A stretch of DNA of 64,000 nucleotides, taken from positions 62,001 to 126,000 of the forward strand of contig SVAZ01000001.1 in NCBI GenBank assembly GCA_015059145.1. Direction: 5' to 3'. The notes beneath the pieces are model-generated. The model ran no database searches. It was not told the origin of the DNA and saw only the letters and a program-made list of their open reading frames with translations. How positions within the stretch are numbered: the stretch's first letter is position 1; every line of letters begins with the position of its first letter. A program made the translations under genes and the position numbers. Positions 1-64,000 of this stretch are shown piece by piece. This DNA is from Erysipelotrichaceae bacterium. GTDB taxonomy: Bacteria > Bacillota_I > Bacilli_A > Acholeplasmatales > Anaeroplasmataceae.

Positions 1-9
1 TCTTTTCAT
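1..9 (-). CDS. rpmH: Start of ribosomal protein L34 gene (first three codons only)
   Basis: Read on the minus strand, bases 9 to 1 are ATG AAA AGA, encoding Met-Lys-Arg, the usual first residues of ribosomal protein L34. A purine-rich ribosome binding site (AGAGAGG, about 17-23) lies at a suitable distance upstream. In most Bacillota rpmH stands divergent from dnaA across the origin, which fits this position. Only three codons are inside the window, so the call rests on context and the start site rather than on protein similarity. Confidence 0.6.
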
Positions 10-467
10 ACTAAAAACCTCTCTTTCTTTCCAAAACCACGCTCAATAATTTTAACAAAATTTACTACCTATGTCAATAGAAAAAATGACAACTTTTTAA
101 TATAATTATTTCCTAAAAAAAAATGTTTAAAAAAAGTTGAAAATTTTTTTATAAAATGTGGATAATTAATTAACAAATTTATCCTCATGTGAAATTGTCA
201 ATTATATCAAAAAAACACGCCATAAAGCCCTTTTTTTGCATACTTATCCACATTTTTATAGTATTTTTTGTCGATTTATGAAAAAACTTATCCACATTTT
301 TAGTGGAAAAGTTTATGTTGCGTTATCTAATTTTTATGATATATTTTAAGCATGTTATAAGTAGATTACACTAAAATACTATTTTTTTTGAGTTTTATAA
401 ATATTGTAAAGCTTTTTTAGTGTGTTTTACTTATCTTTTACTATTAATTAAGATCGTGGGTGGAATT
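10..467. other. oriC: oriC, upstream part (rpmH-dnaA intergenic region)
   Basis: This gene-free stretch is very AT-rich and holds perfect DnaA boxes (TTATCCACA) at 244-252 and 288-296 on the plus strand and 157-165 on the minus strand. A one-mismatch box lies at 179-187. Bases 285-295 and 303-313 form an inverted pair of box-like sequences (AACTTATCCAC / GTGGAAAAGTT) separated by 7 bases. Together with dnaA immediately downstream this is the dnaA-upstream half of a bipartite Bacilli-type origin. Confidence is high for the location; the unwinding site is not defined by sequence alone. Confidence 0.9.
318..345 (+). promoter_or_regulatory. Putative dnaA promoter
   Basis: A -35-like TTGCGT (318-323), a 16-base spacer and a -10 TATATT (340-345) with an extended TGA just before it. 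It lies beside the DnaA-box pair at 285-313, so DnaA bound there could repress its own gene, as known in other bacteria. The repression is inference. Confidence 0.45.
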
Positions 468-1784
468 ATGAATGATTATCAAGCTTTATGGAATGACACA
501 TTAGATAAGCTTTCTAACAGTTTATCTGAAAACACATTCCAAGAAACCTTTGGTGAGGTTAAGCATGTAATGAAGGAGGAAAATGGTGTTATATATATTT
601 TAACTCCTTCGACATATATTAAAAGTAAAATTAATAATATATATGTAAGACAGGTAAATGAAATTTTGAGTTCATTAACATCAAAAAAGCTTAAATTTAA
701 ATTTGTTATTGAGGAAGAATTAAAAAATAAACCTTCTCAACCTGCATTTACTAAGATAACTAAGCATAATTTAAACGCTAATTATACGTTTGAATCATTT
801 GTTATTGGTGATTCTAATAGATTAGGATATTTAACTGCTACTAGAGTTGCAGATGAACCAGGAACAATATTTAACCCACTTTATATTTTTGGAGGAGTTG
901 GACTTGGAAAAACTCATCTAATGCAAGCTATTGGTAATTATATTTCTGAATCAGATCTTAATAATAAAATATTATACGTACAAGCTAATGAATATTTAGA
1001 GGATTATGTTAAGGCAAGTAGAGATAAAAATATGAAAGCATTTGAAGAAAAATATGAAAATCTAGATGTTTTATTAGTAGATGATATTCAAATGCTTGAA
1101 AAAGGAAAGGCTTCTCAAGAGGAATTCTTTAAATTATTTAATAATATGATTTCTAGACAAAAACAAATTGTTATAACATCAGATTGTCCAGCAACTAAAT
1201 TAAATGGTATTATGGATCGTTTAACATCAAGATTTAGTATGGGTATTACAGTAGATATTAAGCTTCCAGATTTAAATCAAAGATTAAATATTTTAAAAAG
1301 AAAATTAGCTGAAACTTCTGAAATAACAATTGATGATGATGTTTTAAATTATATTGCTGAAAATTTTACTGATAATGTAAGAGAACTTGAGGGTGCTTTA
1401 ACAAGAGTTTTATGGGTTTCTGAGGTTTATAATTCTAAGCCAACCTTACAAATGACTAAAGAGGCTTTAGAAATTTTAATAAAAGCTAAAAAGCCTACTC
1501 TAAATCAAAATTATGAGAATGCATTAAGTGTAATCGCTAATATTTATAATATTAGCGTAGTTGACCTTTTAGGTAATTCTCGTAATGCTAAATATGTTTT
1601 ACCAAGACATATTGCAATGTATATTTTAAAGAATCATTATAAGCTTACATACTCTAGAATTGGTTCAATTTTAAATGGTAGAGATCATACTACTATAATG
1701 AATGGATGTAATAAAATTGAACAAGATTTAAAGACAAACGAACAATTGAAAATGGCAATTGATTCAATATTAAAAAAAGTATAA
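468..1784 (+). CDS. dnaA: Chromosomal replication initiator protein DnaA
   Basis: DnaA binds DnaA boxes at oriC and melts the origin to load the helicase. The N-terminus (MNDYQALWNDTLDKL) is the helicase-interaction domain. The AAA+ core carries Walker A GGVGLGKT near residues 142-149, Walker B LLVDDIQ near 202-208 and the sensor-II region DNVRELEGAL. The C-terminal DNA-binding domain ends with the DnaA signature GRDHTTIMNGCNKI near 404-417. I chose the ATG at 468 (438 aa) because family homology begins there and GGTGG precedes it; a longer GTG start at 420 would add an unlikely hydrophobic tail. It is the first gene of the origin cluster, with DnaA boxes on both sides. Confidence 0.98.
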   Translation: MNDYQALWNDTLDKLSNSLSENTFQETFGEVKHVMKEENGVIYILTPSTYIKSKINNIYVRQVNEILSSLTSKKLKFKFVIEEELKNKPSQPAFTKITKHNLNANYTFESFVIGDSNRLGYLTATRVADEPGTIFNPLYIFGGVGLGKTHLMQAIGNYISESDLNNKILYVQANEYLEDYVKASRDKNMKAFEEKYENLDVLLVDDIQMLEKGKASQEEFFKLFNNMISRQKQIVITSDCPATKLNGIMDRLTSRFSMGITVDIKLPDLNQRLNILKRKLAETSEITIDDDVLNYIAENFTDNVRELEGALTRVLWVSEVYNSKPTLQMTKEALEILIKAKKPTLNQNYENALSVIANIYNISVVDLLGNSRNAKYVLPRHIAMYILKNHYKLTYSRIGSILNGRDHTTIMNGCNKIEQDLKTNEQLKMAIDSILKKV

Positions 1785-1931
1785 AACTAAGTGGATTATT
1801 TATTCCTTTTCCACATCAAATATGTTATAATAAATGTTGTAGTTAAGTCATTTTTTTGACTTATCCACAAATACACATTCTTAATAATAATAACAATATA
1901 TAATTAATTAAATTTTTTATTGGAGGAATTT
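1785..1931. other. oriC: oriC, downstream part (dnaA-dnaN intergenic region)
   Basis: A perfect DnaA box (TTATCCACA) lies at 1861-1869 and a relaxed box (TTTTCCACA) at 1807-1815. The box at 1861 is followed by a pure A/T stretch with repeated TAA triplets (about 1881-1893), a candidate unwinding element like that between dnaA and dnaN in Bacillus. An extended -10 (TG-T-TATAAT, TATAAT at 1826-1831) could serve dnaN. The assignment as the second half of the origin follows from known Bacilli origins. Confidence 0.75.
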
Positions 1932-3071
1932 ATGAATATTACAATTAGTCGTGAGGTTCTTTTAGAAAATCTGAATATAATTTCTAGAGGATTACCTAGT
2001 AAATCACCTATGCCTATTTTAACAGGTATTAAATTTGAAGCTACTGATACTGAATTATATATGACCTCATCTAATACAGATATTTCTGTTGAGGTATTAA
2101 TAGCAAATCAAGAATTAATTATTAAGGAGCCTGGTAAAACAGTTGTTCCTGGTAAATTCTTTATTGAGATTATTAGAAAAATAAATGCTAAAAATATCAA
2201 TTTATATCTAATTGAGGATAGAACTTTAGTAATTAAGGCTGATCGTATAGAGTATAAGCTTCATATTATGGATTACATGGATTATCCAAAAATTGATTTT
2301 GTTACTTTAGAAAATCCATTAATATTAAATGCTCCAGTATTAAAATCTTTAATTAAGGAAACTGTATTTGCAACAGCTGCTTCAGAAAAAAAGCCTATTT
2401 TAACAGGTGTTAACTTTAAGCATTCTCAAGGTAATTTAATAGCTACTGCTACAGATTCATTTAGATTATCACAAAAAATTGTAAAAATAAATGAATATAA
2501 TGATTTTAATATTACAATTCCAAATAAATCTTTAGATGAACTTTTAAGAGCTATTGATAATTATGAGGATGAAATTGAATTATATTTTTCAAATAATAAG
2601 CTATTAGCTAAATATAAAAATGTTTTATTCCAAACTAGACTATTAGATGGAAATTATCCTGATACTTCAAAATTAATTCCAAATGAATTCCCAATTGTTA
2701 TTAAATTTAACAAGGATGAGCTTGTTGAGGCTGTAGAGCGTGTATCTTTATTATCTCCAAGAGATAAGGAAAAGGATAGAGAAATTACTTATAGTATTAT
2801 TAAGCTTTCAATTAAGAAGGATAGTATAATTGAAATTTCAACTACTAATGCTACAATTGGTGATGCGAAGGAAGAATTAATTCCTACTAATATTGAGGCT
2901 AATAATCCAATTGTTATAGGATTTAGCTCAAGATATTTATTAGAAGCTTTACGTAGCTTTATTTCAACTGAAATATCATTAAATTTATCTGGTGAAATTA
3001 GACCTTTCATAATTAGAGGAGATAAGGATTCTAATTTAACTCAATTAATATTACCAGTTAGAATGGATTAA
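1932..3071 (+). CDS. dnaN: DNA polymerase III beta subunit (sliding clamp)
   Basis: The sliding clamp encircles DNA and tethers DNA polymerase III and other partners. The 379-residue length is normal for the family and the protein shows the three-fold clamp repeat. Recognisable parts include the opening MNITISREVLLENL, the middle repeat LKETVFATAASEKKPILTGV-like segment and the C-terminal ending LTQLILPVRMD. The start is ATG at 1932, preceded by a strong GGAGGA ribosome binding site at 1922-1927; a TTG start 12 bases earlier would overlap that site. It is second in the origin cluster and is followed by a terminator, so yaaA-recF are not simply cotranscribed with it. Confidence 0.97.
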   Translation: MNITISREVLLENLNIISRGLPSKSPMPILTGIKFEATDTELYMTSSNTDISVEVLIANQELIIKEPGKTVVPGKFFIEIIRKINAKNINLYLIEDRTLVIKADRIEYKLHIMDYMDYPKIDFVTLENPLILNAPVLKSLIKETVFATAASEKKPILTGVNFKHSQGNLIATATDSFRLSQKIVKINEYNDFNITIPNKSLDELLRAIDNYEDEIELYFSNNKLLAKYKNVLFQTRLLDGNYPDTSKLIPNEFPIVIKFNKDELVEAVERVSLLSPRDKEKDREITYSIIKLSIKKDSIIEISTTNATIGDAKEELIPTNIEANNPIVIGFSSRYLLEALRSFISTEISLNLSGEIRPFIIRGDKDSNLTQLILPVRMD

Positions 3072-3073
3072 TA

Positions 3074-3099
3074 AATGGCTTTTTTAAGCCATTTTTTTT
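3074..3099 (+). terminator. Terminator after dnaN
   Basis: A perfect 8-bp stem AATGGCTT/AAGCCATT with a TTTT loop is followed directly by a T run. It separates dnaN from the inserted lipoprotein gene. Confidence 0.9.
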
Positions 3100-3210
3100 C
3101 TTTTCTTTTTATTATATAAAAAGGTAAAATTATTATTTTAGTAGATTTTATTTAAAATATAATGTAAAATATTGGATAGATATTACTAAATAAAGAGAGG
3201 AAATTTTATA

Positions 3211-6141
3211 ATGAAAAAGCTATCAATAATTATTTGTACATTATTATGCTTTGTATTATTTCTTTGTAGCTGTGATTCAAAAGAGCCAATTGATGAACCG
3301 TTTGATGATATAGTGGAATATACAGTTACATTCCATGTAGATTCAGATGATATTACTACAAAAGAAATAAAATATGAACTTGGAACACATATTACATTAG
3401 AATTAATTGAAAAGCATGTGTTTGAAAATAAAAAACCTGAAAAATTTGGCTATACAATGGAAGATTGGTATTATGACAGTGATTATACAAAGACTGTTAT
3501 TTTTCCAACTGAAGTATCAAGTGATTTAGATTTATATTTAAATTGGACTAGAAATTATGTATCTTTAAAATTTTATACTACTAAATTAGAAAAGAATGCT
3601 ACATATTTTCAAGGTGAGATTCCTACAACTTTTAAAATGCCAACTAAATCAGGATATGTATTTGATGGTTGGTATATAGATGAACAATATACAAATAAGT
3701 ATACATTTATTGAACCATTAATTGAAGATACTAATTTATATGGTAGATATGTTTATATTGAAATCGGACAAGAAATTTTTTCACATAAAATTAAATATTT
3801 TATTGAGGATGAATTATATTTTACTGATAACACTTATTCTAATATAAATTTAAGACCAGTTTCTAATCCTATAAAAGAAGGATATACATTCGATGGTTGG
3901 TACATAGATAATACATATACAACAAAATATGAATTTGGAAATATGATTTTTGAAGATATAAATTTATATGGTAGATATATTTCTAATACAAAATATAATT
4001 TAAATTATTATGTAGATGACGAACTATATAAAACAATTGAATTAGGAGATAATATTAAAACAATTGAGCTCCCTGCATTAGAAAAATATGATTATAAATT
4101 TGATGGTTGGTATACAGATAATACATATACAACAAAATATGAATTTGGTAATACATTAACTAAAAATACTAATGTGTATGGTAAATTCATTAAATTATTA
4201 AAATTTAATGTTAACTTCTATTTTGAAAATGAATTAATAGATGAACAAATAATAGTCGAAGGAAATACTATTGTTGAACCATATATTAGTTCAAGAGAAA
4301 ATTATATTTCTGATTATTGGTATTTAGATTCAAATTATACAAATAAATTTGATGTCGATACAATAGTTACAAAGGATTTAAATTTATATAGCAGATATGT
4401 AGATTTTAACCTTGAATCAGCTTCTATTTTGGAGAAGAATATATTATCTGCAGGTGGATATGTATATGATAAGCTTCCTGATTTTACATCTTATGAAAAT
4501 ACATCAGCTTATCGTAAGGTAACAACTGTAGAGGAGCTTGTAAATGCAATAAAGGCTGCAAAATATACATATACAACTATTTTCTATTATGATGGTAGAA
4601 ATGATGAAGAAAAAGCTATTGCTGATAGATTAGCTGAATTAGATTATATTAATAGAACATCTGCACTTACAAGTGCACAAAAAACAGAAAGAACCACTTT
4701 GGAGGCTCAAGCATTAGCTTTAGGTATGCCTGGTCATATTGAGCAAGAATTAGTTTCATCAGGCACAGTTCATGTTATTGAGATAATGAATGATTTAAAT
4801 TTAGGATATTATACATTAAGTCAAGCAGTTAAAGATAGTGGTGTAATATCAGATTTTGTTGGTAAACAAACTGCAAATCTTACTAATTATTTAATGTCTG
4901 ATATGTTTAATGAAAATGGTATGTCTCAAATTCAAATTAGCAACACTACAAATTTATTAATTTATTCAAAGAATGGTGCTAAATTAACTCATGGTGGATT
5001 CCAAATTTTAAGCTCTCATAATATTGTTATAAGAAATTTAGAATTTGATGAATTATGGCAATGGGAGGATGCATCTATAAATACTGCATCTGCAGTAGGT
5101 AATTATGATGCATTCGGTTGGGCATATTTTAAAATTTCATTTAGTGGCTATGTTTGGATAGATCACTGTACATTTGGTAAGTCATATGATGGTCAAATTG
5201 ATTATTCAAATCCAATTTATAATGTTAAATCAACTTCATTTAGAGCTCCATATGGAACAGATGGAGTAAGTAATGGATTACATATTTCATGGTGTAATTT
5301 CAATGCTGGTAGTGATGATCAAAATGGTTATTTATATAAAATGATGGATAAAATTGAAAAGGCTTATATAGCTGGTACATCAAATTATTTATATTACAAT
5401 AAACTAAGATCCTCTGGTGTGTCTTTTGAAGAAATCCTATATGGTTTAGCAATTCCTCAAAAGAAAGGATTCCTATTAGGTGATAGTGGTTCAGAGGATC
5501 AAAAATATAATTATGCTTTAAATGTATCATTTGCAAATTGTAAATTCTTAAATATAGAAGATAGATTACCAAAGTTAAGAGGTGGTAATTGCTATATGTA
5601 CAATTGCTTAATCGATAATTCATTATATTTTAAATATAGAAGTAAATTAGAAGCGTTGAGTGTAAAAGATATTATTTTAGCATATTCAAAAATATACTTT
5701 CCTGAAGAAAAGGATAAAAATTCTTTGTGGAAATGTGCATTAGCTTCTCAAGGATTAGTAATTTCACAAGGTGGTAGTGTTAAAGCTGAAAATTGTATTT
5801 TTAAAGGTATTAAATATTTCATTAAAAACAATGATACAGGTGTTGGTGGCTTTGAGTTGATTAATTGTATTTATGAAAATATTTATTATAATGCAGATAA
5901 TTCAATTAACACCTCGACATCATTTACATATAAAGGATCTTCAAGTGATGAAAATAATAAATTTAATATTGATGGAGCTGCAGGTACACAGTATTTCAAA
6001 TGGAATACTAAAGATGAATTACAGCCATTTAATCCATCAATTATTTCACTTGATTTACTTGAAAATTATTTAAATAATTCTAATTATTATAGTGGTGTAA
6101 ATAATAAATTAAATGATTATTTTATTATCTGTTATTATTAA
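3211..6141 (+). CDS. Lipoprotein pectate lyase (PL1 type) with InlB-like repeats
   Basis: A 976-residue surface lipoprotein. The signal peptide ends in a lipobox (LFLCSC). Residues about 35-400 hold repeated InlB/Flg_new-type modules, recognisable by GYTFDGWYID...YTTKYEFG...NLYGRY, commonly found in wall or surface proteins. The C-terminal half is a parallel beta-helix of the pectate lyase 1 family: VWIDHCTFGKSYDGQID near 648-664 matches the vWiDH/D-G-x-x-D signature, and DRLPKLRGGNCYMYN near 784-798 matches the catalytic-arginine motif (xRxPxxRxGxxhvyNN). It likely cleaves pectate or a related polyuronate outside the cell by beta-elimination with calcium. Its position between dnaN and yaaA is unusual. 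The family call is firm; the substrate is inferred. Confidence 0.85.
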   Translation: MKKLSIIICTLLCFVLFLCSCDSKEPIDEPFDDIVEYTVTFHVDSDDITTKEIKYELGTHITLELIEKHVFENKKPEKFGYTMEDWYYDSDYTKTVIFPTEVSSDLDLYLNWTRNYVSLKFYTTKLEKNATYFQGEIPTTFKMPTKSGYVFDGWYIDEQYTNKYTFIEPLIEDTNLYGRYVYIEIGQEIFSHKIKYFIEDELYFTDNTYSNINLRPVSNPIKEGYTFDGWYIDNTYTTKYEFGNMIFEDINLYGRYISNTKYNLNYYVDDELYKTIELGDNIKTIELPALEKYDYKFDGWYTDNTYTTKYEFGNTLTKNTNVYGKFIKLLKFNVNFYFENELIDEQIIVEGNTIVEPYISSRENYISDYWYLDSNYTNKFDVDTIVTKDLNLYSRYVDFNLESASILEKNILSAGGYVYDKLPDFTSYENTSAYRKVTTVEELVNAIKAAKYTYTTIFYYDGRNDEEKAIADRLAELDYINRTSALTSAQKTERTTLEAQALALGMPGHIEQELVSSGTVHVIEIMNDLNLGYYTLSQAVKDSGVISDFVGKQTANLTNYLMSDMFNENGMSQIQISNTTNLLIYSKNGAKLTHGGFQILSSHNIVIRNLEFDELWQWEDASINTASAVGNYDAFGWAYFKISFSGYVWIDHCTFGKSYDGQIDYSNPIYNVKSTSFRAPYGTDGVSNGLHISWCNFNAGSDDQNGYLYKMMDKIEKAYIAGTSNYLYYNKLRSSGVSFEEILYGLAIPQKKGFLLGDSGSEDQKYNYALNVSFANCKFLNIEDRLPKLRGGNCYMYNCLIDNSLYFKYRSKLEALSVKDIILAYSKIYFPEEKDKNSLWKCALASQGLVISQGGSVKAENCIFKGIKYFIKNNDTGVGGFELINCIYENIYYNADNSINTSTSFTYKGSSSDENNKFNIDGAAGTQYFKWNTKDELQPFNPSIISLDLLENYLNNSNYYSGVNNKLNDYFIICYY

Positions 6142-6161
6142 TCCTACATTAAAATAGATTT

Positions 6162-6184
6162 AAGGGCCTTTTAGGCTCTTTTTT
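6162..6184 (+). terminator. Terminator after the pectate lyase gene
   Basis: Stem AAGGGCCT/AGGCTCTT (one G-T wobble) with a TTT loop, followed by a T-rich tail. Confidence 0.75.
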
Positions 6185-6244
6185 CTGTTTTTTAATATAT
6201 CTATACATTTTTAAAATAAAAATGTCTTTTAGAGCCTATTTTTC

Positions 6245-6273
6245 TTGAATTTTTATTCTCTATATGATATAAT
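6245..6273 (+). promoter_or_regulatory. Promoter of the yaaA-recF-gyrB-gyrA operon
   Basis: TTGAAT (6245-6250), an exact 17-base spacer and TATAAT (6268-6273) with an extended -10 (TGA at 6265-6267). It is a near-consensus housekeeping promoter. The yaaA ribosome binding site (AAAGGGG) follows. Confidence 0.85.
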
Positions 6274-6295
6274 CATATAGAAAGGGGTTAAAATT

Positions 6296-6502
6296 ATGAA
6301 GCCTATAAAAATTACTACAGAATATATAACTTTACAACAATTATTAAAAATGGAGGATTTTATTTCTTCAGGTGGTCAAGCAAAATATTTTTTAGCTGAG
6401 AATGAGGCTTATATTAATAATGAACCAGATAATCGTAGAGGAAGAAAATTATATTCTGGAGATGTAGTTAAAATTTTAAATAAAGAATTTGTTATTGAAT
6501 GA
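6296..6502 (+). CDS. yaaA: S4-domain RNA-binding protein YaaA (RlbA family)
   Basis: A 68-residue S4-like domain protein. The core FISSGGQAKYFLAENEAYINNE...NRRGRKLYSGDVVKI is the RNA-binding S4 fold found in the small proteins encoded between dnaN and recF throughout Bacillota. Its cellular role is poorly known; a link to ribosome assembly has been proposed for the family. It ends with TGA that overlaps the recF start (ATGA), showing translational coupling and that TGA is a stop codon here. An AAAGGGG site stands 8 bases before the ATG. It heads an operon driven by the promoter at 6245-6273. Confidence 0.9.
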   Translation: MKPIKITTEYITLQQLLKMEDFISSGGQAKYFLAENEAYINNEPDNRRGRKLYSGDVVKILNKEFVIE

Positions 6503-7542
6503 TTAAAAATATTAAATTAACAAATTTTAGAGTTTTTAATGATTTAGAATTACAAACTAATAACTCATTAGTAATTTTAAGTGGTAAAAATGCCACAGGA
6601 AAAACTTCTATTTTAGAAGCCATTTATTTATGCTCAACCTCAAAAAGTCATCGAGTTAATAATTTAGAAGGAATTATTAATCATGGTAATGATTTTGCAA
6701 TATGTGAAATAGAGGCTAATAAAAAAATTAAAATGGTTATTTCAAAGGAAGGTAAGGCTTTATACATTAATAAAAATGAAATTTCTAAAATTAGTGATTT
6801 CATTGGTAATTTAAATGTAGTAATGTTTTCCCCATATGATTTATGCCTTATTCAAGGCGCTAAAGGCGATAGAAGGCGTTTTTTAGATTTAGAGGTATCT
6901 TTATTGGATAAATCATATTTAAAGGCTTCTACAGCTTATAAAAAGGTTTTAAAGGAAAGAAATGATTTATTAAAAGGAAATAATTTAGATCTAAAATATT
7001 TAGATGTTTTAACAAAAACATTAATTGAATATTTGGAAATAATTTACAAAAAAAGAATTTATTTCATAAATAAACTAAATTTTTATTTAACAGATATTAC
7101 AAAAAAAATGAAAATTGAGAATATTAAAATATCTTATAATCGAACTTTTGATGATGATATTTATAAATCATTTAAATCTAAAGAAAAATTGGATTTAATG
7201 ACTAAGGTAACAAACATTGGTATACATCGTGATGATTTTACGATTTATATAAATGATCTAGATGCTTCTATATATGCATCTGAAGGTCAAATACGAACTA
7301 TATGTATTGCCTTAAAGCTTGCTTTAAAGGAATACATTAAGGAAGCTACAGGTGAGGAGCCTATTCTATTACTTGATGATGTGTTTGCAGCACTTGATAA
7401 TCAAAGGATAGAAAGCTTAACACAATATGTTAAAGGTGGTCAGCAAACCTTTATCACAACAACATCAATTTTAGAAATTCCAGATGAATTACTAAAAAAT
7501 GCTAACGTTCTAAGAATAGAGAAAAAAGGAGAGAAGCGTTAA
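6499..7542 (+). CDS. recF: DNA replication/repair protein RecF
   Basis: RecF is an SMC-like ATPase that helps load RecA at single-strand gaps through RecFOR. The N-terminus [18 protein letters not shown] is typical, Walker A GKNATGKT is at residues 29-36, and the C-terminal signature/Walker B segment reads [14 protein letters not shown]. At 347 residues it is slightly shorter than many homologues but complete. The start ATG overlaps the yaaA stop, and its own stop overlaps the gyrB start (TAATG), so the genes are translationally coupled. Confidence 0.96.
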
Positions 7543-9446
7543 TGGAAGATTTAAAGAAATATGATGCCTCTAATATACAGGTATTAGAGGGATTAGAGGC
7601 GGTTAGAAAACGTCCAGGTATGTATATTGGTACAACAAGCTCAAGAGGATTACACCACCTTGTTTGGGAAATTGTAGACAATTCAATAGATGAGGCTTTA
7701 GCGGGCTATGCAAATACTATAGATGTTAAAATTTTACCTGATAATATTATTGAGGTAACTGATAATGGTCGTGGTATGCCTGTTGATATTCATCCTAAAA
7801 CTGGTAAATCTGCAGTTGAGACTATCTTTACAGTATTACATGCTGGTGGTAAATTTGATAGCTCATCTTATAAGGTTTCTGGTGGTTTACATGGTGTAGG
7901 TGCTTCTGTAGTTAACGCATTATCAGAATGGCTAGAGGTAGTGGTTCATCGTAACAATAAGGAATATTATCAAAAGTTTGAACGTGGTCATGTTGTTGAT
8001 GATTTAAAGGAATTTGGAGAATCTGATCATACAGGTACAAAAGTAAGATTTAAAGCTGATGCTTTAATTTTTACAGATACAACTGTTTATGATTATGAAA
8101 TTTTACGTAGCCGTATTCAACAATTAGCATTCCTAAATAAAGGAATAAAAATTAGTATTAGTGACTTACGTGGTGAGGCACCAGTAGAGGTTCAATACTG
8201 CTATGAGGGCGGTATTAATGAATACGTTACATTCTTAAATAAAAATAGAAAAATCATCAACGAAAATATTATTTATTGCGAAAATGAAAAGGATAATATT
8301 CAGGTTGAAATTGCTATCCAATATAGTGAAGAATTTAATACAACATTATATTCATTTACTAATAATATTCATACTCATGAGGGTGGTATGCATGAGGATG
8401 GATTTAAAATGGCTTTAACTCGTGAGCTAAAGAAATATGCTAACGATAATAAGCTATTAAAGAAGGATGAAGAAATTAATAATGAGGACGTAAGAGAAGG
8501 TCTTACAGCTATTATTTCAGTTAAGCATCCTGATCCACAATTTGAAGGACAAACTAAAACAAAGCTAGGAAATAGTGAGGTAAGAGCAATCGTATCTCAA
8601 TTATTTGGCGATGCATTAAATAGATATTTAATGGAAAATCCAAAGGAAGCTCGTGCAATTATTGAAAAAAGCTTACTTGCATCACGTGCAAGGCTTGCTG
8701 CTCGTAAGGCAAGAGAAACAATTAGAAAGAGTCCACTAGAATCTTTTGCGTTAAAATCAAAATTAGCTGATTGTCGTAGTAAGGATCCTGTAAAATCTGA
8801 AATGTATATAGTAGAGGGTGACTCTGCGGGTGGTTCAGCAAAATCAGGTAGAAATAGTGAATTCCAAGCAATTTTACCACTTCGTGGTAAGGTTTTAAAT
8901 GTTCAAAAGGTTAGACTTGAGCGCGCCTTATCAAATAATGAAATTTTATCAATGATTCAAGCTATTGGTACTGGTATAGGTGAAGAATTTGATTTAGATA
9001 AGGCAAGGTATCATAAAATTGTAATTATGACCGATGCCGATGTTGATGGTGAGCATATTTGTATTCTATTATTAACATTCTTTTATCGCTTTATGCCTCA
9101 ATTAATAGAAGCAGGCTATATTTATGTAGCAAAGCCACCTCTATATAAGGCACAAAGAGGAAATTCAGTTAAATATGCTTATAGTGATCAGGAATTAGAG
9201 GATATTAAATCATTATATCCAGATAGAAAGCTTGATATTCAAAGATATAAGGGTCTAGGTGAAATGGATGCTCATCAATTATGGGAAACAACTATGGATC
9301 CAGAAAATAGAACATTAGTTCAGGTGCATTTAGAGGATGCGTTTGTTGCTGATCAAACATTTGAAATGCTAATGGGTGAAGAGGTTGAGCCTCGTAAAAA
9401 ATTCATTCAAGAAAATGCTCATTTTGCAGATAATTTAGATATTTAA
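7542..9446 (+). CDS. gyrB: DNA gyrase subunit B
   Basis: The ATPase subunit of gyrase, which introduces negative supercoils. It shows the GHKL ATP-binding motifs ([40 protein letters not shown]) and the TOPRIM metal-binding region ([14 protein letters not shown], then DADVDGEHI). The C-terminus [24 protein letters not shown] is the family signature. The 634-residue length fits Gram-positive GyrB. Its ATG overlaps the recF stop, and gyrA follows after 14 bases with its own ribosome binding site. Confidence 0.98.
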
Positions 9447-9460
9447 GGATGGTGTAGAAA

Positions 9461-12007
9461 ATGGAAGATAATAAAGAAATAGAACAAGAATATACACCAG
9501 TAGATAAGGTTGAGCAATTAGATATTAATAATAAAGTAAAAACTTCGTTTTTAAATTATGCAATGAGTGTTATTATTGCACGTGCTTTACCAGATGCAAG
9601 AGATGGTTTAAAGCCAGTTCAAAGACGTATTTTACATGGTATGAATGAGCTTAAAATTTATTCAAATTCAGCTCATAAAAAATCAGCACGTATCGTTGGT
9701 GATGTAATGGGTAAGTACCATCCACATGGTGACTCATCTATTTATGAGGCAATGGTTCGTATGGCTCAGGATTTCTCTTATAGATATCCACTTGTTGATG
9801 GACATGGTAACTTTGGTAACATCGATGGTGATGGTGCTGCCGCAATGCGTTATACAGAGGCTCGTATGTCTAAGCTTTCTATGGAAATGCTAAGAGATAT
9901 TGAAAAGAATACAGTAGATTTTAATGATAATTATGATGCGACTGAAACTGAGCCTTCAGTATTACCAGCAAGATTCCCTAATTTATTAGTTAATGGTACT
10001 ACTGGTATTGCTGTTGGTATGGCTACTAATATTCCACCGCATAATTTAGGTGAGGTTATTGATGGTGTTATTGCATTAATTCATAACCCTGAATTAACAA
10101 GCGAGGATTTAATGGAATATATTCCTGGACCAGATTTCCCTACTGGAGCATTAATTTTAGGTCGTCAAGGCTTAAGAAATGCTTATACAACAGGTAATGG
10201 TTCAATTGTAATTAGATCTAAGGCACATATTGATTATTTAAAGAATGGTAAAACAGAAATTGTTGTTACTGAAATACCTTATATGCTAAATAAGACACGT
10301 TTAATTGAACGTATTGCTGAGGTTGCTAAGGAAAAGATTGTTGATGGTATCACAGATTTACGTGATGAATCATCAATGAAGGGAATTAAGATTGTTATTG
10401 AATTACGTAAGGATGTAAATCCTGAGGTAATGCTAAATAATTTATATAAATATACTCAGCTTCAATCAAGCTATGGTATGAACATGATTTGCTTAGTAGA
10501 TAACGCACCTAAGGCTATTACATTAAAGGAGGCTTTAGAGGTATATCTTAAGCATCAAATTGAGGTTATTACACGTAGAACTCAATTTGATTTAGATAAG
10601 GCTTTAGCCAGATTACATATATTAGATGGTTATATTATTGCTCAGGATAATATTGATGAAATTATTAAAATTATCCGTAATACATTAGATGGCTCTGAGA
10701 AAGAGCAATTAATGACTAGATTTAATTTATCTGATGTACAAGCACAAGCTATTTTAGATATGCAATTAAGAAGATTATCTGGTTTAAATAGAGAAAAGAT
10801 TTTACAAGAGCATCAGGATTTAACTAATGATTGTGTAAGATATCGTGAGATTTTAGCTTCTGAGGATAAGAAGAAGGAAATTATCGAAACAGAATTATTA
10901 GAATTAAAGAATAAATATGCTGACCCTCGTAAGAGTGAAATTTCACTTCAAACAGAAATTAGCATTGAAAATGAGGATTTAATTCCAAGAGAGGATGTTA
11001 TTATTACTATTACATCACGCGGATATGTTAAGAGAATGAAGCAGGATGATTATCGTGCTCAAAGCCGTGGTGGTGTTGGTATGAGTGGTATTAAGACTCA
11101 TAATGATGATGACGTTCAAATGATTATGCCTGTTCATACTCATGACTATATGCTATTCTTTACTAATAAGGGTAGAGTATATTCTATGAAGGGTTATAAT
11201 ATCCCAGAGGGCTCTAGAACAGCTAAGGGTATTCCACTAGTTAATATATTAGAATTCCAGGATGATGAAAAGCTTGCAGCTGTAACAACTGTTAAGACAT
11301 TAGATGATGATGAGAAATATTTATTCTTTGTTACTAAGAATGGTACTATTAAGAGAACGCAATTATCTCAATATAAAAACATTAGAACAAGTGGTATTAT
11401 CGCAATTAATCTACTAGATGGTGATGAGCTAATTCAGGTTGAATGTACAGATGGTAACAGAGAAATCGTATTAGGTGCTACAAATTGTAAGGCTATTCAC
11501 TTTAATGAGCAAGATGCACGTCCTATTGGTCGTAGCGCAACAGGTGTGCGTGGTATGGCTATTTCTTCTAATGATGAAATAGTTGGTGCTGCAGTAGTTA
11601 CTGAAGAAAAGAATGAAATTTTAGTAGTTACTGAAAAGGGCTTTGGTAAGCGTTCAACAATTGATGAATATAGATTACAGGGTAGAGGTGGCTCTGGTGT
11701 TAAGGCATTAAATGTTACTGAAAGAAATGGTAAGCTTGTTGCCCTAAAGAGTGTTTGTGATAAGGATGATTTAATTATTACTACAGATCGTGGTATTGTA
11801 ATCCGTATGCATGTTAGTGATATTTCACAAACAGGAAGAGCTACTCAAGGTGTAAAATTAATTAATTTAAAGGCTGATCAAAATATTGCAACAGTAGCTG
11901 TTGTGGCAAGACATGAGGAAGATGAACAACCAATCGAGGTTGTCGAAAATTCTGAGGTTGTAGCTACAGAAGCACCTGTAGAGACTCCAGTTCAAACTGA
12001 AGAATAA
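9461..12007 (+). CDS. gyrA: DNA gyrase subunit A
   Basis: The DNA-cleaving and religating subunit of gyrase. The catalytic tyrosine is Y131 in [10 protein letters not shown]. The quinolone-binding segment reads [16 protein letters not shown], with Ser and Glu at the usual resistance positions, so no classic quinolone-resistance change is seen. The C-terminal beta-pinwheel includes the GyrA-box-like QSRGGVGM (other blades have GRGGSG). The 848 residues end in an acidic, low-complexity tail. It is last in the yaaA-recF-gyrB-gyrA operon and is closed by a strong terminator. Confidence 0.98.
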
Positions 12008-12011
12008 TATT

Positions 12012-12040
12012 AAACCCCTACATATGCTGTAGGGGTTTTT
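12012..12040 (+). terminator. Terminator after gyrA
   Basis: Stem AAACCCCTACA/TGTAGGGGTTT with a 5-base loop and a T run. The next gene starts only about 20 bases downstream with no visible promoter between, so it probably depends on read-through or a promoter inside gyrA. Confidence 0.9.
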
Positions 12041-12060
12041 AAAAAAGTAGGTGAAATAAA

Positions 12061-13419
12061 TTGAGAAGATTTTTTACCATATTAATAATCATTTTATTAT
12101 TAACATCATGTAGTAATACTGATGATGGAAAATCACTAAATGACTCAAATATTATAACAAGCACAATAAAGTTTGAAGAGACAATTGAGGAATTTGATAG
12201 TCCTGATTGTGGCTTTTATGAGCCCGTATATATATCATGTACAGATGAAAAGGTTACTAATGTTAGTAAAAATTATCTTAAATATAATAACCTTTTACAT
12301 TTAAGAATTGATATATCAGCTTATAGTAAAGCTAATAATGGATTAAGTGATTTAGAATTTAGTAATGAAATGATTAATAATCTATATGCTCAATTTCAAA
12401 GAATGTATGAGGCATCAACCTCAGTTATAGTACGCTTTGCATATGATCCAGGCTTTAATGGCTCTAAAAATATGGAGCCATCTATAGATATGATGCAAAC
12501 GCATATTACTCAATTAAAAAATATTTTTTATGATTTTCAAAATATTATTACCGCAATTGAATGTGGAATGGTTGGCCCATGGGGTGAGATGCATTCCTCA
12601 GATATTGCTAATCAACAGACATATAATGTTTTAATAAGCACATTCTTAAATAATACGCCAAGTACAGTTCCAATCTTAGTAAGAAGACCACAATTTTTAT
12701 ATTCTTATTATGGCTATAATCTTAAAAATTTAACTGAATTAAAATTAGACTCATCGAATAGATTAGGAGTTTATAATGATGGTTATTTAGGATCAAGCTC
12801 AGATTTAGGCACTTATGCAGATCGTTTTTTAGAGGTAGAGTGGCTATCTATGGTTAACGAATATTTACCTTATGGTGGTGAGGTTACAATTCCTAACAGC
12901 ACATATAATTTATTAGAAAATTGTAATGAGGAAATGGATTTATTAGGTTTAAGCTATTTAAATGAATATTGGAATGATCAGGTTGTAAAAAGATGGAAGG
13001 ATACAAAATATAATTTAGATAATGAATTATATAAGGATTCAACTCAATTTACATATATAAGAAATCATTTAGGCTATAGGCTTGTATTAAATAGTGCCAC
13101 CTATAAAATAACGGATAATAGTTTTAATATTCGCTTTGATATTAAAAACGTTGGCTTTGGTAATTTACTAAAGCAGAAGAAATATACCCTAATACTTAAG
13201 AATGAATTTGAAACCTTAGAATTTGAATCTAAAGATATTAGTTATAACAATTTATCATTTAAAATTGATAGAGAAAATCTAAAAGGTATATTTGATATTT
13301 ATCTAAAAATAAGTGATGGTTATGTTAATAGTATTCCTTTTCACTCAATTAGACTTGGAAATAATATTTGGGATGAAGAGCTATTTGCTAATAAAATAAT
13401 AAGTAACATGGAATTATAA
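12061..13419 (+). CDS. DUF4874/DUF4832 lipoprotein
   Basis: A 452-residue predicted lipoprotein starting at TTG (AGGTG lies 8-12 bases upstream; no ATG is better placed). The signal peptide ends in lipobox LLTSCS. The N-terminal half matches the DUF4874 pattern: LLHLRIDISAY, a long helix, VIVRFAYDP and AIECGMVGPWGEMHSS, which looks like a TIM-barrel glycosidase-like active-site strand. The C-terminal half resembles DUF4832 with a beta-sandwich. Such proteins are secreted and linked to glycan-related loci, but no enzyme activity is established. It follows gyrA and precedes a two-component system; no functional link to either is evident. Confidence 0.75.
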   Translation: MRRFFTILIIILLLTSCSNTDDGKSLNDSNIITSTIKFEETIEEFDSPDCGFYEPVYISCTDEKVTNVSKNYLKYNNLLHLRIDISAYSKANNGLSDLEFSNEMINNLYAQFQRMYEASTSVIVRFAYDPGFNGSKNMEPSIDMMQTHITQLKNIFYDFQNIITAIECGMVGPWGEMHSSDIANQQTYNVLISTFLNNTPSTVPILVRRPQFLYSYYGYNLKNLTELKLDSSNRLGVYNDGYLGSSSDLGTYADRFLEVEWLSMVNEYLPYGGEVTIPNSTYNLLENCNEEMDLLGLSYLNEYWNDQVVKRWKDTKYNLDNELYKDSTQFTYIRNHLGYRLVLNSATYKITDNSFNIRFDIKNVGFGNLLKQKKYTLILKNEFETLEFESKDISYNNLSFKIDRENLKGIFDIYLKISDGYVNSIPFHSIRLGNNIWDEELFANKIISNMEL

Positions 13420-13425
13420 ATATTT

Positions 13426-13453
13426 AAACCCATAGTCGACTATGGGTTTTATT
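13426..13453 (+). terminator. Terminator after the DUF4874 gene
   Basis: Perfect 10-bp stem AAACCCATAG/CTATGGGTTT with a TCGA loop, then T-rich sequence. Confidence 0.9.
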
Positions 13454-13456
13454 TTA

Positions 13457-13465
13457 TGATATACT
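13457..13465 (+). promoter_or_regulatory. Extended -10 promoter of the response regulator gene
   Basis: TGATATACT, an extended -10 hexamer, lies 24 bases before the start codon. The -35 area falls within the upstream terminator and is not recognisable. Confidence 0.5.
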
Positions 13466-13488
13466 TATTTTAAAGTGAGGTTGATACT

Positions 13489-14172
13489 ATGAATATGGAG
13501 ATATTAATAATAGATGATGATAAGGATCTATCATTTATAATTTCAGATATGCTTGAAGGCTATGGATATAATGTTACATGTGCTACTACTGCCGAAAAAG
13601 CATTTGAGCTCTTATCATACAATAAATATCATTTAATTCTATTAGATATTAATTTACCAGATTATACAGGCTTTGAACTATGTAAGGAATTAAGAAAGCT
13701 ATCAGCCGTTCCTGTTATTTTTGCTAGTGCTAGAACTAGCGAGTCTGATCGTATAACAGGCTTTGATTTAGGTGGAGATGATTATCTATCTAAGCCCTAT
13801 TCTTTAAAGGAATTACTTTCAAGAATTAATGCGATTATTAGAAGAGTATATGGAAATAATGAATCTGAAAAAATTATATCATTTGGAAATATTAATATTA
13901 ACCTTACTACTAGAAATGTAAAGAAAAATGATAAAGAAATTTCATTATCATTAAAGGAATTTGATTTGTTGAAATATTTTTGCGAGCATATTAATACACC
14001 AATTTCAAAGGAGGTATTAATATCTGAGGTATGGGGTGCATTTTCAATAGTAGATCCATCTACATTAACAGTTCATATTCGCTGGTTAAGAGAAAAGCTA
14101 GAGGATGATCCTGCTAATCCAAAATATATAAAAACTGTTTATAAGCTTGGCTATATGCTGGAGGTTGACTAA
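13489..14172 (+). CDS. OmpR/PhoB-family response regulator
   Basis: A 227-residue two-domain regulator. The receiver domain has the acidic pair DDD near residues 8-10, the phosphorylation aspartate in HLILLDINLPDYTGFEL (about 54) and the lysine in DYLSKPY. The C-terminal winged helix shows LKEFDLLKYFCEH...LTVHIRWLREKL...IKTVYKLGYMLE, as in the OmpR family. GTGAGG precedes the ATG. The gene overlaps the histidine kinase start by one base (TAATG), so the two form a cognate pair. It probably regulates the adjacent ABC genes through the direct repeat at 15301-15318. Confidence 0.95.
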   Translation: MNMEILIIDDDKDLSFIISDMLEGYGYNVTCATTAEKAFELLSYNKYHLILLDINLPDYTGFELCKELRKLSAVPVIFASARTSESDRITGFDLGGDDYLSKPYSLKELLSRINAIIRRVYGNNESEKIISFGNININLTTRNVKKNDKEISLSLKEFDLLKYFCEHINTPISKEVLISEVWGAFSIVDPSTLTVHIRWLREKLEDDPANPKYIKTVYKLGYMLEVD

Positions 14173-15296
14173 TGAAAAGAAAATTAATAATTATATTTTT
14201 GCTATTCATATTCGTTATTCTTATAATAACAGGCGTATTATATTTTATTTCAACAAAGGAAACATTAGATATTTTAGATGGTAAATATATTGTAGCCTTA
14301 AATGAAATAAGTATATTAGCTAATAATGGTGATTATGAGCAAATGAATAATAAAATATTAACCCTTCAGGAAATATTAAGACAAAAAGAGGCTTTATCTA
14401 ATAGCTTATATATTATTCTTATTGGATGTATATGTGTTTTATTATTAGGTCTTGGCTTTCTTTATATTTATATTAAAATTCTTAGACCCTTTGAAAAAAT
14501 GCAAGGCTTTGCTAGTAATTTAGCGCGAGGTAATTTTGATGTTAAGCTTGATTATGAGCGTGGTAATTATTTTGGAGAATTTACTTGGGCCTTTGATAGC
14601 ATGCGCAAGGAAATTACAGCAGCTCGTCAAAGTGAAAAGGCCGCTATTGAAAATAACAAAACAGTTATTGCTACATTATCACATGATATAAAAACACCAA
14701 TAGCATCTATTAGAGCTTATTCAGAAGCATTAGAGGCTAATTTAGATAATTCAATTGAAAAAAGAAAGAAATATATAGATGTAATTGTTAGTAAATGTGA
14801 TGAGGTAACTAAGCTTACTAATGATTTATTTTTACATTCAATATCTGATTTAAACATGTTAAAAATGAATCTAGAAGAAATAGAGGTTATAGAGCTTTTA
14901 AATAATACAATATCTGAATTATCTATTAATGCAGATATAAATTATATAAAGCCAGATTTTAAGGCAATCGCTTTAATTGATGAAAATAGATTTATTCAAA
15001 TTATAGAAAACATAATTAATAATTCTATGAAATATGCTAAAACAAAAATAGATATTAAAGCCTTAATTATTAATAATAATTTAGAGCTTCATATAAAGGA
15101 TTATGGTCCTGGAATTAATGATGAGGATATGCCTTTTATTTTTGATAAATTTTATAGAGGAAAAAATTCTTTTAATGAGCAAGGCTCAGGATTAGGATTA
15201 TATATAGTTAAATATATTACTGAGGCTATGAAGGGAAGTATAAGTCTTCAAAACAATAACGGATTAGAAGTAGTTATAAAATTTCCTTTAAAATAA
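14172..15296 (+). CDS. Sensor histidine kinase
   Basis: A 374-residue membrane kinase. A first membrane helix (about 4-26) and a second (about 79-103) enclose an external sensor loop of about 50 residues. A HAMP linker follows (RPFEKMQGFASNLARGNF). The HisKA box is LSHDIKTPIASIRAYSE, and the ATPase domain has N (NIINNSMKYA), G1 (DYGPGI) and G2 (GSGLGLYIV) boxes. The short external loop and HAMP separate it from BceS-type intramembrane kinases. It is coupled to the upstream response regulator and followed by an ABC exporter, so envelope or peptide stress sensing is a reasonable guess. Confidence 0.94.
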   Translation: MKRKLIIIFLLFIFVILIITGVLYFISTKETLDILDGKYIVALNEISILANNGDYEQMNNKILTLQEILRQKEALSNSLYIILIGCICVLLLGLGFLYIYIKILRPFEKMQGFASNLARGNFDVKLDYERGNYFGEFTWAFDSMRKEITAARQSEKAAIENNKTVIATLSHDIKTPIASIRAYSEALEANLDNSIEKRKKYIDVIVSKCDEVTKLTNDLFLHSISDLNMLKMNLEEIEVIELLNNTISELSINADINYIKPDFKAIALIDENRFIQIIENIINNSMKYAKTKIDIKALIINNNLELHIKDYGPGINDEDMPFIFDKFYRGKNSFNEQGSGLGLYIVKYITEAMKGSISLQNNNGLEVVIKFPLK

Positions 15297-15300
15297 TAAT

Positions 15301-15336
15301 TTCTTAAGGACTTCTTAATAACTTTGTTGTTAAAAT
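15301..15336 (+). promoter_or_regulatory. Promoter with direct repeats, probable response-regulator site
   Basis: TTCTTAA occurs at 15301-15307 and again at 15312-15318, an 11-base period, just before a -10-like TAAAAT at 15331-15336. OmpR-family regulators typically bind direct repeats about one helical turn apart next to or over the -35. The site lies between the kinase stop and the ABC ATPase start, so the adjacent regulator is the obvious candidate; binding is inferred. Confidence 0.5.
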
Positions 15337-15363
15337 CATCCTGTAATCAAGGAGGGTTATATT

Positions 15364-16125
15364 ATGAAAAATATTATTTTATCTGCAAGAGATGTTTCTA
15401 AAAGCTTCGCACATGATGGCGGGCAAATACATGTAATATCTCATTTAGATTTGGATATTTATGAATCAGACTTTACTGTAATAATGGGTGCCTCTGGTTC
15501 TGGAAAATCAACTTTATTATATGCTTTAAGTGGTATGGATAAGGCTACTGGAGGTAGTGTTATATATAATAACATAGATTTAACTAAGGCTAGTGAAAAT
15601 GAATTAGCTAAGCTTAGACATACCGAGTTTGGCTTTATATTTCAGCAAATGCATTTAGTAAATAATTTATCTTTATTTGAAAATATTGTTGTTCCAGGTT
15701 ATTTAAATAAGGAAAAAACAAAAGAGGAAATTAATTCTAAAGCCTTAGAATTAATGGAATTAATGAGCATTTCTCATGTTAAAAAGCATCTACCATCTCA
15801 GGTGTCTGGTGGAGAACAACAAAGATGTGCAATTGCTAGAGCTGTTATTAATGATGCAAAGCTATTATTTGCTGATGAGCCAACAGGTGCATTAAATAAA
15901 ACAAATACAATTGAGGTATTGAATTTATTAACGAATTTAAATAATAATGGTCAATCTATTCTAATGGTTACTCATGATGTTAGATCGGCATTAAGAGCTA
16001 GTAGAGTAATTTATTTAGAGGATGGCAAGGTAAAGGGAGAAATTACGTTACCACCATATAAGCTTGAGGATGAGAAGAGCCGTGAAGCACAGCTAAATTC
16101 TTGGCTTTCTTCAATGAAATGGTAG
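15364..16125 (+). CDS. ABC transporter ATP-binding protein (MacB/LolD-like)
   Basis: The ATPase of an FtsX-type ABC system, which powers extrusion or mechanotransmission in the partner permease. Walker A is GASGSGKSTLL near residues 41-51, the Q-loop lies in FGFIFQQMHLV, the signature is VSGGEQQRCAIARA and Walker B is LLFADEPTGAL, followed by the H-loop TH in MVTHDV. AAGGAGGG precedes the ATG. It is 9 bases upstream of the permease gene. With the two-component genes it forms a five-gene module resembling antimicrobial-peptide or envelope-stress exporters, though the substrate is unknown. Confidence 0.93.
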   Translation: MKNIILSARDVSKSFAHDGGQIHVISHLDLDIYESDFTVIMGASGSGKSTLLYALSGMDKATGGSVIYNNIDLTKASENELAKLRHTEFGFIFQQMHLVNNLSLFENIVVPGYLNKEKTKEEINSKALELMELMSISHVKKHLPSQVSGGEQQRCAIARAVINDAKLLFADEPTGALNKTNTIEVLNLLTNLNNNGQSILMVTHDVRSALRASRVIYLEDGKVKGEITLPPYKLEDEKSREAQLNSWLSSMKW

Positions 16126-16134
16126 GTAGTAATT

Positions 16135-18480
16135 ATGGAGATTATTACTTTATTAAAAGCAAATATGCTTAAGAAAAAGGGAACATTTATTAGCATAATA
16201 ATTATGGTATTGTTAATTACTGGAATGCTACTTTCAATGTTAAGTGTTAAACAAAATTATACTAATTCATTAAATGATACATTTAATAATGATAATGGTC
16301 AGGTATTAGTAATGATTCGTAATAGAAACCTATCTGATGAGGTATTAGAAAAGGTTAATAATCATGAATATGTAGATCATACTATTGTTTATGATTCTAT
16401 AGCTAGTGCTAATGCTATATATAATAATTCTAAAAAGGATTATAATGGCTATTATTTAAGAGAGCTTCCAAGTAAAATAAGAATTTTTAATGAAAAATGT
16501 AATGGATATATTGATAATCTAGAAGTTAAAAAGGGTGAAATCTTTTTACCACTTGGCTTAAAGGATAAAATGTCATGCTCATTAGGGGATACTATTGTAA
16601 TTAATTTCTTAGATGATTTAAAAAAGGAATTTAAGATTGCTGCCTTTGTTGAGGAGCCTTTTCAAGGATCATCATCTATTGGCTGGAAGCAGGTATTTGT
16701 TAATAGTGAGGATTTAGCTGAAATAAATTCAGCAATTCCAGAGGATAATATATATTTTAGATTTAAGATTATTGAAATATTTAAGTCTGCTTCCTGTGAT
16801 CTATCAATTTCTAAATTTCAAAGACAGCTTAACCTAGATACTAATATAGTATCATTAGCACAAGGAACAATTAATAGAGATCAAAGTGTTAATTATACTA
16901 ATCTTATTCCAGATATTGTAATTAAGGTTGTTATTGGTTTTTCTATATTATTATTTGTAATTGTTATGATAGTAGTAAGTCATAGTATTTCAACTGAAAT
17001 AGAAATGGATTATACAACTCTAGGTATATTAAAAGCATTAGGCTTTACTAAAGGAAAAATTAGATTAATTTTCTTTTTACAATATTTGTTAGCAGAAGCT
17101 ATTGGTATTGTTTTAGGATTAATTATAGCCTTACCAATAGAAGGTATTGTAAGCAATACATGTCAAAATACAACAGGTATTCTACCTTATAATGGAATAT
17201 CATTAATTATGACATTATTATATATATTTGCAGTGTTAGCTATATCTATTTTAGTTATTTATTTAAAAACAATTAAGGTGAATAAAATATCGCCAGTTAA
17301 CGCAATAAATGGTGGTAATGCAGATATTTACTTTTCTAATAGATTAAATGCGCCTATTTCAAAAAAAGGCTTATTGTTAAGCTTGTCATTTAGACAATTT
17401 ACATCAGCCTTTAGAAGATATATATCTACAATTTTAATATCATCTTTATTAATATTTTGTATGATTACTACAACATTAGTTAGTAAATGCTTAACCTCTA
17501 GAGATACATTAAGAGATATGGGTGTAACAGAATGGGATATTCATATTTCATTAAAGGAGGATTCGTCATTAGAAAATTATGATTTAATAGATAATTATAT
17601 GGAGGATAATGATTTAATAAAGGAAAAAAATTGCTCAGCATCTATATATGTATCTATTAATGGAGAAAATGTTTTGTGTGAAATATACGAGTTCCCAGAA
17701 TATATTCCAGGTGTTTTAAAGGGTCAAGTGCCAAAATATGATAATGAAATTATAGTTTCTAAATTTGTTGCGGATGCGTTAGATTTAAAAATTGGTGATG
17801 AGGCTACTGTTACATTTGGAAGCAAATCTAATCTATATTTAATTACAGGTATATATCAAAGTGGAAATGATGGTGGTTATACATTCGCAATGAGCTTTGA
17901 TGGTGCCGTTAGAAATGGCGCTACTATAAATAATCCATCTAGATATTATGTATTTAATGATAGAGATAAAATTGAGGATGAGGCTAAAAGATTAATAGAT
18001 GTATATGGAAATGACATTAATGTTAAATATGATACATCTAATGAATCTACAGCTTATGCAGCATATAAATCTATTGTAGATATTGTTAATATTATAATAT
18101 ATAGCTTTTCAATTATATTTACATTAGTCGTTATCAAAATGATTTGCTCAAAAGCATTTATACAAGAGAAAACATCTATAGGTATTTATAAAGCTTTAGG
18201 CTTTACCAATAACAAATTAAGACTTCAATTTTCATTAAGATTCTTAGTTATATCAATAATAGGCTCTATATTAGGTGTTGGATTAAGCCTATTATTATCT
18301 GATGATTTATTAAATTTAATATTTAGCTTATTTGGTATTTGTAAGGTTTCAATTATTTATACTCCACAATCTATTTTATTACCATTTATTGTAATAGCGT
18401 TATGCTTATTTGTTTTTGCTTACCTTTCAGCAAGGAAAATAAAAAAGGTTGAAATTAGAGAATTAATAGCAGAGGTATAA
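16135..18480 (+). CDS. ABC transporter permease (FtsX family)
   Basis: A 781-residue membrane protein with two FtsX domains. A membrane helix near the N-terminus (about 17-38) precedes an external domain of about 200 residues, then three helices (about 258-390). A second unit repeats helix (about 429-448), external domain and three C-terminal helices. The internal FtsX motifs are LGILKALGFTKGKIRL and IGIYKALGFTNNKLRL. The duplicated plan is shared with large permeases of the MacB/BceB superfamily; the long external domains favour MacB-like mechanotransmission. It is the partner of the preceding ATPase. Confidence 0.9.
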   Translation: MEIITLLKANMLKKKGTFISIIIMVLLITGMLLSMLSVKQNYTNSLNDTFNNDNGQVLVMIRNRNLSDEVLEKVNNHEYVDHTIVYDSIASANAIYNNSKKDYNGYYLRELPSKIRIFNEKCNGYIDNLEVKKGEIFLPLGLKDKMSCSLGDTIVINFLDDLKKEFKIAAFVEEPFQGSSSIGWKQVFVNSEDLAEINSAIPEDNIYFRFKIIEIFKSASCDLSISKFQRQLNLDTNIVSLAQGTINRDQSVNYTNLIPDIVIKVVIGFSILLFVIVMIVVSHSISTEIEMDYTTLGILKALGFTKGKIRLIFFLQYLLAEAIGIVLGLIIALPIEGIVSNTCQNTTGILPYNGISLIMTLLYIFAVLAISILVIYLKTIKVNKISPVNAINGGNADIYFSNRLNAPISKKGLLLSLSFRQFTSAFRRYISTILISSLLIFCMITTTLVSKCLTSRDTLRDMGVTEWDIHISLKEDSSLENYDLIDNYMEDNDLIKEKNCSASIYVSINGENVLCEIYEFPEYIPGVLKGQVPKYDNEIIVSKFVADALDLKIGDEATVTFGSKSNLYLITGIYQSGNDGGYTFAMSFDGAVRNGATINNPSRYYVFNDRDKIEDEAKRLIDVYGNDINVKYDTSNESTAYAAYKSIVDIVNIIIYSFSIIFTLVVIKMICSKAFIQEKTSIGIYKALGFTNNKLRLQFSLRFLVISIIGSILGVGLSLLLSDDLLNLIFSLFGICKVSIIYTPQSILLPFIVIALCLFVFAYLSARKIKKVEIRELIAEV

Positions 18481-18481
18481 A

Positions 18482-18922
18482 ATGAAAAGAATATTATTTT
18501 TATTAATTATAGTATTAACTCTCACTAGCTGTAGCTATACTAGCTTTGATCATATTGAGGATGAGAATGGTAGTGATGATTACTCCTTAGCTAATATTAC
18601 TGAAGGGGATATTATAAATAATACATCATCAATATCATATATATCTATTTATACAAATGACACTAATAGTGGTAGAGCAAGCATAGAGAAGTTTTCAGGA
18701 GTTAAGAAAATAACAAGCCTATCAGGAAAGGATAGGATTATTGTTAGCTTTACAGTTACTGAAGGTAATGCAAGCCTAGCTTTAGCAACAAAGGATGAGA
18801 TTATTCATTATTTTAATATAAATGAGAATAATCAAGAATATGTTATAGATACTAATAAAAAGCTATATTTAAAGCTTGCAGGAGAATCTGCAAAGATTAA
18901 TTTAGAATATAAATATGAATAA
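18482..18922 (+). CDS. Small lipoprotein of the ABC module
   Basis: A 146-residue predicted lipoprotein with signal sequence MKRILFLLIIVLTLTSCS and lipobox LTSC. The mature part is a probable beta-sandwich (VSFTVTEGNASLALATKDE, YVIDTNKKLYLKLAGESAKINLEY). I do not recognise a family. It starts 1 base after the permease stop and ends at a bidirectional terminator, so it is the last gene of the kinase-regulator-ABC module. It may serve the transporter on the outer face of the membrane. Confidence 0.75.
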   Translation: MKRILFLLIIVLTLTSCSYTSFDHIEDENGSDDYSLANITEGDIINNTSSISYISIYTNDTNSGRASIEKFSGVKKITSLSGKDRIIVSFTVTEGNASLALATKDEIIHYFNINENNQEYVIDTNKKLYLKLAGESAKINLEYKYE

Positions 18923-18926
18923 AAGT

Positions 18927-18953
18927 AAAAGGCTGAAATTTTTTCAGCCTTTT
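18927..18953. terminator. Bidirectional terminator between convergent ABC genes
   Basis: A 12-bp stem AAAAGGCTGAAA/TTTCAGCCTTTT with a 3-base loop. Both flanks are A/T runs, so it can end transcription from both sides. Confidence 0.9.
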
Positions 18954-18962
18954 GTTTTGTTA

Positions 18963-21941
18963 TTAAATTGCTCTTATACTTTCAACTGGTTTTTTCTTAG
19001 CAATACTATATACTGGTAAGAATGTTGATAGGAATGAAACAAGTATAGATAATATAATTATTAATATGATTGAAGGTAAGCCAAATACTAATAATCTTAC
19101 ACCTGCTAATCCTTCACCCATAGCATTGTTGATTATATTACATGTTACAATGCTTCCGACAATTGCGATTACACAGCATATTGCAACTATAACAACAGAT
19201 TCACTGAAGAAGATTTTAAATACATCTAATCCTCTAGCACCTACTGCACGTAAAATACCAATTTCGCGCTTTTTATTAGTAATAGATACTGAAATGAAGT
19301 TGAATAGTAATAATGTTGCGAATATAGCTAGAATAATACCTCCCCATAAGAATCCAATAGTTAAGTCCTCTATGAAGCTATTAACCATCTCTAATGAATT
19401 CATTATTGAGCAATTAATTACAATTAAAGAATCATCGGAATTAATTGTATAAGCTGAATCAATTAATTTGCTAATGTCGTTATAATTTTTTGTATTATAA
19501 ATTAAAGCACCTGAAATATAGGCATTTTCGTCTGCTACATATTTTGTAGTTTCAATACTATTATCTACCCATAATGTGAAGTAGTACTTATCATATAATT
19601 CCTCGTTCATAAAAATAACAGAGCTATTAATGAAGGCAAATCCAGCTATGTTTACATTGGTTGCACCTGCATGACTAGGCTGATCCATTGAAATATTTTC
19701 AAATATATGTGTAGCATTGTTTTCATATAGGAAATTATATAATTCCTCCCAAACCGCTAATCGTTCCTCTTCAGTATGTATAATTCTTTCAGGCTCTGGA
19801 TTGTCTTCTGTTGTATTAGAATAATTATATGATTCACCACTTGTAAATATATTAGTTTTTTCAGAAATAGAAGGAATCCATTCCTCTTTTTCATCATCCC
19901 AAACTGTTTGATAAAATTTGTCATGGATTTCGGAATTTTCTTCCTTAGCTAAATAATCATATATGATACCCATGATTTGTGAGCTAGATAGAACAATATC
20001 ATTTTTATTAGGGTTAGTTAGCTTAGAGCCGTTAAGGTTATAATATGTTTCATTACCAAATTTTGCGATATTATTATATTCATTTTTAGAATCTCCTAAT
20101 GTTATAGGAGCATCAGTATACTTACCTATAGACTTATAATTATAACCAGCTAATTTTGATTTATTGGCTTCATAGAATCCTTCTGTTACAAAACCTAATG
20201 TATAAATACCTGATCTTCTTTCCTCCTGCCAATAATAAGAATTAGAATTATAAGAAGAGCTTTCCTCAGCTAATTCCTTATATTGCTCTGGAATTAAATC
20301 ATCGACATTATAAACACCAGATATTTTATATTCTACAGATTGACCATTGTTTGAATTTAAAATAATAGTTTTATTACATATATCTCTAGGATTATTTATA
20401 GTAACCTGCTTATCCTTCGTATCGCGTAGCCCCATTATTTTAATACTATCATATGTATAAGAGCTAATTAATATTTCATCATCATTTTTTGGATAAGAGC
20501 CAGCTATAATTCTGCTTCTTATAGAATGTGATTTATTTGCATACGCAAAATGTCCTAATTCAGCTGAATAATACTCATTGTTAGATAAATTAACATTTTG
20601 AATTTTGAATCCATTTGAATAGTAATATTCTCCAACTGAAGGAGCCGAATTAAAATCATAATAGAAAATAGTTTCATTACCGTATGTTGATTTTAAATTG
20701 TTAATATCACTTTCACTTAGGAATGTTGCATATGTACTAGTATAAGAATAATCATCATCCGTATAAGTGGTTGTCATTTGATATCCCTTTTGAATAGGAA
20801 TATATTCTAAATTAGAATTCATAAAGCTTTCAATAGAAACCTCGTTTTTATCATAGAAGGTCATTGTAGAAACAATACCCAATAAAATGAATGAAACTAC
20901 AGATAGTAAAATAGTAAATATTAATCTAATAGGCTTAAGCTTTAAATTAGAAGTACCAATCTTAGCTGCATGTCTCATTGGAAGCTTAGAGCGAATAAGC
21001 TTAGCCTCCTCCTTTGAATATTGCTTTAATTTATAGCAATCCTCATTAGTTTCAATAAATGTTTCCTTTAAGCCGCTATCACTTATTTTAGCCTGCTGCT
21101 TATATTCCTTGATATCCTTTTCATTATTAGAAATTAAAATCTCATTGTTAGATTTTTTTAAGAAATCATTTAATGCTTTAATATCATCGTTAGTTAGCTC
21201 AACACCATTTTTAATTGAAATAGTGTTATCATCAACCATTGTAATATGACCAACGTGCTTAGCCTCAATAGTTGTTTTAGATGTATCTGATAGGATTTGA
21301 CCATCCTTAAGCTCGATAATACGATCTCCATAGTATTCTGCAAATTCTCTATCATGAGATACTACAATAACTAGCTTTGATTCTGATAGCTTCTTTAATG
21401 TATCTAATACCTGCTTACCAGTGTTAGAGTCAAGTGCACCTGTTGGTTCATCGGCCATAATTATTTCAGGATCCTTAATTAACGCTCTAGCAATAGCTAT
21501 TCTTTGCTTTTGACCACCTGATAATGTGTTAGGTCTTCTTCTAGCAAAATCAGCTAAATCTACCTGAGCTAACAGCTCGTTGATTTTATTTCTATCCTTT
21601 GATTTACCTTGTAATTCTAAGGCTAAGGCAATATTATCCTCAACAGTAAATTCGTTTAGGATATTATACTCCTGGAAAATGAAACCAATGTATGTATTAC
21701 GATAGCTATCGAAATCACTACCAGAAAAAGAAGAAGAGCTTCGACCCTTTACAATGATTTCACCATCAGTTGGAGTATCAAGTCCACCACATACATTTAG
21801 TAGAGTAGATTTACCAGAACCTGATTTACCTAATAAGAATACCATTCCTTTATCAGGAAATTTTAAAGACACATTATCTAATGCTTTTGTGGTAACGTTA
21901 TTAGTTTTGTAAATTTTTGATAAATTTTTAATTTCAAGCAT
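18963..21941 (-). CDS. Fused ABC ATPase-permease (MacB-like)
   Basis: A 992-residue fusion on the minus strand. Residues about 1-225 are an ABC ATPase with Walker A GKSGSGKSTLLN, signature LSGGQKQRIAIARAL and Walker B IMADEPTGALD. A membrane helix follows near 340-362, then a large external domain of about 500 residues, and three C-terminal helices with the FtsX motif REIGILRAVGARG. This is the MacB topology in one chain. Its start is ATG at 21941 with AGGGAGG upstream. It is convergent with the other ABC system, so it is regulated separately. Substrate is unknown; peptide, lipoprotein or toxin export are the usual roles. Confidence 0.92.
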   Translation of the reverse strand: MLEIKNLSKIYKTNNVTTKALDNVSLKFPDKGMVFLLGKSGSGKSTLLNVCGGLDTPTDGEIIVKGRSSSSFSGSDFDSYRNTYIGFIFQEYNILNEFTVEDNIALALELQGKSKDRNKINELLAQVDLADFARRRPNTLSGGQKQRIAIARALIKDPEIIMADEPTGALDSNTGKQVLDTLKKLSESKLVIVVSHDREFAEYYGDRIIELKDGQILSDTSKTTIEAKHVGHITMVDDNTISIKNGVELTNDDIKALNDFLKKSNNEILISNNEKDIKEYKQQAKISDSGLKETFIETNEDCYKLKQYSKEEAKLIRSKLPMRHAAKIGTSNLKLKPIRLIFTILLSVVSFILLGIVSTMTFYDKNEVSIESFMNSNLEYIPIQKGYQMTTTYTDDDYSYTSTYATFLSESDINNLKSTYGNETIFYYDFNSAPSVGEYYYSNGFKIQNVNLSNNEYYSAELGHFAYANKSHSIRSRIIAGSYPKNDDEILISSYTYDSIKIMGLRDTKDKQVTINNPRDICNKTIILNSNNGQSVEYKISGVYNVDDLIPEQYKELAEESSSYNSNSYYWQEERRSGIYTLGFVTEGFYEANKSKLAGYNYKSIGKYTDAPITLGDSKNEYNNIAKFGNETYYNLNGSKLTNPNKNDIVLSSSQIMGIIYDYLAKEENSEIHDKFYQTVWDDEKEEWIPSISEKTNIFTSGESYNYSNTTEDNPEPERIIHTEEERLAVWEELYNFLYENNATHIFENISMDQPSHAGATNVNIAGFAFINSSVIFMNEELYDKYYFTLWVDNSIETTKYVADENAYISGALIYNTKNYNDISKLIDSAYTINSDDSLIVINCSIMNSLEMVNSFIEDLTIGFLWGGIILAIFATLLLFNFISVSITNKKREIGILRAVGARGLDVFKIFFSESVVIVAICCVIAIVGSIVTCNIINNAMGEGLAGVRLLVFGLPSIILIIILSILVSFLSTFLPVYSIAKKKPVESIRAI

Positions 21942-21971
21942 ATTAACTTACCTCCCTTTTAATTTAATATA

Positions 21972-21998
21972 ATTATACCATAATTTTTATAGTATAAT
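21972..21998. promoter_or_regulatory. Divergent promoters for the MacB-like gene and the helicase
   Basis: On the minus strand TATAAT (21977 to 21972) has an extended TGG before it. On the plus strand TATAAT lies at 21993-21998. The two -10 regions are 15 bases apart, so RNA polymerase binding would be mutually exclusive or coupled. No good -35 boxes are visible. Confidence 0.45.
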
Positions 21999-22023
21999 AT
22001 AACTATAATTCATTGGAGGTGAA

Positions 22024-24342
22024 ATGATGAAGTCTATTGCTGTTAAGGAGCTAGCATATTTTGTGTGTCAAAGCGGAAATTTAACAACTGAATTTTTTTC
22101 TAATGCAGATTTAGAAAGAGGAAAAAGAGCACATCTTCACATCCAAGAAAAATATAATAGTAAATCTCAAAGTGAGGTTTATATAAAAAAGGAATTATCT
22201 TATTTAGGAAAGTCTTACTTATTACATGGCTTTATTGATGGAGTATTAAATATTGATGATGAAATAATAATAGAGGAAATCAAATCAACTACTAAGGAAT
22301 TAGATGAAATAACTATAGAATATCATAAGGAGCATTTAGCTCAGCTTAAGATATATGGATATTTATATGCATTAAATAATCAAATGGAAACTATTCATTT
22401 AAGATTAACCTATATAAGTGTAGTTGATTATTTAACTAATTCATTTGATATTATTTGTGATATTAATGAGCTAGAGGAATTTACTTTTTCTGTTTTAGAG
22501 GAATATATAAATTTCTTGAATTTAATAGAGGAAAGTGAAGCTAATAAGGATTTGACAATAAAAGAAATCAAATTCCCATTTGCTAATGAAAGACCTGGAC
22601 AAAGAGATTTAATGAAGGCTGTATTTCAAGCAATGAATCAAAATGAGATATTGTATGCGATTGCCCCTACCGGAATTGGTAAAACAATGGCTACTATGTT
22701 TTCCACATTAAAGACATTAAAAAGAAATGATAAGCTTTTCTATACTACAGCAAAGGGAAGCGGGAAAAATGCACCACTTGATGCTATTAAGCTACTTGCC
22801 AAAAATGGTTTAAAAATAAAAACCATAGATATTACCGCAAAAAGGAAAATATGTAATCAAGGCTTAAATCACTGCAATCCAGATGATTGCCCATTTGCTC
22901 AAGGGTATTTTGATAAGCTTAAGATGGCTACATTAGATATATTTAAAAATCATGATATATATGATAGAGAGCTGATATTAGAAGTTGCTAATAAGCATAA
23001 AATATGTGCTTTTGAATTTAGTCTATATTTATCATATTATTGTGATATTGTTATATCAGATTATAATTATGTATTTGATCCAAAGGCACACCTAATAAGA
23101 TATTTTGAGGATGATACCTATAAGCCTAAGGTATTAGTAGATGAGGCTCACAATCTTATTTCTAGAAGTAAGGATATGTATTCATGCCAGATATGTGAGG
23201 ATGATATACGTTTATTAAGATCAAGGCTTAATGGCCTAAAGCCGTCTATAAGAAGTGATTGTAATAAGGCTTTAGAAATTATTAATAAATATAGAGAGGT
23301 TTTAGCCTTAAAGGCACTTTATTGTGATACATCACCTAATTTAGATTTAAATTCAATTTTGAAGCAGCTATCTAATAAGTGTGAACAAATATTTGAAGAA
23401 AATAAAAATATAAAAAATAAAGATGAGATAATGGAAATATATTTTAAGCTTTTAGAATTTAATAGAATAAGTGATTATTTTTCTATAAGCCATAGACATT
23501 TAGCTAGGCTAATAAATGATAGTGTTTATATAGAATATTTTTGCTTAGATGCATCTGAATTTTTATTAGAAACTATAAAATCATCAATACATGGAATTGT
23601 ATTCTTTTCGGCTACTTTATATCCAATCACCTATCATTCGAATTTATTAACAAAGGGTGAAGGAAAATATTTAGAGCTTAAATCACCGTTTGATGAGGGT
23701 AATTTAGATATTATAATTAACAATAAAATATCAACAAAATATAATGATAGAGAAAATTCAATTGATACTATTATTGAAACGATAGAGATATTAACTGAAG
23801 CCAATCCAGGAAATTACATCATCTTTTTCCCATCCTACCAATATATGAATATGGTGGTTAGTCAAATTGATGAGCCTAATTATGAAATGATAATTCAGGA
23901 AAGCTCCATGAGCGATATGGAAAAGAATCAAATAATAGATAAGTTTAAAACCACTACAAATACTAAGGTAGGCTTTTTTGTTATGGGTGGTGTATTTTCA
24001 GAAGGAATTGATTATATAGGAAATGCGCTTAATGGGGTAATTGTTGTTGGTGTAGGCTTACCAATGGTATGTGATGAGAATAATATATTGAAGGATTTCT
24101 TTGATGAGGAATATCATCAGGGCTTTGAATATGCATATATGTATCCAGGCTTTACAAAGGTAATTCAAGCTGTAGGTCGAGTAATAAGAAGCGAATCAGA
24201 TAGAGGGGTAGCAATATTAATTGATGAGAGATTTACTCATAATAGATATTTAAATTTAATGCCACCTCATTGGACTAATAAGAAATGCTTAACTAATAGC
24301 TATGATTTAATGAAGGAGCTTAAGGCATTTTATAATAAGTAA
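22024..24342 (+). CDS. PD-(D/E)XK nuclease fused to an XPD/DinG-type helicase
   Basis: A 772-residue protein. The N-terminal ~170 residues look like a PD-(D/E)XK (Cas4/RecB-like) nuclease, with D in HGFIDGVLNID, E-x-K in EEIKSTTKEL and QLKIYGYLYA as the QxxxY motif. The rest is a superfamily-2 helicase: Walker A APTGIGKT, DEAH box LVDEAHN, and a C-terminal motif QAVGRVIRSESDRG. Cysteines in KICNQGLNHCNPDDC and, later, KICAFE suit the Fe-S cluster of XPD/DinG helicases. A role in DNA repair or processing of structured DNA is likely. The SD is GGAGGTGA; ATG at 22027 is an equally possible start. It stands alone, just before hipBA. Confidence 0.85.
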   Translation: MMKSIAVKELAYFVCQSGNLTTEFFSNADLERGKRAHLHIQEKYNSKSQSEVYIKKELSYLGKSYLLHGFIDGVLNIDDEIIIEEIKSTTKELDEITIEYHKEHLAQLKIYGYLYALNNQMETIHLRLTYISVVDYLTNSFDIICDINELEEFTFSVLEEYINFLNLIEESEANKDLTIKEIKFPFANERPGQRDLMKAVFQAMNQNEILYAIAPTGIGKTMATMFSTLKTLKRNDKLFYTTAKGSGKNAPLDAIKLLAKNGLKIKTIDITAKRKICNQGLNHCNPDDCPFAQGYFDKLKMATLDIFKNHDIYDRELILEVANKHKICAFEFSLYLSYYCDIVISDYNYVFDPKAHLIRYFEDDTYKPKVLVDEAHNLISRSKDMYSCQICEDDIRLLRSRLNGLKPSIRSDCNKALEIINKYREVLALKALYCDTSPNLDLNSILKQLSNKCEQIFEENKNIKNKDEIMEIYFKLLEFNRISDYFSISHRHLARLINDSVYIEYFCLDASEFLLETIKSSIHGIVFFSATLYPITYHSNLLTKGEGKYLELKSPFDEGNLDIIINNKISTKYNDRENSIDTIIETIEILTEANPGNYIIFFPSYQYMNMVVSQIDEPNYEMIIQESSMSDMEKNQIIDKFKTTTNTKVGFFVMGGVFSEGIDYIGNALNGVIVVGVGLPMVCDENNILKDFFDEEYHQGFEYAYMYPGFTKVIQAVGRVIRSESDRGVAILIDERFTHNRYLNLMPPHWTNKKCLTNSYDLMKELKAFYNK

Positions 24343-24349
24343 TAAAGGC

Positions 24350-24378
24350 TTGATATTAAAAAAACATAATGATATAAT
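24350..24378 (+). promoter_or_regulatory. hipBA promoter
   Basis: TTGATA (24350-24355), a 17-base spacer and TATAAT (24373-24378) with extended TGA. The first palindromic operator begins 4 bases after the -10. Confidence 0.85.
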
Positions 24379-24382
24379 AAAA

Positions 24383-24402
24383 GTAGATAAAATGTTATCT
24401 AC
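24383..24402 (+). promoter_or_regulatory. HipB operator 1
   Basis: Palindrome GTAGATAA-AATG-TTATCTAC placed over the transcription start. Its core AGATAAAATGTTATCT is repeated exactly at operator 2. Binding by HipB is inferred from the known autorepression of hip operons. The arms could also form a hairpin before a T-rich stretch, a weak terminator. Confidence 0.75.
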
Positions 24403-24425
24403 TTTTATTATTTTTATATTAAAAC

Positions 24426-24441
24426 AGATAAAATGTTATCT
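24426..24441 (+). promoter_or_regulatory. HipB operator 2
   Basis: An exact second copy of AGATAAAATGTTATCT, abutting the ribosome binding site (AAAGGAG). Its centre is 41 bases from that of operator 1, about four helical turns, so two HipB dimers would sit on the same face of DNA and could bind cooperatively. Confidence 0.75.
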
Positions 24442-24455
24442 AAAGGAGTGGTTTT

Positions 24456-24731
24456 ATGCAAGGTTTATTATGGGAAACCCCCGAGGAAATAAATTTAGCA
24501 GTAGCTAATAGATTACGAGGGATAAGAAAAAGAAAAGGAATATCTCAAGAAAGATTAGCAGAGATTAGTGGTGTAAGCTTTGGCTCTATCAAGAGATTTG
24601 AAAGCACAGGACAGATTTCGTTTGTATCCTTAACTAGGCTTGCGGTTGCGTTAAATCTTCAGGAAGAAATAAAGAATCTTTTTACTAATGCCCCATATTT
24701 ATCAATTGAGGAGGTATTAAGAGATGAATAA
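24456..24731 (+). CDS. hipB: HipB-like antitoxin / Xre-family regulator
   Basis: A 91-residue helix-turn-helix protein. The motif LRGIRKRKGISQERLAEISGVSFGSIKRFE is a standard Xre/Cro HTH. In hip modules HipB neutralises the HipA kinase and represses the operon. The start ATG has AAAGGAG upstream and the stop overlaps the hipA start by 8 bases, giving strict coupling. Two palindromes upstream (24383-24402 and 24426-24441) are the likely binding sites. The gene name is by module similarity. Confidence 0.88.
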   Translation: MQGLLWETPEEINLAVANRLRGIRKRKGISQERLAEISGVSFGSIKRFESTGQISFVSLTRLAVALNLQEEIKNLFTNAPYLSIEEVLRDE

Positions 24732-25833
24732 GAAAATTAATGTTTATTATCATAATAATCTAGTTGGAACCTTGGTTGAGAATAAGGAAAAGAAGATAGC
24801 CTTCCAATATGATAAGGCTTGGATTAAAAATGGATTTTCTATTAGTCCATTTTCTCTACCTCTTAATGATAATGTATTCGTTCCAAGTAAATCATATTTT
24901 GATGGCTTGTTTGGAGTTTTTGCAGATAGCCTTCCAGATTATTGGGGTAAGCTATTAATAGATAGATATTTAAAGAAAAGTCAGATGGATAATAATATTT
25001 CAGTTTTAGATAGACTAGCTATTATCTCAGATGCCGGAATAGGAGCTTTAGAATATAGACCACATAAAAAGGTTAAGCTTGAAGGATCTAAGCTGTCCTT
25101 AGATCAAATAGCTGCTGAGTGTAAAAATATATTGCTAGATGAATATAATGATAGCTTTGATGAAATATTTAAGCTAGGTGGATCATCAGGTGGAGCGAGA
25201 CCTAAGATATTAACAAAAATAAATAAAGAGGATTGGATTATCAAATTTAATAACCATGTTGATATGAAGGAAGTAGGATTAATGGAATATGAATATTCTC
25301 TATGTGCTAAGGCCTGTGGAATAAATATGCCAGAAACTAAATTATTTGAATCAAAGGAATGTAAGGGCTATTTTGGAGTTAAAAGATTTGATAGATTAAA
25401 TAAGGAAAAGCTTCATATGATTTCTGCTGCAGCCCTTTTAGAATTAGATTTTAGAAGCCCTGCATTAGATTATAATGAGCTTTTAAAGCTTACAAAAATT
25501 GTAACTAATAGTAATCAGGATGATATATTAGAAATGTTTAGAAGAATGTGCTTTAATGTATTTTCAAAGAATCAAGATGATCATACAAAAAACTTTGCGT
25601 TTTTATATGATGAGAATAAAAAGCTTTATAGATTATCTCCAGCCTATGATTTAACTAGAAGTAATACTTATTATAATGAGCATACTACATCTATTAATGG
25701 AAATGGAAAAAATCCAACTGAAGCTGATTTGCTGGCAGTTGGACTTAAGGCTGGAATTAGTAAGGATAAATGCTTATCTATTATTAATGATATTAAAGAA
25801 AAGGTTAATAGCATGTTATCACATTATTTATAG
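24724..25833 (+). CDS. hipA: HipA-like serine/threonine kinase toxin
   Basis: A 369-residue HipA-family kinase. The N-terminal subdomain has GLFGVFADSLPDYWG. The nucleotide loop is KLGGSSGGARPK, the catalytic segment FSKNQDDHTKNFAF holds the D/N catalytic residues, and SPAYDLT is the metal-binding motif, so the kinase looks intact. Well-studied HipA phosphorylates glutamyl-tRNA synthetase and induces dormancy; the target here is unknown. It overlaps hipB. It ends against a bidirectional terminator shared with hit. Confidence 0.93.
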   Translation: MNKKINVYYHNNLVGTLVENKEKKIAFQYDKAWIKNGFSISPFSLPLNDNVFVPSKSYFDGLFGVFADSLPDYWGKLLIDRYLKKSQMDNNISVLDRLAIISDAGIGALEYRPHKKVKLEGSKLSLDQIAAECKNILLDEYNDSFDEIFKLGGSSGGARPKILTKINKEDWIIKFNNHVDMKEVGLMEYEYSLCAKACGINMPETKLFESKECKGYFGVKRFDRLNKEKLHMISAAALLELDFRSPALDYNELLKLTKIVTNSNQDDILEMFRRMCFNVFSKNQDDHTKNFAFLYDENKKLYRLSPAYDLTRSNTYYNEHTTSINGNGKNPTEADLLAVGLKAGISKDKCLSIINDIKEKVNSMLSHYL

Positions 25834-25857
25834 AAAAAACCACTTGAGTGGTTTTTT
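25834..25857. terminator. Bidirectional terminator between hipA and hit
   Basis: An 11-bp stem AAAAAACCACT/AGTGGTTTTTT, with A run before and T run after. It overlaps the end of hit. Confidence 0.9.
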
Positions 25858-26260
25858 AATTTTGTTTTAAGCTTTTTAATATTTCCTTTTGAATCTCATC
25901 TAAATTGTATTCGTGTGATGTGAATTCGATTTTAACATCAGTATTCTCATATCTAGGGATAATATGAACATGGAAGTGCATAACAGTTTGACCTGCTGTT
26001 TCTCCACAGTTATTAAGAATATTAACACCTGAGGCATTAAATGTCTTTGTAATTACAGATGCTAAATCCTTTACCCTATCCATAACCTTTAGATATTCGT
26101 AATCTTCAATTTCTAAAATATTAGCAAAATGCTTTTTTGGTAAAACCAAGGTATGACCTTTAGTTGCTTGAGAAATATCAAGTATAGCAACAATATCCTC
26201 ATCCTCATAAATCTTTTTTGATGGTATTTCGCCATTAATTATCTTACAAAATATACACAT
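25856..26260 (-). CDS. hit: HIT-family nucleotide-binding hydrolase
   Basis: A 134-residue histidine triad protein. CIFCKIINGEIPSKKIYED is the usual N-terminus with the paired cysteines (C2, C5) of zinc-type HIT proteins. The HxHxHxx active site is MHFHVHII, and GHTLVLPKKH precedes it. Family members hydrolyse nucleoside phosphoramidates or dinucleotides. I placed the start at ATG 26260 after GAGG; an upstream start at 26317 would add an unsupported basic extension. It is the last gene of a minus-strand block after gerQ and cwlJ, though a terminator separates it from gerQ. Confidence 0.93.
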   Translation of the reverse strand: MCIFCKIINGEIPSKKIYEDEDIVAILDISQATKGHTLVLPKKHFANILEIEDYEYLKVMDRVKDLASVITKTFNASGVNILNNCGETAGQTVMHFHVHIIPRYENTDVKIEFTSHEYNLDEIQKEILKSLKQN

Positions 26261-26300
26261 ATAAATAACCTCGCTTTTCTTTATCTTTATTTTAAAACGA

Positions 26301-26332
26301 ATAAAAATAAAAAGCAATGCCGAAGCATTACT
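26301..26332 (-). terminator. Terminator after gerQ
   Basis: On the minus strand the stem AGTAATGC/GCATTGCT is closed by a stable TTCG tetraloop and is followed by a T-rich run (A run on the + strand). It overlaps the gerQ stop codon. Confidence 0.8.
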
Positions 26333-26669
26333 TTTGTGGTGCTTGATATGGATAGTAATAGTTTACTTCCTCATCAAATGTAATATAGTTTAGGTAAATA
26401 GTTAATAATAAATATCTCATTCCTGTTGATGTGTCTGAGATAATAATATGATCCTTACCAGCAGCCTCAAGCTTACCCTTAAAGATTTTAGAGCCCCATT
26501 GAGAATCTTCAAAATTCATATATACTGAAATAATCTTACCTAGATTTAATCTTAGAATATTTTCGATATATGAAGATTCATCTGTATCAGCCACATTTTG
26601 TGGTTGAAAGGGACTATATCCACCTGTTGGATATTGATACATTGGTGGATATGGATAATAATAATTCAT
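26328..26669 (-). CDS. gerQ: Spore coat protein GerQ
   Basis: A 113-residue protein. The N-terminus is rich in tyrosine and proline (MNYYYPYPPMYQYPTGGY). The core SYIENILRLNLGKIISVYM, WGSKIFKGKLEAAGKDHIIISD and RYLLLTIYLNYITFDEEV matches GerQ, the coat protein needed for CwlJ function and cross-linked by transglutaminase in Bacillus spores. I start it at ATG 26669 with AGGAGGAAT upstream, rather than the upstream ATG at 26699. It follows cwlJ by 13 bases, and that pairing itself supports both calls. It implies spore formation. Confidence 0.9.
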   Translation of the reverse strand: MNYYYPYPPMYQYPTGGYSPFQPQNVADTDESSYIENILRLNLGKIISVYMNFEDSQWGSKIFKGKLEAAGKDHIIISDTSTGMRYLLLTIYLNYITFDEEVNYYYPYQAPQK

Positions 26670-26682
26670 AATTAAATTCCTC

Positions 26683-27102
26683 CTAATAACATTTTTCACT
26701 ATCTAATGGTGCATAAAAGCAATGGCTTTTGTATTTACCTGAATTCCATTGTCCCCACCACTTGCTTCTACATGGCTCCCCAAATGGATTATAAAACCAT
26801 AAGGCTTTAGTGGCGGGATGAAATCTCTCACCCTTTAGGACTCTTTTTGCAAGCTTAATATCTGATTGCCTTGCTGCCTGATAGAAGTATCCCTTCATCG
26901 TTGCCTCAAATCCACCTGGTCTTTGCATTACGGCCTTTTCAATAGTGTTAATATCTTTAAAATCTAAGCAATTAGCAATAGCACGATTAACCACTACATT
27001 CCCAACACATAGCATACCCTTGTCTCCATCAGATTCAGCCTCTGCACGCATAAGCCTTGCTAAAAGCTTTATTTCTGCATTGTTGTGAGCAATAACAGCC
27101 AT
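26683..27102 (-). CDS. cwlJ: Spore cortex-lytic cell wall hydrolase CwlJ
   Basis: A 139-residue Hydrolase_2 (SleB/CwlJ) protein. The catalytic glutamate lies in LLARLMRAEAESDG (E21 or E23). GFEATMKGYFYQAAR and KGERFHPATKALWFYNPFG are CwlJ-specific. It lacks a signal peptide, as CwlJ does, because it is made in the mother cell and placed in the coat. It degrades spore cortex peptidoglycan during germination, recognising muramic delta-lactam. It is cotranscribed with gerQ. The pdaA-like gene at 61063 could make the delta-lactam it needs. Confidence 0.93.
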   Translation of the reverse strand: MAVIAHNNAEIKLLARLMRAEAESDGDKGMLCVGNVVVNRAIANCLDFKDINTIEKAVMQRPGGFEATMKGYFYQAARQSDIKLAKRVLKGERFHPATKALWFYNPFGEPCRSKWWGQWNSGKYKSHCFYAPLDSEKCY

Positions 27103-27120
27103 TTAATCACCCTCTAGTTA

Positions 27121-27146
27121 ATAATATGTTTACTTTAGAAAAATAT
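27121..27146 (-). promoter_or_regulatory. Possible SigE-like promoter of cwlJ-gerQ
   Basis: On the minus strand ATATT (27146-27142), a 13-base spacer and CATATTAT (27128-27121) resemble the mother-cell sigma-E promoter. cwlJ and gerQ are sigma-E genes in Bacillus. The implied start would lie almost inside the ribosome binding site, which is a weakness. Confidence 0.3.
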
Positions 27147-27157
27147 AACAATTTTGG

Positions 27158-27186
27158 TTTGCATTTATTTTAAAATGGTATATAAT
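27158..27186 (+). promoter_or_regulatory. asnS promoter
   Basis: TTTGCA (27158-27163), 17-base spacer and TATAAT (27181-27186), directly before the T-box leader. Confidence 0.65.
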
Positions 27187-27204
27187 AATAACATATTGAA
27201 AATG

Positions 27205-27427
27205 ATGATAAGACGAAAGTTAAGTGGATTGCGTAGAGAGTCTGTGGTTGGTGAAAACAGAAGTTGATGCTTAATGGACAACAGCTTTGAGTGATGGAAG
27301 AATAAAGTAGAACCATCCGTGAATCTCGCGTTAAGAGAATTGAGTGCTATAGATTATTATTTATAGAACTAAGGTGGTACCGCGATAATTCGTCCTTAGA
27401 TTAATTTCTAAGGATTTTTTTATTTTT
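27205..27427 (+). promoter_or_regulatory. T-box leader of asnS, specifier AAC (Asn)
   Basis: This leader has the AGAGAG and GGTTGGTGAAAA elements of stem I, the specifier AAC at 27280-27282 followed by A, and the conserved T-box AAGGTGGTACCGCG at 27371-27384. The terminator stem TCCTTAGA/TCTAAGGA (27393-27400 and 27407-27414) is followed by a T run. T-box RNAs bind uncharged tRNA through the specifier and acceptor end and then prevent termination. The Asn specifier matches the downstream gene, so asnS is induced when asparaginyl-tRNA is uncharged. Confidence 0.95.
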
Positions 27428-27445
27428 TAAAAGGAGGATTTTAAA

Positions 27446-28825
27446 ATGAAGAGAATTAAGATTAAACAATTATTTGCTGAGGCAAAGGAGCAGGATGTTG
27501 TTATTTGTGCATGGGTTAGAACTAACCGTGCTCAAGCTCAATTTGGTTTTTTAAATGTTAACGATGGTTCAACATTAAATAACCTACAGGTTGTATATGA
27601 TTCAGCTTTAAAGAACTTTGAAGCTATTTCTAAGTTCAGAGTAGGTGTATCAGTATTAATTAAGGGTAAGGTTGTATTAACACCAGAGATGAAGCAGCCT
27701 CTTGAGGTTCACGCATCTGAGGTAGAAATGCTAGGAGATTGTCCAGAGGATTATCCAATTCAACCAAAAAGACATACAAGAGAATTCCTACGTGAAATGG
27801 CACACCTACGTCCACGTACTAATTTATTTAATGCTGTGTTTAGAATTCGTAGTGTTGCAGCTATGGCTATTCATGCATATTTCCAAGAAAGAGGATATGT
27901 ATATGTTCACACACCATTAATTACTTGTGCTGACTGTGAGGGCTCAGATCAAATGTTTAAGATTACTACATTAAACATGCAAAACCCTCCATTAAACGAA
28001 GATAAGACTGTTGACTTTAGTAAGGATTTATTCGGTAAGCAATCATTCATTACTGGCTCTGGTCAATTACATGGCGAAACTTACGCAATGGCATTTGGTG
28101 ATATTTATACATTTGGTCCAACATTTAGATCAGAAAATTCAAACACTCAAACTCATGCTAACGAATTTTGGATGATTGAACCAGAAATGGCATTCTGTGA
28201 TTTAGAGGGCTTAATGGATATTGAAGAGGAAATGCTTAAATATGTTATTAAGTATGTTATGGATAATTGTCCTAGTGAAATTGATTTCTGTGATCAATTT
28301 GTAGAAAAGGGATTAAAGGATAAGCTATCTAATATTTTAAGCTCAAGCTTCACAAGAATTTCACATCACGATATAGTAGATTTATTATTGAAGTCTGATA
28401 GGAAATGGGAATTCAAGCCATCTTATGAGGATGATATTGCTAAGGAGCATGAAAAGTTTATTACTGAGCATTTCAATGGTCCAGTATTTATAACTAATTG
28501 GCCTAAGGATATTAAGGCTTGGTATATGAAGCTAAATCCAGATGGAAAGACTGTAGCTGCAGTTGACCTAGTAGTTCCTCAAGCTGGTGAATTAATGGGT
28601 GGATCTCAAAGAGAAGAAAACCTAGATGTTTTACTTGAAAGAATGGAGCAATTAGGTGTTGAAAAGGATGGAGTAGATTGGTATTTAGATACTCGTAGAT
28701 TTGGTGGCTGTGTTCACTCAGGCTTCGGTATGGGCTTTGAAAGATTGATCATGTATCTAACAGGTGTTGAAAATATAAGAGACGTAATTCCATTCCCGCG
28801 TACACCTAAAAATTGTAAATATTAA
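27446..28825 (+). CDS. asnS: Asparaginyl-tRNA synthetase
   Basis: A 459-residue class II synthetase that charges tRNA-Asn. The N-terminal OB-fold anticodon-binding domain (IKQLFAEAKEQDVVICAWV) is followed by the catalytic core with motif 2 (FGPTFRSENSNTQTHANEFW; the SENSNT stretch is typical of AsnRS rather than AspRS) and motif 3 (GFGMGFERLIMYLTG). AAAGGAGG precedes the ATG. It is a single-gene unit behind the T-box and is closed by a hairpin terminator. The presence of AsnRS argues for direct asparaginylation. Confidence 0.98.
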   Translation: MKRIKIKQLFAEAKEQDVVICAWVRTNRAQAQFGFLNVNDGSTLNNLQVVYDSALKNFEAISKFRVGVSVLIKGKVVLTPEMKQPLEVHASEVEMLGDCPEDYPIQPKRHTREFLREMAHLRPRTNLFNAVFRIRSVAAMAIHAYFQERGYVYVHTPLITCADCEGSDQMFKITTLNMQNPPLNEDKTVDFSKDLFGKQSFITGSGQLHGETYAMAFGDIYTFGPTFRSENSNTQTHANEFWMIEPEMAFCDLEGLMDIEEEMLKYVIKYVMDNCPSEIDFCDQFVEKGLKDKLSNILSSSFTRISHHDIVDLLLKSDRKWEFKPSYEDDIAKEHEKFITEHFNGPVFITNWPKDIKAWYMKLNPDGKTVAAVDLVVPQAGELMGGSQREENLDVLLERMEQLGVEKDGVDWYLDTRRFGGCVHSGFGMGFERLIMYLTGVENIRDVIPFPRTPKNCKY

Positions 28826-28835
28826 TGTTTTTGTT

Positions 28836-28866
28836 AAGGGCATTTTACTTGCCCTTTTATTTTTTT
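28836..28866 (+). terminator. Terminator after asnS
   Basis: Stem AAGGGCA/TGCCCTT with a 7-base loop, followed by T-rich sequence. Confidence 0.9.
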
Positions 28867-28942
28867 GCAACATTTGCAAGTGCTTTGCAGGATATGCAAA
28901 GTAGTTGATAAATTTCTTCAAAAAGTGTGTAAATTCATTTAC
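28865..28942 (+). promoter_or_regulatory. Cluster of inverted repeats before ABC/nuclease set 1
   Basis: Two TTGCAA words at 28865-28870 and 28874-28879 are followed by an inverted repeat CTTTGCA-N5-TGCAAAG (28883-28901). A further palindrome GTAAAT-TC-ATTTAC lies at 28929-28942, next to the promoter. They look like operators for one or more repressors or activators; the regulator is not identified. The first part overlaps the asnS terminator tail. Confidence 0.5.
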
Positions 28943-28944
28943 TT

Positions 28945-28971
28945 TTGACTATAAAATTGATAAAATATAAG
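28945..28971 (+). promoter_or_regulatory. Promoter of ABC/nuclease set 1
   Basis: TTGACT (28945-28950), a 15-base spacer and TATAAG (28966-28971). The spacer is short of the ideal 17. It directly precedes the MBL lipoprotein gene. Confidence 0.45.
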
Positions 28972-29005
28972 TGTATGGTAAAATCTAAAAATAGGGTAAT
29001 TTTTG

Positions 29006-30715
29006 ATGAGAAATATTTTAACTTCAATGCTGTTATTATTAACGATTATTATGATGGCTGGATGTGATTTAAATATCTCTATACCAGCTGATAACCCTGA
29101 TAATGATAGCCAAACTAATTTACAAGAGCAATTAAATACTGTTTTAGATAAATATAAAAATTTAGATTATATGACGGTTACTGAGGCAACTGAGGCTGTT
29201 GATTTTAATGATAAGAAATTAAATTCAACTAGAACTACTTATGTTGATCTAAATGGTAATTATTTCCATTCAGTAATTAATTGTGAAAATAAAGAGGGTA
29301 TTGTTTATAAAATAAGCAATAGCTTTTATTATAAGCTAGGTAGTTGCAGTAGCAAGGTGAATTATGATTCGTCAAGTGCTTATGGTACACTAGGATTTCA
29401 AAGTCTGTTTAATGAAACTGATTTTAGATTTAGTGATGGTAAGGCTTTGATTAATATTAGTAGTCCTTTCATAAGCAACTATTTAATTTTGTTTGACAAT
29501 GTTAATTTAGATTTTGGTACTGATTATAGCTACAACCCTTCAATACTAAGAGCCACAATAGAATTTGATGAGAATGCTATTGATAGTATTGAATTTGATT
29601 TATCCTTAGTATTCGGATCATTTTATAAAAGTGTTACTAGAACTGTAGCATTTAGTTTTGATAAATTTGAAAAGAAAGAGATAAATATTCAAGATAATAA
29701 ATATGAGGTAGAAACCGCAGATACATTAGATACCTATATTAATGAGATGGTCTATGAATTTGGTGATTCTATTTACGTTAAGTCTGGAGATTTTGACATG
29801 CTTATAGATGCAGGTCAATATCAGGATGGAGCTAATGTTAATGACATGCTAAATACATATTGTACTGATAAGACATTAGATGTTTTAATTGCTACTCATG
29901 GTCATGCTGATCATGTTGCTGGTTTTGGTGGAGGAGCCTTAAATAGCATTGATGATGTAAAGCTTATTATAGACTATGGATATGCAGATAGCTATCAAGG
30001 CTATGAACGTATAAGAGATGAATTCATTTCAGGTGGTGCTGATTACTATTCTGCATATGACTGTGTAAATATGAGAAATGGTGCATCAAAGCTATATACA
30101 TTCTCTGACGATTTATTCTTAGAGGTAATAGATACTAATCAATATTTAGAAAATGGTCATATTCTAACAGATGAAGAAAGTGATGCAGAAAATGATTTTT
30201 CTGTAGTTGTTAAATTAATGTTTAAGGATAATACTTATTTATTTTCAGGAGATTTAGCTGGAGCATTAGGTGATAGCTTTACATCCGCTTTAATGGCAGA
30301 GGGTTTAAAGGATATCACCGTTTATAAGGCTGCACATCATGGAGCTATATCTCATAATTCAAACAATCCAAATTTATTGAATTATTTAAATCCAGAAATA
30401 TGTGTTTCTTCGGCTGCAATAATAAATACAAATAATCCATTTGATCATTATGTAAATGAAAGTATGGTTTATCAGCATCCAAGAGCAACGTTTGTTAGAT
30501 GGATTTTAAATACACCTAAAATAAGTAAGAGTAAAAGGTATTATTTTAATGGTACTATGGGAACAATACATATTAGTGATAATGGGAAAGATGTTCCTAA
30601 TGTTACAGGCTTAGGACCTAAGCGTGGATATTATATGAATGGTATAAAGGTAACTAATGAGAACAATTTACCTTTTTATGAAACACAAATGTATAAAGGA
30701 TATTACTTAAGCTAA
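29006..30715 (+). CDS. ComEC-like metallo-beta-lactamase-fold lipoprotein
   Basis: A 569-residue lipoprotein (lipobox MMAGC-D). The N-terminal ~230 residues are an unrecognised beta-rich domain. The C-terminal part is a metallo-beta-lactamase fold of the ComEC/Rec2 type: MLIDAGQY, ATHGHADHVAGF near 296-307, LFSGDLAG and KAAHHGAIS. In ComEC this domain degrades DNA at the cell surface, so an extracellular nuclease or phosphodiesterase is plausible. It precedes the ABC transporter genes by 17 bases. The start is ATG 29006 (a TTG stands just before). It lacks the CCCAG cluster of its two paralogues. Confidence 0.85.
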   Translation: MRNILTSMLLLLTIIMMAGCDLNISIPADNPDNDSQTNLQEQLNTVLDKYKNLDYMTVTEATEAVDFNDKKLNSTRTTYVDLNGNYFHSVINCENKEGIVYKISNSFYYKLGSCSSKVNYDSSSAYGTLGFQSLFNETDFRFSDGKALINISSPFISNYLILFDNVNLDFGTDYSYNPSILRATIEFDENAIDSIEFDLSLVFGSFYKSVTRTVAFSFDKFEKKEINIQDNKYEVETADTLDTYINEMVYEFGDSIYVKSGDFDMLIDAGQYQDGANVNDMLNTYCTDKTLDVLIATHGHADHVAGFGGGALNSIDDVKLIIDYGYADSYQGYERIRDEFISGGADYYSAYDCVNMRNGASKLYTFSDDLFLEVIDTNQYLENGHILTDEESDAENDFSVVVKLMFKDNTYLFSGDLAGALGDSFTSALMAEGLKDITVYKAAHHGAISHNSNNPNLLNYLNPEICVSSAAIINTNNPFDHYVNESMVYQHPRATFVRWILNTPKISKSKRYYFNGTMGTIHISDNGKDVPNVTGLGPKRGYYMNGIKVTNENNLPFYETQMYKGYYLS

Positions 30716-30732
30716 TATAGGAGGAATTATAT

Positions 30733-31809
30733 ATGGAAGTAAAATTAATCAACCTTACTAAGGAATTTGTTAAGCAAGGTAGTAAAAAGAAAGCGGAGGA
30801 AAAGGTTGTAGCTGTCGATCACATTAATATCGATATTCCTGATGGAAAGCTAATTGGTTTATTAGGACCATCAGGCTGCGGTAAATCTACAACATTATAT
30901 ATGATTGCTGGTTTACATAGACCAACAGACGGACAAATCTTTTTTGGTGAAAGAGAGGTTACTGAGCTTCCTCCTGAAAGAAGAGGTATTGGCTTAGTAT
31001 TTCAAAATTATGCACTTTATCCACACTTAAGTGTTGGAGATAACATTATGTTCCCACTTCTAAGCCGCAAGGAGAAAAAGGAAGAAGCATATGAAAAGGC
31101 AATGGATATGGCAAAGCTAGTTGGTATCGAGGGCTTAATGGATCGTAAGCCTAGTCAGCTATCGGGTGGTCAGCAACAAAGAGTTGCGATTGCACGTGCG
31201 CTAGTTAAAATGCCAGAGGTATTATTACTTGATGAGCCATTATCAAATCTAGATGCTAGATTAAGATTACAAACTAGAGAAGAAATTAAGAGAATTCAAA
31301 GAACAACCGGTATTACGACAATCTTCGTAACACATGACCAAGAAGAGGCAATGAGTATTTCTGATGAAATTGTAGTTATGAACTTTGGTGTTATTCAACA
31401 AATTGGCAAGCCTCAGGATGTTTATAATGAGCCAGCTAATGAGTTTGTTGCTAAGTTCTTAGGAACTCCACCTATTAACATTATTGAAGGTGTTAATGAG
31501 GATGGAAAGCTAAAATTTGGTGATCAAATTTTAAATGAGGATTATAGCTTAGATAAGGCAAAAGAGATTCATCTTGGTATTAGACCAGAATTTATAAAGG
31601 TGGATCCTAAGGGCAAATACGAGCTAGAGGTTGAATTTGTTGAATATATCGGTAGAGATAAAACACTTATCTTCAAGCTTCAAGGTATAGATAATAAAAC
31701 ATTTAAAGCAATCGTTCCTAACAATGTTGAAGCAGAGGTAGGACAAATTGTTAAGTTTAATCTTGAAAGATACTTTATATTTGATGCGGAAGGTAGGCGA
31801 ATTAAATAA
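30733..31809 (+). CDS. CUT1-type ABC importer ATPase (UgpC/MsmK-like), set 1
   Basis: A 358-residue ATPase. Walker A GPSGCGKSTTLYM, signature LSGGQQQRVAIARAL, Walker B LLLDEPLSNLDARLRL and H-loop VTHDQEEAM are all present. The C-terminal TOBE domain (NEFVAKFLGTPPINI...) is typical of UgpC/MalK/MsmK, which serve sugars, oligosaccharides or glycerol phosphates. It is followed at one-base overlap by two permease genes and then a substrate-binding protein, so the importer is complete. A close paralogue lies at 44796. Confidence 0.93.
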   Translation: MEVKLINLTKEFVKQGSKKKAEEKVVAVDHINIDIPDGKLIGLLGPSGCGKSTTLYMIAGLHRPTDGQIFFGEREVTELPPERRGIGLVFQNYALYPHLSVGDNIMFPLLSRKEKKEEAYEKAMDMAKLVGIEGLMDRKPSQLSGGQQQRVAIARALVKMPEVLLLDEPLSNLDARLRLQTREEIKRIQRTTGITTIFVTHDQEEAMSISDEIVVMNFGVIQQIGKPQDVYNEPANEFVAKFLGTPPINIIEGVNEDGKLKFGDQILNEDYSLDKAKEIHLGIRPEFIKVDPKGKYELEVEFVEYIGRDKTLIFKLQGIDNKTFKAIVPNNVEAEVGQIVKFNLERYFIFDAEGRRIK

Positions 31810-32732
31810 TGCTAGAATGGAAAAAGGATGGTTGGAAGGCTGCAATAGCCCTAGCACCAATGCTTATCATTCTAGGAATATTCACCTTCTATCCAATAAT
31901 AAATACAATGGTGATTTCATTCTTCCCAAAATACAATTATAACTTTAATAGCTATGGAAGTTTTGGATTCACTTCATACGGAAAAGTTTTAGGAGATCCA
32001 AAGTTTTGGAATGCGTTAGGTATGACTACATTAATGGTAGTTGTATCAGTTCCATTATCTATTGCAGTATCCTTATTAATTACAGTAGTATTAAATTCTA
32101 TTAAGAAGCTACGTGGATTCTTTCAAACAATATTCTTTTTACCATATGTAACAAATGGTATTGCGTTTGGTTTAGTATTCGCAACAATTTTCTCACCTCA
32201 GCCATCAGGGCTTGTTAACACGCTTTTGAATTGGTTCGGATGTGGTCCTGTTTCTTGGACTGGGGAGGCTGCATACGTACCTGTATGGGCCGGTATTACA
32301 GTTATTACAATATATTCGGTATGGAATGGCCTTGCATTTAAGATTTTAGTATTCTTAGGTGGTATTCAAGGAATTGATAAGCAATATTATCAAGCAGCAC
32401 AAATCGATGGAGCATCAAAGGCTAGAGTATTTACAAAGATTACTTTACCTTTACTTTCTCCAATGGTTTTATATATTACTATTACATCATTAATTGGAGC
32501 CTTCAAGGCATATTCTTCAGTTGTATCATTATATGGTGAAAACATGGGTAATGGTAGTGAAGGTACATTTATGACAGCCGTAGGATATATTTATAAATAT
32601 TTTGGTACAATCCAAAAGGGTAGACCAGAAAACCTATCTATAGCCGCAGCCGCAGCTGTAATTCTGTTTGTATTCATTCTTATTATTACAGGTCTACAGA
32701 TGCTTTATAATAAGAAAAGGGTACATTACTAA
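31809..32732 (+). CDS. ABC importer permease (MalF/UgpA type), set 1
   Basis: A 307-residue membrane protein with about six helices. The cytoplasmic ATPase-contact loop reads YYQAAQIDGASKARVFTKITLPLLSP, the EAA motif of CUT1 permeases. It overlaps the ATPase gene by one base and is followed by the second permease after 11 bases. The N-terminus (WKKDGWKAAIALAPMLIILG) and the first helix FFQTIFFLPYVTNGIAFGL resemble UgpA/LacF. Substrate is unknown. Its paralogue in set 2 is at 45862. Confidence 0.93.
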   Translation: MLEWKKDGWKAAIALAPMLIILGIFTFYPIINTMVISFFPKYNYNFNSYGSFGFTSYGKVLGDPKFWNALGMTTLMVVVSVPLSIAVSLLITVVLNSIKKLRGFFQTIFFLPYVTNGIAFGLVFATIFSPQPSGLVNTLLNWFGCGPVSWTGEAAYVPVWAGITVITIYSVWNGLAFKILVFLGGIQGIDKQYYQAAQIDGASKARVFTKITLPLLSPMVLYITITSLIGAFKAYSSVVSLYGENMGNGSEGTFMTAVGYIYKYFGTIQKGRPENLSIAAAAAVILFVFILIITGLQMLYNKKRVHY

Positions 32733-32743
32733 GAGGTGATACT

Positions 32744-33625
32744 ATGCAGGATATGTACTTTAAAAATGAAAAAGAAATAAAAATATATAAGATAAAAAGT
32801 GTTATCAAGGATATAGTATTATATCTTATACTTACGTTTTTCGCATTGTTTACTTTGATTCCATTTTATTGGATGATTTCAACAGCGCTTAAATCTTCAG
32901 AAGAATTATCATTATTAAAGGCAACTCTATATCCACATCAAATAGATTGGTCAAGCTTTAAATCTGTTTTTAGTGGAGAAAATGCAATATTAATTAGATA
33001 TATGTTTAATACTCTTTTAGTAGGAACCTTAACAACAGCGATTTCTGTTTGTGTTACAGTGCTTGCAGCATTTGCATTTGCTAGATTATCCTTTAAGGGA
33101 AGAGATGTAATATTTACTATATTGCTTGCGACAATGATGATTCCTGGTGAAATGATGATTATTACTAACTTCACAACTGTTGCAGCATGGGGATGGCTAG
33201 ATTCATATACAGCCTTAATTATTCCATTTACAGCTAGTGTATTCTATACATTCTTCTTAAGACAAAATTTCAAGCAAATTCCAGATGAATTATATTATGC
33301 AGCTAAGGTAGATGGTAATTCAGACTTCAAATATTTATTTAAGGTTATGATTCCAATCGCTAAGCCTTCAATTATTACTATTACAATATTATCAATGATT
33401 GGTAGCTGGAATGCTTATATTTGGCCAAGAACTGTATCACAAGGCTACACAATGAAGCTTGTTACAGATGGTATTATGTCATTATTCTCATCAGATATTG
33501 GTAAGAATGTAGATAATCAAATCATGGCTGCAGCAACAGTAGTATCTGTACCACTACTATTAGCATTCGTTGTATTTAGAAAATATATTATGCGCGGCGT
33601 TGCTCGCTCAGGTATTAAGGGATAA
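32744..33625 (+). CDS. ABC importer permease (MalG/UgpE type), set 1
   Basis: A 293-residue membrane protein with about six helices. The EAA loop is LYYAAKVDGNSDFKYLFKVMIPIAKP and the C-terminus ends RKYIMRGVARSGIKG, as usual for MalG-type CUT1 permeases (MSGVTSGAVKG-like). It forms the transmembrane pore with the preceding permease. AGAGGTG serves as ribosome binding site. The paralogue in set 2 is at 46772, with a nearly identical C-terminus. Confidence 0.93.
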   Translation: MQDMYFKNEKEIKIYKIKSVIKDIVLYLILTFFALFTLIPFYWMISTALKSSEELSLLKATLYPHQIDWSSFKSVFSGENAILIRYMFNTLLVGTLTTAISVCVTVLAAFAFARLSFKGRDVIFTILLATMMIPGEMMIITNFTTVAAWGWLDSYTALIIPFTASVFYTFFLRQNFKQIPDELYYAAKVDGNSDFKYLFKVMIPIAKPSIITITILSMIGSWNAYIWPRTVSQGYTMKLVTDGIMSLFSSDIGKNVDNQIMAAATVVSVPLLLAFVVFRKYIMRGVARSGIKG

Positions 33626-33639
33626 AAAGGAGAAGAAAA

Positions 33640-35145
33640 ATGAAGAAAAAATTATTTGGTTTAGCACTTACTGGCTTAATGGCTGTAGGTGTAGCAGGAT
33701 TAACTTCCTGTGGTGGGTCATCAGTAGCAAATGCTGGTGAGGAATTTGAACTATTAAGCTTAGACGAAATTAAAGGCACAGATGAGCCAGTTGTTGTTGA
33801 GTTTTGGCATTCATTTGGACATAACATTGCAAATGCTCTAAACCCAATGGTTGAGTCATTTGAAGCTGAAATGACAGCTTTAGGCTACAATATAGATGTT
33901 CAAGTAACATCAACAGGTGGTGGATATGATGGTCTACGTGAAAGAGTAAATCTTGGTACTAGATCAAAATCTATTCCAACAATGATTTTAGGATACCCAG
34001 ATCATTTTGCAGATTATATTTCAAATGATATCCTATTACCATTAGATGGATTTGTAAATGCAAAGGATGCAGAAATTGCACTTGAGGGTGTTGATTTAGC
34101 TAATAATACAAATGATTTCATTCCATCTTATTGGGCTGAAAATCAATTAACTGTAAAGGGTGAAACAAAGATTTGTGGTATCCCATTTAATAAATCTACC
34201 GAAATTATGGTATATAACGCTTCATTATTAGATCCAGTTTTAGAAGAAAAAGGCTTCTTAGATCAAGATGGAAATTGGACAAATCCTACTTGGGATCAAG
34301 TATGGGAGGTAAGTGACTGGGTTTTAGATAATAAGACAGCTACTTGGACTTATAATGGTGCTCCATATGAATTAAAGGATGTTGAATATCCAGTATATGT
34401 TGATAGTGAAGCTAACTTCTTTATTACTGTTGGTCGTCAATGGGGTGGAGACGGAATGTATACTACAGTTGATGCAGCAGGTGAAGGTACAGTTGTATCT
34501 AACAACTCAACTAATAAAACTGTACAAGAATACTTCAAGGAAAAGGCAGATGATAATCTATTCCAATTCCCAGCTAAGAAGAGTCAATCATACGGTTCAA
34601 ATTTAATGCAAAATCAATCAGCAGTTATCTCAATTGGTTCAACTGCAGGTATTAATAATAATGCATCAAAGAAGTATGAGCTTAAGGCAACTGGTATTCC
34701 TCAAAAGGCATATGGTGAAAATGCAAATAACGCTGTTATTCAGCAAGGTACTAATTTAGCTATTTTATCAGCTAATTCAAATAATCAAACAAGACTTGCA
34801 GCTTGGATGCTAATCAAGTATTTAACTAATACAGAAAATACTCAATTATTCTCAAGAGAAACTGGTTATTTACCAGTTAGACAATCAGCATTAGATTCAG
34901 CTGATTACAAGGCATTCTTAAGTGCAATTAACGACCCATTCGAGGGTATGGTTGCAAGAGCAGTAAATGCAGCATTCTCTCAAAAGAATTATTTCTATAC
35001 AGACCCAGCATTCACAGGTTCATCAATTGTACGTGATTATACTGGTACATTAGTACAAGATATATTCATTTATGATAGAAGCTTTGATGATGCTATTAAG
35101 ACTTTATATGATGAATTAAATTCTTTAGATATTAAAACTAAGTAA
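33640..35145 (+). CDS. ABC importer substrate-binding lipoprotein, set 1
   Basis: A 501-residue lipoprotein (GLTSCGG lipobox) of the SBP_bac_1/UgpB group. Typical elements are VVEFWHSFGHNIANALNPMV at the mature N-terminus, GYPDHFADYI and DPAFTGSSIVRDYTGTL near the C-terminus. It captures the solute outside and delivers it to the permeases. Shared peculiar segments with the 47655 protein (YPDH, GYLPV, pAF.GS..VRD) show that the two binding proteins are paralogues. The ligand cannot be read from sequence; nearby nuclease genes suggest nucleoside, nucleotide or sugar-phosphate as candidates besides oligosaccharides. Confidence 0.9.
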   Translation: MKKKLFGLALTGLMAVGVAGLTSCGGSSVANAGEEFELLSLDEIKGTDEPVVVEFWHSFGHNIANALNPMVESFEAEMTALGYNIDVQVTSTGGGYDGLRERVNLGTRSKSIPTMILGYPDHFADYISNDILLPLDGFVNAKDAEIALEGVDLANNTNDFIPSYWAENQLTVKGETKICGIPFNKSTEIMVYNASLLDPVLEEKGFLDQDGNWTNPTWDQVWEVSDWVLDNKTATWTYNGAPYELKDVEYPVYVDSEANFFITVGRQWGGDGMYTTVDAAGEGTVVSNNSTNKTVQEYFKEKADDNLFQFPAKKSQSYGSNLMQNQSAVISIGSTAGINNNASKKYELKATGIPQKAYGENANNAVIQQGTNLAILSANSNNQTRLAAWMLIKYLTNTENTQLFSRETGYLPVRQSALDSADYKAFLSAINDPFEGMVARAVNAAFSQKNYFYTDPAFTGSSIVRDYTGTLVQDIFIYDRSFDDAIKTLYDELNSLDIKTK

Positions 35146-35156
35146 TAGGTGATTTT

Positions 35157-36698
35157 ATGAAGAAAAAAATATTATCATTACTTTTATTAGTATTTTCGTT
35201 ATTTATCTTTACAGCATGTGATGATAAAGAGCCAGTTGAGGAAGCATATTTTGATAGCGTCCCAACAGAGGTTGATCATCATTTCTCAAATACTGTAAGA
35301 TTTTCTGATACTGGAACATCAGTAAAAAAGAATAAGGAAGGAAAGCTTGCAGGAGATTTTATCAAAGATAAAGTTGCTAGATTGGCACCTAAATCTATTA
35401 CAGATGGTGATACTGCAGTATTCCACTTAAATAAATTTGAGTCTTCTGCAACAGAAGATAGCTATACAAGCCCAATTGGTAACAGCTATAAGTATTTAAC
35501 AGTTAGATTTTTAGGTGTTGATACTCCTGAATCAACATCTTCAATTGATCCATGGGGTAAAGCAGCTAGTAAGTATGCAAAATCAATTTTAGAAAATGCT
35601 GAAGGAATTATTGTGGATGCATCTGATTGTGCAAGTGAGATTAAATCAGGAGAAAGATTAGATTCTAATGGTTCTCGTTGGTTAGCGTTGGTTTGGTATT
35701 GTCCAGATGGAGGGAATCCTGAGGATTTAACACAATATAGATTATATCAATTAGATTTAATTGAGGAATGCTATTCACGTTATACTGGAGCAATTGCTAC
35801 TGATCGTATAGGATATACAGCTACATCTTCAGCTGAACCAATTTTATATTCACGTTATAAAGAATCTTTTGGTTCAATTAATATTGCAAATTTACTATTT
35901 GAAGCAGAGCTTAGAATGACAGATCTTAAGCTAAGAATACATGGTGAGACTGATCCAGGCTTTGATTATTCAAAAACTCCTACTGTTACTACTATTACAG
36001 AAGCTTTAGCTAATATTTCTGATTCAACTAATCCAAACAATTATATGAGCAAGGGTACTTTAGTTCAATTAACTGGAGTAATCCTAAGATATGTAGGTAA
36101 TAACTTCTACATGCAGGATAAAGAAGGTTCAGCAATCTATGTTTATATGGGTATTGAAGGTAATTCAATTGAAAGCTTATATAAGGTTGGAGATACAATT
36201 TCTATTCAAGGTCGTTTATGTGAATATGGTGGACAATATCAAATGTCCGGTATTGTATTTAAATCCTCTACATTTAAGAAGGTTGAGGGTGCAGACGCAG
36301 TAGCAATGCCAGAGCCAATTGAGTTAACTGGAAAAGAAACTACTGCTGATTTTAAGAATTTATTAGGTAAGCTAGTTACAACAGAAATTACTATTTCTGC
36401 TATAGGAAATCCAAGTAAGGATGGCTCTTATACTTTAAGTGATTATGATTGGGAAATTTCTGATTTAGTCGGAAAGACAACATATGATTCTTTATCAGTT
36501 AGAGTTAATGGAACACTTGCTCCTGGATATGATAGAGATTCATTCTCTAAAAAGAAAACATATAGAGTTACAGGTATTTTAGGTGTTTATTCAGAAATGG
36601 ATTTACAAGCAAAGGATAACTATCCAAGCTATCAAATTGTTCCAGGAAATAGAGCAGTTGTTGATGGCGTGGTAGTAAGTGAAATTGTACAAAAATAA
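35157..36698 (+). CDS. Secreted nuclease lipoprotein (SNase plus OB-fold domain)
   Basis: A 513-residue lipoprotein (lipobox FTACDD). Residues about 90-240 are a staphylococcal-nuclease domain: VRFLGVDTPE gives R117, D122, T123 and E125, and NGSRWL gives the second arginine R174, so all key residues of thermonuclease are present. Residues about 280-380 look like an OB-fold (GTLVQLTGVILRYVGNNFYMQDKEG...YKVGDTISIQGRL) as in YhcR-type nucleases, and a second similar region follows. It should cut DNA or RNA outside the cell in a calcium-dependent way. It is directly behind the binding-protein gene, 11 bases away. Confidence 0.92.
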   Translation: MKKKILSLLLLVFSLFIFTACDDKEPVEEAYFDSVPTEVDHHFSNTVRFSDTGTSVKKNKEGKLAGDFIKDKVARLAPKSITDGDTAVFHLNKFESSATEDSYTSPIGNSYKYLTVRFLGVDTPESTSSIDPWGKAASKYAKSILENAEGIIVDASDCASEIKSGERLDSNGSRWLALVWYCPDGGNPEDLTQYRLYQLDLIEECYSRYTGAIATDRIGYTATSSAEPILYSRYKESFGSINIANLLFEAELRMTDLKLRIHGETDPGFDYSKTPTVTTITEALANISDSTNPNNYMSKGTLVQLTGVILRYVGNNFYMQDKEGSAIYVYMGIEGNSIESLYKVGDTISIQGRLCEYGGQYQMSGIVFKSSTFKKVEGADAVAMPEPIELTGKETTADFKNLLGKLVTTEITISAIGNPSKDGSYTLSDYDWEISDLVGKTTYDSLSVRVNGTLAPGYDRDSFSKKKTYRVTGILGVYSEMDLQAKDNYPSYQIVPGNRAVVDGVVVSEIVQK

Positions 36699-36705
36699 GG
36701 ATATA

Positions 36706-36719
36706 GGCACCAAGGTGCT
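36706..36719 (+). other. Small intercistronic hairpin
   Basis: GGCACC-AAGGTGC forms a short stem (GCACC/GGTGC) with no T run, so it is more likely a weak mRNA structure than a terminator. Confidence 0.4.
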
Positions 36720-36758
36720 TAATCAAATACAAAAATAAAAAGAGAAAAGGAGAAAATT

Positions 36759-39344
36759 ATGAAGGTAAAAAAACTTTTAGGATCTATCTTCGCGTCGGTA
36801 TTTGCTGTAACATCAATTGCTGCATTATCAGCATGTGATGAAGAAAACCCAATAGATGATCCAAGCGGTGATGTCACTGCAACAGATGAAGAAATAGTTC
36901 AAGCAGCTTTAGATGCATTAAAGGTTGATGCAACAGTTTCTGCTGATTTCACTTTAACAACAAAGGGAAATGGTAATGTAGCTATTTCTTGGGCATCTGA
37001 TAACACAGATGTTATTTCAATTAGCGAGGGTGCTGCAACTGTTCATCGTCAATTAGGTGAGGATAAAACAGTTAAATTAACAGCAACAGCAGTATTAAAT
37101 AATGTAAATAAGACTAAAGATTTTACAGTTAAGGTATCTAAGATTGAGGATGTGTCTACGACAGTAGCTGAAATTAAAGCTGCGAAGTTAGGTGCTGAAG
37201 TAACTGCAAAGGGTGTTGTTTCAGGTTTTGTTTATGCCTCTGGTACTACAGATCCTGAATATGCATGCGGATACTATGTTACAGATGCAACTGGTACTAT
37301 TTATGTATATGATCCATCAGGAGCTAGTAATCTAGCTGTTGGAAATGAAGTATATTTAACTGGTGAGTTATCAACTAAGAACTCAAGCTTACAAATAAGC
37401 AGTGTTTCAGACAAAATAGTATTAGCAGCTACTAAGGATGCTGATTGGACAACTGTTGTAAAGGATAAGACAGTTGCTGATATAGTTGATTCAGCAGATA
37501 AGGCATCAACTTGTGGAGTGGTTTATGAATTATTAGTAAAATTTGATAAAGCAGCTACATATAAAACTTATTATGCACAAGATGCTACAGATAGCTCTAA
37601 GTCACTCTTAATATTCTTCTCAGGCTCTGCAACTAATGATAAGAATGATTATAAGTTTGATGAATTAATCAAGGATAATATTGGTAAAATTGCTAGAGTA
37701 AGATTTGTTGTAAATTCACTTAACAGTAGTTCTAAGCCAAGAGGTACAGTTTTAGCTATATTACCATTAACTGTAGAAGATCAACAAGCATTAATTGATG
37801 ATGCAGTTAATGGTGCAGTAGAATTAGATTCACATATTACTACAGCTCAAGAAAAGGCACTTCCAACTACAATTGATGGTTTTGATAAGTGCTCAATTGC
37901 ATGGTCATTAAAGGATGGTTCAGCTGGTGCTGCAATAGCAGAAAACACTTTAACTATTACACCAACTGAGACATTACAAACATTTACTTTAGTAGCAACA
38001 ATTACAGTTGAAGGTGTTACTGATCCAATTGTAGCTGAGTATACTTCAATGGTTAAAACTTCATTTGATCCAGTATCTAATACTGAGTTTATAGAAGCTG
38101 AAGATGGTGATCAAATATTCATTCAAGGTGTAGTAACTTATAACAATAAAACTAAGAATGCTGTTTTTATTCAAGATTCTCAGGGCTTTGGTTATTATCT
38201 TAATCTATATGGATACGAATATTCAGCAGCTGATCTAGCAGCAGGTGGAAAATTTGCACTAGGTAAAGAAATAAAAGTTTATGGTACTAGATCAACTTAC
38301 AATGGACTTCCTCAATTAAATCCATTAAGCGTAGAAGGTATATCAGATAGTACGGTTCCTGCACCTACTGATATAGCAGAAATTGTAAAGAATGATCAAA
38401 TGAATACCATAATTTCAAAATATGTTACGTTAGACGTATTATATAGTGGTTCTGAATTCTTTACTATTGATGGAAAAGAAGTTGCATATTATGATCAGTT
38501 TAAGATTAATGCTGATTTAACAGCAGGTAAAGTATATAATATTATAGGTGTAATTGGATATTATAATTCCGCACAATTGCAACCTATTACTATTACAGAA
38601 AAATCTAACGATACTATTGATTTTAAGTTTGTTCCATTATATTTATATGGTATTATGGGTATGGGTGAAGTATTTGAAACTCAAACTGTTGTTGATGTTC
38701 CTGCACAATTATTCGGTTATAATTTAACTTATGCTGTTACAAGTGCAACTCCAACTGTTGTTTATGCAAATAATCAAGTTACAATTAATCCTACAGTAGC
38801 TGAAACTTCTACATTAACAGTTACTCCTGAAAATGGTACTCCATTTAATATTTCAATTACAACATTTGTAAGAACTGTAGAAGTAGGTAGTCATACTGCA
38901 ACATTAGATTTTAATGGTTCTACATCAACATCTATAAATAAGAACAGTGCAGAATTTGATGAATCACTTGTAGGTCTAGATAGCTTCTATTTTACAGTGG
39001 TTAATAATGGTACAGTAAAGGATTGTGCCTTAAATTATGGAAGTAATGGATATATTAGATTGTCTAACGAAAAAGCTGCTACGGCTAATGGAGCGGAAAT
39101 GACAGTATCATTAAATTCTCAAACAGGATATACTGTGGTTATTAATTCTATTACAATCGCTTATGGCTCTAACAAGTCAGCTCCATTTACTGTTAATGGA
39201 ACTGAGTATACTAGCAGTACTACTACATTTGATATAAATTCAAGCTCATTTACAATAAAAAATATTAGTGATAGCACAAGTAATACAGCAGTTAATTTAG
39301 ATATTGCATCTATTGAAATTAGTTATACAATAACTGCAGCCTAA
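36759..39344 (+). CDS. Large lipoprotein with Ig-like and OB-fold domains
   Basis: An 861-residue lipoprotein (lipobox ALSACDEE). Residues about 45-125 and 350-430 look like bacterial Ig-like domains (VAISWASDNTDVISISEG; CSIAWSLKDGSAG). OB-fold-like segments follow each, with TAKGVVSGFVY..GYYVTDATGTIYVYDPSG and IFIQGVVTYNNKTKNAVFIQDSQGFGYYL. The C-terminus is a beta-sandwich that may bind polymer. No catalytic residues are seen. The OB folds are of the kind accompanying extracellular nucleases, so DNA binding or presentation is a reasonable guess; carbohydrate binding is the alternative. Confidence 0.75.
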   Translation: MKVKKLLGSIFASVFAVTSIAALSACDEENPIDDPSGDVTATDEEIVQAALDALKVDATVSADFTLTTKGNGNVAISWASDNTDVISISEGAATVHRQLGEDKTVKLTATAVLNNVNKTKDFTVKVSKIEDVSTTVAEIKAAKLGAEVTAKGVVSGFVYASGTTDPEYACGYYVTDATGTIYVYDPSGASNLAVGNEVYLTGELSTKNSSLQISSVSDKIVLAATKDADWTTVVKDKTVADIVDSADKASTCGVVYELLVKFDKAATYKTYYAQDATDSSKSLLIFFSGSATNDKNDYKFDELIKDNIGKIARVRFVVNSLNSSSKPRGTVLAILPLTVEDQQALIDDAVNGAVELDSHITTAQEKALPTTIDGFDKCSIAWSLKDGSAGAAIAENTLTITPTETLQTFTLVATITVEGVTDPIVAEYTSMVKTSFDPVSNTEFIEAEDGDQIFIQGVVTYNNKTKNAVFIQDSQGFGYYLNLYGYEYSAADLAAGGKFALGKEIKVYGTRSTYNGLPQLNPLSVEGISDSTVPAPTDIAEIVKNDQMNTIISKYVTLDVLYSGSEFFTIDGKEVAYYDQFKINADLTAGKVYNIIGVIGYYNSAQLQPITITEKSNDTIDFKFVPLYLYGIMGMGEVFETQTVVDVPAQLFGYNLTYAVTSATPTVVYANNQVTINPTVAETSTLTVTPENGTPFNISITTFVRTVEVGSHTATLDFNGSTSTSINKNSAEFDESLVGLDSFYFTVVNNGTVKDCALNYGSNGYIRLSNEKAATANGAEMTVSLNSQTGYTVVINSITIAYGSNKSAPFTVNGTEYTSSTTTFDINSSSFTIKNISDSTSNTAVNLDIASIEISYTITAA

Positions 39345-39366
39345 AAAGATTATAAATTGATTAGAT

Positions 39367-39390
39367 GAGGTTAAGGACTCCTTAACCTCT
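39367..39390 (+). other. Strong hairpin between the OB lipoprotein and endA genes
   Basis: Ten-bp stem GAGGTTAAGG/CCTTAACCTC with a 3-base loop, followed by TCTTTTCCC rather than a true T run. It may act as a partial terminator, or an mRNA processing or stability element, ahead of endA. Confidence 0.6.
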
Positions 39391-39419
39391 CTTTTCCCTA
39401 TAAAATGAGGGGGTATAAT

Positions 39420-40379
39420 ATGAAAAGGATATTTTTATTATTTATTGTAACTATTTCATTATTTACAATATCCGCATGTGATTCAATTAATCTTCCTTCT
39501 TTTGATTTAGATATTGGTTCTAAGGATGATGAAAATAATGATAATAATACAAATGATGATAGCAGTAATTTAGATGAAGAAGATAAAATTAATTTATCTT
39601 TTGAGGGTTATTATTCTGTATTAAATGGAAATCTTGATACTGATTTTGAAGAGAAGCTTCATCAATTAACAGAATCTAAGCATACTACAAAGGGATCTTA
39701 TTCTAAAGCTTGGACAATATTACAGGCAGCAGATGAGGATCCTAATAATAGTAATAATGTAATATGCTTATATACTGGGCTTTCATTACCTAAATCAGAT
39801 AGAGATGGCTCTAGTAGCTCATCGATTGTTTGGAACCGTGAGCATGTATGGCCTAAAAGCTTAGGCTTTTCGAAGGAAAGCTATCCTGCACATAATGATT
39901 GCCATCATTTACACGCAACAGAAAAAATTATAAATAGCACTCGTGGAAATAAAAATTTTGGTGAGGTTAATAATCCTACTAATACTGATTCATATGGCAA
40001 TAAGTGGAACAGCTTATATTTTGAACCACGTGATGAGGTAAAGGGTGATGTTGCTAGAAGTATTTTTTATATGGTTATTAGATATGATGGAGATGTATGT
40101 AATGATTGCAAATTAGATTTACAAATCATAGATGGTGCTGCCGAGCTTAGACATTCTACAGATAATGTGGTTGGTAAAATTGGTGATCTTAATACATTAT
40201 TAAAATGGCACTATGAGGATCCAGTTTCAGAAGTTGAAATGAAGAGAAATGAAGTAGTATATTCTTATCAGGGTAATAGAAATCCATTTATAGATCATGA
40301 GGAATTTGTTTCATATTTATATACCTCTTTAGTATCTAGCTACACAGATATATCTAAGTTTGAATACTTAATAGATTAA
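39420..40379 (+). CDS. endA: Endonuclease I family lipoprotein
   Basis: A 319-residue lipoprotein (lipobox ISACDS) of the endonuclease I family (PF04231), secreted nonspecific nucleases such as E. coli EndA and Bacillus BsnA. Diagnostic sequence is NREHVWPKSLGF (H142 region), HNDCHHLHATEKIIN and RGNKNFGEV, with the beta-beta-alpha-metal core intact. A low-complexity Asp/Asn linker (about 25-60) follows the lipobox. The start ATG 39420 sits 6 bases after GAGGGGG. A terminator-like hairpin lies upstream. It ends set 1 and is closed by a strong terminator. This is the second secreted nuclease in the set. Confidence 0.93.
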   Translation: MKRIFLLFIVTISLFTISACDSINLPSFDLDIGSKDDENNDNNTNDDSSNLDEEDKINLSFEGYYSVLNGNLDTDFEEKLHQLTESKHTTKGSYSKAWTILQAADEDPNNSNNVICLYTGLSLPKSDRDGSSSSSIVWNREHVWPKSLGFSKESYPAHNDCHHLHATEKIINSTRGNKNFGEVNNPTNTDSYGNKWNSLYFEPRDEVKGDVARSIFYMVIRYDGDVCNDCKLDLQIIDGAAELRHSTDNVVGKIGDLNTLLKWHYEDPVSEVEMKRNEVVYSYQGNRNPFIDHEEFVSYLYTSLVSSYTDISKFEYLID

Positions 40380-40400
40380 ATTTAAATAGTAATAATTATA

Positions 40401-40448
40401 AAAGGCAAAATTTGTAAAAAAACATGTTTTGCCTTTATTTATTTTTTT
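40401..40448 (+). terminator. Terminator after endA
   Basis: Stem AAAGGCAAAA/TTTTGCCTTT with a 16-base loop, followed by a long T-rich run. Confidence 0.9.
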
Positions 40449-40452
40449 TGTA

Positions 40453-40461
40453 TGATATAAT
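40453..40461 (+). promoter_or_regulatory. prs-pth promoter (extended -10)
   Basis: TGATATAAT gives an extended -10 with TATAAT at 40456-40461. The -35 area overlaps the terminator tail and is not recognisable. Confidence 0.6.
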
Positions 40462-40504
40462 ATTAAAGGATATAAATGTAAAATAAGTTGGAGGATAATT
40501 TCTA

Positions 40505-41488
40505 ATGTCTATTTTATTAGGAAAAAAAGTAAAAATCTTTAGTTTAAGCTCTAATGTTGAGCTAGCAAATGAAATTTGTGAATCTGTTGGTATTCCAATG
40601 TCAAGCTGTGATGTATTACATTTCGCTGATGGTGAAATCAATGTACAAATCAATGAGACAGTTCGTGGTCATCATATATTTGTAATTCAACCTACATCAG
40701 CTCCTGTAAATGATCACCTAATGGAATTATTAATTATGTGTGATGCTTTAAAGAGAGCTTCAGCTAAGACAATTAATTTAGTAATTCCATACTATGGATA
40801 TAGCCGTCAAGATCGTAAGGCTAGAAGCCGTCAACCTATTTCAGCTAAGCTAGTTGCAGATTTATTACAAACTGCAGGTGCTGATAGAGTTATTTGTATG
40901 GATATTCATGCTGCACAAATTCAAGGATTCTTTAATATTCCAGTAGATAACTTTATGGGATTACCAATCCTTTGCAACTATTTATTAGATAAAAAGCTAG
41001 AAAATGTTGTAGTTGTATCACCAGACCATGGCGGAACTACTAGAGCACGTGAATTTGCTAAGGTATTAGATACAACAATCGCAATTATTGATAAGAGACG
41101 TCCTGAGCCTAATAAGGCAGAGGTTATGAACATCATTGGTGATGTTAAGGGTAAGACTTGTATTTTAGTTGATGATATGTGTGATACAGCTGGTACATTA
41201 ACTATTGGTGCTCAAGCATTAAAGGATGCAGGTGCTGTTGAGGTTTATGCAGCATGTACTCATGGTGTATTATCAGGTCCTGCTATTGAAAGAATTCAAA
41301 ATTCATGCTTAAAGGAAATGATTATTACTAATACTATTAAGCTTGCTCCTGAAAAGAAGATTGACAAAATAACAGTATTATCTGTTGGTCAATTATTAGG
41401 TCATGGTATTTTAAGAATTTTATCAGATGAACCATTATCTGGTTTATTCACATATTCTTACGATAAGAGTAAAAGAGAATTATTATAA
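40505..41488 (+). CDS. prs: Ribose-phosphate pyrophosphokinase (PRPP synthase)
   Basis: A 327-residue enzyme that makes PRPP from ribose 5-phosphate and ATP, the entry point for nucleotide salvage and synthesis. The PRPP synthase signature is [23 protein letters not shown], and the PRPP-binding loop is [22 protein letters not shown] and [19 protein letters not shown] are also typical. TTGGAGGA precedes the ATG. It is coupled to pth (one-base overlap). Between two nuclease/transporter sets, it fits a salvage role, although it is also an ordinary housekeeping gene. Confidence 0.97.
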
Positions 41489-42054
41489 TGAAATTAGTTA
41501 TCGGACTAGGAAATCCAGGAAGCAAGTATGAAAATACTAGGCATAATATTGGATTCATGGTTATAGATGCTTTTGCACAAAAGCATAATGCCTCATTTTC
41601 TTTAGAAACAAAATTTAAAGGTATGATTTCTCAAGTTAATCTTAATGGACAAAAGGCTATTTTATTAAAGCCTATGACATATATGAATTTGTCTGGTGAG
41701 AGTATTATTAAGGTTATGCAATTTTATAAAATAGATCCAAGTGATATTTTAGTTATCTCTGATGATTTAGATTCACGCTTAGGTAGAGTAAGAATAAGAG
41801 ATAAGGGTAGTGATGGTGGACACAATGGTCTCAAGAGTATTGTAAGCCACATCAAGACTGAAGAATATAAGAGAATTAAAATTGGAATTGATAGAAGTAC
41901 TGTAATTCCAGTAATAGATTGGGTATTAAAGAAGTTTACCTCAGATGAGCTATTAGAGGTTTCTGTAGCAATTGATAAGGCTTCAATTGCTATAGAGGAA
42001 TTTATAAGTGGTACTGAATTTATGAAAATAGCTTCTTTATATTCTAGTAAATAA
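41488..42054 (+). CDS. pth: Peptidyl-tRNA hydrolase
   Basis: A 188-residue enzyme that releases peptides from prematurely dropped peptidyl-tRNA. [24 protein letters not shown] carries the catalytic His-21-like residue (TRHNIGF), and KPMTYMNLSGES plus SDDLDSRLGRVRIRDKGSDGGHNGLKS are family hallmarks. Its ATG overlaps the prs stop. prs-pth adjacency is common in Bacillota. The transcript ends at the hairpin at 42123. Confidence 0.97.
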   Translation: MKLVIGLGNPGSKYENTRHNIGFMVIDAFAQKHNASFSLETKFKGMISQVNLNGQKAILLKPMTYMNLSGESIIKVMQFYKIDPSDILVISDDLDSRLGRVRIRDKGSDGGHNGLKSIVSHIKTEEYKRIKIGIDRSTVIPVIDWVLKKFTSDELLEVSVAIDKASIAIEEFISGTEFMKIASLYSSK

Positions 42055-42122
42055 TTTGGTGAGTATAAGACCTTAAAGGGTATAATATAGCGATTTAAAA
42101 ATTTAAAATGATTTAAGTTATG

Positions 42123-42156
42123 AGGCTATAGTATTTAAGGTACTATAGCCTTTTTT
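42123..42156 (+). terminator. Terminator between pth and the Ca2+ exchanger gene
   Basis: Perfect 11-bp stem AGGCTATAGTA/TACTATAGCCT with a 7-base loop and a T run. A TATAAT at 42081-42086 lies upstream, so a leader-type attenuator for the next gene cannot be excluded. Confidence 0.9.
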
Positions 42157-42186
42157 AAAAAATATGAAAAGGGGGATTAAGGAATT

Positions 42187-43287
42187 ATGTTTTTAGAGGT
42201 TTTAGATGGATTAGGTTATTTTTTAAATATCTTATTTTTAGTAATTGGTGTAGTATTATTAGTTAAAGGAGCTGACTTTTTTGTTGGTGGTGCATCATCA
42301 TTAGCTAAAAAGTTTAGAATCCCAGTAATTGTTATTGGTTTAACGGTAGTGTCTTTTGGTACGTCAGCACCAGAGCTTGCAGTAAGCTTAACTTCCTCTA
42401 TAAAGGGTAATTCTGGTATTGCCCTAGGAAATGTAGTAGGATCTAATATTATGAATTTATTAGTAGTATTAGGATGCTCTTCAGTAATAGCTCCTATTGC
42501 AGTTAAAAAATCAATTTGCAAAAGAGAATTTCCATTTTTAATTGGAGCTACAATATTATTAATGATATTCTCAATGGATGCATTATTTGCTGGCTTTAAT
42601 GGTACTGAAAATTTCTTATCAAGAGGAGAGGCTCTAATTTTTGTAATTGGTATAGTAGCATTTTGTTATATTTCAATTGTAATGGCAAATAAGGAAGCTG
42701 TTATTGAAGCAGAGAAAAGTGTTTCAGCTGTTATAACTGATGATACAGAGGAGGCAGCACAAAGTTCTCAAGAGGATGAAATTAAAGAAATTCCTTTATG
42801 GCAAACACTTTTATATTTAGTATTAGGCTTAGCCGGAATTATTGTGGGTGCTGAATTTGTTACAACTCCTGCAACATCTATTGCGGTATCTTTAGGTGAG
42901 GCAGCAAATTTAAATTCTGAAATGGTTATAAATGTAGTAGGCTTGACTGTAGTTGCTATTGGTACATCACTTCCTGAGCTTGTTACCTCTATTATGGCTG
43001 CAAAGCGCGGAGAGAACGAAATTGCGATTGGTAACGTAGTAGGCTCTAACATTTTTAATATTTTATTCATTTGTGGTTTATCAGGTTTAGTAACTCCACT
43101 TACAATGACTAGTGACATTATTACAGATATGGTTTTATCACTAGGTGCTACTATATTAGTATTTTGTATTTGTAGAAAGGGAAAAATATCTAGAAAGAAT
43201 GGTGCTATTCTTTTAGGTGTTTATGCTATTTACCTAACATACATCTTAATTAGATTAGTATATCCATTTATTGCAATTCCATTTTAA
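42187..43287 (+). CDS. CaCA-family sodium/calcium (cation) exchanger
   Basis: A 366-residue membrane protein of the calcium:cation antiporter superfamily with about 10 helices. The two inverted alpha repeats are clear: GLTVVSFGTSAPELAVSLTSS with GNVVGSNIMNLL, and GLTVVAIGTSLPELVTSI with GNVVGSNIFNIL. A cytoplasmic acidic loop (VITDDTEEAAQSSQEDE) separates the halves. It should export Ca2+ (or another cation) using Na+ or H+. A GGGGGATTAAGGA site precedes the ATG. As the secreted nucleases are calcium dependent, a link is possible but speculative. Confidence 0.92.
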   Translation: MFLEVLDGLGYFLNILFLVIGVVLLVKGADFFVGGASSLAKKFRIPVIVIGLTVVSFGTSAPELAVSLTSSIKGNSGIALGNVVGSNIMNLLVVLGCSSVIAPIAVKKSICKREFPFLIGATILLMIFSMDALFAGFNGTENFLSRGEALIFVIGIVAFCYISIVMANKEAVIEAEKSVSAVITDDTEEAAQSSQEDEIKEIPLWQTLLYLVLGLAGIIVGAEFVTTPATSIAVSLGEAANLNSEMVINVVGLTVVAIGTSLPELVTSIMAAKRGENEIAIGNVVGSNIFNILFICGLSGLVTPLTMTSDIITDMVLSLGATILVFCICRKGKISRKNGAILLGVYAIYLTYILIRLVYPFIAIPF

Positions 43288-43294
43288 TGAATTA

Positions 43295-43322
43295 ATCCCA
43301 ACAACATTGTTGGGATGTTTTA
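43295..43322 (+). terminator. Terminator after the Ca2+ exchanger gene
   Basis: Ten-bp stem ATCCCAACAA/TTGTTGGGAT with a 2-base loop, then a T-rich tail. Confidence 0.9.
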
Positions 43323-43423
43323 TTTATAAAATTGTAAAAAATTGTAGATATTGGTCTTTTAAATTTTATTAAAACATTGTACAATATATTATATTCATTT
43401 TTGTAAATGGGGAGTTAATAAAA

Positions 43424-44701
43424 ATGGAATCTTATTATTATAACAGTAGTACTGTTCTAAAGTACCTAAGAAAGGTATTAAATGAAATTAATAGTGAATA
43501 TGTAGATAATGGAATCAAGACTGGTTTTATTATGAAGCGTTTTGCAGAGAAATATAAATTCAATTCTGATAAGGCTGCAAAGCTTGTTTTACTATGTATT
43601 CTTAAGGATATTGGATCTTTTTATCAGGATGGAATTATTCCAAAGGATAATGACGCTTTAGCTGCGGCATCAAGCTATACATTCTTAAAGCATTGCTCAC
43701 CTCTTGGTGATGCTGCAAAGCCATTATTATTTTATAAGGCCCTATATATGCCTGATATAGATAATGATGATTATTACTGTGGATTACTGATTACATTAAT
43801 TGATCAGGTAGTAAAATATATATATGAAAAGCTTACTATCAATCAGATAGAAAGAAGATTAGTAACTGATACTACTGGAAAATATCATCCAGATCAAATA
43901 AAGAAAATTATAAAGCTTTTAAGAGATGATTATATTATCGATAAGCTTGCAGAACAAAATTCTTTATTTGTTCATGAAACTTGTTCCTTTGTCCAAAATG
44001 CTAATTATACTGATGAGGAGCTTTTAAGCTATATCGACACAACTAATTTTTCATTTGAATTTCATAATCATGAAACATTAGGTCATACAGTTACAACTGC
44101 CGCTATTGCAAGAGAGCTTGCTAAGCTTATAAGATTAAGTGAAAATCAGGTTAATGTTGTTTATTTAGCTGCGTTATTACATGACATTGGAAAAATTAAA
44201 ATACCAGTTTCAATATTATGTCATCCTGGAAGATTAACCTTAGATGAATTCCAAATAATGAAAAAGCATGTAGATTATACCGCTCAAATTGTCGAAGGAA
44301 GCTTTTCATATAAGATTGTAGAGGCGGCCGCATCTCATCATGAGAGATTAGATGGCTCTGGCTATCCTAAGGGATTAAAGGATAGAGATTTATCTATTGG
44401 AGCTAAGATTGTATCTGTGGCAGATGTTGCTAGTGCACTATACTGTAAGAGAAGCTATAAAGAGGAATTTCCTCAGGATAAAATTATAGAAATTTTAACT
44501 AATGAGGCAAACAATAATAAGCTTGATAAGAGAATTGTTGATCGCTTTATAGATTACATTGATACTATTATGGATGTTGCCAGAGAAAAAGAAGCTGAGG
44601 TTTTGAAAAAGTATGAGGATATGAAATCAGAGTACGAGGTTTTATCAGAATCAGAACAGCTACATAGATTCTTTGAACGTGGGGAGTCTTATTCCAATTA
44701 A
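43424..44701 (+). CDS. HD-GYP domain protein
   Basis: A 425-residue soluble protein. Residues about 1-205 are an unrecognised helical domain. Residues about 215-370 are an HD-GYP domain: the HD pair is at 253-254 (LLHDIGKIKIP), followed by HHERLDGSGYPKGLKD with GYP at 313-315. HD-GYP proteins hydrolyse cyclic di-GMP or related cyclic dinucleotides; no receptor domain is present. A helical C-terminus (AREKEAEVLKKYEDMKSEYEV) may be a coiled coil. It is a single-gene unit with GGGGAG before the ATG. Relation to the neighbouring loci is unknown. Confidence 0.88.
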   Translation: MESYYYNSSTVLKYLRKVLNEINSEYVDNGIKTGFIMKRFAEKYKFNSDKAAKLVLLCILKDIGSFYQDGIIPKDNDALAAASSYTFLKHCSPLGDAAKPLLFYKALYMPDIDNDDYYCGLLITLIDQVVKYIYEKLTINQIERRLVTDTTGKYHPDQIKKIIKLLRDDYIIDKLAEQNSLFVHETCSFVQNANYTDEELLSYIDTTNFSFEFHNHETLGHTVTTAAIARELAKLIRLSENQVNVVYLAALLHDIGKIKIPVSILCHPGRLTLDEFQIMKKHVDYTAQIVEGSFSYKIVEAAASHHERLDGSGYPKGLKDRDLSIGAKIVSVADVASALYCKRSYKEEFPQDKIIEILTNEANNNKLDKRIVDRFIDYIDTIMDVAREKEAEVLKKYEDMKSEYEVLSESEQLHRFFERGESYSN

Positions 44702-44707
44702 AGATAT

Positions 44708-44743
44708 AAAAGCATATTTTCAAATGAAAGTATGCTTTTTTAT
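44708..44743 (+). terminator. Terminator after the HD-GYP gene
   Basis: Long stem AAAAGCATA...TATGCTTTT extended by TTTC/GAAA with an AAAT loop, then a T run. Confidence 0.9.
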
Positions 44744-44760
44744 TAAATATTATAATTTTG

Positions 44761-44769
44761 TGATAAAAT
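44761..44769 (+). promoter_or_regulatory. Possible promoter of ABC/nuclease set 2
   Basis: TGATAAAAT gives an extended -10 form, 27 bases before the ATPase start. TATAAT at 44751-44756 is an alternative. No convincing -35 is seen. Confidence 0.35.
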
Positions 44770-44795
44770 AAATTTGTAAAATGGAGGTTTATTTT

Positions 44796-45878
44796 ATGAA
44801 GATTGTATTAGATAATTTAACTAAAATTTTTTATGATAAAAAAAATAATTCAGAGGTACATGCAATTGAGCATTTATCAGTGGAAATACCAGATGGTAAG
44901 CTAGTAGGATTATTAGGTCCATCAGGATGTGGTAAATCTACGACGCTTTATTGTATAAGTGGTCTTCAAACTCCAACTGAGGGTAAGGTATATTTTGGTG
45001 AGGATGACGTAACCGACCTTACTGCAGATAAAAGAGGTATAGGGCTAGTATTTCAAAATTATGCCTTATATCCTCATATGACTGTAGCTGGTAATATAAT
45101 GTTCCCTTTACTTAATTTAAAATATAGTAAGGAGGATGCTTATAATAGAGCCTTAGAGGTTGCAAAGCTAGTGCAGCTTGAGAATCATATGGATAGAAAG
45201 CCTAGTGAGCTTTCTGGTGGTCAGCAGCAAAGAGTTGCGATTGCACGTGCTTTAGCTAAAAATCCTAATGTTTTATTATTAGATGAGCCATTATCAAATT
45301 TAGATGCTAGACTTCGTTTACAAACTAGAGAGGAAATAAAAAGAATTCAGCTTGAGACAGGAGTAACTACAATATTCGTTACTCATGATCAAGAGGAGGC
45401 TATGAGTATTTCTGATTATATTATTTTAATGAAGGATGGTGTTATGCAGCAAATGGATAAGCCTCAAAATGTTTATGACAATCCTTGTAATTTATTTGTT
45501 GCGAAATTCCTAGGTACACCTCCTATTAATGTATTTGAAGGAAGAATAGAGGATAAAAAGGTCTATATTGGTGATGAGGTCATTATGGATATTAATAGTG
45601 ATGATAAAAAGATTTATGTGGGAATTAGACCTGAGGGCTTTATTGTAGATAAGAAGGGTAAGCTTACTACCTCAGTTAAGGCTATGGAGGTCATGGGTAG
45701 GGATGTTTCTATTTTAGCAAATCATCCTAATAGCTTAAACGAAACTATTAGAATTATTATAAGTACAGATAACAAGTTATATTCTGGAAATGTTAAATTT
45801 AATTTAAAGCCTAATAAGGTATTGTTATTTGATTATGAAACAGAAGAAAGGATATATGTAGATGGAAGCAAGGAATAA
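44796..45878 (+). CDS. CUT1-type ABC importer ATPase (UgpC/MsmK-like), set 2
   Basis: A 360-residue ATPase with Walker A GPSGCGKSTTLYC, signature LSGGQQQRVAIARAL, Walker B LLLDEPLSNLDARLRL and a C-terminal TOBE domain. It is a close paralogue of the set 1 ATPase, sharing long stretches including the region LRLQTREEIKRIQ. The start is ATG 44796; an upstream ATG at 44781 overlaps the GGAGG ribosome binding site. It overlaps the first permease gene by 17 bases. Confidence 0.93.
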   Translation: MKIVLDNLTKIFYDKKNNSEVHAIEHLSVEIPDGKLVGLLGPSGCGKSTTLYCISGLQTPTEGKVYFGEDDVTDLTADKRGIGLVFQNYALYPHMTVAGNIMFPLLNLKYSKEDAYNRALEVAKLVQLENHMDRKPSELSGGQQQRVAIARALAKNPNVLLLDEPLSNLDARLRLQTREEIKRIQLETGVTTIFVTHDQEEAMSISDYIILMKDGVMQQMDKPQNVYDNPCNLFVAKFLGTPPINVFEGRIEDKKVYIGDEVIMDINSDDKKIYVGIRPEGFIVDKKGKLTTSVKAMEVMGRDVSILANHPNSLNETIRIIISTDNKLYSGNVKFNLKPNKVLLFDYETEERIYVDGSKE

Positions 45879-46755
45879 TTGGAAGGCATGGTTATATTTG
45901 ACACCGGCACTTTTGTTCCTAGGGTTTTTCATGCTATATCCTTTAATAGATGTAGTAATTTATTCTTTTGAGGAAAACTTTAAGTTTACTACTCAAACCT
46001 ATACTGGTGTTGGGTTTGCAAATTATACCTATATATTTAATGATTATAAGTTTATACAGGCGATTAAAAACACTTTTTTAATCGTTATTATTACAGTTCC
46101 TATTTCAACTATTTTATCGTTGTTAATAGCAGTAGGCTTAAATAGTATTAAGCCTTTTAGGAAGGTATTTCAAACAATATTTTTCTTACCATATGTAACT
46201 AATACCCTAGCAGTAGGATTAGTATTTATGATAATGTTTGATCTAACTCCAGATACTGTTGGTTTAGTTAATGCAGTTTTAGGATGGTTTGGAATAAATC
46301 CTGTAGACTGGTTAAATGGTAGCTATGCAAGTAAAATGTTTGTTTTATGCTTATATATTACTTGGAATGTAATGCCATTTAAGATTTTAGTATTAGTTGG
46401 TGCATTACAGTCTGTTAAGCAGGAATATTACGATGCGGCAAAAATTGATCACGCATCAAGATTTACTACATTCATCAAAATTACAGTTCCAATGATTTCT
46501 CCAATGATTTCATATTTGGTAATTACTGGATTTATTGGAGCATTTAAGGAATATAACAACGCAGTTGGTATTTTTGGAAGTGATTTAAATTTCTATGGTA
46601 TGAATACAATTGTTGGTTGTGTATATGATTATTTATATTCAGCAACAGGTGGTTATCCATCTAGAGCTGCAGCAGCAGCAATTATTTTGTTTGCGATCAT
46701 AATGTCTATTACAGTAGTAAATTTATTCGTAAGTAAAAAGAAAGTACATTATTAA
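45862..46755 (+). CDS. ABC importer permease (MalF/UgpA type), set 2
   Basis: A 297-residue membrane protein, about six helices, paralogous to the 31809 protein (both have VFQTIFFLPYVTN-like and EYYDAAKIDHASRFTTFIKITVP, the EAA loop, and a VSKKKVHY end). It pairs with the 46772 permease. The start codon lies inside the ATPase gene, typical of tightly packed importer operons. Solute unknown. Confidence 0.93.
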   Translation: MEARNNWKAWLYLTPALLFLGFFMLYPLIDVVIYSFEENFKFTTQTYTGVGFANYTYIFNDYKFIQAIKNTFLIVIITVPISTILSLLIAVGLNSIKPFRKVFQTIFFLPYVTNTLAVGLVFMIMFDLTPDTVGLVNAVLGWFGINPVDWLNGSYASKMFVLCLYITWNVMPFKILVLVGALQSVKQEYYDAAKIDHASRFTTFIKITVPMISPMISYLVITGFIGAFKEYNNAVGIFGSDLNFYGMNTIVGCVYDYLYSATGGYPSRAAAAAIILFAIIMSITVVNLFVSKKKVHY

Positions 46756-46771
46756 TAGAGGAGGTATTTTT

Positions 46772-47650
46772 GTGGAAGAAAGTAAGACAAGCTTTAATGC
46801 AGTTGCTAAACAAGAAAAACAAAAAAACCGAATCTATTTAGGTTTTATTTATGCGTTTTTAGTTATTGCAGCTTTATCAGTATTATTTCCGTTTTATTGG
46901 ATGATTCAATCATCTTTTAAAACATTAGAGGATTATACCTCAGAATTAATTCCATCGTTTTTCCCAATTCCAATGACCTTTGATAATTATATACAGGCTT
47001 GGACTGCAGTATCGTTGGGAAGATATATGCTAAATACTTTTATATTTGCAATAATTACAACTCTAATACTTTTAGTTGTTTGTATATTAGCTGCATTCGC
47101 ATTTGCTAGATTAGAGTTTAAGGGTAAGAATATAGTATTTACTATTTTTCTTGCAACTATGATGATTCCAATGGAATTATTTACAATAACAAATTATGCT
47201 ACTATAGTTAATTTAAATTTAAGAAACACATTTATTGGTTTGATATTTCCATCTGTAATGTCTGTATTTTATATTTACCTATTAAGACAAAACTTTATGC
47301 AGGTTCCTGATCAGGTATATTATGCAGCAAAGGTCGATGGCTCATCAGATTTAAAATATTTAATAAAGGTTTTAATACCACTTTCAAAGCCAACTTTAAT
47401 TTCTATAGCGATATTAAAATTTATTGAATGCTGGAATTCGTATGTATGGCCAAGATTAATTACTACAAAGGAATCTTACTTTTTAATTAGTAATGGTATT
47501 CAAACACTTAGAACATCAGGATTTGGTAGAGAGCATATTCCTGCAATGATGGCTGCAGTAGTATGTGTATCTATTCCTTTATTAGTTTTATTTGCGGTAT
47601 TTAGAAAGCAAATTATGTCTGGTGTGTCTAAGAGCGGATTAAAGGGGTAG
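46772..47650 (+). CDS. ABC importer permease (MalG/UgpE type), set 2
   Basis: A 292-residue membrane protein starting at GTG, 8 bases after GAGGAGG. It contains the first-helix pattern LFPFYWMIQSSFK, the EAA loop VYYAAKVDGSSDLKYLIKVLIPLSKP and the terminal RKQIMSGVSKSGLKG. It is the paralogue of the 32744 permease. It is followed after 4 bases by the binding-protein gene. Confidence 0.93.
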   Translation: MEESKTSFNAVAKQEKQKNRIYLGFIYAFLVIAALSVLFPFYWMIQSSFKTLEDYTSELIPSFFPIPMTFDNYIQAWTAVSLGRYMLNTFIFAIITTLILLVVCILAAFAFARLEFKGKNIVFTIFLATMMIPMELFTITNYATIVNLNLRNTFIGLIFPSVMSVFYIYLLRQNFMQVPDQVYYAAKVDGSSDLKYLIKVLIPLSKPTLISIAILKFIECWNSYVWPRLITTKESYFLISNGIQTLRTSGFGREHIPAMMAAVVCVSIPLLVLFAVFRKQIMSGVSKSGLKG

Positions 47651-47654
47651 AATT

Positions 47655-49052
47655 ATGAGAAAAAGATTATTTAGGTTATTTATAATTCTAGCTTTGGCCA
47701 TTATCTTAGCTGGTTGTCATGGAAGAAAATATATTCCTAATTTTATTTGTCCTAGTGAGTTTGATACTGAATCAGAATATAATATTTCCTTTTGGGCTAA
47801 GAATGATAGTAATCCAACCCAAAGAAAAATATTAGAAAAAGCAATAGCTGATTTTGAGGAAATATATCCTAATATAAATGTTGAAATATCTCATTATACA
47901 AGCTATCCAGAGCTATATAATGCGGTATTACAAAATATAGGAACTAATACAACGCCTAATGTCTGTATAGCTTATCCAGATCATGTTGCTACATATTTAG
48001 AAAACCCAACTCTAGTCGTAGAATTAGAAGAGCTAATATACGATGCTAATTTTGGTTTAGGCGGTAGTGAATTAAAATTTGATGGTCCCAATTACGATGA
48101 ATTTATATTGAAGTATATTCAAGAGGGATATATAAAGTCAGAAGGAGAAAACAAATTATATACATTACCATTTATGCGTTCAACAGAATGCTTATATGTT
48201 AATAAAACATGGCTTGAACAATATGATTTTGAAATTCCAAAGAATAATATTTTCTCTTGGGATTATATATGGGAAATATGTGAATTTGCGTATAAAAAGG
48301 ATAAAAGCATAATTCCTCTTATTTATAAGTCAAGTGATAATTTCTTTATTGAGCTTGCCTATCAAAATGGACATGACTATTCAAACGACGATGGAGAAAT
48401 ATTATTTTCTAATCAAGAGAATAAGGACATGGTGATGGAGCTTAATTCATTATTTAAAAAGAATTTATTTGTTACTTGGCAAAATACAGGATATTATCCT
48501 GGTGATAAATTTAATAAGGGTGACTGTATATTTGGTATTGATTCATCTGCAGGCTCTACATGGATTGGGCCTAGTTCTCCACTTGGAGCAAAGGGTAATG
48601 AGGATTTTGAGGTATTGGTTACAACTATACCACAGGTTGATGTAGAAAATCCTAAGGTTATTTCTCAAGGCCCTTCGTTATGTGTATTTAATAAAGAAAA
48701 TTCACAGGAGGTTTTAGCCTCTTGGCTATTTACTCAATTTTTATTAACTGAGGAAACTCAGGTTAATTTTGCAAAGACTGAAGGATATTTACCAGTTACT
48801 ACTACAGCTGTAGAATCAGAAGCCTTCCAAAGCTTTTTATCATCTCCAGATACTTATAGCGTTCAAAGAGATGCGATATTAAATGTAATAGAGTATCAGG
48901 ATTATACATTTGTTACTCCAGCATTTAATGGGTCAGCTTTAGTTAGAGATGTTGTTGGTAAGATTATTGATAAATCTGTTATGAGTAAAAAAAGAGAAAT
49001 AGATATTGATTCTATTTTTAGTGAAGCACTAACAGATTGCAGTAGTAGCTAA
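47655..49052 (+). CDS. ABC importer substrate-binding lipoprotein, set 2
   Basis: A 465-residue lipoprotein (lipobox IILAGCHG) of the SBP_bac_1 group. It shows YNISFWAKNDSNPTQRKIL at the mature start, CIAYPDHVATYL, GYLPVTTTAVESEAFQ and TPAFNGSALVRDVVG, all shared in order with the set 1 binding protein, so the two are diverged duplicates. It is 36 residues shorter than that one. Its solute may be related but need not be the same. Confidence 0.9.
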   Translation: MRKRLFRLFIILALAIILAGCHGRKYIPNFICPSEFDTESEYNISFWAKNDSNPTQRKILEKAIADFEEIYPNINVEISHYTSYPELYNAVLQNIGTNTTPNVCIAYPDHVATYLENPTLVVELEELIYDANFGLGGSELKFDGPNYDEFILKYIQEGYIKSEGENKLYTLPFMRSTECLYVNKTWLEQYDFEIPKNNIFSWDYIWEICEFAYKKDKSIIPLIYKSSDNFFIELAYQNGHDYSNDDGEILFSNQENKDMVMELNSLFKKNLFVTWQNTGYYPGDKFNKGDCIFGIDSSAGSTWIGPSSPLGAKGNEDFEVLVTTIPQVDVENPKVISQGPSLCVFNKENSQEVLASWLFTQFLLTEETQVNFAKTEGYLPVTTTAVESEAFQSFLSSPDTYSVQRDAILNVIEYQDYTFVTPAFNGSALVRDVVGKIIDKSVMSKKREIDIDSIFSEALTDCSSS

Positions 49053-49056
49053 TATC

Positions 49057-49106
49057 TTGAAGTAGTTATTTTTTTGGTTTATAATATAAATGTATTAAAA
49101 TACATT
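49057..49106 (+). promoter_or_regulatory. Promoter with palindromic operator, set 2 secreted genes
   Basis: TTGAAG (49057-49062), a 17-base spacer and TATAAT (49080-49085) form a near-consensus promoter. An 18-base perfect palindrome AATGTATT-AA-AATACATT at 49089-49106 covers the expected start, so a repressor probably acts here. It allows the secreted proteins to be expressed separately from the transporter. Confidence 0.75.
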
Positions 49107-49124
49107 GGAAAGGAAGATAATATT

Positions 49125-51053
49125 ATGAAAAAGTTTATAGGTTTATTCTTATTTGCTGCTCTTTTCTTTTCTTTAGTTTCTTGTGGAAAGACTTATATTG
49201 TAAGTTTTGATACAAATGGTGGTAATGAAATCACTGCAGTAGAAACTGAGGATGGTAAGATAACAGCACCAACTGACCCTACAAAAGAAGGCTTTACTTT
49301 TGCTGGTTGGTATTTAGATAGTGAGTTAAAAAATAAGTTCGATTTCAATACTGAAATTGAAGCTGATACAACATTGTATGCTAGTTGGACAGCTCTTACT
49401 ACATACACTGTAAAATTTAATACAAATGGTGCTCAACCAATTGCTGATATAACTACTGATTATACTGGTAAGATAACAGCACCAAAGAATCCAGTTAAGG
49501 ATTATTATGAATTTGCTGGCTGGTATGATAATGAGGCTTTAACAGGTGAAGCTGTTAAGTTAGCTGACAAGGTATTTACAGCTGATACAGCATTATATGC
49601 AAAATGGAATATAATCGAAGTTATGGATTATGCTACATTTATGGAAGCTGAAACTGGTGATTTAGTTGCTATTGAAGGATATATATCTGCTAAGCAAAGC
49701 TGGTGGGCTAATAAGGCTACTATGTATTTAGTTGGCGATACTGATGGTGAAGGTTATTTCATTTATGAAATGGCTATGACTGAAGATGAATATAACAATG
49801 TTTATAAGATTGGTACTAAGGTTCGTATTTATGGTGCTAAGGCAAATTATGCTGGTGAACATGAAATTTCTGGTGAATACATCAATTATGATTTATCAGG
49901 TGTAATAGAAGGAGAAATGCCAGAGGCTAATCCTATTGATTTAACATATTCTGTTGATGATGAAGTATTAATCGATTATCAAAATGCTAAGTTTACTGCT
50001 ACATTAAAGGTTAAAGAGTATACTACAACAGATCAAAATGCAACTGTTGCTACAAATGGTGCATATGGATATAAGGGTGATGAGCCTACAGATGATTTAT
50101 ATTTTATTTTAGAGGATCAAGCTGGAAATGTATTAAATTGCTGCGTTGAAAAATATTTAACAAGCACATATGCTGCTGTTAAGGGAGTCCTTATGGATGA
50201 AGACTTCGCTGTTGGCAAGGTGGTTACAGTTGAAGGATATATGTATTGGTACAATGGGGCTAATCCACATATTACATCTATTACTATAACTGAACAAGAA
50301 AATATTATGTATGAAACATTTATGTCTACTCCAGATGGAGAGGATGTTGTAGTTGAAGGCTTCTTAATTGGCAAGACTACATATTATAAAGGTATGTGTA
50401 GCCTATATTTATCAGCTGCATGTACACCTAATTCAGGTGGTGAACAGGAACAAGATTATACTACTGGTGAAGGTTATTACGTGTATAATTATGAATGTAC
50501 ACAAGAACAATATAATGCATTAGTTGTTGCATGTGATTTTGAAAATCTTGTATGTCAAACTTATGTTAAGGTTTCAGGAACTAAAGCATCATATGCTGGA
50601 ATGAAGGAAATCGTTGATGCAACTGTTGAAATTATTTCAGTTCCAGAAGGTAAGATTATGGACATCATTACTGTAGATTTTGGTCCTTATTGCATAATGG
50701 TTGATGAAATTACAGAGGGCGTTATGTCTGCAGGCTTCCAAGGAAACTTTACGGTGGTTGAATATACTACAACAGATCCAAATGCAACTGTTGCTGAGAG
50801 TGGAGCATATGGCTATAAGGGTGATGATCCTACAGATGATTTATATATTATTTTAGAGGATTCAGAAGGCAATAAATTAAATTGCTGTATTGAAGCACAT
50901 CTTGATTATGAAGCTTATGGATCTGGATATAAGAATTATTTATACTCTGTAGTTGATAGCTTAACTGTTGGTCAAACAATAAGTGTTACAGGATTTATGT
51001 ATTGGTGGAATGGACCTAATCCACATATTATTTTCATTTCTACAGGAGCATAA
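49125..51053 (+). CDS. Lipoprotein with InlB repeats and duplicated OB-fold module
   Basis: A 642-residue lipoprotein (lipobox SLVSCGK). Two InlB/Flg_new-type repeats occupy about residues 25-160 (FDTNGGNEITAV...GWYLDSE; FNTNGAQPIAD). Then a module of about 220 residues occurs twice: the phrases YTTTDQNATVATNGAYGYKG and YTTTDPNATVAESGAYGYKG, each followed by LNCC[VI]E, mark the copies. Each copy starts with an OB-like region (LVAIEGYISAKQSWW; VVVEGFLIGKTTYY). No nuclease motif is visible. A cell-surface nucleic-acid- or glycan-binding role is likely. The start is ATG 49125, after GGAAAGGAAG. Confidence 0.78.
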   Translation: MKKFIGLFLFAALFFSLVSCGKTYIVSFDTNGGNEITAVETEDGKITAPTDPTKEGFTFAGWYLDSELKNKFDFNTEIEADTTLYASWTALTTYTVKFNTNGAQPIADITTDYTGKITAPKNPVKDYYEFAGWYDNEALTGEAVKLADKVFTADTALYAKWNIIEVMDYATFMEAETGDLVAIEGYISAKQSWWANKATMYLVGDTDGEGYFIYEMAMTEDEYNNVYKIGTKVRIYGAKANYAGEHEISGEYINYDLSGVIEGEMPEANPIDLTYSVDDEVLIDYQNAKFTATLKVKEYTTTDQNATVATNGAYGYKGDEPTDDLYFILEDQAGNVLNCCVEKYLTSTYAAVKGVLMDEDFAVGKVVTVEGYMYWYNGANPHITSITITEQENIMYETFMSTPDGEDVVVEGFLIGKTTYYKGMCSLYLSAACTPNSGGEQEQDYTTGEGYYVYNYECTQEQYNALVVACDFENLVCQTYVKVSGTKASYAGMKEIVDATVEIISVPEGKIMDIITVDFGPYCIMVDEITEGVMSAGFQGNFTVVEYTTTDPNATVAESGAYGYKGDDPTDDLYIILEDSEGNKLNCCIEAHLDYEAYGSGYKNYLYSVVDSLTVGQTISVTGFMYWWNGPNPHIIFISTGA

Positions 51054-51063
51054 TTATTTTATG

Positions 51064-51098
51064 AAAGGCTATGTTAAAAAACATAGCTTTTTATTTTT
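51064..51098 (+). terminator. Terminator after the InlB/OB lipoprotein gene
   Basis: Stem GGCTATGT/ACATAGC with an A-rich loop, followed by a T-rich tail. Confidence 0.85.
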
Positions 51099-51177
51099 GT
51101 CTTAAATTAATTAAATATATGTATGCTAGTTTTTATTAAAATATGTTATTATTTAAATAGAATAGGGTGTGATTATA

Positions 51178-52314
51178 ATGAAGTGGGTTACAATGTGGGG
51201 TAATGCTCAATCGACAGTATTGCCAAGCCCAGCTAAATATGCTAATGACTTAACATTAAGATATCCTATATATTGTCCACTTAGTGGAAATAAAATTAGA
51301 ATTAATCTAGATAATTATTGCTGTAATGAGGATGTTATTATTACTAAAATGTCTATAGCTAAGGGTAGTGCTTTAAATGATTATCAGGAAGATATTATTC
51401 CAGTTACATTTAATGATAAAAGAAAGGTGATTATTAATGCTCATGGTTGTGTTACTAGTGATGAAATTAATATAGATATTAAGGAAAATGATTATTTAAT
51501 AATTTCCTTATATTTAGAGGATTACACTAATCTAACATCTGGTGTTGATATTACAGGTCCATTATCAAAGGGCTATTATGCATATGGAGATCAATTAGAG
51601 GCAAGCTGTTTAGACATTAATACATCTAAGTCTACATCATGGGTATATTTTCTTGCTAATATTGATATTTATACTGATGATAATAATGAGGCTATTATTT
51701 GTTATGGTGATTCTATAACTAGTCAGGCTTGGCCTGATTATATGCAGCTAGCATTAAAGAAAAATAATATTAATAATGTTGCTGTTGTAAGAAAGGCTGT
51801 ATCTGGAACTAGAATTCTAAGACAATATGGATGCATAACATATCAATCATATGGTCTAAGTGGAAAAAATAGATTTGTCCATGAGGTATCCAGTGTTAGT
51901 GGCGCTAATAAGATTATTATTCAGCACGGGATAAATGATATAATTCATCCAGTAGGAGAGGAAGTCAATATTTTTCGACCAATGTCAGATTTACCTTCTG
52001 TAGGAGATTTAATAAATGGAATCAAATATTATCTTTCTGAATGTGAGAAAATGTCATTAAAGCCATTTTTAGGCACTTTATTACCAATTTATGGCTGGAG
52101 AACATATGCTCCGTTTAGGGAGAATTTGAAGAATGAATTTAATAATTGGATAAGGGAAATTGTTCATATCGATTTTGAAAAAGAAATTGGCGAATTAATT
52201 AATGGTGAATACCATTTTAAGGATGGCTGTGATTCGGGAGATCATTTACACCCATCTAAGTATGCTTATGAATTAATGGGTGAGCTTACAGCTCAAATAA
52301 TATTTAAGAAGTAG
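51178..52314 (+). CDS. SGNH/GDSL-type hydrolase
   Basis: A 378-residue protein. The N-terminal half is a beta-rich domain; the catalytic half has block I CYGDSITS near 176-183, block III HGINDII and block V CDSGDHLHPSKY, the full SGNH set. No signal peptide is seen, so it is probably cytoplasmic or exported by another route. Members remove acyl (often acetyl) groups from carbohydrates. ATG 51178 follows AGGGTG; a GTG nine bases earlier would overlap that site. It precedes two MBL genes by 11 bases; the link to a nucleic-acid role is not obvious. Confidence 0.88.
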   Translation: MKWVTMWGNAQSTVLPSPAKYANDLTLRYPIYCPLSGNKIRINLDNYCCNEDVIITKMSIAKGSALNDYQEDIIPVTFNDKRKVIINAHGCVTSDEINIDIKENDYLIISLYLEDYTNLTSGVDITGPLSKGYYAYGDQLEASCLDINTSKSTSWVYFLANIDIYTDDNNEAIICYGDSITSQAWPDYMQLALKKNNINNVAVVRKAVSGTRILRQYGCITYQSYGLSGKNRFVHEVSSVSGANKIIIQHGINDIIHPVGEEVNIFRPMSDLPSVGDLINGIKYYLSECEKMSLKPFLGTLLPIYGWRTYAPFRENLKNEFNNWIREIVHIDFEKEIGELINGEYHFKDGCDSGDHLHPSKYAYELMGELTAQIIFKK

Positions 52315-52325
52315 GAGGTAAGAAT

Positions 52326-53711
52326 ATGTACATAGTTAAGAAAAATAATAGTGGAGAATGGATAATTATTAAGGAGGGTGGTAAAAGAGCTACTAAGGTC
52401 TTTGATACAAAGGCCGAGGCAGTATTTTACGCTAAAGAGCACTATCCTGATGATTACGAGGTAGAAAGTGAAGTTCAGCTTGGAGAAAAAAGTATTAAAT
52501 TCAAAGCTAAAGGTAAGGTGTTTATAGCCTTAATAGCAATCCTAGTTTTAGCAATAATAGTAATAGGTATTTTAATTGCCACAGGTCATATTAAATTACC
52601 TAGTGGTAATGATTCAAAGGATACTCCAACAAATAATGCGGCTGATCATGTAGAGGGTGTTGTATACGATGATTTCCAAATGCATTTCCTTGAGCTTGGA
52701 AATGAATATACTGGAGACTCAACATATATTAAGGCAGGAGATGTTGATATCCTAATCGATGCAGGTTCAAGAAAAAATAGTGCTGTCGCAATTAAGGAAT
52801 ATGTTGATAAGTATTGTACAGATGGCAAGCTTGAATATGTTATTGCGACTCATGCACATCAGGATCATATTGCAGGATTCGTTGGATCTAAGAGTGGTTC
52901 AACAAGAACAGGTATTTTTTATCAATATGAAATAGATGTATTGATTGATTTTGCATTAACTGAGGTTACATCGGCTTTATACACAGAGGAATATGTTGCT
53001 GGTGTTGACTATTTAGTTTCAAATGGAACAAAGCATTATAAGGCTAATGAATGCTGGGATGAAATAAATGGTGCAAAGAAACAATATGCAATTACTGATA
53101 ATGTAACTATGGATATCCTATATAACAAGTACTATTTCGAGGATGCTTCAGATGAAAATGATTATTCTGTTTGTACATTATTTACTTATAATGAGAATGA
53201 AGATACACATCGTTTCCTATTAACAGGTGATTTAGAAAAGCACGGAGAAGCTGCGATGGCTGAATATTATAAGACTAATGGTGGATTAGAGCATTGTGAT
53301 TTATTTAAGGCAGGTCACCATGGCTCTGTGTCATCATCTAATGATGCATTGTTAGAGTTAATTACTCCAGATGTATGTACAGTATGCTGCTGTGCTGGTA
53401 ATCAAGAGTACACTAGCAATAATAATAATGATTTCCCTACTCAAGAATTTATTGATAGAATTGCTAAGTATACTGATGCTGTGTATGTGACATCAGTATA
53501 TGATGAAAGTGAGGATACATTTAAATCATTTAATGGTACTATTATTGTTTCATGCAAGGGCGCTGAGCTTGCTGTAGCTTGCTCAAATAACAATATAAAG
53601 CTTAAGGACTCAGATTGGTTTAATGAAACTATTTATGTAGATTCAAAGGGTAATTACTCAACAGAGGCTGATGGTGGAACAGCTGTAAAGAGAAGAATTT
53701 GGCCAAGCTAA
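52326..53711 (+). CDS. DUF2188-transmembrane-MBL (ComEC-like) fusion protein
   Basis: A 461-residue protein. Residues about 1-45 match DUF2188 (YIVKKNNSGEWIIIKEGGK...FDTKAEAVFYAKE) and face the cytoplasm. A single membrane helix lies at about 64-88 (FIALIAILVLAIIVIGILIA). Residues about 115-461 are an extracytoplasmic ComEC-type MBL domain with LIDAGS, ATHAHQDHIAGF near 174-185, LLTGDLE and KAGHHGSVSSSND. A cysteine cluster CTVCCCAG at 351-358 is unusual. AGGAGG precedes the ATG. Its sister is the lipoprotein gene 19 bases downstream. Confidence 0.87.
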   Translation: MYIVKKNNSGEWIIIKEGGKRATKVFDTKAEAVFYAKEHYPDDYEVESEVQLGEKSIKFKAKGKVFIALIAILVLAIIVIGILIATGHIKLPSGNDSKDTPTNNAADHVEGVVYDDFQMHFLELGNEYTGDSTYIKAGDVDILIDAGSRKNSAVAIKEYVDKYCTDGKLEYVIATHAHQDHIAGFVGSKSGSTRTGIFYQYEIDVLIDFALTEVTSALYTEEYVAGVDYLVSNGTKHYKANECWDEINGAKKQYAITDNVTMDILYNKYYFEDASDENDYSVCTLFTYNENEDTHRFLLTGDLEKHGEAAMAEYYKTNGGLEHCDLFKAGHHGSVSSSNDALLELITPDVCTVCCCAGNQEYTSNNNNDFPTQEFIDRIAKYTDAVYVTSVYDESEDTFKSFNGTIIVSCKGAELAVACSNNNIKLKDSDWFNETIYVDSKGNYSTEADGGTAVKRRIWPS

Positions 53712-53730
53712 ATAAAGGATGGTGAATGTT

Positions 53731-55425
53731 ATGAGATGTATTAAAAGGATTATAATAGGAATTATTCTATTATTATCATTTGGCTTTGTAACATCATGTG
53801 ATATAAATATTAAAAATCCTTTTTATAATGATAATACTAATGATAATAATGAAGAGGAAAATAAAGAGGAAAATAATGATAATTCTAAAGATTCTATAGA
53901 AGATTTAAGAAAAAGTAAATTAGCTGAAATAGATAATTTAGCTTTAAATTATAAGGAAGTAGATTATAGAGTAGATGAATGGAAAGAAATAACAACTCTT
54001 ATTCAGGATGCCAAGGATATAATTAATAATTATACAGCTAAGGAAGATGTTAATAATTATTCCGTATCTTCCTTAAAGGAAAGCTTAGATGCTGTAAAGA
54101 CAATAAAGGAAATAGAATTAGAAAGAATAAATGAGATAAAGCTTGAAATAATTAATGACATAGATGATTTAGCTTTAAATTATAATGAAGCTGATTATAG
54201 AGTAGATGAGTGGGAAGAAATAACAACACTTATTCAAAATGATAAAGCATTAGTTAATAGCTATACAGCATTTGCTCAGTTAAATAATTATTCTTTAGAT
54301 TCGCTTAAGGGTCGCTTAGATTTAATTAAAACTGATGCAGAGTTAAGAGAAGAGGAAAATAATACTCAATATGAGAATTTATCATTCCACTTTTTAGAAT
54401 TAGGCAATTATAATGCAGGAGATTGTACATTTATTAAGGCTGGAGATGTAGATATTTTAATCGATGCAGGATCTGATTTTAATTCTATTCCAGTAATAAC
54501 AAGCTATATTAATAATTATTGTACAGATGGCATATTAGAATATGTAATAGCAACGCATGCACATTTAGATCATATTGCAGGCTTTGCCCCATATAGTGGA
54601 ACAGATGGAATATTTGAATTATATGAATGTGAGGTTATCATTGATTTTGCGTTAAAGAATACTACATCTCAAGTATCAGAAAGATATATTGAAAGAAGAG
54701 ATAAGGAAATAGAGCTAGGTGCTAAGCATTACACTGCGGCTGATTGTATTAATCAAACAAATGGAGGAAAGCCTATATTTGAAATAACTGAGACTATTAC
54801 AATGGAAATATTAGACCAAAAATTTTATCATCAAGCATCATCTGATGAAAATAATTATTCAGTGTGTACACTATTTTCTCAAGGTGATAATAATTATTTA
54901 TTAACAGGAGATTTAGAGCAAGAGGGTGAAGAATCCCTAGTGGAAGAAAATGATTTACCACATTGTGCTTTATTTAAGGGTGGCCATCATGGTAGTAAAA
55001 CATCATCAAATGATTGCTTATTAGATGAGATAACTCCAGATATTTGTTGTGTTTGCTGCTGTGCAGGTACAAATGAATATACTAATATAACTGATAATCA
55101 ATTCCCAACTCAGGAATTTATTAATAGAATAGCTAAGCACACAGATAAGGTATATGTTACATCAACATGCGAATATGAAATTGCAGTAGCTACATCTGCC
55201 TCAAAGGGTATAGAGGTAGGAGATGAATATTTAAAGGCTAAGTCAGAAAAATTTAAATCATTGAATGGAAATATAATAGTTTCTACTAATAATGGTATAG
55301 TTAGTGTTAATTGTTCAAATAATAATACCAAGCTTAAGGATTCTACTTGGTTTAATACATCAATAACATTAAATGGTGTTACTAGAAAAATGAGAACGTG
55401 GCCTAACTATGGGGTGGTATCATAG
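53731..55425 (+). CDS. ComEC-like MBL lipoprotein with tandem helical repeats
   Basis: A 564-residue lipoprotein (lipobox FVTSCDI). After an Asp/Asn/Glu-rich linker come two tandem FIVAR-like helical repeats of about 80 residues, each with ALNYxExDYRVDEWxEITTLIQ. The MBL domain (about 210-564) has LIDAGSD, ATHAHLDHIAGF near 274-285, LLTGDLEQEG and KGGHHGSKTSSND. A cysteine cluster CCVCCCAG starts at residue 439. I start it at ATG 53731 (AAGGATGG upstream) rather than the ATG 12 bases earlier. It is the third MBL protein of the two sets and the second with the cysteine cluster. Confidence 0.87.
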   Translation: MRCIKRIIIGIILLLSFGFVTSCDINIKNPFYNDNTNDNNEEENKEENNDNSKDSIEDLRKSKLAEIDNLALNYKEVDYRVDEWKEITTLIQDAKDIINNYTAKEDVNNYSVSSLKESLDAVKTIKEIELERINEIKLEIINDIDDLALNYNEADYRVDEWEEITTLIQNDKALVNSYTAFAQLNNYSLDSLKGRLDLIKTDAELREEENNTQYENLSFHFLELGNYNAGDCTFIKAGDVDILIDAGSDFNSIPVITSYINNYCTDGILEYVIATHAHLDHIAGFAPYSGTDGIFELYECEVIIDFALKNTTSQVSERYIERRDKEIELGAKHYTAADCINQTNGGKPIFEITETITMEILDQKFYHQASSDENNYSVCTLFSQGDNNYLLTGDLEQEGEESLVEENDLPHCALFKGGHHGSKTSSNDCLLDEITPDICCVCCCAGTNEYTNITDNQFPTQEFINRIAKHTDKVYVTSTCEYEIAVATSASKGIEVGDEYLKAKSEKFKSLNGNIIVSTNNGIVSVNCSNNNTKLKDSTWFNTSITLNGVTRKMRTWPNYGVVS

Positions 55426-55435
55426 GAGGTATAAT

Positions 55436-56380
55436 ATGGAACATATATTAAAGAAAATTAAGGAATTTGATACTATTATTATTCATGGACATTATCGTCC
55501 GGACGGAGATTGTATTGGTTCACAATATGGATTGATGCATATTATTAATGCATCTTTTCCAAACAAAAGGGTAATAATAACTGGTGAGACAAGTGATTAT
55601 GTTTCATTTGTAGGTTCGCCAGTAATATTAGAGGATGAAGCTTTATTTGATAATGCATTAAGTATTTGTTTAGATTGTGCTACATCGGAAAGACTATCTG
55701 ATAAAAGATATGATAGAGCTAAATATTCAATTAAGATAGATCATCACATAGATGTTGAGGCTTATGGTGACTATCAATATGTAGATACTACAGCACCAGC
55801 GTGTGCACAGATTATTACTGAGTTTTATTTAAAGTTTAAGGATGAATTAGTTCTAACTAAGGAAGCTGCAACTGCTTTATACGTTGGTATTTCAACGGAT
55901 ACAGGTAGATTTAAATTTGATAGTGTTAATTCTAGAACATTTAATGCTGCCGCATTATTAGTTGATCATGGTGTAGATTTAGGGTATATTGATAATCAGC
56001 TTTCAGTTGAAACACTTGAAACATTAAAGCTAAAGGGATACTGCTTATCTAATTTTAAAACTACTGAAAATGGATTTGCCTATATAGTTATGAAAAGGGA
56101 AACTATAAATGAATTTGGTGTATCTGATGAGGATGCGGCTGCCCAGGTTTCTACTATTTCTACAATAGAGGGCTGTCCTGTGTGGGCTATATTTATGGAA
56201 TATCCTACAGAAATAAGAATAAGATTAAGATCACGTGGCCCAGTTATTAATAAGCTTGCAGAGAAATTTGAGGGCGGAGGTCATGCCAAAGCCTCTGGAG
56301 CTAGAATACATAATTGGAGTGAATTAGATAATTTTGTCTTAATGGCTGATGAATTAGTTAAGAAATTTAAATCAGAGTAA
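55436..56380 (+). CDS. nrnA: DHH-family oligonucleotide/pAp phosphoesterase (NrnA-like)
   Basis: A 314-residue DHH/DHHA1 protein without a signal peptide. DHH motifs are IHGHYRPDGDCIGSQYG, SICLDCATSERLSD and KIDHHIDVEAYG; the DHHA1 end carries FEGGGHAKASGARI. NrnA degrades short oligonucleotides and 3'-phosphoadenosine 5'-phosphate in the cytoplasm. The start is ATG 55436 after AGGAGG, overlapping nothing; upstream codons in frame belong to the previous gene's tail. Placed right after two MBL genes it could finish breakdown of imported oligonucleotides; it is also a common housekeeping enzyme. Confidence 0.93.
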   Translation: MEHILKKIKEFDTIIIHGHYRPDGDCIGSQYGLMHIINASFPNKRVIITGETSDYVSFVGSPVILEDEALFDNALSICLDCATSERLSDKRYDRAKYSIKIDHHIDVEAYGDYQYVDTTAPACAQIITEFYLKFKDELVLTKEAATALYVGISTDTGRFKFDSVNSRTFNAAALLVDHGVDLGYIDNQLSVETLETLKLKGYCLSNFKTTENGFAYIVMKRETINEFGVSDEDAAAQVSTISTIEGCPVWAIFMEYPTEIRIRLRSRGPVINKLAEKFEGGGHAKASGARIHNWSELDNFVLMADELVKKFKSE

Positions 56381-56398
56381 AAAAAATTAAAATTATTC

Positions 56399-56427
56399 TT
56401 GCAATTTCTTACATAATTTAGTAGAAT
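56399..56427 (+). promoter_or_regulatory. tRNA-Gln promoter
   Basis: TTGCAA (56399-56404), a 17-base spacer and TAGAAT (56422-56427). A hairpin AGGACTCT/AGAGTCCT (56433-56451) sits between it and the tRNA; it may be part of the processed leader. Confidence 0.75.
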
Positions 56428-56455
56428 AGAAAAGGACTCTTAAAGAGTCCTGTAT

Positions 56456-56530
56456 AGGGCCTTAGCCAAGCGGTAAGGCAAGGGACTTTGACTCCCTCAT
56501 GCACTGGTTCGAATCCAGTAGGCCCTGCCA
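56456..56530 (+). tRNA. tRNA-Gln (anticodon TTG)
   Basis: A complete cloverleaf of 75 bases with encoded CCA. The acceptor stem is AGGGCCT with AGGCCCT, the D stem GCC/GGC, the anticodon stem AGGGA/TCCCT with loop CTTTGAC (anticodon TTG at 56488-56490), and the T stem ACTGG/CCAGT with loop TTCGAAT. Discriminator G and CCA follow. It decodes CAA. Confidence 0.97.
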
Positions 56531-56540
56531 TCTAAAATCC

Positions 56541-56601
56541 AACTCACAATTGTCGCAAGACAAACCTGTTTAGCATAAATGTTACACTAAACGTAGCGAA
56601 A
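56541..56601 (+). repeat. Left flanking sequence of the accessory cassette
   Basis: It begins AACTCACAA and ends TAGCGAAA, and holds the hairpin GTTTAG/CTAAAC. The reverse complement of the stretch at 57804-57850 also begins AACTCACAA and ends TAGCGAAA, with a CTAAC/GTTAG hairpin between. The two thus look like imperfect inverted copies at either side of the three-gene cassette. The similarity is limited to the ends and short inner words. Confidence 0.4.
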
Positions 56602-56606
56602 GATAG

Positions 56607-56630
56607 AGACCTAGCAATAGGTCTTTTTTC
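56607..56630 (+). terminator. Terminator downstream of tRNA-Gln
   Basis: Stem AGACCTA/TAGGTCT with a GCAA tetraloop and a T run. Confidence 0.9.
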
Positions 56631-56636
56631 TTTTTG

Positions 56637-56665
56637 TTGAATGTTTCACGATATCGTGATATAAT
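56637..56665 (+). promoter_or_regulatory. Promoter with palindromic operator, DUF4160-DUF2442 pair
   Basis: TTGAAT (56637-56642), a 17-base spacer and TATAAT (56660-56665) with extended TGA. A perfect 12-base palindrome CACGATATCGTG (56647-56658) fills the spacer, a place where a bound repressor would block RNA polymerase. The HTH domain of the second gene may be the repressor (inference). Confidence 0.8.
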
Positions 56666-56677
56666 GATCATAGGGCA

Positions 56678-56827
56678 ATGTATTCATTAATAGATATGAT
56701 GAAAATCAATGGAGATCTTCCTGTTAAGGCAGAAAAGTTAGTTTTAGAGTGGATGAAGCTTCATATCGATGAGTTGCGTGAAATGTGGGATAGTCAGTCA
56801 TTTAAGAGAATTGAACCATTAGAATAG
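56678..56827 (+). CDS. Short DUF4160-type protein (C-terminal part of the family)
   Basis: A 49-residue reading frame with DUF4160 features: INGDLPVKAEKLVLEWMKLHIDELREMW and RIEPLE correspond to the usual G-x-LP...W...H..EL...W and the terminal i.Pl. The usual N-terminal half (with the PPHFHA-like motif) is missing. The frame is too short for many automatic calls. It starts with ATG about 12 bases after the -10, so the leader would be very short. It is followed by DUF2442, its usual partner in predicted toxin-antitoxin pairs. It may be a functional short form or a remnant. Confidence 0.6.
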   Translation: MYSLIDMMKINGDLPVKAEKLVLEWMKLHIDELREMWDSQSFKRIEPLE

Positions 56828-56839
56828 GAGGTGGATGCA

Positions 56840-57280
56840 GTGAAATATATTTTTCATCCAGTAAGGACAGTTACAGCTTTAGACAATTATATGTTATTTA
56901 TTGAATTTTGTGAGGGTGTATCAAAAATATATGATATTAAACCATTATTTGAAAGAATACCTATTTTTAACGAATTAAAAGAGAATAATTTATTTTATAA
57001 TGTGCGTGTAGATGTTGGTGGCTATGGTATTATCTGGAATGATAAAATAGATTTAGCTGCAGAAGAGCTTTATTATAATGGTAGTATTGTACCATCTAGA
57101 TTTGACGGCATTATGGCGCTTGGTGACGCTGCTGAATTTTGGAATATAGATGATTCTACATTACGTCACGCCATAAGAAATGGAAAATTTAAGTGCGGAA
57201 GAGACATTACTAAATTTGGAAAGCAATGGGTAATAACCATAGAAGCAATGGTTCGCGAATACGGCGAGCCAAAGCAATAA
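56840..57280 (+). CDS. DUF2442 protein with C-terminal helix-turn-helix
   Basis: A 146-residue protein starting at GTG 56840, 7 bases after AGGAGGTG; a GTG at 56831 would overlap that site. Residues about 1-70 are DUF2442 (VRTVTALDNYMLFIEFCEGVSKIYDIKPLFE). The rest is a helix-turn-helix domain (LGDAAEFWNIDDSTLRHAIRNGKF...KFGKQWVITIEAM). Pairs of DUF4160 and DUF2442 genes are predicted toxin-antitoxin modules; the HTH would bind the operator CACGATATCGTG. The family call is good; the toxin-antitoxin function is inferred. Confidence 0.8.
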   Translation: MKYIFHPVRTVTALDNYMLFIEFCEGVSKIYDIKPLFERIPIFNELKENNLFYNVRVDVGGYGIIWNDKIDLAAEELYYNGSIVPSRFDGIMALGDAAEFWNIDDSTLRHAIRNGKFKCGRDITKFGKQWVITIEAMVREYGEPKQ

Positions 57281-57332
57281 TTGCTATTTGAGAAAAATAT
57301 ATAAAAACCAATAGGAAATGAGGTATTGATTT

Positions 57333-57773
57333 ATGTATTTGAGAAAAATGAAAATAGAAGATTACGATAATGTATATTCGCTATGGATGTCTTGTGTAGG
57401 AATGGGATTAAATAATCTTGATGACTCTAAAGATGGAATTGAGAAGTTTCTTAAAAGAAATCCAGATACTTGCTATATCGCAGTAGAAAAAGATGAAATT
57501 ATTGGTGTAATTATGGTTGGTAATGATGGAAGAAGAGGATATATTTATCACACAGCTGTCCATCCTAAGTATCGTAATCAAGGAATTGGAAAAGCACTTG
57601 TAGAAATAGCTTTAGATTCATTACTAAAATTAGGAATAAATAAGGTAGCCTTGGTTGTATTTGAAAGAAATAATGCAGGGAATGAGTTTTGGGAAAAGAT
57701 GGGATTTACATCTCGTAACGATCTAATCTACAGAAATAAAGCATTAGTTAAAATTGAGAGAATAGACACCTAA
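57333..57773 (+). CDS. GNAT-family N-acetyltransferase
   Basis: A 146-residue GNAT protein. It has IAVEKDEIIGVIMVGNDGRRGYIYHTAVHP, the acetyl-CoA-binding motif YRNQGIGKALVEIAL and the C-terminal VFERNNAGNEFWEKMGF. This is the RimI/YpeA-like layout; the substrate is unknown. GAGG lies 10 bases before ATG 57333. The first 14 bases after the ATG (TATTTGAGAAAAAT) also occur at 57285-57298 in the gap before the gene, a small direct repeat. It is part of the accessory cassette behind the tRNA gene. Confidence 0.9.
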   Translation: MYLRKMKIEDYDNVYSLWMSCVGMGLNNLDDSKDGIEKFLKRNPDTCYIAVEKDEIIGVIMVGNDGRRGYIYHTAVHPKYRNQGIGKALVEIALDSLLKLGINKVALVVFERNNAGNEFWEKMGFTSRNDLIYRNKALVKIERIDT

Positions 57774-57803
57774 ATTAGTTTTTGCTAGCCGACCGTGTCA
57801 CTT

Positions 57804-57850
57804 TTTCGCTAACATGCTATGGCGTTAGACAACAATTAATTTTGTGAGTT
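57804..57850 (-). repeat. Right flanking sequence of the accessory cassette
   Basis: On the minus strand it begins AACTCACAA and ends TAGCGAAA, matching both ends of the left flank at 56541-56601 in the opposite orientation, and holds the hairpin CTAAC/GTTAG. It lies in the gap between the GNAT gene and the surface-protein gene, which otherwise shows only A/T-rich sequence before the next start. Confidence 0.4.
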
Positions 57851-57912
57851 TTTATTTTTTTATTAAAAATTTTTTTAGGTTTATTCTATGTTTTATATAG
57901 GAGGACTTAAAA

Positions 57913-59616
57913 ATGAAAAAGAAAATTTTATTTATTTTTGCAGTAATGTTTATATTTAGCTTTGGAATTAATGCATCTGCTGAAATTCTGCCAGATGACC
58001 CACAGGAGTATTTTTCCTTACAGCAGCTTACAACAGAAACAAAGAGCTTTAATATTATAAAAGGAAATACATCTAGGGATATATTTTATGATACTGATGA
58101 TTGGTATTTATTAACAGAAGAAATTGTATCAATTGTAGAGGGAGGCATAATTAGGTATGATGGAATTATTAAGGGTGAACTTGGGTCAATAGAGCTAGAT
58201 GCTTATATTTATTTTGAAAATTATACTTTAATAAAATATGAGGTCGTTGCTGGTGAGGAAATAATTTACCAGGTAGTTAATAATGATTTTGAACCCAATA
58301 TTACAATTTGTAAGGAGCTTGATTTATATGAGGTTATAGGAGTAGATAATAATAACTACATCTATGAACAGGATGATAGACCTTATTATGTTGATTATTA
58401 TGAGCGACCTCATATTGAAGAAACAGAAGACCTTGTTAAGAAGCTTATGGTTGGAAGAGTGCCATATATTCTAGCAACAACATATTTATTAAATGATGGT
58501 TATGAGGATAAGGATATTCAGTTTATTACGACTACAGATAATCCAATATCTTATGAACAAATTTATCAATCTGTTATTTCGAAGGATATAACTGATGGCA
58601 ATGTTGATAATATTACGATAATAGAAACTGATTACTATCCTAGTGATTCAATTGAAGCAGGAAGCTATAAATTAACATTAAGGGCATTAGACAGAAGTGG
58701 AAATATAGTAGTTCAGGATTGTATAGTTAATGTATATGATATTACACCACCAGTTTTAACAACTAAAGAGCTCTCGTATCCGTATTGGTTTAAATCTTTA
58801 TATCCTTTTATAAATCAAGCTGTTATAGTTGATGATGATTCAGAATGTGTTAAGGAGGTTATAAGTGATAGCTATACTCCAAATTATACTATTCCTGGTA
58901 AATACCCTGTTGAATATAAGGTATCAGATATATATGGTAATACATCCTATTGCACAGTTTATATAACTGTAAAGGATGATAGGGCTCCAGTTATTACCTA
59001 TGAAGAAAATGTATCTTTAACAACATTAGATAACTATCCAATTGATGAATTTAGAAAATTTATAAGCGTTATTGATGAATGTGATAATGAAATACTCGAT
59101 TATGATATCGAGGATATTAGAGGCTATTTAAATGATACTACTAGGGCTGGAGAATATATGTTCCGCATAAAGGCCAAGGATAAGGCTGGAAATACGGCAA
59201 TAAGTAATTTTCTAGTTAATGTATATGATGAGGATTATCCTAAATTAGAATTTAGAGAATATGCAATAGTTACACAAAAGGGCTATAACCTTACTAAGGA
59301 GGAAATATTAAATATATTAACTTCAACTGGACAAATTCCAAACGATAATGTAACTATATCAACGGCTTATGAATTTTATGATAGAGATAGTCAGTTATGT
59401 AATTTAGAGGGTGAATATTTCTTAAAGGTTGTTGATGAATATGGAAATGAATATAATAATAAAATACAGGTTTGTGAGCCAGAGGAAGTAGACTATAGTA
59501 AAGATATATCACAAGAGGATAATAATTATATTGTTTATATTATAGTAGGTGTATCTTTATTTTTAGCCACAACTATAGGAGTATTAGTATTTATTATCTA
59601 TAAAAAAAGACATTAG
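57913..59616 (+). CDS. Membrane-anchored surface protein with DUF5011/Ig-like domains
   Basis: A 567-residue protein. A signal peptide (MKKKILFIFAVMFIFSFGINASA) is followed by an external region, and a single membrane helix near the C-terminus (NYIVYIIVGVSLFLATTIGVLVFIIYKK) acts as anchor. Repeated Ig-like (DUF5011/HYR-like) units are marked by SYKLTLRALDRSGNIVVQDCIVNVYDITPP, YKVSDIYGNTSYCTVYITVKDDRAP and FRIKAKDKAGNTAISNFLVNVYDEDYP. These are usual in adhesins and wall proteins. Ligand unknown. AGGAGG lies ahead of the ATG. Confidence 0.82.
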   Translation: MKKKILFIFAVMFIFSFGINASAEILPDDPQEYFSLQQLTTETKSFNIIKGNTSRDIFYDTDDWYLLTEEIVSIVEGGIIRYDGIIKGELGSIELDAYIYFENYTLIKYEVVAGEEIIYQVVNNDFEPNITICKELDLYEVIGVDNNNYIYEQDDRPYYVDYYERPHIEETEDLVKKLMVGRVPYILATTYLLNDGYEDKDIQFITTTDNPISYEQIYQSVISKDITDGNVDNITIIETDYYPSDSIEAGSYKLTLRALDRSGNIVVQDCIVNVYDITPPVLTTKELSYPYWFKSLYPFINQAVIVDDDSECVKEVISDSYTPNYTIPGKYPVEYKVSDIYGNTSYCTVYITVKDDRAPVITYEENVSLTTLDNYPIDEFRKFISVIDECDNEILDYDIEDIRGYLNDTTRAGEYMFRIKAKDKAGNTAISNFLVNVYDEDYPKLEFREYAIVTQKGYNLTKEEILNILTSTGQIPNDNVTISTAYEFYDRDSQLCNLEGEYFLKVVDEYGNEYNNKIQVCEPEEVDYSKDISQEDNNYIVYIIVGVSLFLATTIGVLVFIIYKKRH

Positions 59617-59619
59617 AAT

Positions 59620-59648
59620 TTGAAATGTAGTTTGTAATTATGTATAAT
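59620..59648 (+). promoter_or_regulatory. mnmE promoter
   Basis: TTGAAA (59620-59625), a 17-base spacer and TATAAT (59643-59648). Confidence 0.85.
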
Positions 59649-59673
59649 ATCCTTGTTAAAGGAAAGTGATATT

Positions 59674-61014
59674 ATGGTTGATAATATATGCGCTATTGCT
59701 ACACCATATGGCACAGGTGCTATATCAGTTATTAGATGTAGTGGCCCTAATGCTATAGAGCTAGTTAATAATGTATTTAAGGGTAAAAATTTGAATAAAT
59801 GCTTAAGTCATACTATTCATTACGGATATATTATTGATAATGAAAATATAGTAGATGAGGTATTATGCAATATATTTAAAGCACCTAGATCATTCGATGG
59901 TGAAAATACTGTTGAGATAAATTGTCACGGTGGTGTATTTGTAACTAACCAGGTATTACAGGTGCTATTAAGAAATGGTTTTAGAATGGCTGAAAATGGG
60001 GAGTTTTCAAAAAGGGCATTTTTAAATAAGCGATTAGATTTAACTCAAGCAGAGGCAATTATGGATATTATTTCATCTACAAATTCTCTAGCATTAAAAT
60101 CTTCTACAAATTCTTTAAGAAGTAGAACAAGCAAGCTAGTTAAGGATTTTAGAGAAAAGCTTTTAGACATATTAGCTAAGATAGAGGTTAATATTGATTA
60201 TCCAGAATATGATGATGCAGTAGAGGTTACTAATAATTATTTAACTCCAATTGTCGACGAATTAATAAATGAAATGAATGTTATATTATATAATTCAAGT
60301 ATTTCAACAATAGCTATTCATGGTATAAAAACTGCAATAGTTGGTAAGCCTAATGTAGGTAAGAGTAGCTTGCTTAATATGCTTTTAGATGAGGATAAGG
60401 CAATTGTTTCGTCAATCGCTGGAACTACTAGAGATTTAGTTGAGGGAACTCTTAATATAAGAAACATAACATTACATTTGATTGATACAGCAGGTATTAG
60501 AGAAAGTGATGATTATGTTGAATCTATTGGAATTGAAAGAAGTCAAAAGGCTATATTATCTGCAGATTTAGTTTTATTAGTATTAGATTCATCTAATCCT
60601 CTTGAGGAGGAGGATTATAAGCTATTAGAGCTTACTAGGGATAAGAAGAGAGTTGTTATTGCAAATAAGAAGGATCTTGATAGTTATTGGTCTTTAGAGG
60701 ATGTTATATATATATCAGCTAAGAATAAAGATGGAATTGATGAGCTTGCTGAAAGAATTTATGAAATTACTAATTTATCTAGCTTTAATGTAGATGAAGG
60801 AAGGTATTTAAATAATAATAGACAGGTAGCCTTAATGGATAAAGCATATAACTCTTTATTAAATGCTAAAAATGCAATTTCTATGGGTGTTGATATTGAT
60901 TTGATTGAAATTGATATTAAGGATGCCTTTGATGCCTTAGGAGAGATTACAGGAGAGTCTTATCCTGAGGAATTAATCACGGCTTTATTTACTAAATTTT
61001 GTCTTGGTAAATAA
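59674..61014 (+). CDS. mnmE: tRNA uridine-5-carboxymethylaminomethyl modification GTPase MnmE
   Basis: A 446-residue GTPase that, with MnmG, modifies wobble uridines (including tRNA-Gln). The N-terminal folate-binding domain begins ICAIATPYGTGAISVIRCSG. G1 is VGKPNVGKSSLLN near 223-235, G3 DTAGI, and G4 NKKD. The C-terminal CLGK ends the protein, the conserved FC[IL]GK motif. The start is ATG 59674 after GGAAAG; an ATG at 59653 would overlap it. In many Bacilli mnmE is on the other side of the origin, next to rpmH and rnpA; here it lies 60 kb away on the dnaA side. Confidence 0.97.
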   Translation: MVDNICAIATPYGTGAISVIRCSGPNAIELVNNVFKGKNLNKCLSHTIHYGYIIDNENIVDEVLCNIFKAPRSFDGENTVEINCHGGVFVTNQVLQVLLRNGFRMAENGEFSKRAFLNKRLDLTQAEAIMDIISSTNSLALKSSTNSLRSRTSKLVKDFREKLLDILAKIEVNIDYPEYDDAVEVTNNYLTPIVDELINEMNVILYNSSISTIAIHGIKTAIVGKPNVGKSSLLNMLLDEDKAIVSSIAGTTRDLVEGTLNIRNITLHLIDTAGIRESDDYVESIGIERSQKAILSADLVLLVLDSSNPLEEEDYKLLELTRDKKRVVIANKKDLDSYWSLEDVIYISAKNKDGIDELAERIYEITNLSSFNVDEGRYLNNNRQVALMDKAYNSLLNAKNAISMGVDIDLIEIDIKDAFDALGEITGESYPEELITALFTKFCLGK

Positions 61015-61062
61015 TGGTTTATTAATTTAATAATATTTGAAAAAAATAAAGATGGTGATACA

Positions 61063-61731
61063 ATGAGGAAAATTTTTATTGTTATGCTATCTTTATTTTT
61101 ATTTTGTATTACAGTTTATGCTGAGCCTAATCATTTAATATACAATGGTAATGAGAAATCAAATAAAATTTATTTAACTTTTGATGATGGATATTCACAA
61201 CGAAACACATTATTAATTTTAGACACCTTAGAAAGGTATGATATTCCTGCTACCTTTTTTATTGAAGGACAGTTTATGCAGGAGAATCCTGTTGCAGTTA
61301 AAAGAATTGCAGAGGAGCAAATATTAGCAAATCACACAATGTGTCATTGTGATATTACCAAGCTAACAAATGATGAATTTATCAGTGATATAAAGGAATT
61401 TGAAGAGCTTGCGTATTCAATAACAGGTAAGGAAATAACAAAATTTTTTAGACCACCTATGGGTTATATTAATGAAGAAAAGGAAAAGCTCTTATATGAT
61501 ATGGGATATATGATTTTTATGTGGAATGTAAAGATATATGATTATGTCCATAATGATGATAAGGGTGTAGATTATGTTGTAAATAACATAGTTAAGCGGG
61601 TAAAAAACGGATCCATTATATTAATGCACACATTAACGGATTCTAATGCAAATGCCTTACCTATCGTAATTGAAAGGCTTATAGGCTTGGGCTATGAATT
61701 TTCATCCTTAATGGATTTTAAAAAGGACTAG
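61063..61731 (+). CDS. pdaA: PdaA-like polysaccharide deacetylase
   Basis: A 222-residue secreted protein (signal MRKIFIVMLSLFLFCITVYA). The NodB deacetylase motifs are YLTFDDGY (D41, D42), NHTMCHCD (H91, H95), RPPMGYINEE and the late LMHT. The layout and the KGVDYVVNNIVKRVKNGSIILMHT segment match PdaA, which makes muramic delta-lactam in spore cortex, rather than chitin deacetylases. This fits cwlJ and gerQ at 26-27 kb. GATGGTG precedes the ATG. Other peptidoglycan or glycan deacetylases remain possible. Confidence 0.78.
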   Translation: MRKIFIVMLSLFLFCITVYAEPNHLIYNGNEKSNKIYLTFDDGYSQRNTLLILDTLERYDIPATFFIEGQFMQENPVAVKRIAEEQILANHTMCHCDITKLTNDEFISDIKEFEELAYSITGKEITKFFRPPMGYINEEKEKLLYDMGYMIFMWNVKIYDYVHNDDKGVDYVVNNIVKRVKNGSIILMHTLTDSNANALPIVIERLIGLGYEFSSLMDFKKD

Positions 61732-61746
61732 ATTTTTCTAGTCCTT
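61723..61746. terminator. Bidirectional terminator between pdaA and the S66 peptidase gene
   Basis: Stem AAGGACTAG/CTAGTCCTT with a 6-base loop; it overlaps the ends of both genes. Confidence 0.8.
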
Positions 61747-62736
61747 ATATTCTATAATAATATTTCCATCTATAAAGCTTATAGTTGCTGATGCACCATT
61801 TCTTATTGGTAGCGCAGGAGATAGGTGTCCTAAATCACAATCAAGTAAAATTGGCACATTAAAGTCACCTAGAATGTCTATATATGCATGATTAGGTGTT
61901 TCACCAAATGAATTGTCATTATATAATCTAGTTCGACCAATAACAAATCCATTGACGTTATCAAACCATCCAGCCAGCTTTAATTGAGTAAGGCATCTTC
62001 TAATTCCGATTGCTGATAAATCAGCTGCCTCTAAATAAAAGATTATTCCTTCCTCATTGTGCTTTTTAATGTATTCCTTTGTATAATCAAATTTAGTTCC
62101 ACAAAGAGTTGATAAGCAGTCTAAACATCCTCCTAGTAATCTTCCCTTAAAAGGATTTGTATAATTAAGAGGTGATATTATCTTGTCCATATCAAATTGA
62201 TAGCTTGGGAATATATCCTTTGTTTCATTAAGCACCCATTTAGGATAACCCTTAAATACCTTTTCGCCCTTTAGCATTCTAATAGTATCTAAGGCATCAT
62301 ATTCAAGTGGATAGCTATAAAAGCTTGATGCGTGAATACTATAAATAGTTTCTAAATTACAGATGGTTGTTAGTGTGTATGTTAGATTTGTGTTATCTGA
62401 ATAACCTACAAACCATTTAGGTGGAAGTGACATTATTTTTTTAAAGTCAATGTGCTCAAGTATTTCAATCATAGTCTCTCCGCCACCAACAGATAGTATT
62501 GCCTCAGCATCCGATTCATATGCCTCCATAAATTCCTTAGCTCTTAGCTTAGGAGTATTAGAGCCTGCAATACCTGCGGCTTTAAAGCAGTTATCACCCA
62601 CAGTCACCCTAAAATTTAATTTATCAAAGGTTTTTAAGGATTCAGTTAGTCTTTCCTCATATGGAGATGTTGTACAACCAAATGATGGTGCAGTTAAATA
62701 GATATGAGGCTGTTTGCTTAAATATTTAGGCTTCAT
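61738..62736 (-). CDS. LD-carboxypeptidase / MccF-like S66 peptidase
   Basis: A 332-residue S66 serine peptidase. The nucleophile serine (about S113) lies in WFVGYSDNTNL, GGG before it in SVGGGETMIEIL, the glutamate in IFYLEAAD, and the histidine in CDLGHLSPALP. Family members trim the terminal D-Ala of peptidoglycan tetrapeptides (LdcA) or inactivate microcin C-like peptides (MccF). Long insertions and the shared YLTAPSFG start resemble the MccF-like branch. It is on the minus strand, convergent with pdaA. Start ATG at 62736. Confidence 0.88.
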   Translation of the reverse strand: MKPKYLSKQPHIYLTAPSFGCTTSPYEERLTESLKTFDKLNFRVTVGDNCFKAAGIAGSNTPKLRAKEFMEAYESDAEAILSVGGGETMIEILEHIDFKKIMSLPPKWFVGYSDNTNLTYTLTTICNLETIYSIHASSFYSYPLEYDALDTIRMLKGEKVFKGYPKWVLNETKDIFPSYQFDMDKIISPLNYTNPFKGRLLGGCLDCLSTLCGTKFDYTKEYIKKHNEEGIIFYLEAADLSAIGIRRCLTQLKLAGWFDNVNGFVIGRTRLYNDNSFGETPNHAYIDILGDFNVPILLDCDLGHLSPALPIRNGASATISFIDGNIIIEYKD

Positions 62737-62760
62737 AATATCAATCCCTTCTTGTTTGTA

Positions 62761-62805
62761 ATTATATCATAATTTCTTTATTTTTTTTTAAGTATTTGTT
62801 ATAAT
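62761..62805. promoter_or_regulatory. Divergent promoters for the S66 peptidase and the unknown gene at 62845
   Basis: On the minus strand TGATATAAT (62769 to 62761) is an extended -10. On the plus strand TATAAT at 62800-62805 has an extended TGT. They face away from each other across a T-rich stretch. Confidence 0.6.
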
Positions 62806-62844
62806 TACTATGTGTGTGAATTTATTTAAAGGTGGAATATTTAT

Positions 62845-63378
62845 ATGTGGGAAAAAATTAAAAAGTTTATGGGTATAAAAAAGAAGGAGCCACAGGAGCC
62901 TGGTGTAATCGGCTTTTATGATTCTAAGCCATTCCATAATTTTAAATATGCATTAATTTATGCAAACGAGACACTTATTTCTGAGTCTGATGATGAGAAG
63001 AAGGCAAGTGTAATGATATATACTAGAAATTATAAAAACACAACATTTATCAATGTATTAGTTTTTAAGGAAGAAGGATTTAATACTCTTGATTATGATT
63101 ATGAGAAGCTAAAGCCTTTATTAATTGAAAAGGGTTTAACACCTTGTGAAAGAAGCATCGTTATGATCTTGTTCCAGCATTATAATGAGAACACTATTGC
63201 TCTAGCAAAGAGCTTCTGTAAGTCTGATAAGAACCATTTCCAACAAGCATGCATATACAATGCTAAAAAGGTACAAATGGATTTCTATAAGCCAGTCCCA
63301 AAATTCTATAAGCTTTATGATATAATGTGTGAGGATCTATATTTTGATTTAGCATTTATAGATTCTACAAAGGATTAA
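62845..63378 (+). CDS. Protein of unknown function
   Basis: A 177-residue protein I do not recognise. It starts MWEKIKKFMGIKKK, with a basic amphipathic beginning, and shows no signal peptide or membrane helix. The middle is alpha/beta (ALIYANETLISESDD, VMIYTRNYKNTTFINVLVF), and it has five scattered cysteines. AAAGGTGG precedes the ATG. The next gene starts 4 bases after its stop and is membrane-bound, so the two probably act together. Confidence 0.6.
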   Translation: MWEKIKKFMGIKKKEPQEPGVIGFYDSKPFHNFKYALIYANETLISESDDEKKASVMIYTRNYKNTTFINVLVFKEEGFNTLDYDYEKLKPLLIEKGLTPCERSIVMILFQHYNENTIALAKSFCKSDKNHFQQACIYNAKKVQMDFYKPVPKFYKLYDIMCEDLYFDLAFIDSTKD

Positions 63379-63382
63379 TCTT

Positions 63383-64000
63383 ATGAAAAAATTAAGTAAA
63401 AAGGCTACATGGATTATTGTAGCAGCACTATTTGTTCTTGCAATATTATTAATTATTGCCTGTACGTTTGCACAAGGAAATTGGCCTAAGGTTTTAATGG
63501 TAATATTAGGTATTGATTTTATTGCCTTAACATTACTAATTCAACGTGCATCTATTTTAACATTTAGATATAAACCAAAGACTAACTATATAACAAAGGA
63601 TTATACTGGTGAATTTGACTCTATACCAGCAAGCTTAAAGAAGTGTGGCTTTACTGAAAGAAAGGAAGCCTATGGGAAAAGCTTTTTATGGATAGAGGGG
63701 ACTATTGCGTATAAATGTAATTTAGTATTGGATATAGAAAAATACTTTAATCAGCAGGTTGAAGAGGAGACTAATACAAAACCAAATAAAGCTTTAGAAA
63801 AATGTGATAGATTTATTGGCTTTGAAGTATTTAAGGAAATTGATGAAGATAATTTAGTTAAGCTTCCTGATTTCTCATTACAAGGAACTAATATTTATTA
63901 TACGGCTTTACTTTATCAAGAGGATAATTTATTTAAATGCTTAAATTATTTAGAGCCTGATGAAAAGTTTGTTGATGCGTTTAATAGACTATTAAGTTGT
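63383..64000 (+). CDS. Membrane protein of unknown function, cut by the window end
   Basis: An open frame of 206 codons from ATG 63383 to the end of the window with no stop, so the 3' part is missing. The first ~60 residues hold two membrane helices (WIIVAALFVLAILLIIACTF and VLMVILGIDFIALTLLI). The rest is a soluble alpha/beta domain with FDSIPASLKKCGFTERKEAYGKSFLW and a central acidic region. I recognise no family. It is 4 bases downstream of the preceding unknown gene, so an operon is likely. Confidence 0.6.
   Translation, partial: MKKLSKKATWIIVAALFVLAILLIIACTFAQGNWPKVLMVILGIDFIALTLLIQRASILTFRYKPKTNYITKDYTGEFDSIPASLKKCGFTERKEAYGKSFLWIEGTIAYKCNLVLDIEKYFNQQVEEETNTKPNKALEKCDRFIGFEVFKEIDEDNLVKLPDFSLQGTNIYYTALLYQEDNLFKCLNYLEPDEKFVDAFNRLLSC

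What the first reader, a model, noticed from the sequence alone, without database searches (positions are those of the whole stretch)
28836..56380. Candidate extracellular DNA-degradation and uptake system with two ABC importers
Within about 27 kb lie two secreted nucleases with intact active sites (SNase plus OB fold, endonuclease I), three extracytoplasmic ComEC-type MBL proteins, two OB-fold lipoproteins, two complete importers, a cytoplasmic NrnA oligonucleotide/pAp phosphatase and prs. Nucleases and NrnA are known families; their joining with CUT1 importers as one feeding system is my inference. It could be a system by which the cell eats DNA and imports the pieces. The pectate lyase and SGNH gene mean a polysaccharide role for part of it cannot be excluded.
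Basis: partly seen in the sequence, partly recalled or inferred. Interest (0 to 1): 0.85.

Follow-up and report, generated by a model that had tools for sequence, protein, structure and literature searches.

The report
Nucleic-acid feeding locus with dinucleotide importers
A gut bacterium related to the mycoplasmas carries a gene cluster that appears to cut up DNA or RNA outside the cell and pull in the short pieces through two transporters that look at first like sugar importers; the same cluster, in simpler form, recurs in many other bacteria.

Summary
The window belongs to an Anaeroplasmataceae genome. Of 121 relatives, one importer locus each, 105 have SNase, EndA or NrnA within about 10 kb; in 79 named Bacillota loci SNase is the next gene after the binding protein in 69. 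Similar loci are published (Izemoplasmatales nucleic-acid-degradation loci, mycoplasma SNase-ABC operons), so the kind is known; the double importer and ComEC-like MBLs are local additions. New here is a cargo prediction: the binding protein's closest solved relative, by profile and Foldseek, is a Thermus protein crystallised with the dinucleotide UpG, though UgpB ties by VIA-align. Seven of eight residues mutated in that work fall in near-invariant columns. I read it as import of dinucleotides or short oligonucleotides, finished inside by NrnA. Phytoplasmas keep the importer beside NrnA in 27 of 27 genomes, but with an altered pocket and a tree position outside the rest. No ligand data; no pectate lyase found; prs is a bystander; OB folds of the big lipoproteins were not tested.

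The parts
29003..30715 (+). MBL1: ComEC-C-terminal-like metallo-beta-lactamase lipoprotein (listed ORF starts TTG; an ATG follows at 29006)
   Evidence: PF00753, TIGR00361 22.1 bits, below cut-off, lipobox MAGC and THGHADH
30733..31809 (+). Importer 1 ATPase, UgpC/MalK type
   Evidence: PF00005; best NCBIfam UgpC, below cut-off
31809..32732 (+). Importer 1 permease A
   Evidence: PF00528; UgpA best, below cut-off
32744..33625 (+). Importer 1 permease B
   Evidence: PF00528; UgpE best, below cut-off
33640..35145 (+). SBP1: binding lipoprotein, predicted dinucleotide/short oligonucleotide binder
   Evidence: PF13416; profile best PDB match 7c0x series 1.4e-44; Foldseek ranks 1-25 dinucleotide-binding protein; 7 of 8 mapped site residues in near-invariant columns
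35157..36698 (+). SNase lipoprotein with C-terminal beta-rich (OB-like) part
36759..39344 (+). Large aBig_2 surface lipoprotein, OB-like parts by eye
   Evidence: PF20578; proteins matching the OB/Ig-lipoprotein profile in 85 of 121 and 67 of 79 loci
39367..39389 (+). Probable terminator ending unit 1
   Evidence: 10-pair stem with T tail
39405..40379 (+). Endonuclease I lipoprotein (EndA)
   Evidence: PF04231 2e-46, lipobox ISAC, REHVWP
44781..45878 (+). Importer 2 ATPase
   Evidence: PF00005
45862..46755 (+). Importer 2 permease A
   Evidence: PF00528
46772..47650 (+). Importer 2 permease B
   Evidence: PF00528
47655..49052 (+). SBP2: second binding lipoprotein with the same site residues as SBP1
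   Evidence: PF13416; Y84, Y107, D109, S176, S297, Q338 invariant in the 15 rows of A4
49074..51053 (+). Lipoprotein with List_Bact repeats, OB-like parts by eye; lipobox C37, so a start near 49125 is likelier
   Evidence: PF09479, lipobox
51061..51094 (+). Probable terminator ending unit 2
   Evidence: 15-pair stem with T tail
51169..52314 (+). SGNH/GDSL hydrolase, role in the system unknown
   Evidence: PF00657, GDS/GIND/DHLHP motifs
52326..53711 (+). MBL2: DUF2188 head, membrane helix by eye, MBL domain
   Evidence: PF00753, PF09954; THAHQDH and GHH
53719..55425 (+). MBL3: MBL lipoprotein, ComEC nuclease-domain-like
   Evidence: PF00753; TIGR00361 1.9e-16, below cut-off; PDB ComEC 2.6e-05
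55409..56380 (+). NrnA-type DHH/DHHA1 oligonucleotide/pAp phosphodiesterase, no lipobox found
   Evidence: PF01368, PF02272; PDB NrnA 5e-68; DHH and GGGH motifs

Best explanation
A nucleic-acid feeding locus. Surface lipoprotein nucleases (SNase, EndA, perhaps the ComEC-like MBLs) cut DNA and RNA, possibly held by the large surface lipoproteins. Two CUT1-type ABC importers with UgpB/dinucleotide-type binding proteins then bring in the dinucleotides or short oligonucleotides, and the cytoplasmic NrnA phosphodiesterase splits these to mononucleotides for salvage or catabolism. Shown here: gene content, conserved linkage, catalytic residues, and the fold and site similarity of the binding proteins to a dinucleotide-binding protein. 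Inferred: nuclease activity, ligand identity, transport, the role of the lipoproteins, and the hand-over to NrnA.
For: Linkage: of 121 loci of the order, one per genome, 77 have SNase, 69 NrnA, and 105 at least one of SNase, NrnA or EndA. Of 79 named loci across Bacillota, 73 have SNase and in 69 it is the next gene after the SBP. Ligand type: the A2 profile's best PDB match is the Thermus dinucleotide-binding protein (1.4e-44), ahead of UgpB (4.9e-38). Foldseek ranks 1-25 are that protein with bound UpG, from a model of pLDDT 93.9. Of 8 residues mutated in those entries, 7 map to the 40 of 460 columns with one residue in at least 54 of 56 rows (hypergeometric 1.7e-7). The two Tyr and two Ser said to hold phosphate in UgpB, GPC and U3G binders but not in glucose binders (PMC12718374, passages) align with Y96, Y410, S186, S334, conserved in 55, 56, 56 and 56 of 56; the carry-over from that paper's numbering to E. 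coli UgpB is mine. In the one sugar-cluster SBP that aligned, E. coli YcjN, these are E, A, W, S; MalE gave no match. At Y318 and Q369 the family agrees with the dinucleotide binder, not with UgpB. No 5'-nucleotidase C-domain match in the 94.4%-complete genome. Published loci of like description are induced by DNA or DNA plus RNA.
Against: No binding, transport or nuclease data for these proteins. By VIA-align M. tuberculosis UgpB ties with the dinucleotide-binding protein (Z 35.7 against 36.1). Identity to the dinucleotide binder is about 19%. One of the eight site residues (Y246) is not conserved, and three others differ in kind (F79 to Y, N81 to D, T240 to S). Conserved pocket columns are expected in any binding-protein family, so the 7 of 8 shows a shared site, not by itself a shared ligand. 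NCBIfam, which may hold no dinucleotide-binder model, places homologues nearest UgpB (L185 97.2 bits, L208 61.5) or a carbohydrate SBP (L242 47.3), all below cut-off. NrnA is near the importer in only 69 of 121 and 17 of 79 loci, and in 0 of 12 of family f5. The genome has purC and OMP decarboxylase, so it is not plainly dependent on imported nucleotides. In mycoplasma-like genomes linkage is patchy.
Confidence: 0.62

Rival explanations
1. The importers carry nucleosides or nucleobases made outside by nucleases plus phosphatases.
For: This is the published reading for Izemoplasmatales loci (PMC8289736, section 11 read; PMC10470597, passages and section 7).
Against: The SBPs match phosphate-ester/dinucleotide binders at the phosphate-holding positions; no 5'-nucleotidase C-domain match in this genome. 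Nucleoside importers usually use other SBP families (recalled).
Confidence: 0.14
2. The importers carry glycerol phosphates or glycerophosphodiesters (UgpB function) and sit by nucleases as a general phosphorus-scavenging set.
For: UgpB is the second-best profile match and structurally tied; ATPase and permeases are nearest to UgpC, UgpA, UgpE among NCBIfam models, all below cut-off, as are the SBPs L185 and L208.
Against: At two site positions the family has Y318 and Q369 as the dinucleotide binder does, where UgpB has E254 and G306; no glycerophosphodiesterase domain hit among the 21 interval proteins.
Confidence: 0.1
3. The importers carry oligosaccharides, and the nucleases serve another purpose such as biofilm or DNA-trap escape.
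For: CUT1 family membership; an SGNH hydrolase lies in the third unit; the Izemoplasma relative zrk13 grows on many sugars.
Against: SNase follows the SBP in 69 of 79 loci; site residues differ from the one sugar-cluster SBP compared; no glycoside hydrolase or pectate lyase hit in the interval.
Confidence: 0.07
4. The locus serves DNA uptake for transformation or defence against incoming DNA.
For: MBLs resemble the ComEC nuclease domain and, weakly, MBLs of defence systems.
Against: No ComEC channel domain hit in the MBL proteins; the conserved partners are an importer and NrnA, and MBLs occur in only 18 of 121 loci.
Confidence: 0.04

Closest known systems
Nucleic-acid/DNA-degradation loci of Izemoplasmatales (Xianfuyuplasma zrk13, Hujiaoplasma zrk29, Ca. 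Izemoplasma MAGs)
   Same: Secreted nucleases beside ABC importer genes; NrnA in the zrk29 locus. My Izimaplasma locus L185 has dnaX-ybaB-recR, importer, SBP, SNase, aBig/lamin-tail lipoprotein, second SNase and two NrnA, which fits the published description; the published loci themselves were not compared by sequence.
   Different: Window has two importers, EndA and three MBL proteins, no lamin-tail hit and no PstS-type hit among the proteins scanned; it follows AsnRS, not recR. The published cargo is nucleosides or nucleobases; mine is dinucleotides.
Mycoplasma SNase-ABC operon (M. agalactiae MAG_5030-MAG_5070)
   Same: SBP lipoprotein, SNase lipoprotein, ATPase and two permeases together, co-transcribed there (PMC3585158, abstract, passages and section 13); SBP1's best NCBIfam match is the P68 surface lipoprotein family. 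A review says nuclease genes usually lie in ABC operons in mycoplasmas (PMC9740415, passages).
   Different: Gene order differs; match to P68 is far below the curated cut-off (66.7 against 200 bits).
Thermus thermophilus dinucleotide-binding protein (PDB 7c0f series)
   Same: Closest solved relative by profile and Foldseek; 7 of 8 mutated residues map to near-invariant columns. The idea of an ABC dinucleotide binder is thus already in print (FEBS J 2021, title seen in a reference list; not read).
   Different: About 19% identity; N81 is D and F79 is Y here; Y246 not kept in SBP1. Its gene neighbourhood was not examined.
UgpB-UgpAEC glycerol-3-phosphate importer
   Same: Phosphate-holding Tyr/Ser and Arg conserved.
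   Different: E254 and G306 of UgpB are Y and Q here.
Phytoplasma 'maltose' importer MalKFGE
   Same: ATPase, permeases and AsnRS beside the SBP in 26 and NrnA in 27 of 27 loci (one locus is cut by its contig). That this is the published MalKFGE is inferred: it is the only SBP place listed for G118 ('Ca. P. mali').
   Different: No SNase or surface lipoprotein label beside it in 27 of 27; Y96 is W in 27 of 27, Y318 kept in 7, Y410 in at most 1; the tree sets it outside all other importers.

Membership tests
Izemoplasmatales-type nucleic-acid-degradation locus | Secreted nucleases clustered with ABC importer | tested here: met
Izemoplasmatales-type nucleic-acid-degradation locus | NrnA in the locus | tested here: met
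   55409-56380; about 20 kb from importer 1 and in the unit after importer 2
Izemoplasmatales-type nucleic-acid-degradation locus | Phosphate transporter genes in the locus (described for several MAGs and zrk13) | tested here: not met
   no PstS-type or phosphate-transporter family hit among the 30 proteins scanned from 24724 to 61731
Izemoplasmatales-type nucleic-acid-degradation locus | Large lamin-tail protein | tested here: not met
   PF00932 hit in L185, none in the window's large lipoproteins
Izemoplasmatales-type nucleic-acid-degradation locus | Induced by nucleic acids | not testable with these tools
   needs culture or transcriptome
Mycoplasma SNase-ABC operon | SBP, SNase, ATPase and two permeases in one probable operon | tested here: met
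   29003-39344: no terminator-like match in the gaps between genes, one at 39367 after the last
Mycoplasma SNase-ABC operon | SBP of the P68/P80 family | tested here: inconclusive
   NF045826 66.7 bits, cut-off 200
Dinucleotide-binding CUT1 SBP | Same fold, nearest solved relative | tested here: met
   tied with UgpB
Dinucleotide-binding CUT1 SBP | Site residues kept | tested here: inconclusive
   7 of 8 positions near-invariant; 4 identical in kind (Y56, S127, Y224, Q274), 3 changed (F79 to Y, N81 to D, T240 to S), 1 not conserved
Dinucleotide-binding CUT1 SBP | Binds dinucleotides | not testable with these tools
   needs binding assay
UgpB | Reaches the UgpB model cut-off (411 bits) | tested here: not met
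   36.2 bits for SBP1, 27.3 for SBP2
NrnA | DHH and DHHA1 domains, closest solved proteins NrnA | tested here: met
NrnA | Reaches the NCBIfam NrnA cut-off (350 bits) | tested here: not met
   NF053633 242.8 bits; the two Izimaplasma copies in L185 score 241.8 and 229.8
ComEC | Membrane channel plus nuclease domain | tested here: not met
   MBLs match only the C-terminal part, below cut-off

The most novel reading that the evidence does not exclude
A widespread class of ABC importers of the 'sugar' CUT1 family, recognised by its site signature and by a neighbouring SNase and/or NrnA, is a dedicated dinucleotide/oligonucleotide uptake system for feeding on nucleic acids across Bacillota. The phytoplasma 'maltose' importer, the only sugar ABC importer reported in 'Ca. 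P. mali', is its reduced relative and would supply the nucleotide precursors for which no phytoplasma transporter is known. (Lowered from 0.40 to 0.36 on re-reading: the tree speaks more clearly against simple descent in phytoplasmas than I first wrote.)
Probability: 0.36. Interest if true: 0.82.

Novelty: new variant of a known kind. Interest (0 to 1): 0.62.

Why it matters
By the models at hand these importers look like glycerol-phosphate or sugar transporters, and the papers I saw treat the linked ones as nucleoside, nucleobase or nucleotide transporters. If the cargo is dinucleotides, the place of NrnA in these loci becomes plain, hundreds of species genomes could be re-annotated by a simple signature (535 relatives in one pattern scan), and a published gap becomes testable: phytoplasmas lack nucleotide synthesis and any known nucleoside transporter, while their 'maltose' importer has no catabolic pathway (PMC3322544 and PMC2459194, passages).

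Tried and rejected
Rejected: pectate lyase (no hit); prs/pth as members (separate unit); a DNA-only diet (SNase is usually sugar-nonspecific, recalled, and the Thermus ligand is RNA); strict nucleotide auxotrophy.

Against my phytoplasma reading: in the four-gene tree of 64 importers the 52 non-phytoplasma importers form one clade (support 1.0 as printed, after rooting on a single distant outgroup, E. coli ugp), leaving the 11 phytoplasma ones outside. Long-branch attraction is possible but was not tested; the case for orthology rests on gene order.

Mycoplasma-like genomes gave mixed results (positions only): the 4 f8-g31 genomes have an SBP match but no PF00565 match and no NrnA within 20 kb; in G185 an NrnA pair lies about 1 kb from the SBP match but the SNase is on another contig; in G174 an SNase lies about 11 kb away and NrnA is not near; G158 and G180 have no SBP match. 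The class sample (94 of 149 genomes with an SBP match at 1e-10) was not examined for linkage, as no more letters could be had.

Papers: searches (mycoplasma locus tags or gene names) found nothing. Searches (12 papers listed; one, PMC12718374) showed no paper on an oligonucleotide-importing ABC feeding system as far as listings and the passages I opened tell. PMC4221730, PMC8603345 and PMC12115388 were seen in passages and add little. Alignment A3 was pointless and unused; one of eight proteins was an SBP sent by mistake. Recalled, from no call: SNase catalytic roles, NrnA activity, the OY-M genome size, wall-less nature of the family.
Full report
What is there. The window is G000:C22:62001-126000 of a 1.43 Mb, 34-contig genome, 94.4% complete. 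Contigs of relatives in its genus and family have the lengths of records named Ca. Avacholeplasma faecigallinarum, uncultured Anaeroplasma sp. and uncultured Anaeroplasmataceae, and G065 of the same order that of Acholeplasma oculi, so I take the order as Acholeplasmatales and the family as Anaeroplasmataceae. The 21 interval genes I list are on the + strand. Terminator-like stems follow AsnRS (28836), the aBig lipoprotein (39367), the Na/Ca exchanger gene (43295), the repeat lipoprotein (51061) and tRNA-Gln (56605). I read three probable units: MBL1-ATPase-permease-permease-SBP1-SNase-aBig lipoprotein; ATPase-permease-permease-SBP2-repeat lipoprotein; SGNH-MBL2-MBL3-NrnA. EndA stands after the first. 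Promoter-like matches were no more common than in shuffles (76 against 100, 86 against 85), so unit borders rest on stems and spacing.

Is the grouping more than chance? I searched SBP1 in 150 genomes of the order; 121 have a match. I fetched up to 20 kb round the best match of each (for the window a slice of the same size; contig ends cut some) and labelled ORFs of 80 aa or more with profiles seeded from the window and extended on loci L031-L090, with bit thresholds set by hand. Of 121 loci: SNase 77, surface OB/Ig-type lipoprotein 85, NrnA 69 (two or more copies in 38), EndA 18, MBL 18, AsnRS 85; any of SNase, NrnA, EndA 105. Of the 16 misses six lie on contigs under 10 kb. Choosing loci by SBP does not favour nucleases. 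By group: SNase 32 of 39 in the window's family f1, 36 of 42 in f3 without g23, 8 of 12 in f5, 1 of 1 in f4, 0 of 27 in g23; NrnA 15 of 39, 27 of 42, 0 of 12, 0 of 1, 27 of 27. The window itself counts as a miss for NrnA there, since its NrnA lies outside the slice. Among 19 second-copy loci SNase occurs in 1 (L064, the full cluster of G066, whose better match is on a short contig), and 10 of 19 carry permease and SBP labels without an ATPase label. A scan of named genomes gave 535 relatives, the best 80 kept as 79 loci; with somewhat lower thresholds, SNase is in 73 and is the next kept ORF after the last SBP in 69, lipoprotein 67, NrnA 17, MBL 11, EndA 10. Record titles include Acholeplasmatales, Izemoplasma, Haloplasma, Erysipelotrichales, Clostridia, Oscillospiraceae and Christensenellaceae; some genomes are in both sets (for example L169 is G087).

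Core and additions. The conserved core is ATPase-permease-permease-SBP-SNase-lipoprotein, with one or two NrnA genes in part of the lineages. EndA and MBL are additions of the window's family in the main (15 and 18 of the 18 loci each). The two importers are not a recent duplication: the SBPs are 29% identical and the importers fall in different parts of the tree.

Nucleases. Pfam scores the window's SNase weakly (no hit at 0.001, 21.8 bits); of 7 homologues scanned 6 score 34 to 50 bits and the nearest, L169, 18.1, under the cut-off. The profile of 33 matches S. aureus nuclease at 5e-25. D83, D85, T86, R117, E125, R174 and the lipobox Cys are invariant; D122 is D in 22 and N in 11 of 33. The model (pLDDT 89.0) matches staphylococcal nuclease over about 190 columns.

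Cargo. A profile of 56 SBPs (A2) was compared with all PDB sequences: best is the Thermus thermophilus 7c0 series (1.4e-44), then UgpB (4.9e-38 and 8.9e-38 for the E. coli entries). The SBP1 model (pLDDT 93.9) has that Thermus protein at Foldseek ranks 1-25, titled as a dinucleotide-binding protein with endogenously bound uridylyl-3'-5'-phosphoguanosine. VIA-align gives Z 36.1 (2.6 A, 382 residues) for it, 35.7 for M. tuberculosis UgpB, a tie, and 33.8 or less for sugar binders. Eight residues are mutated in those entries: Y56, F79, N81, S127, Y224, T240, Y246, Q274. They map to Y96 (55 of 56), Y119 (56), D121 (56), S186 (56), Y318 (54), S334 (56), N340 (not conserved), Q369 (56); 7 of 8 fall among 40 near-invariant of 460 columns. 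That these eight line the ligand is inferred from their being mutated; the paper was not read. A conserved pocket is expected in any such family, so this shows a shared site; the positions that tell the dinucleotide binder from UgpB are Y318 and Q369 (E254 and G306 in UgpB), where the family sides with the former. PMC12718374 (passages only) states that two Tyr and two Ser hold the phosphate in UgpB, GPC and U3G binders and not in glucose binders; aligned to E. coli UgpB these are Y96, Y410, S186, S334 (the mapping from the marine UgpB numbers to E. coli is mine). Controls: the A2 profile scores the Thermus protein 153.7, UgpB 134.3, YcjN 46.0 bits, MalE no match; YcjN has E, W, A at Y96, S186, Y410. 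In the 93 other non-phytoplasma best-place SBPs of the order D121, S186, S334, Q369, Y410 and R465 are kept in 93 of 93. SBP2 keeps the signature too. By NCBIfam the SBPs look nearest to UgpB, P68 or a carbohydrate SBP, all far below cut-off.

Fate inside. NrnA is nearest to solved NrnA proteins (5e-68) though below the NCBIfam cut-off; NrnA degrades short oligonucleotides and pAp (recalled). The genome holds purC and OMP decarboxylase matches, three SBP_bac_8 proteins, two of them here, and no 5'-nucleotidase C-domain match.

Known relatives. Izemoplasmatales: DNA-degradation loci with nucleases and ABC importers, growth on DNA and up-regulation (PMC8397711, passages; PMC8289736, passages and section 11); zrk29's locus includes NrnA, a nucleoid-associated protein, RecR and ABC transporters, with three genes up about 27-fold on DNA plus RNA (PMC10470597, passages and section 7). 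L185 shows that make-up, with dnaX-ybaB-recR. Mycoplasmas: SNase next to SBP and ABC genes, co-transcribed in M. agalactiae (PMC3585158). So the kind is known, and a dinucleotide-binding ABC protein is known in Thermus; joining the two into a cargo prediction for these loci, and their reach, is what I add.

Phytoplasma link. g23 genomes are phytoplasmas: G118's contig is 601,943 bp and G055's 706,569 bp, the sizes printed for 'Ca. P. mali' AT and AY-WB (PMC2459194, passages). Their loci read AsnRS-ATPase-permeases-SBP-NrnA, most followed by a protein of about 455 aa, identified as MnmE in L078, some with a second NrnA. MnmE also follows the window's cluster at 59653. The literature calls this importer maltose or ugp-like with unclear substrate, and reports no nucleoside transporter or membrane nuclease (PMC3322544, PMC2459194, passages). 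Site residues in 27 genomes: Y119 and D121 27 of 27; S334, Q369, R465 26 of 27; Y96 is W in 27; S186 is T 14, S 11, N 2; Y318 kept in 7; Y410 in at most 1, gap in 9. The tree sets phytoplasmas outside the 52 others with support 1.0. So the phytoplasma cargo may have shifted, and descent from the nuclease-linked importer rests on gene order alone.

Verdict. Nucleic-acid feeding: I hold this at about 0.85. Dinucleotide or short oligonucleotide cargo given that: about 0.7.

Noticed in passing
27196-27400: T-box leader (96.4 bits) upstream of AsnRS; an AsnRS-like gene lies within about 10 kb of the importer in 85 of 121 loci.
   Followed up: partly
26328-26699: GerQ spore-coat protein gene (PF09671) in a genome from a family whose cultured members are described as wall-less (recalled).
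   Followed up: no
24456-25833: HipA-like kinase gene with a short upstream ORF, possibly a toxin-antitoxin pair.
   Followed up: no
L053, L054, L158-L165: Ten of 19 second-copy loci hold permease and SBP labels without an ATPase label, so they may share the ATPase of another importer.
   Followed up: partly
window importer 1, 30733-35145: In the tree importer 1 groups with 2 of 13 family tips and Izemoplasma-like ones, while 10 of 13 family tips lie elsewhere: perhaps an in-place replacement beside AsnRS.
   Followed up: partly
L212, L217, L235, L243: In these Clostridia loci an EndA-like gene lies upstream of the ATPase, so EndA may have joined the cassette more than once.
   Followed up: no
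57913-59616: Large protein with several weak Ig-like domain hits between the cluster and mnmE.
   Followed up: no
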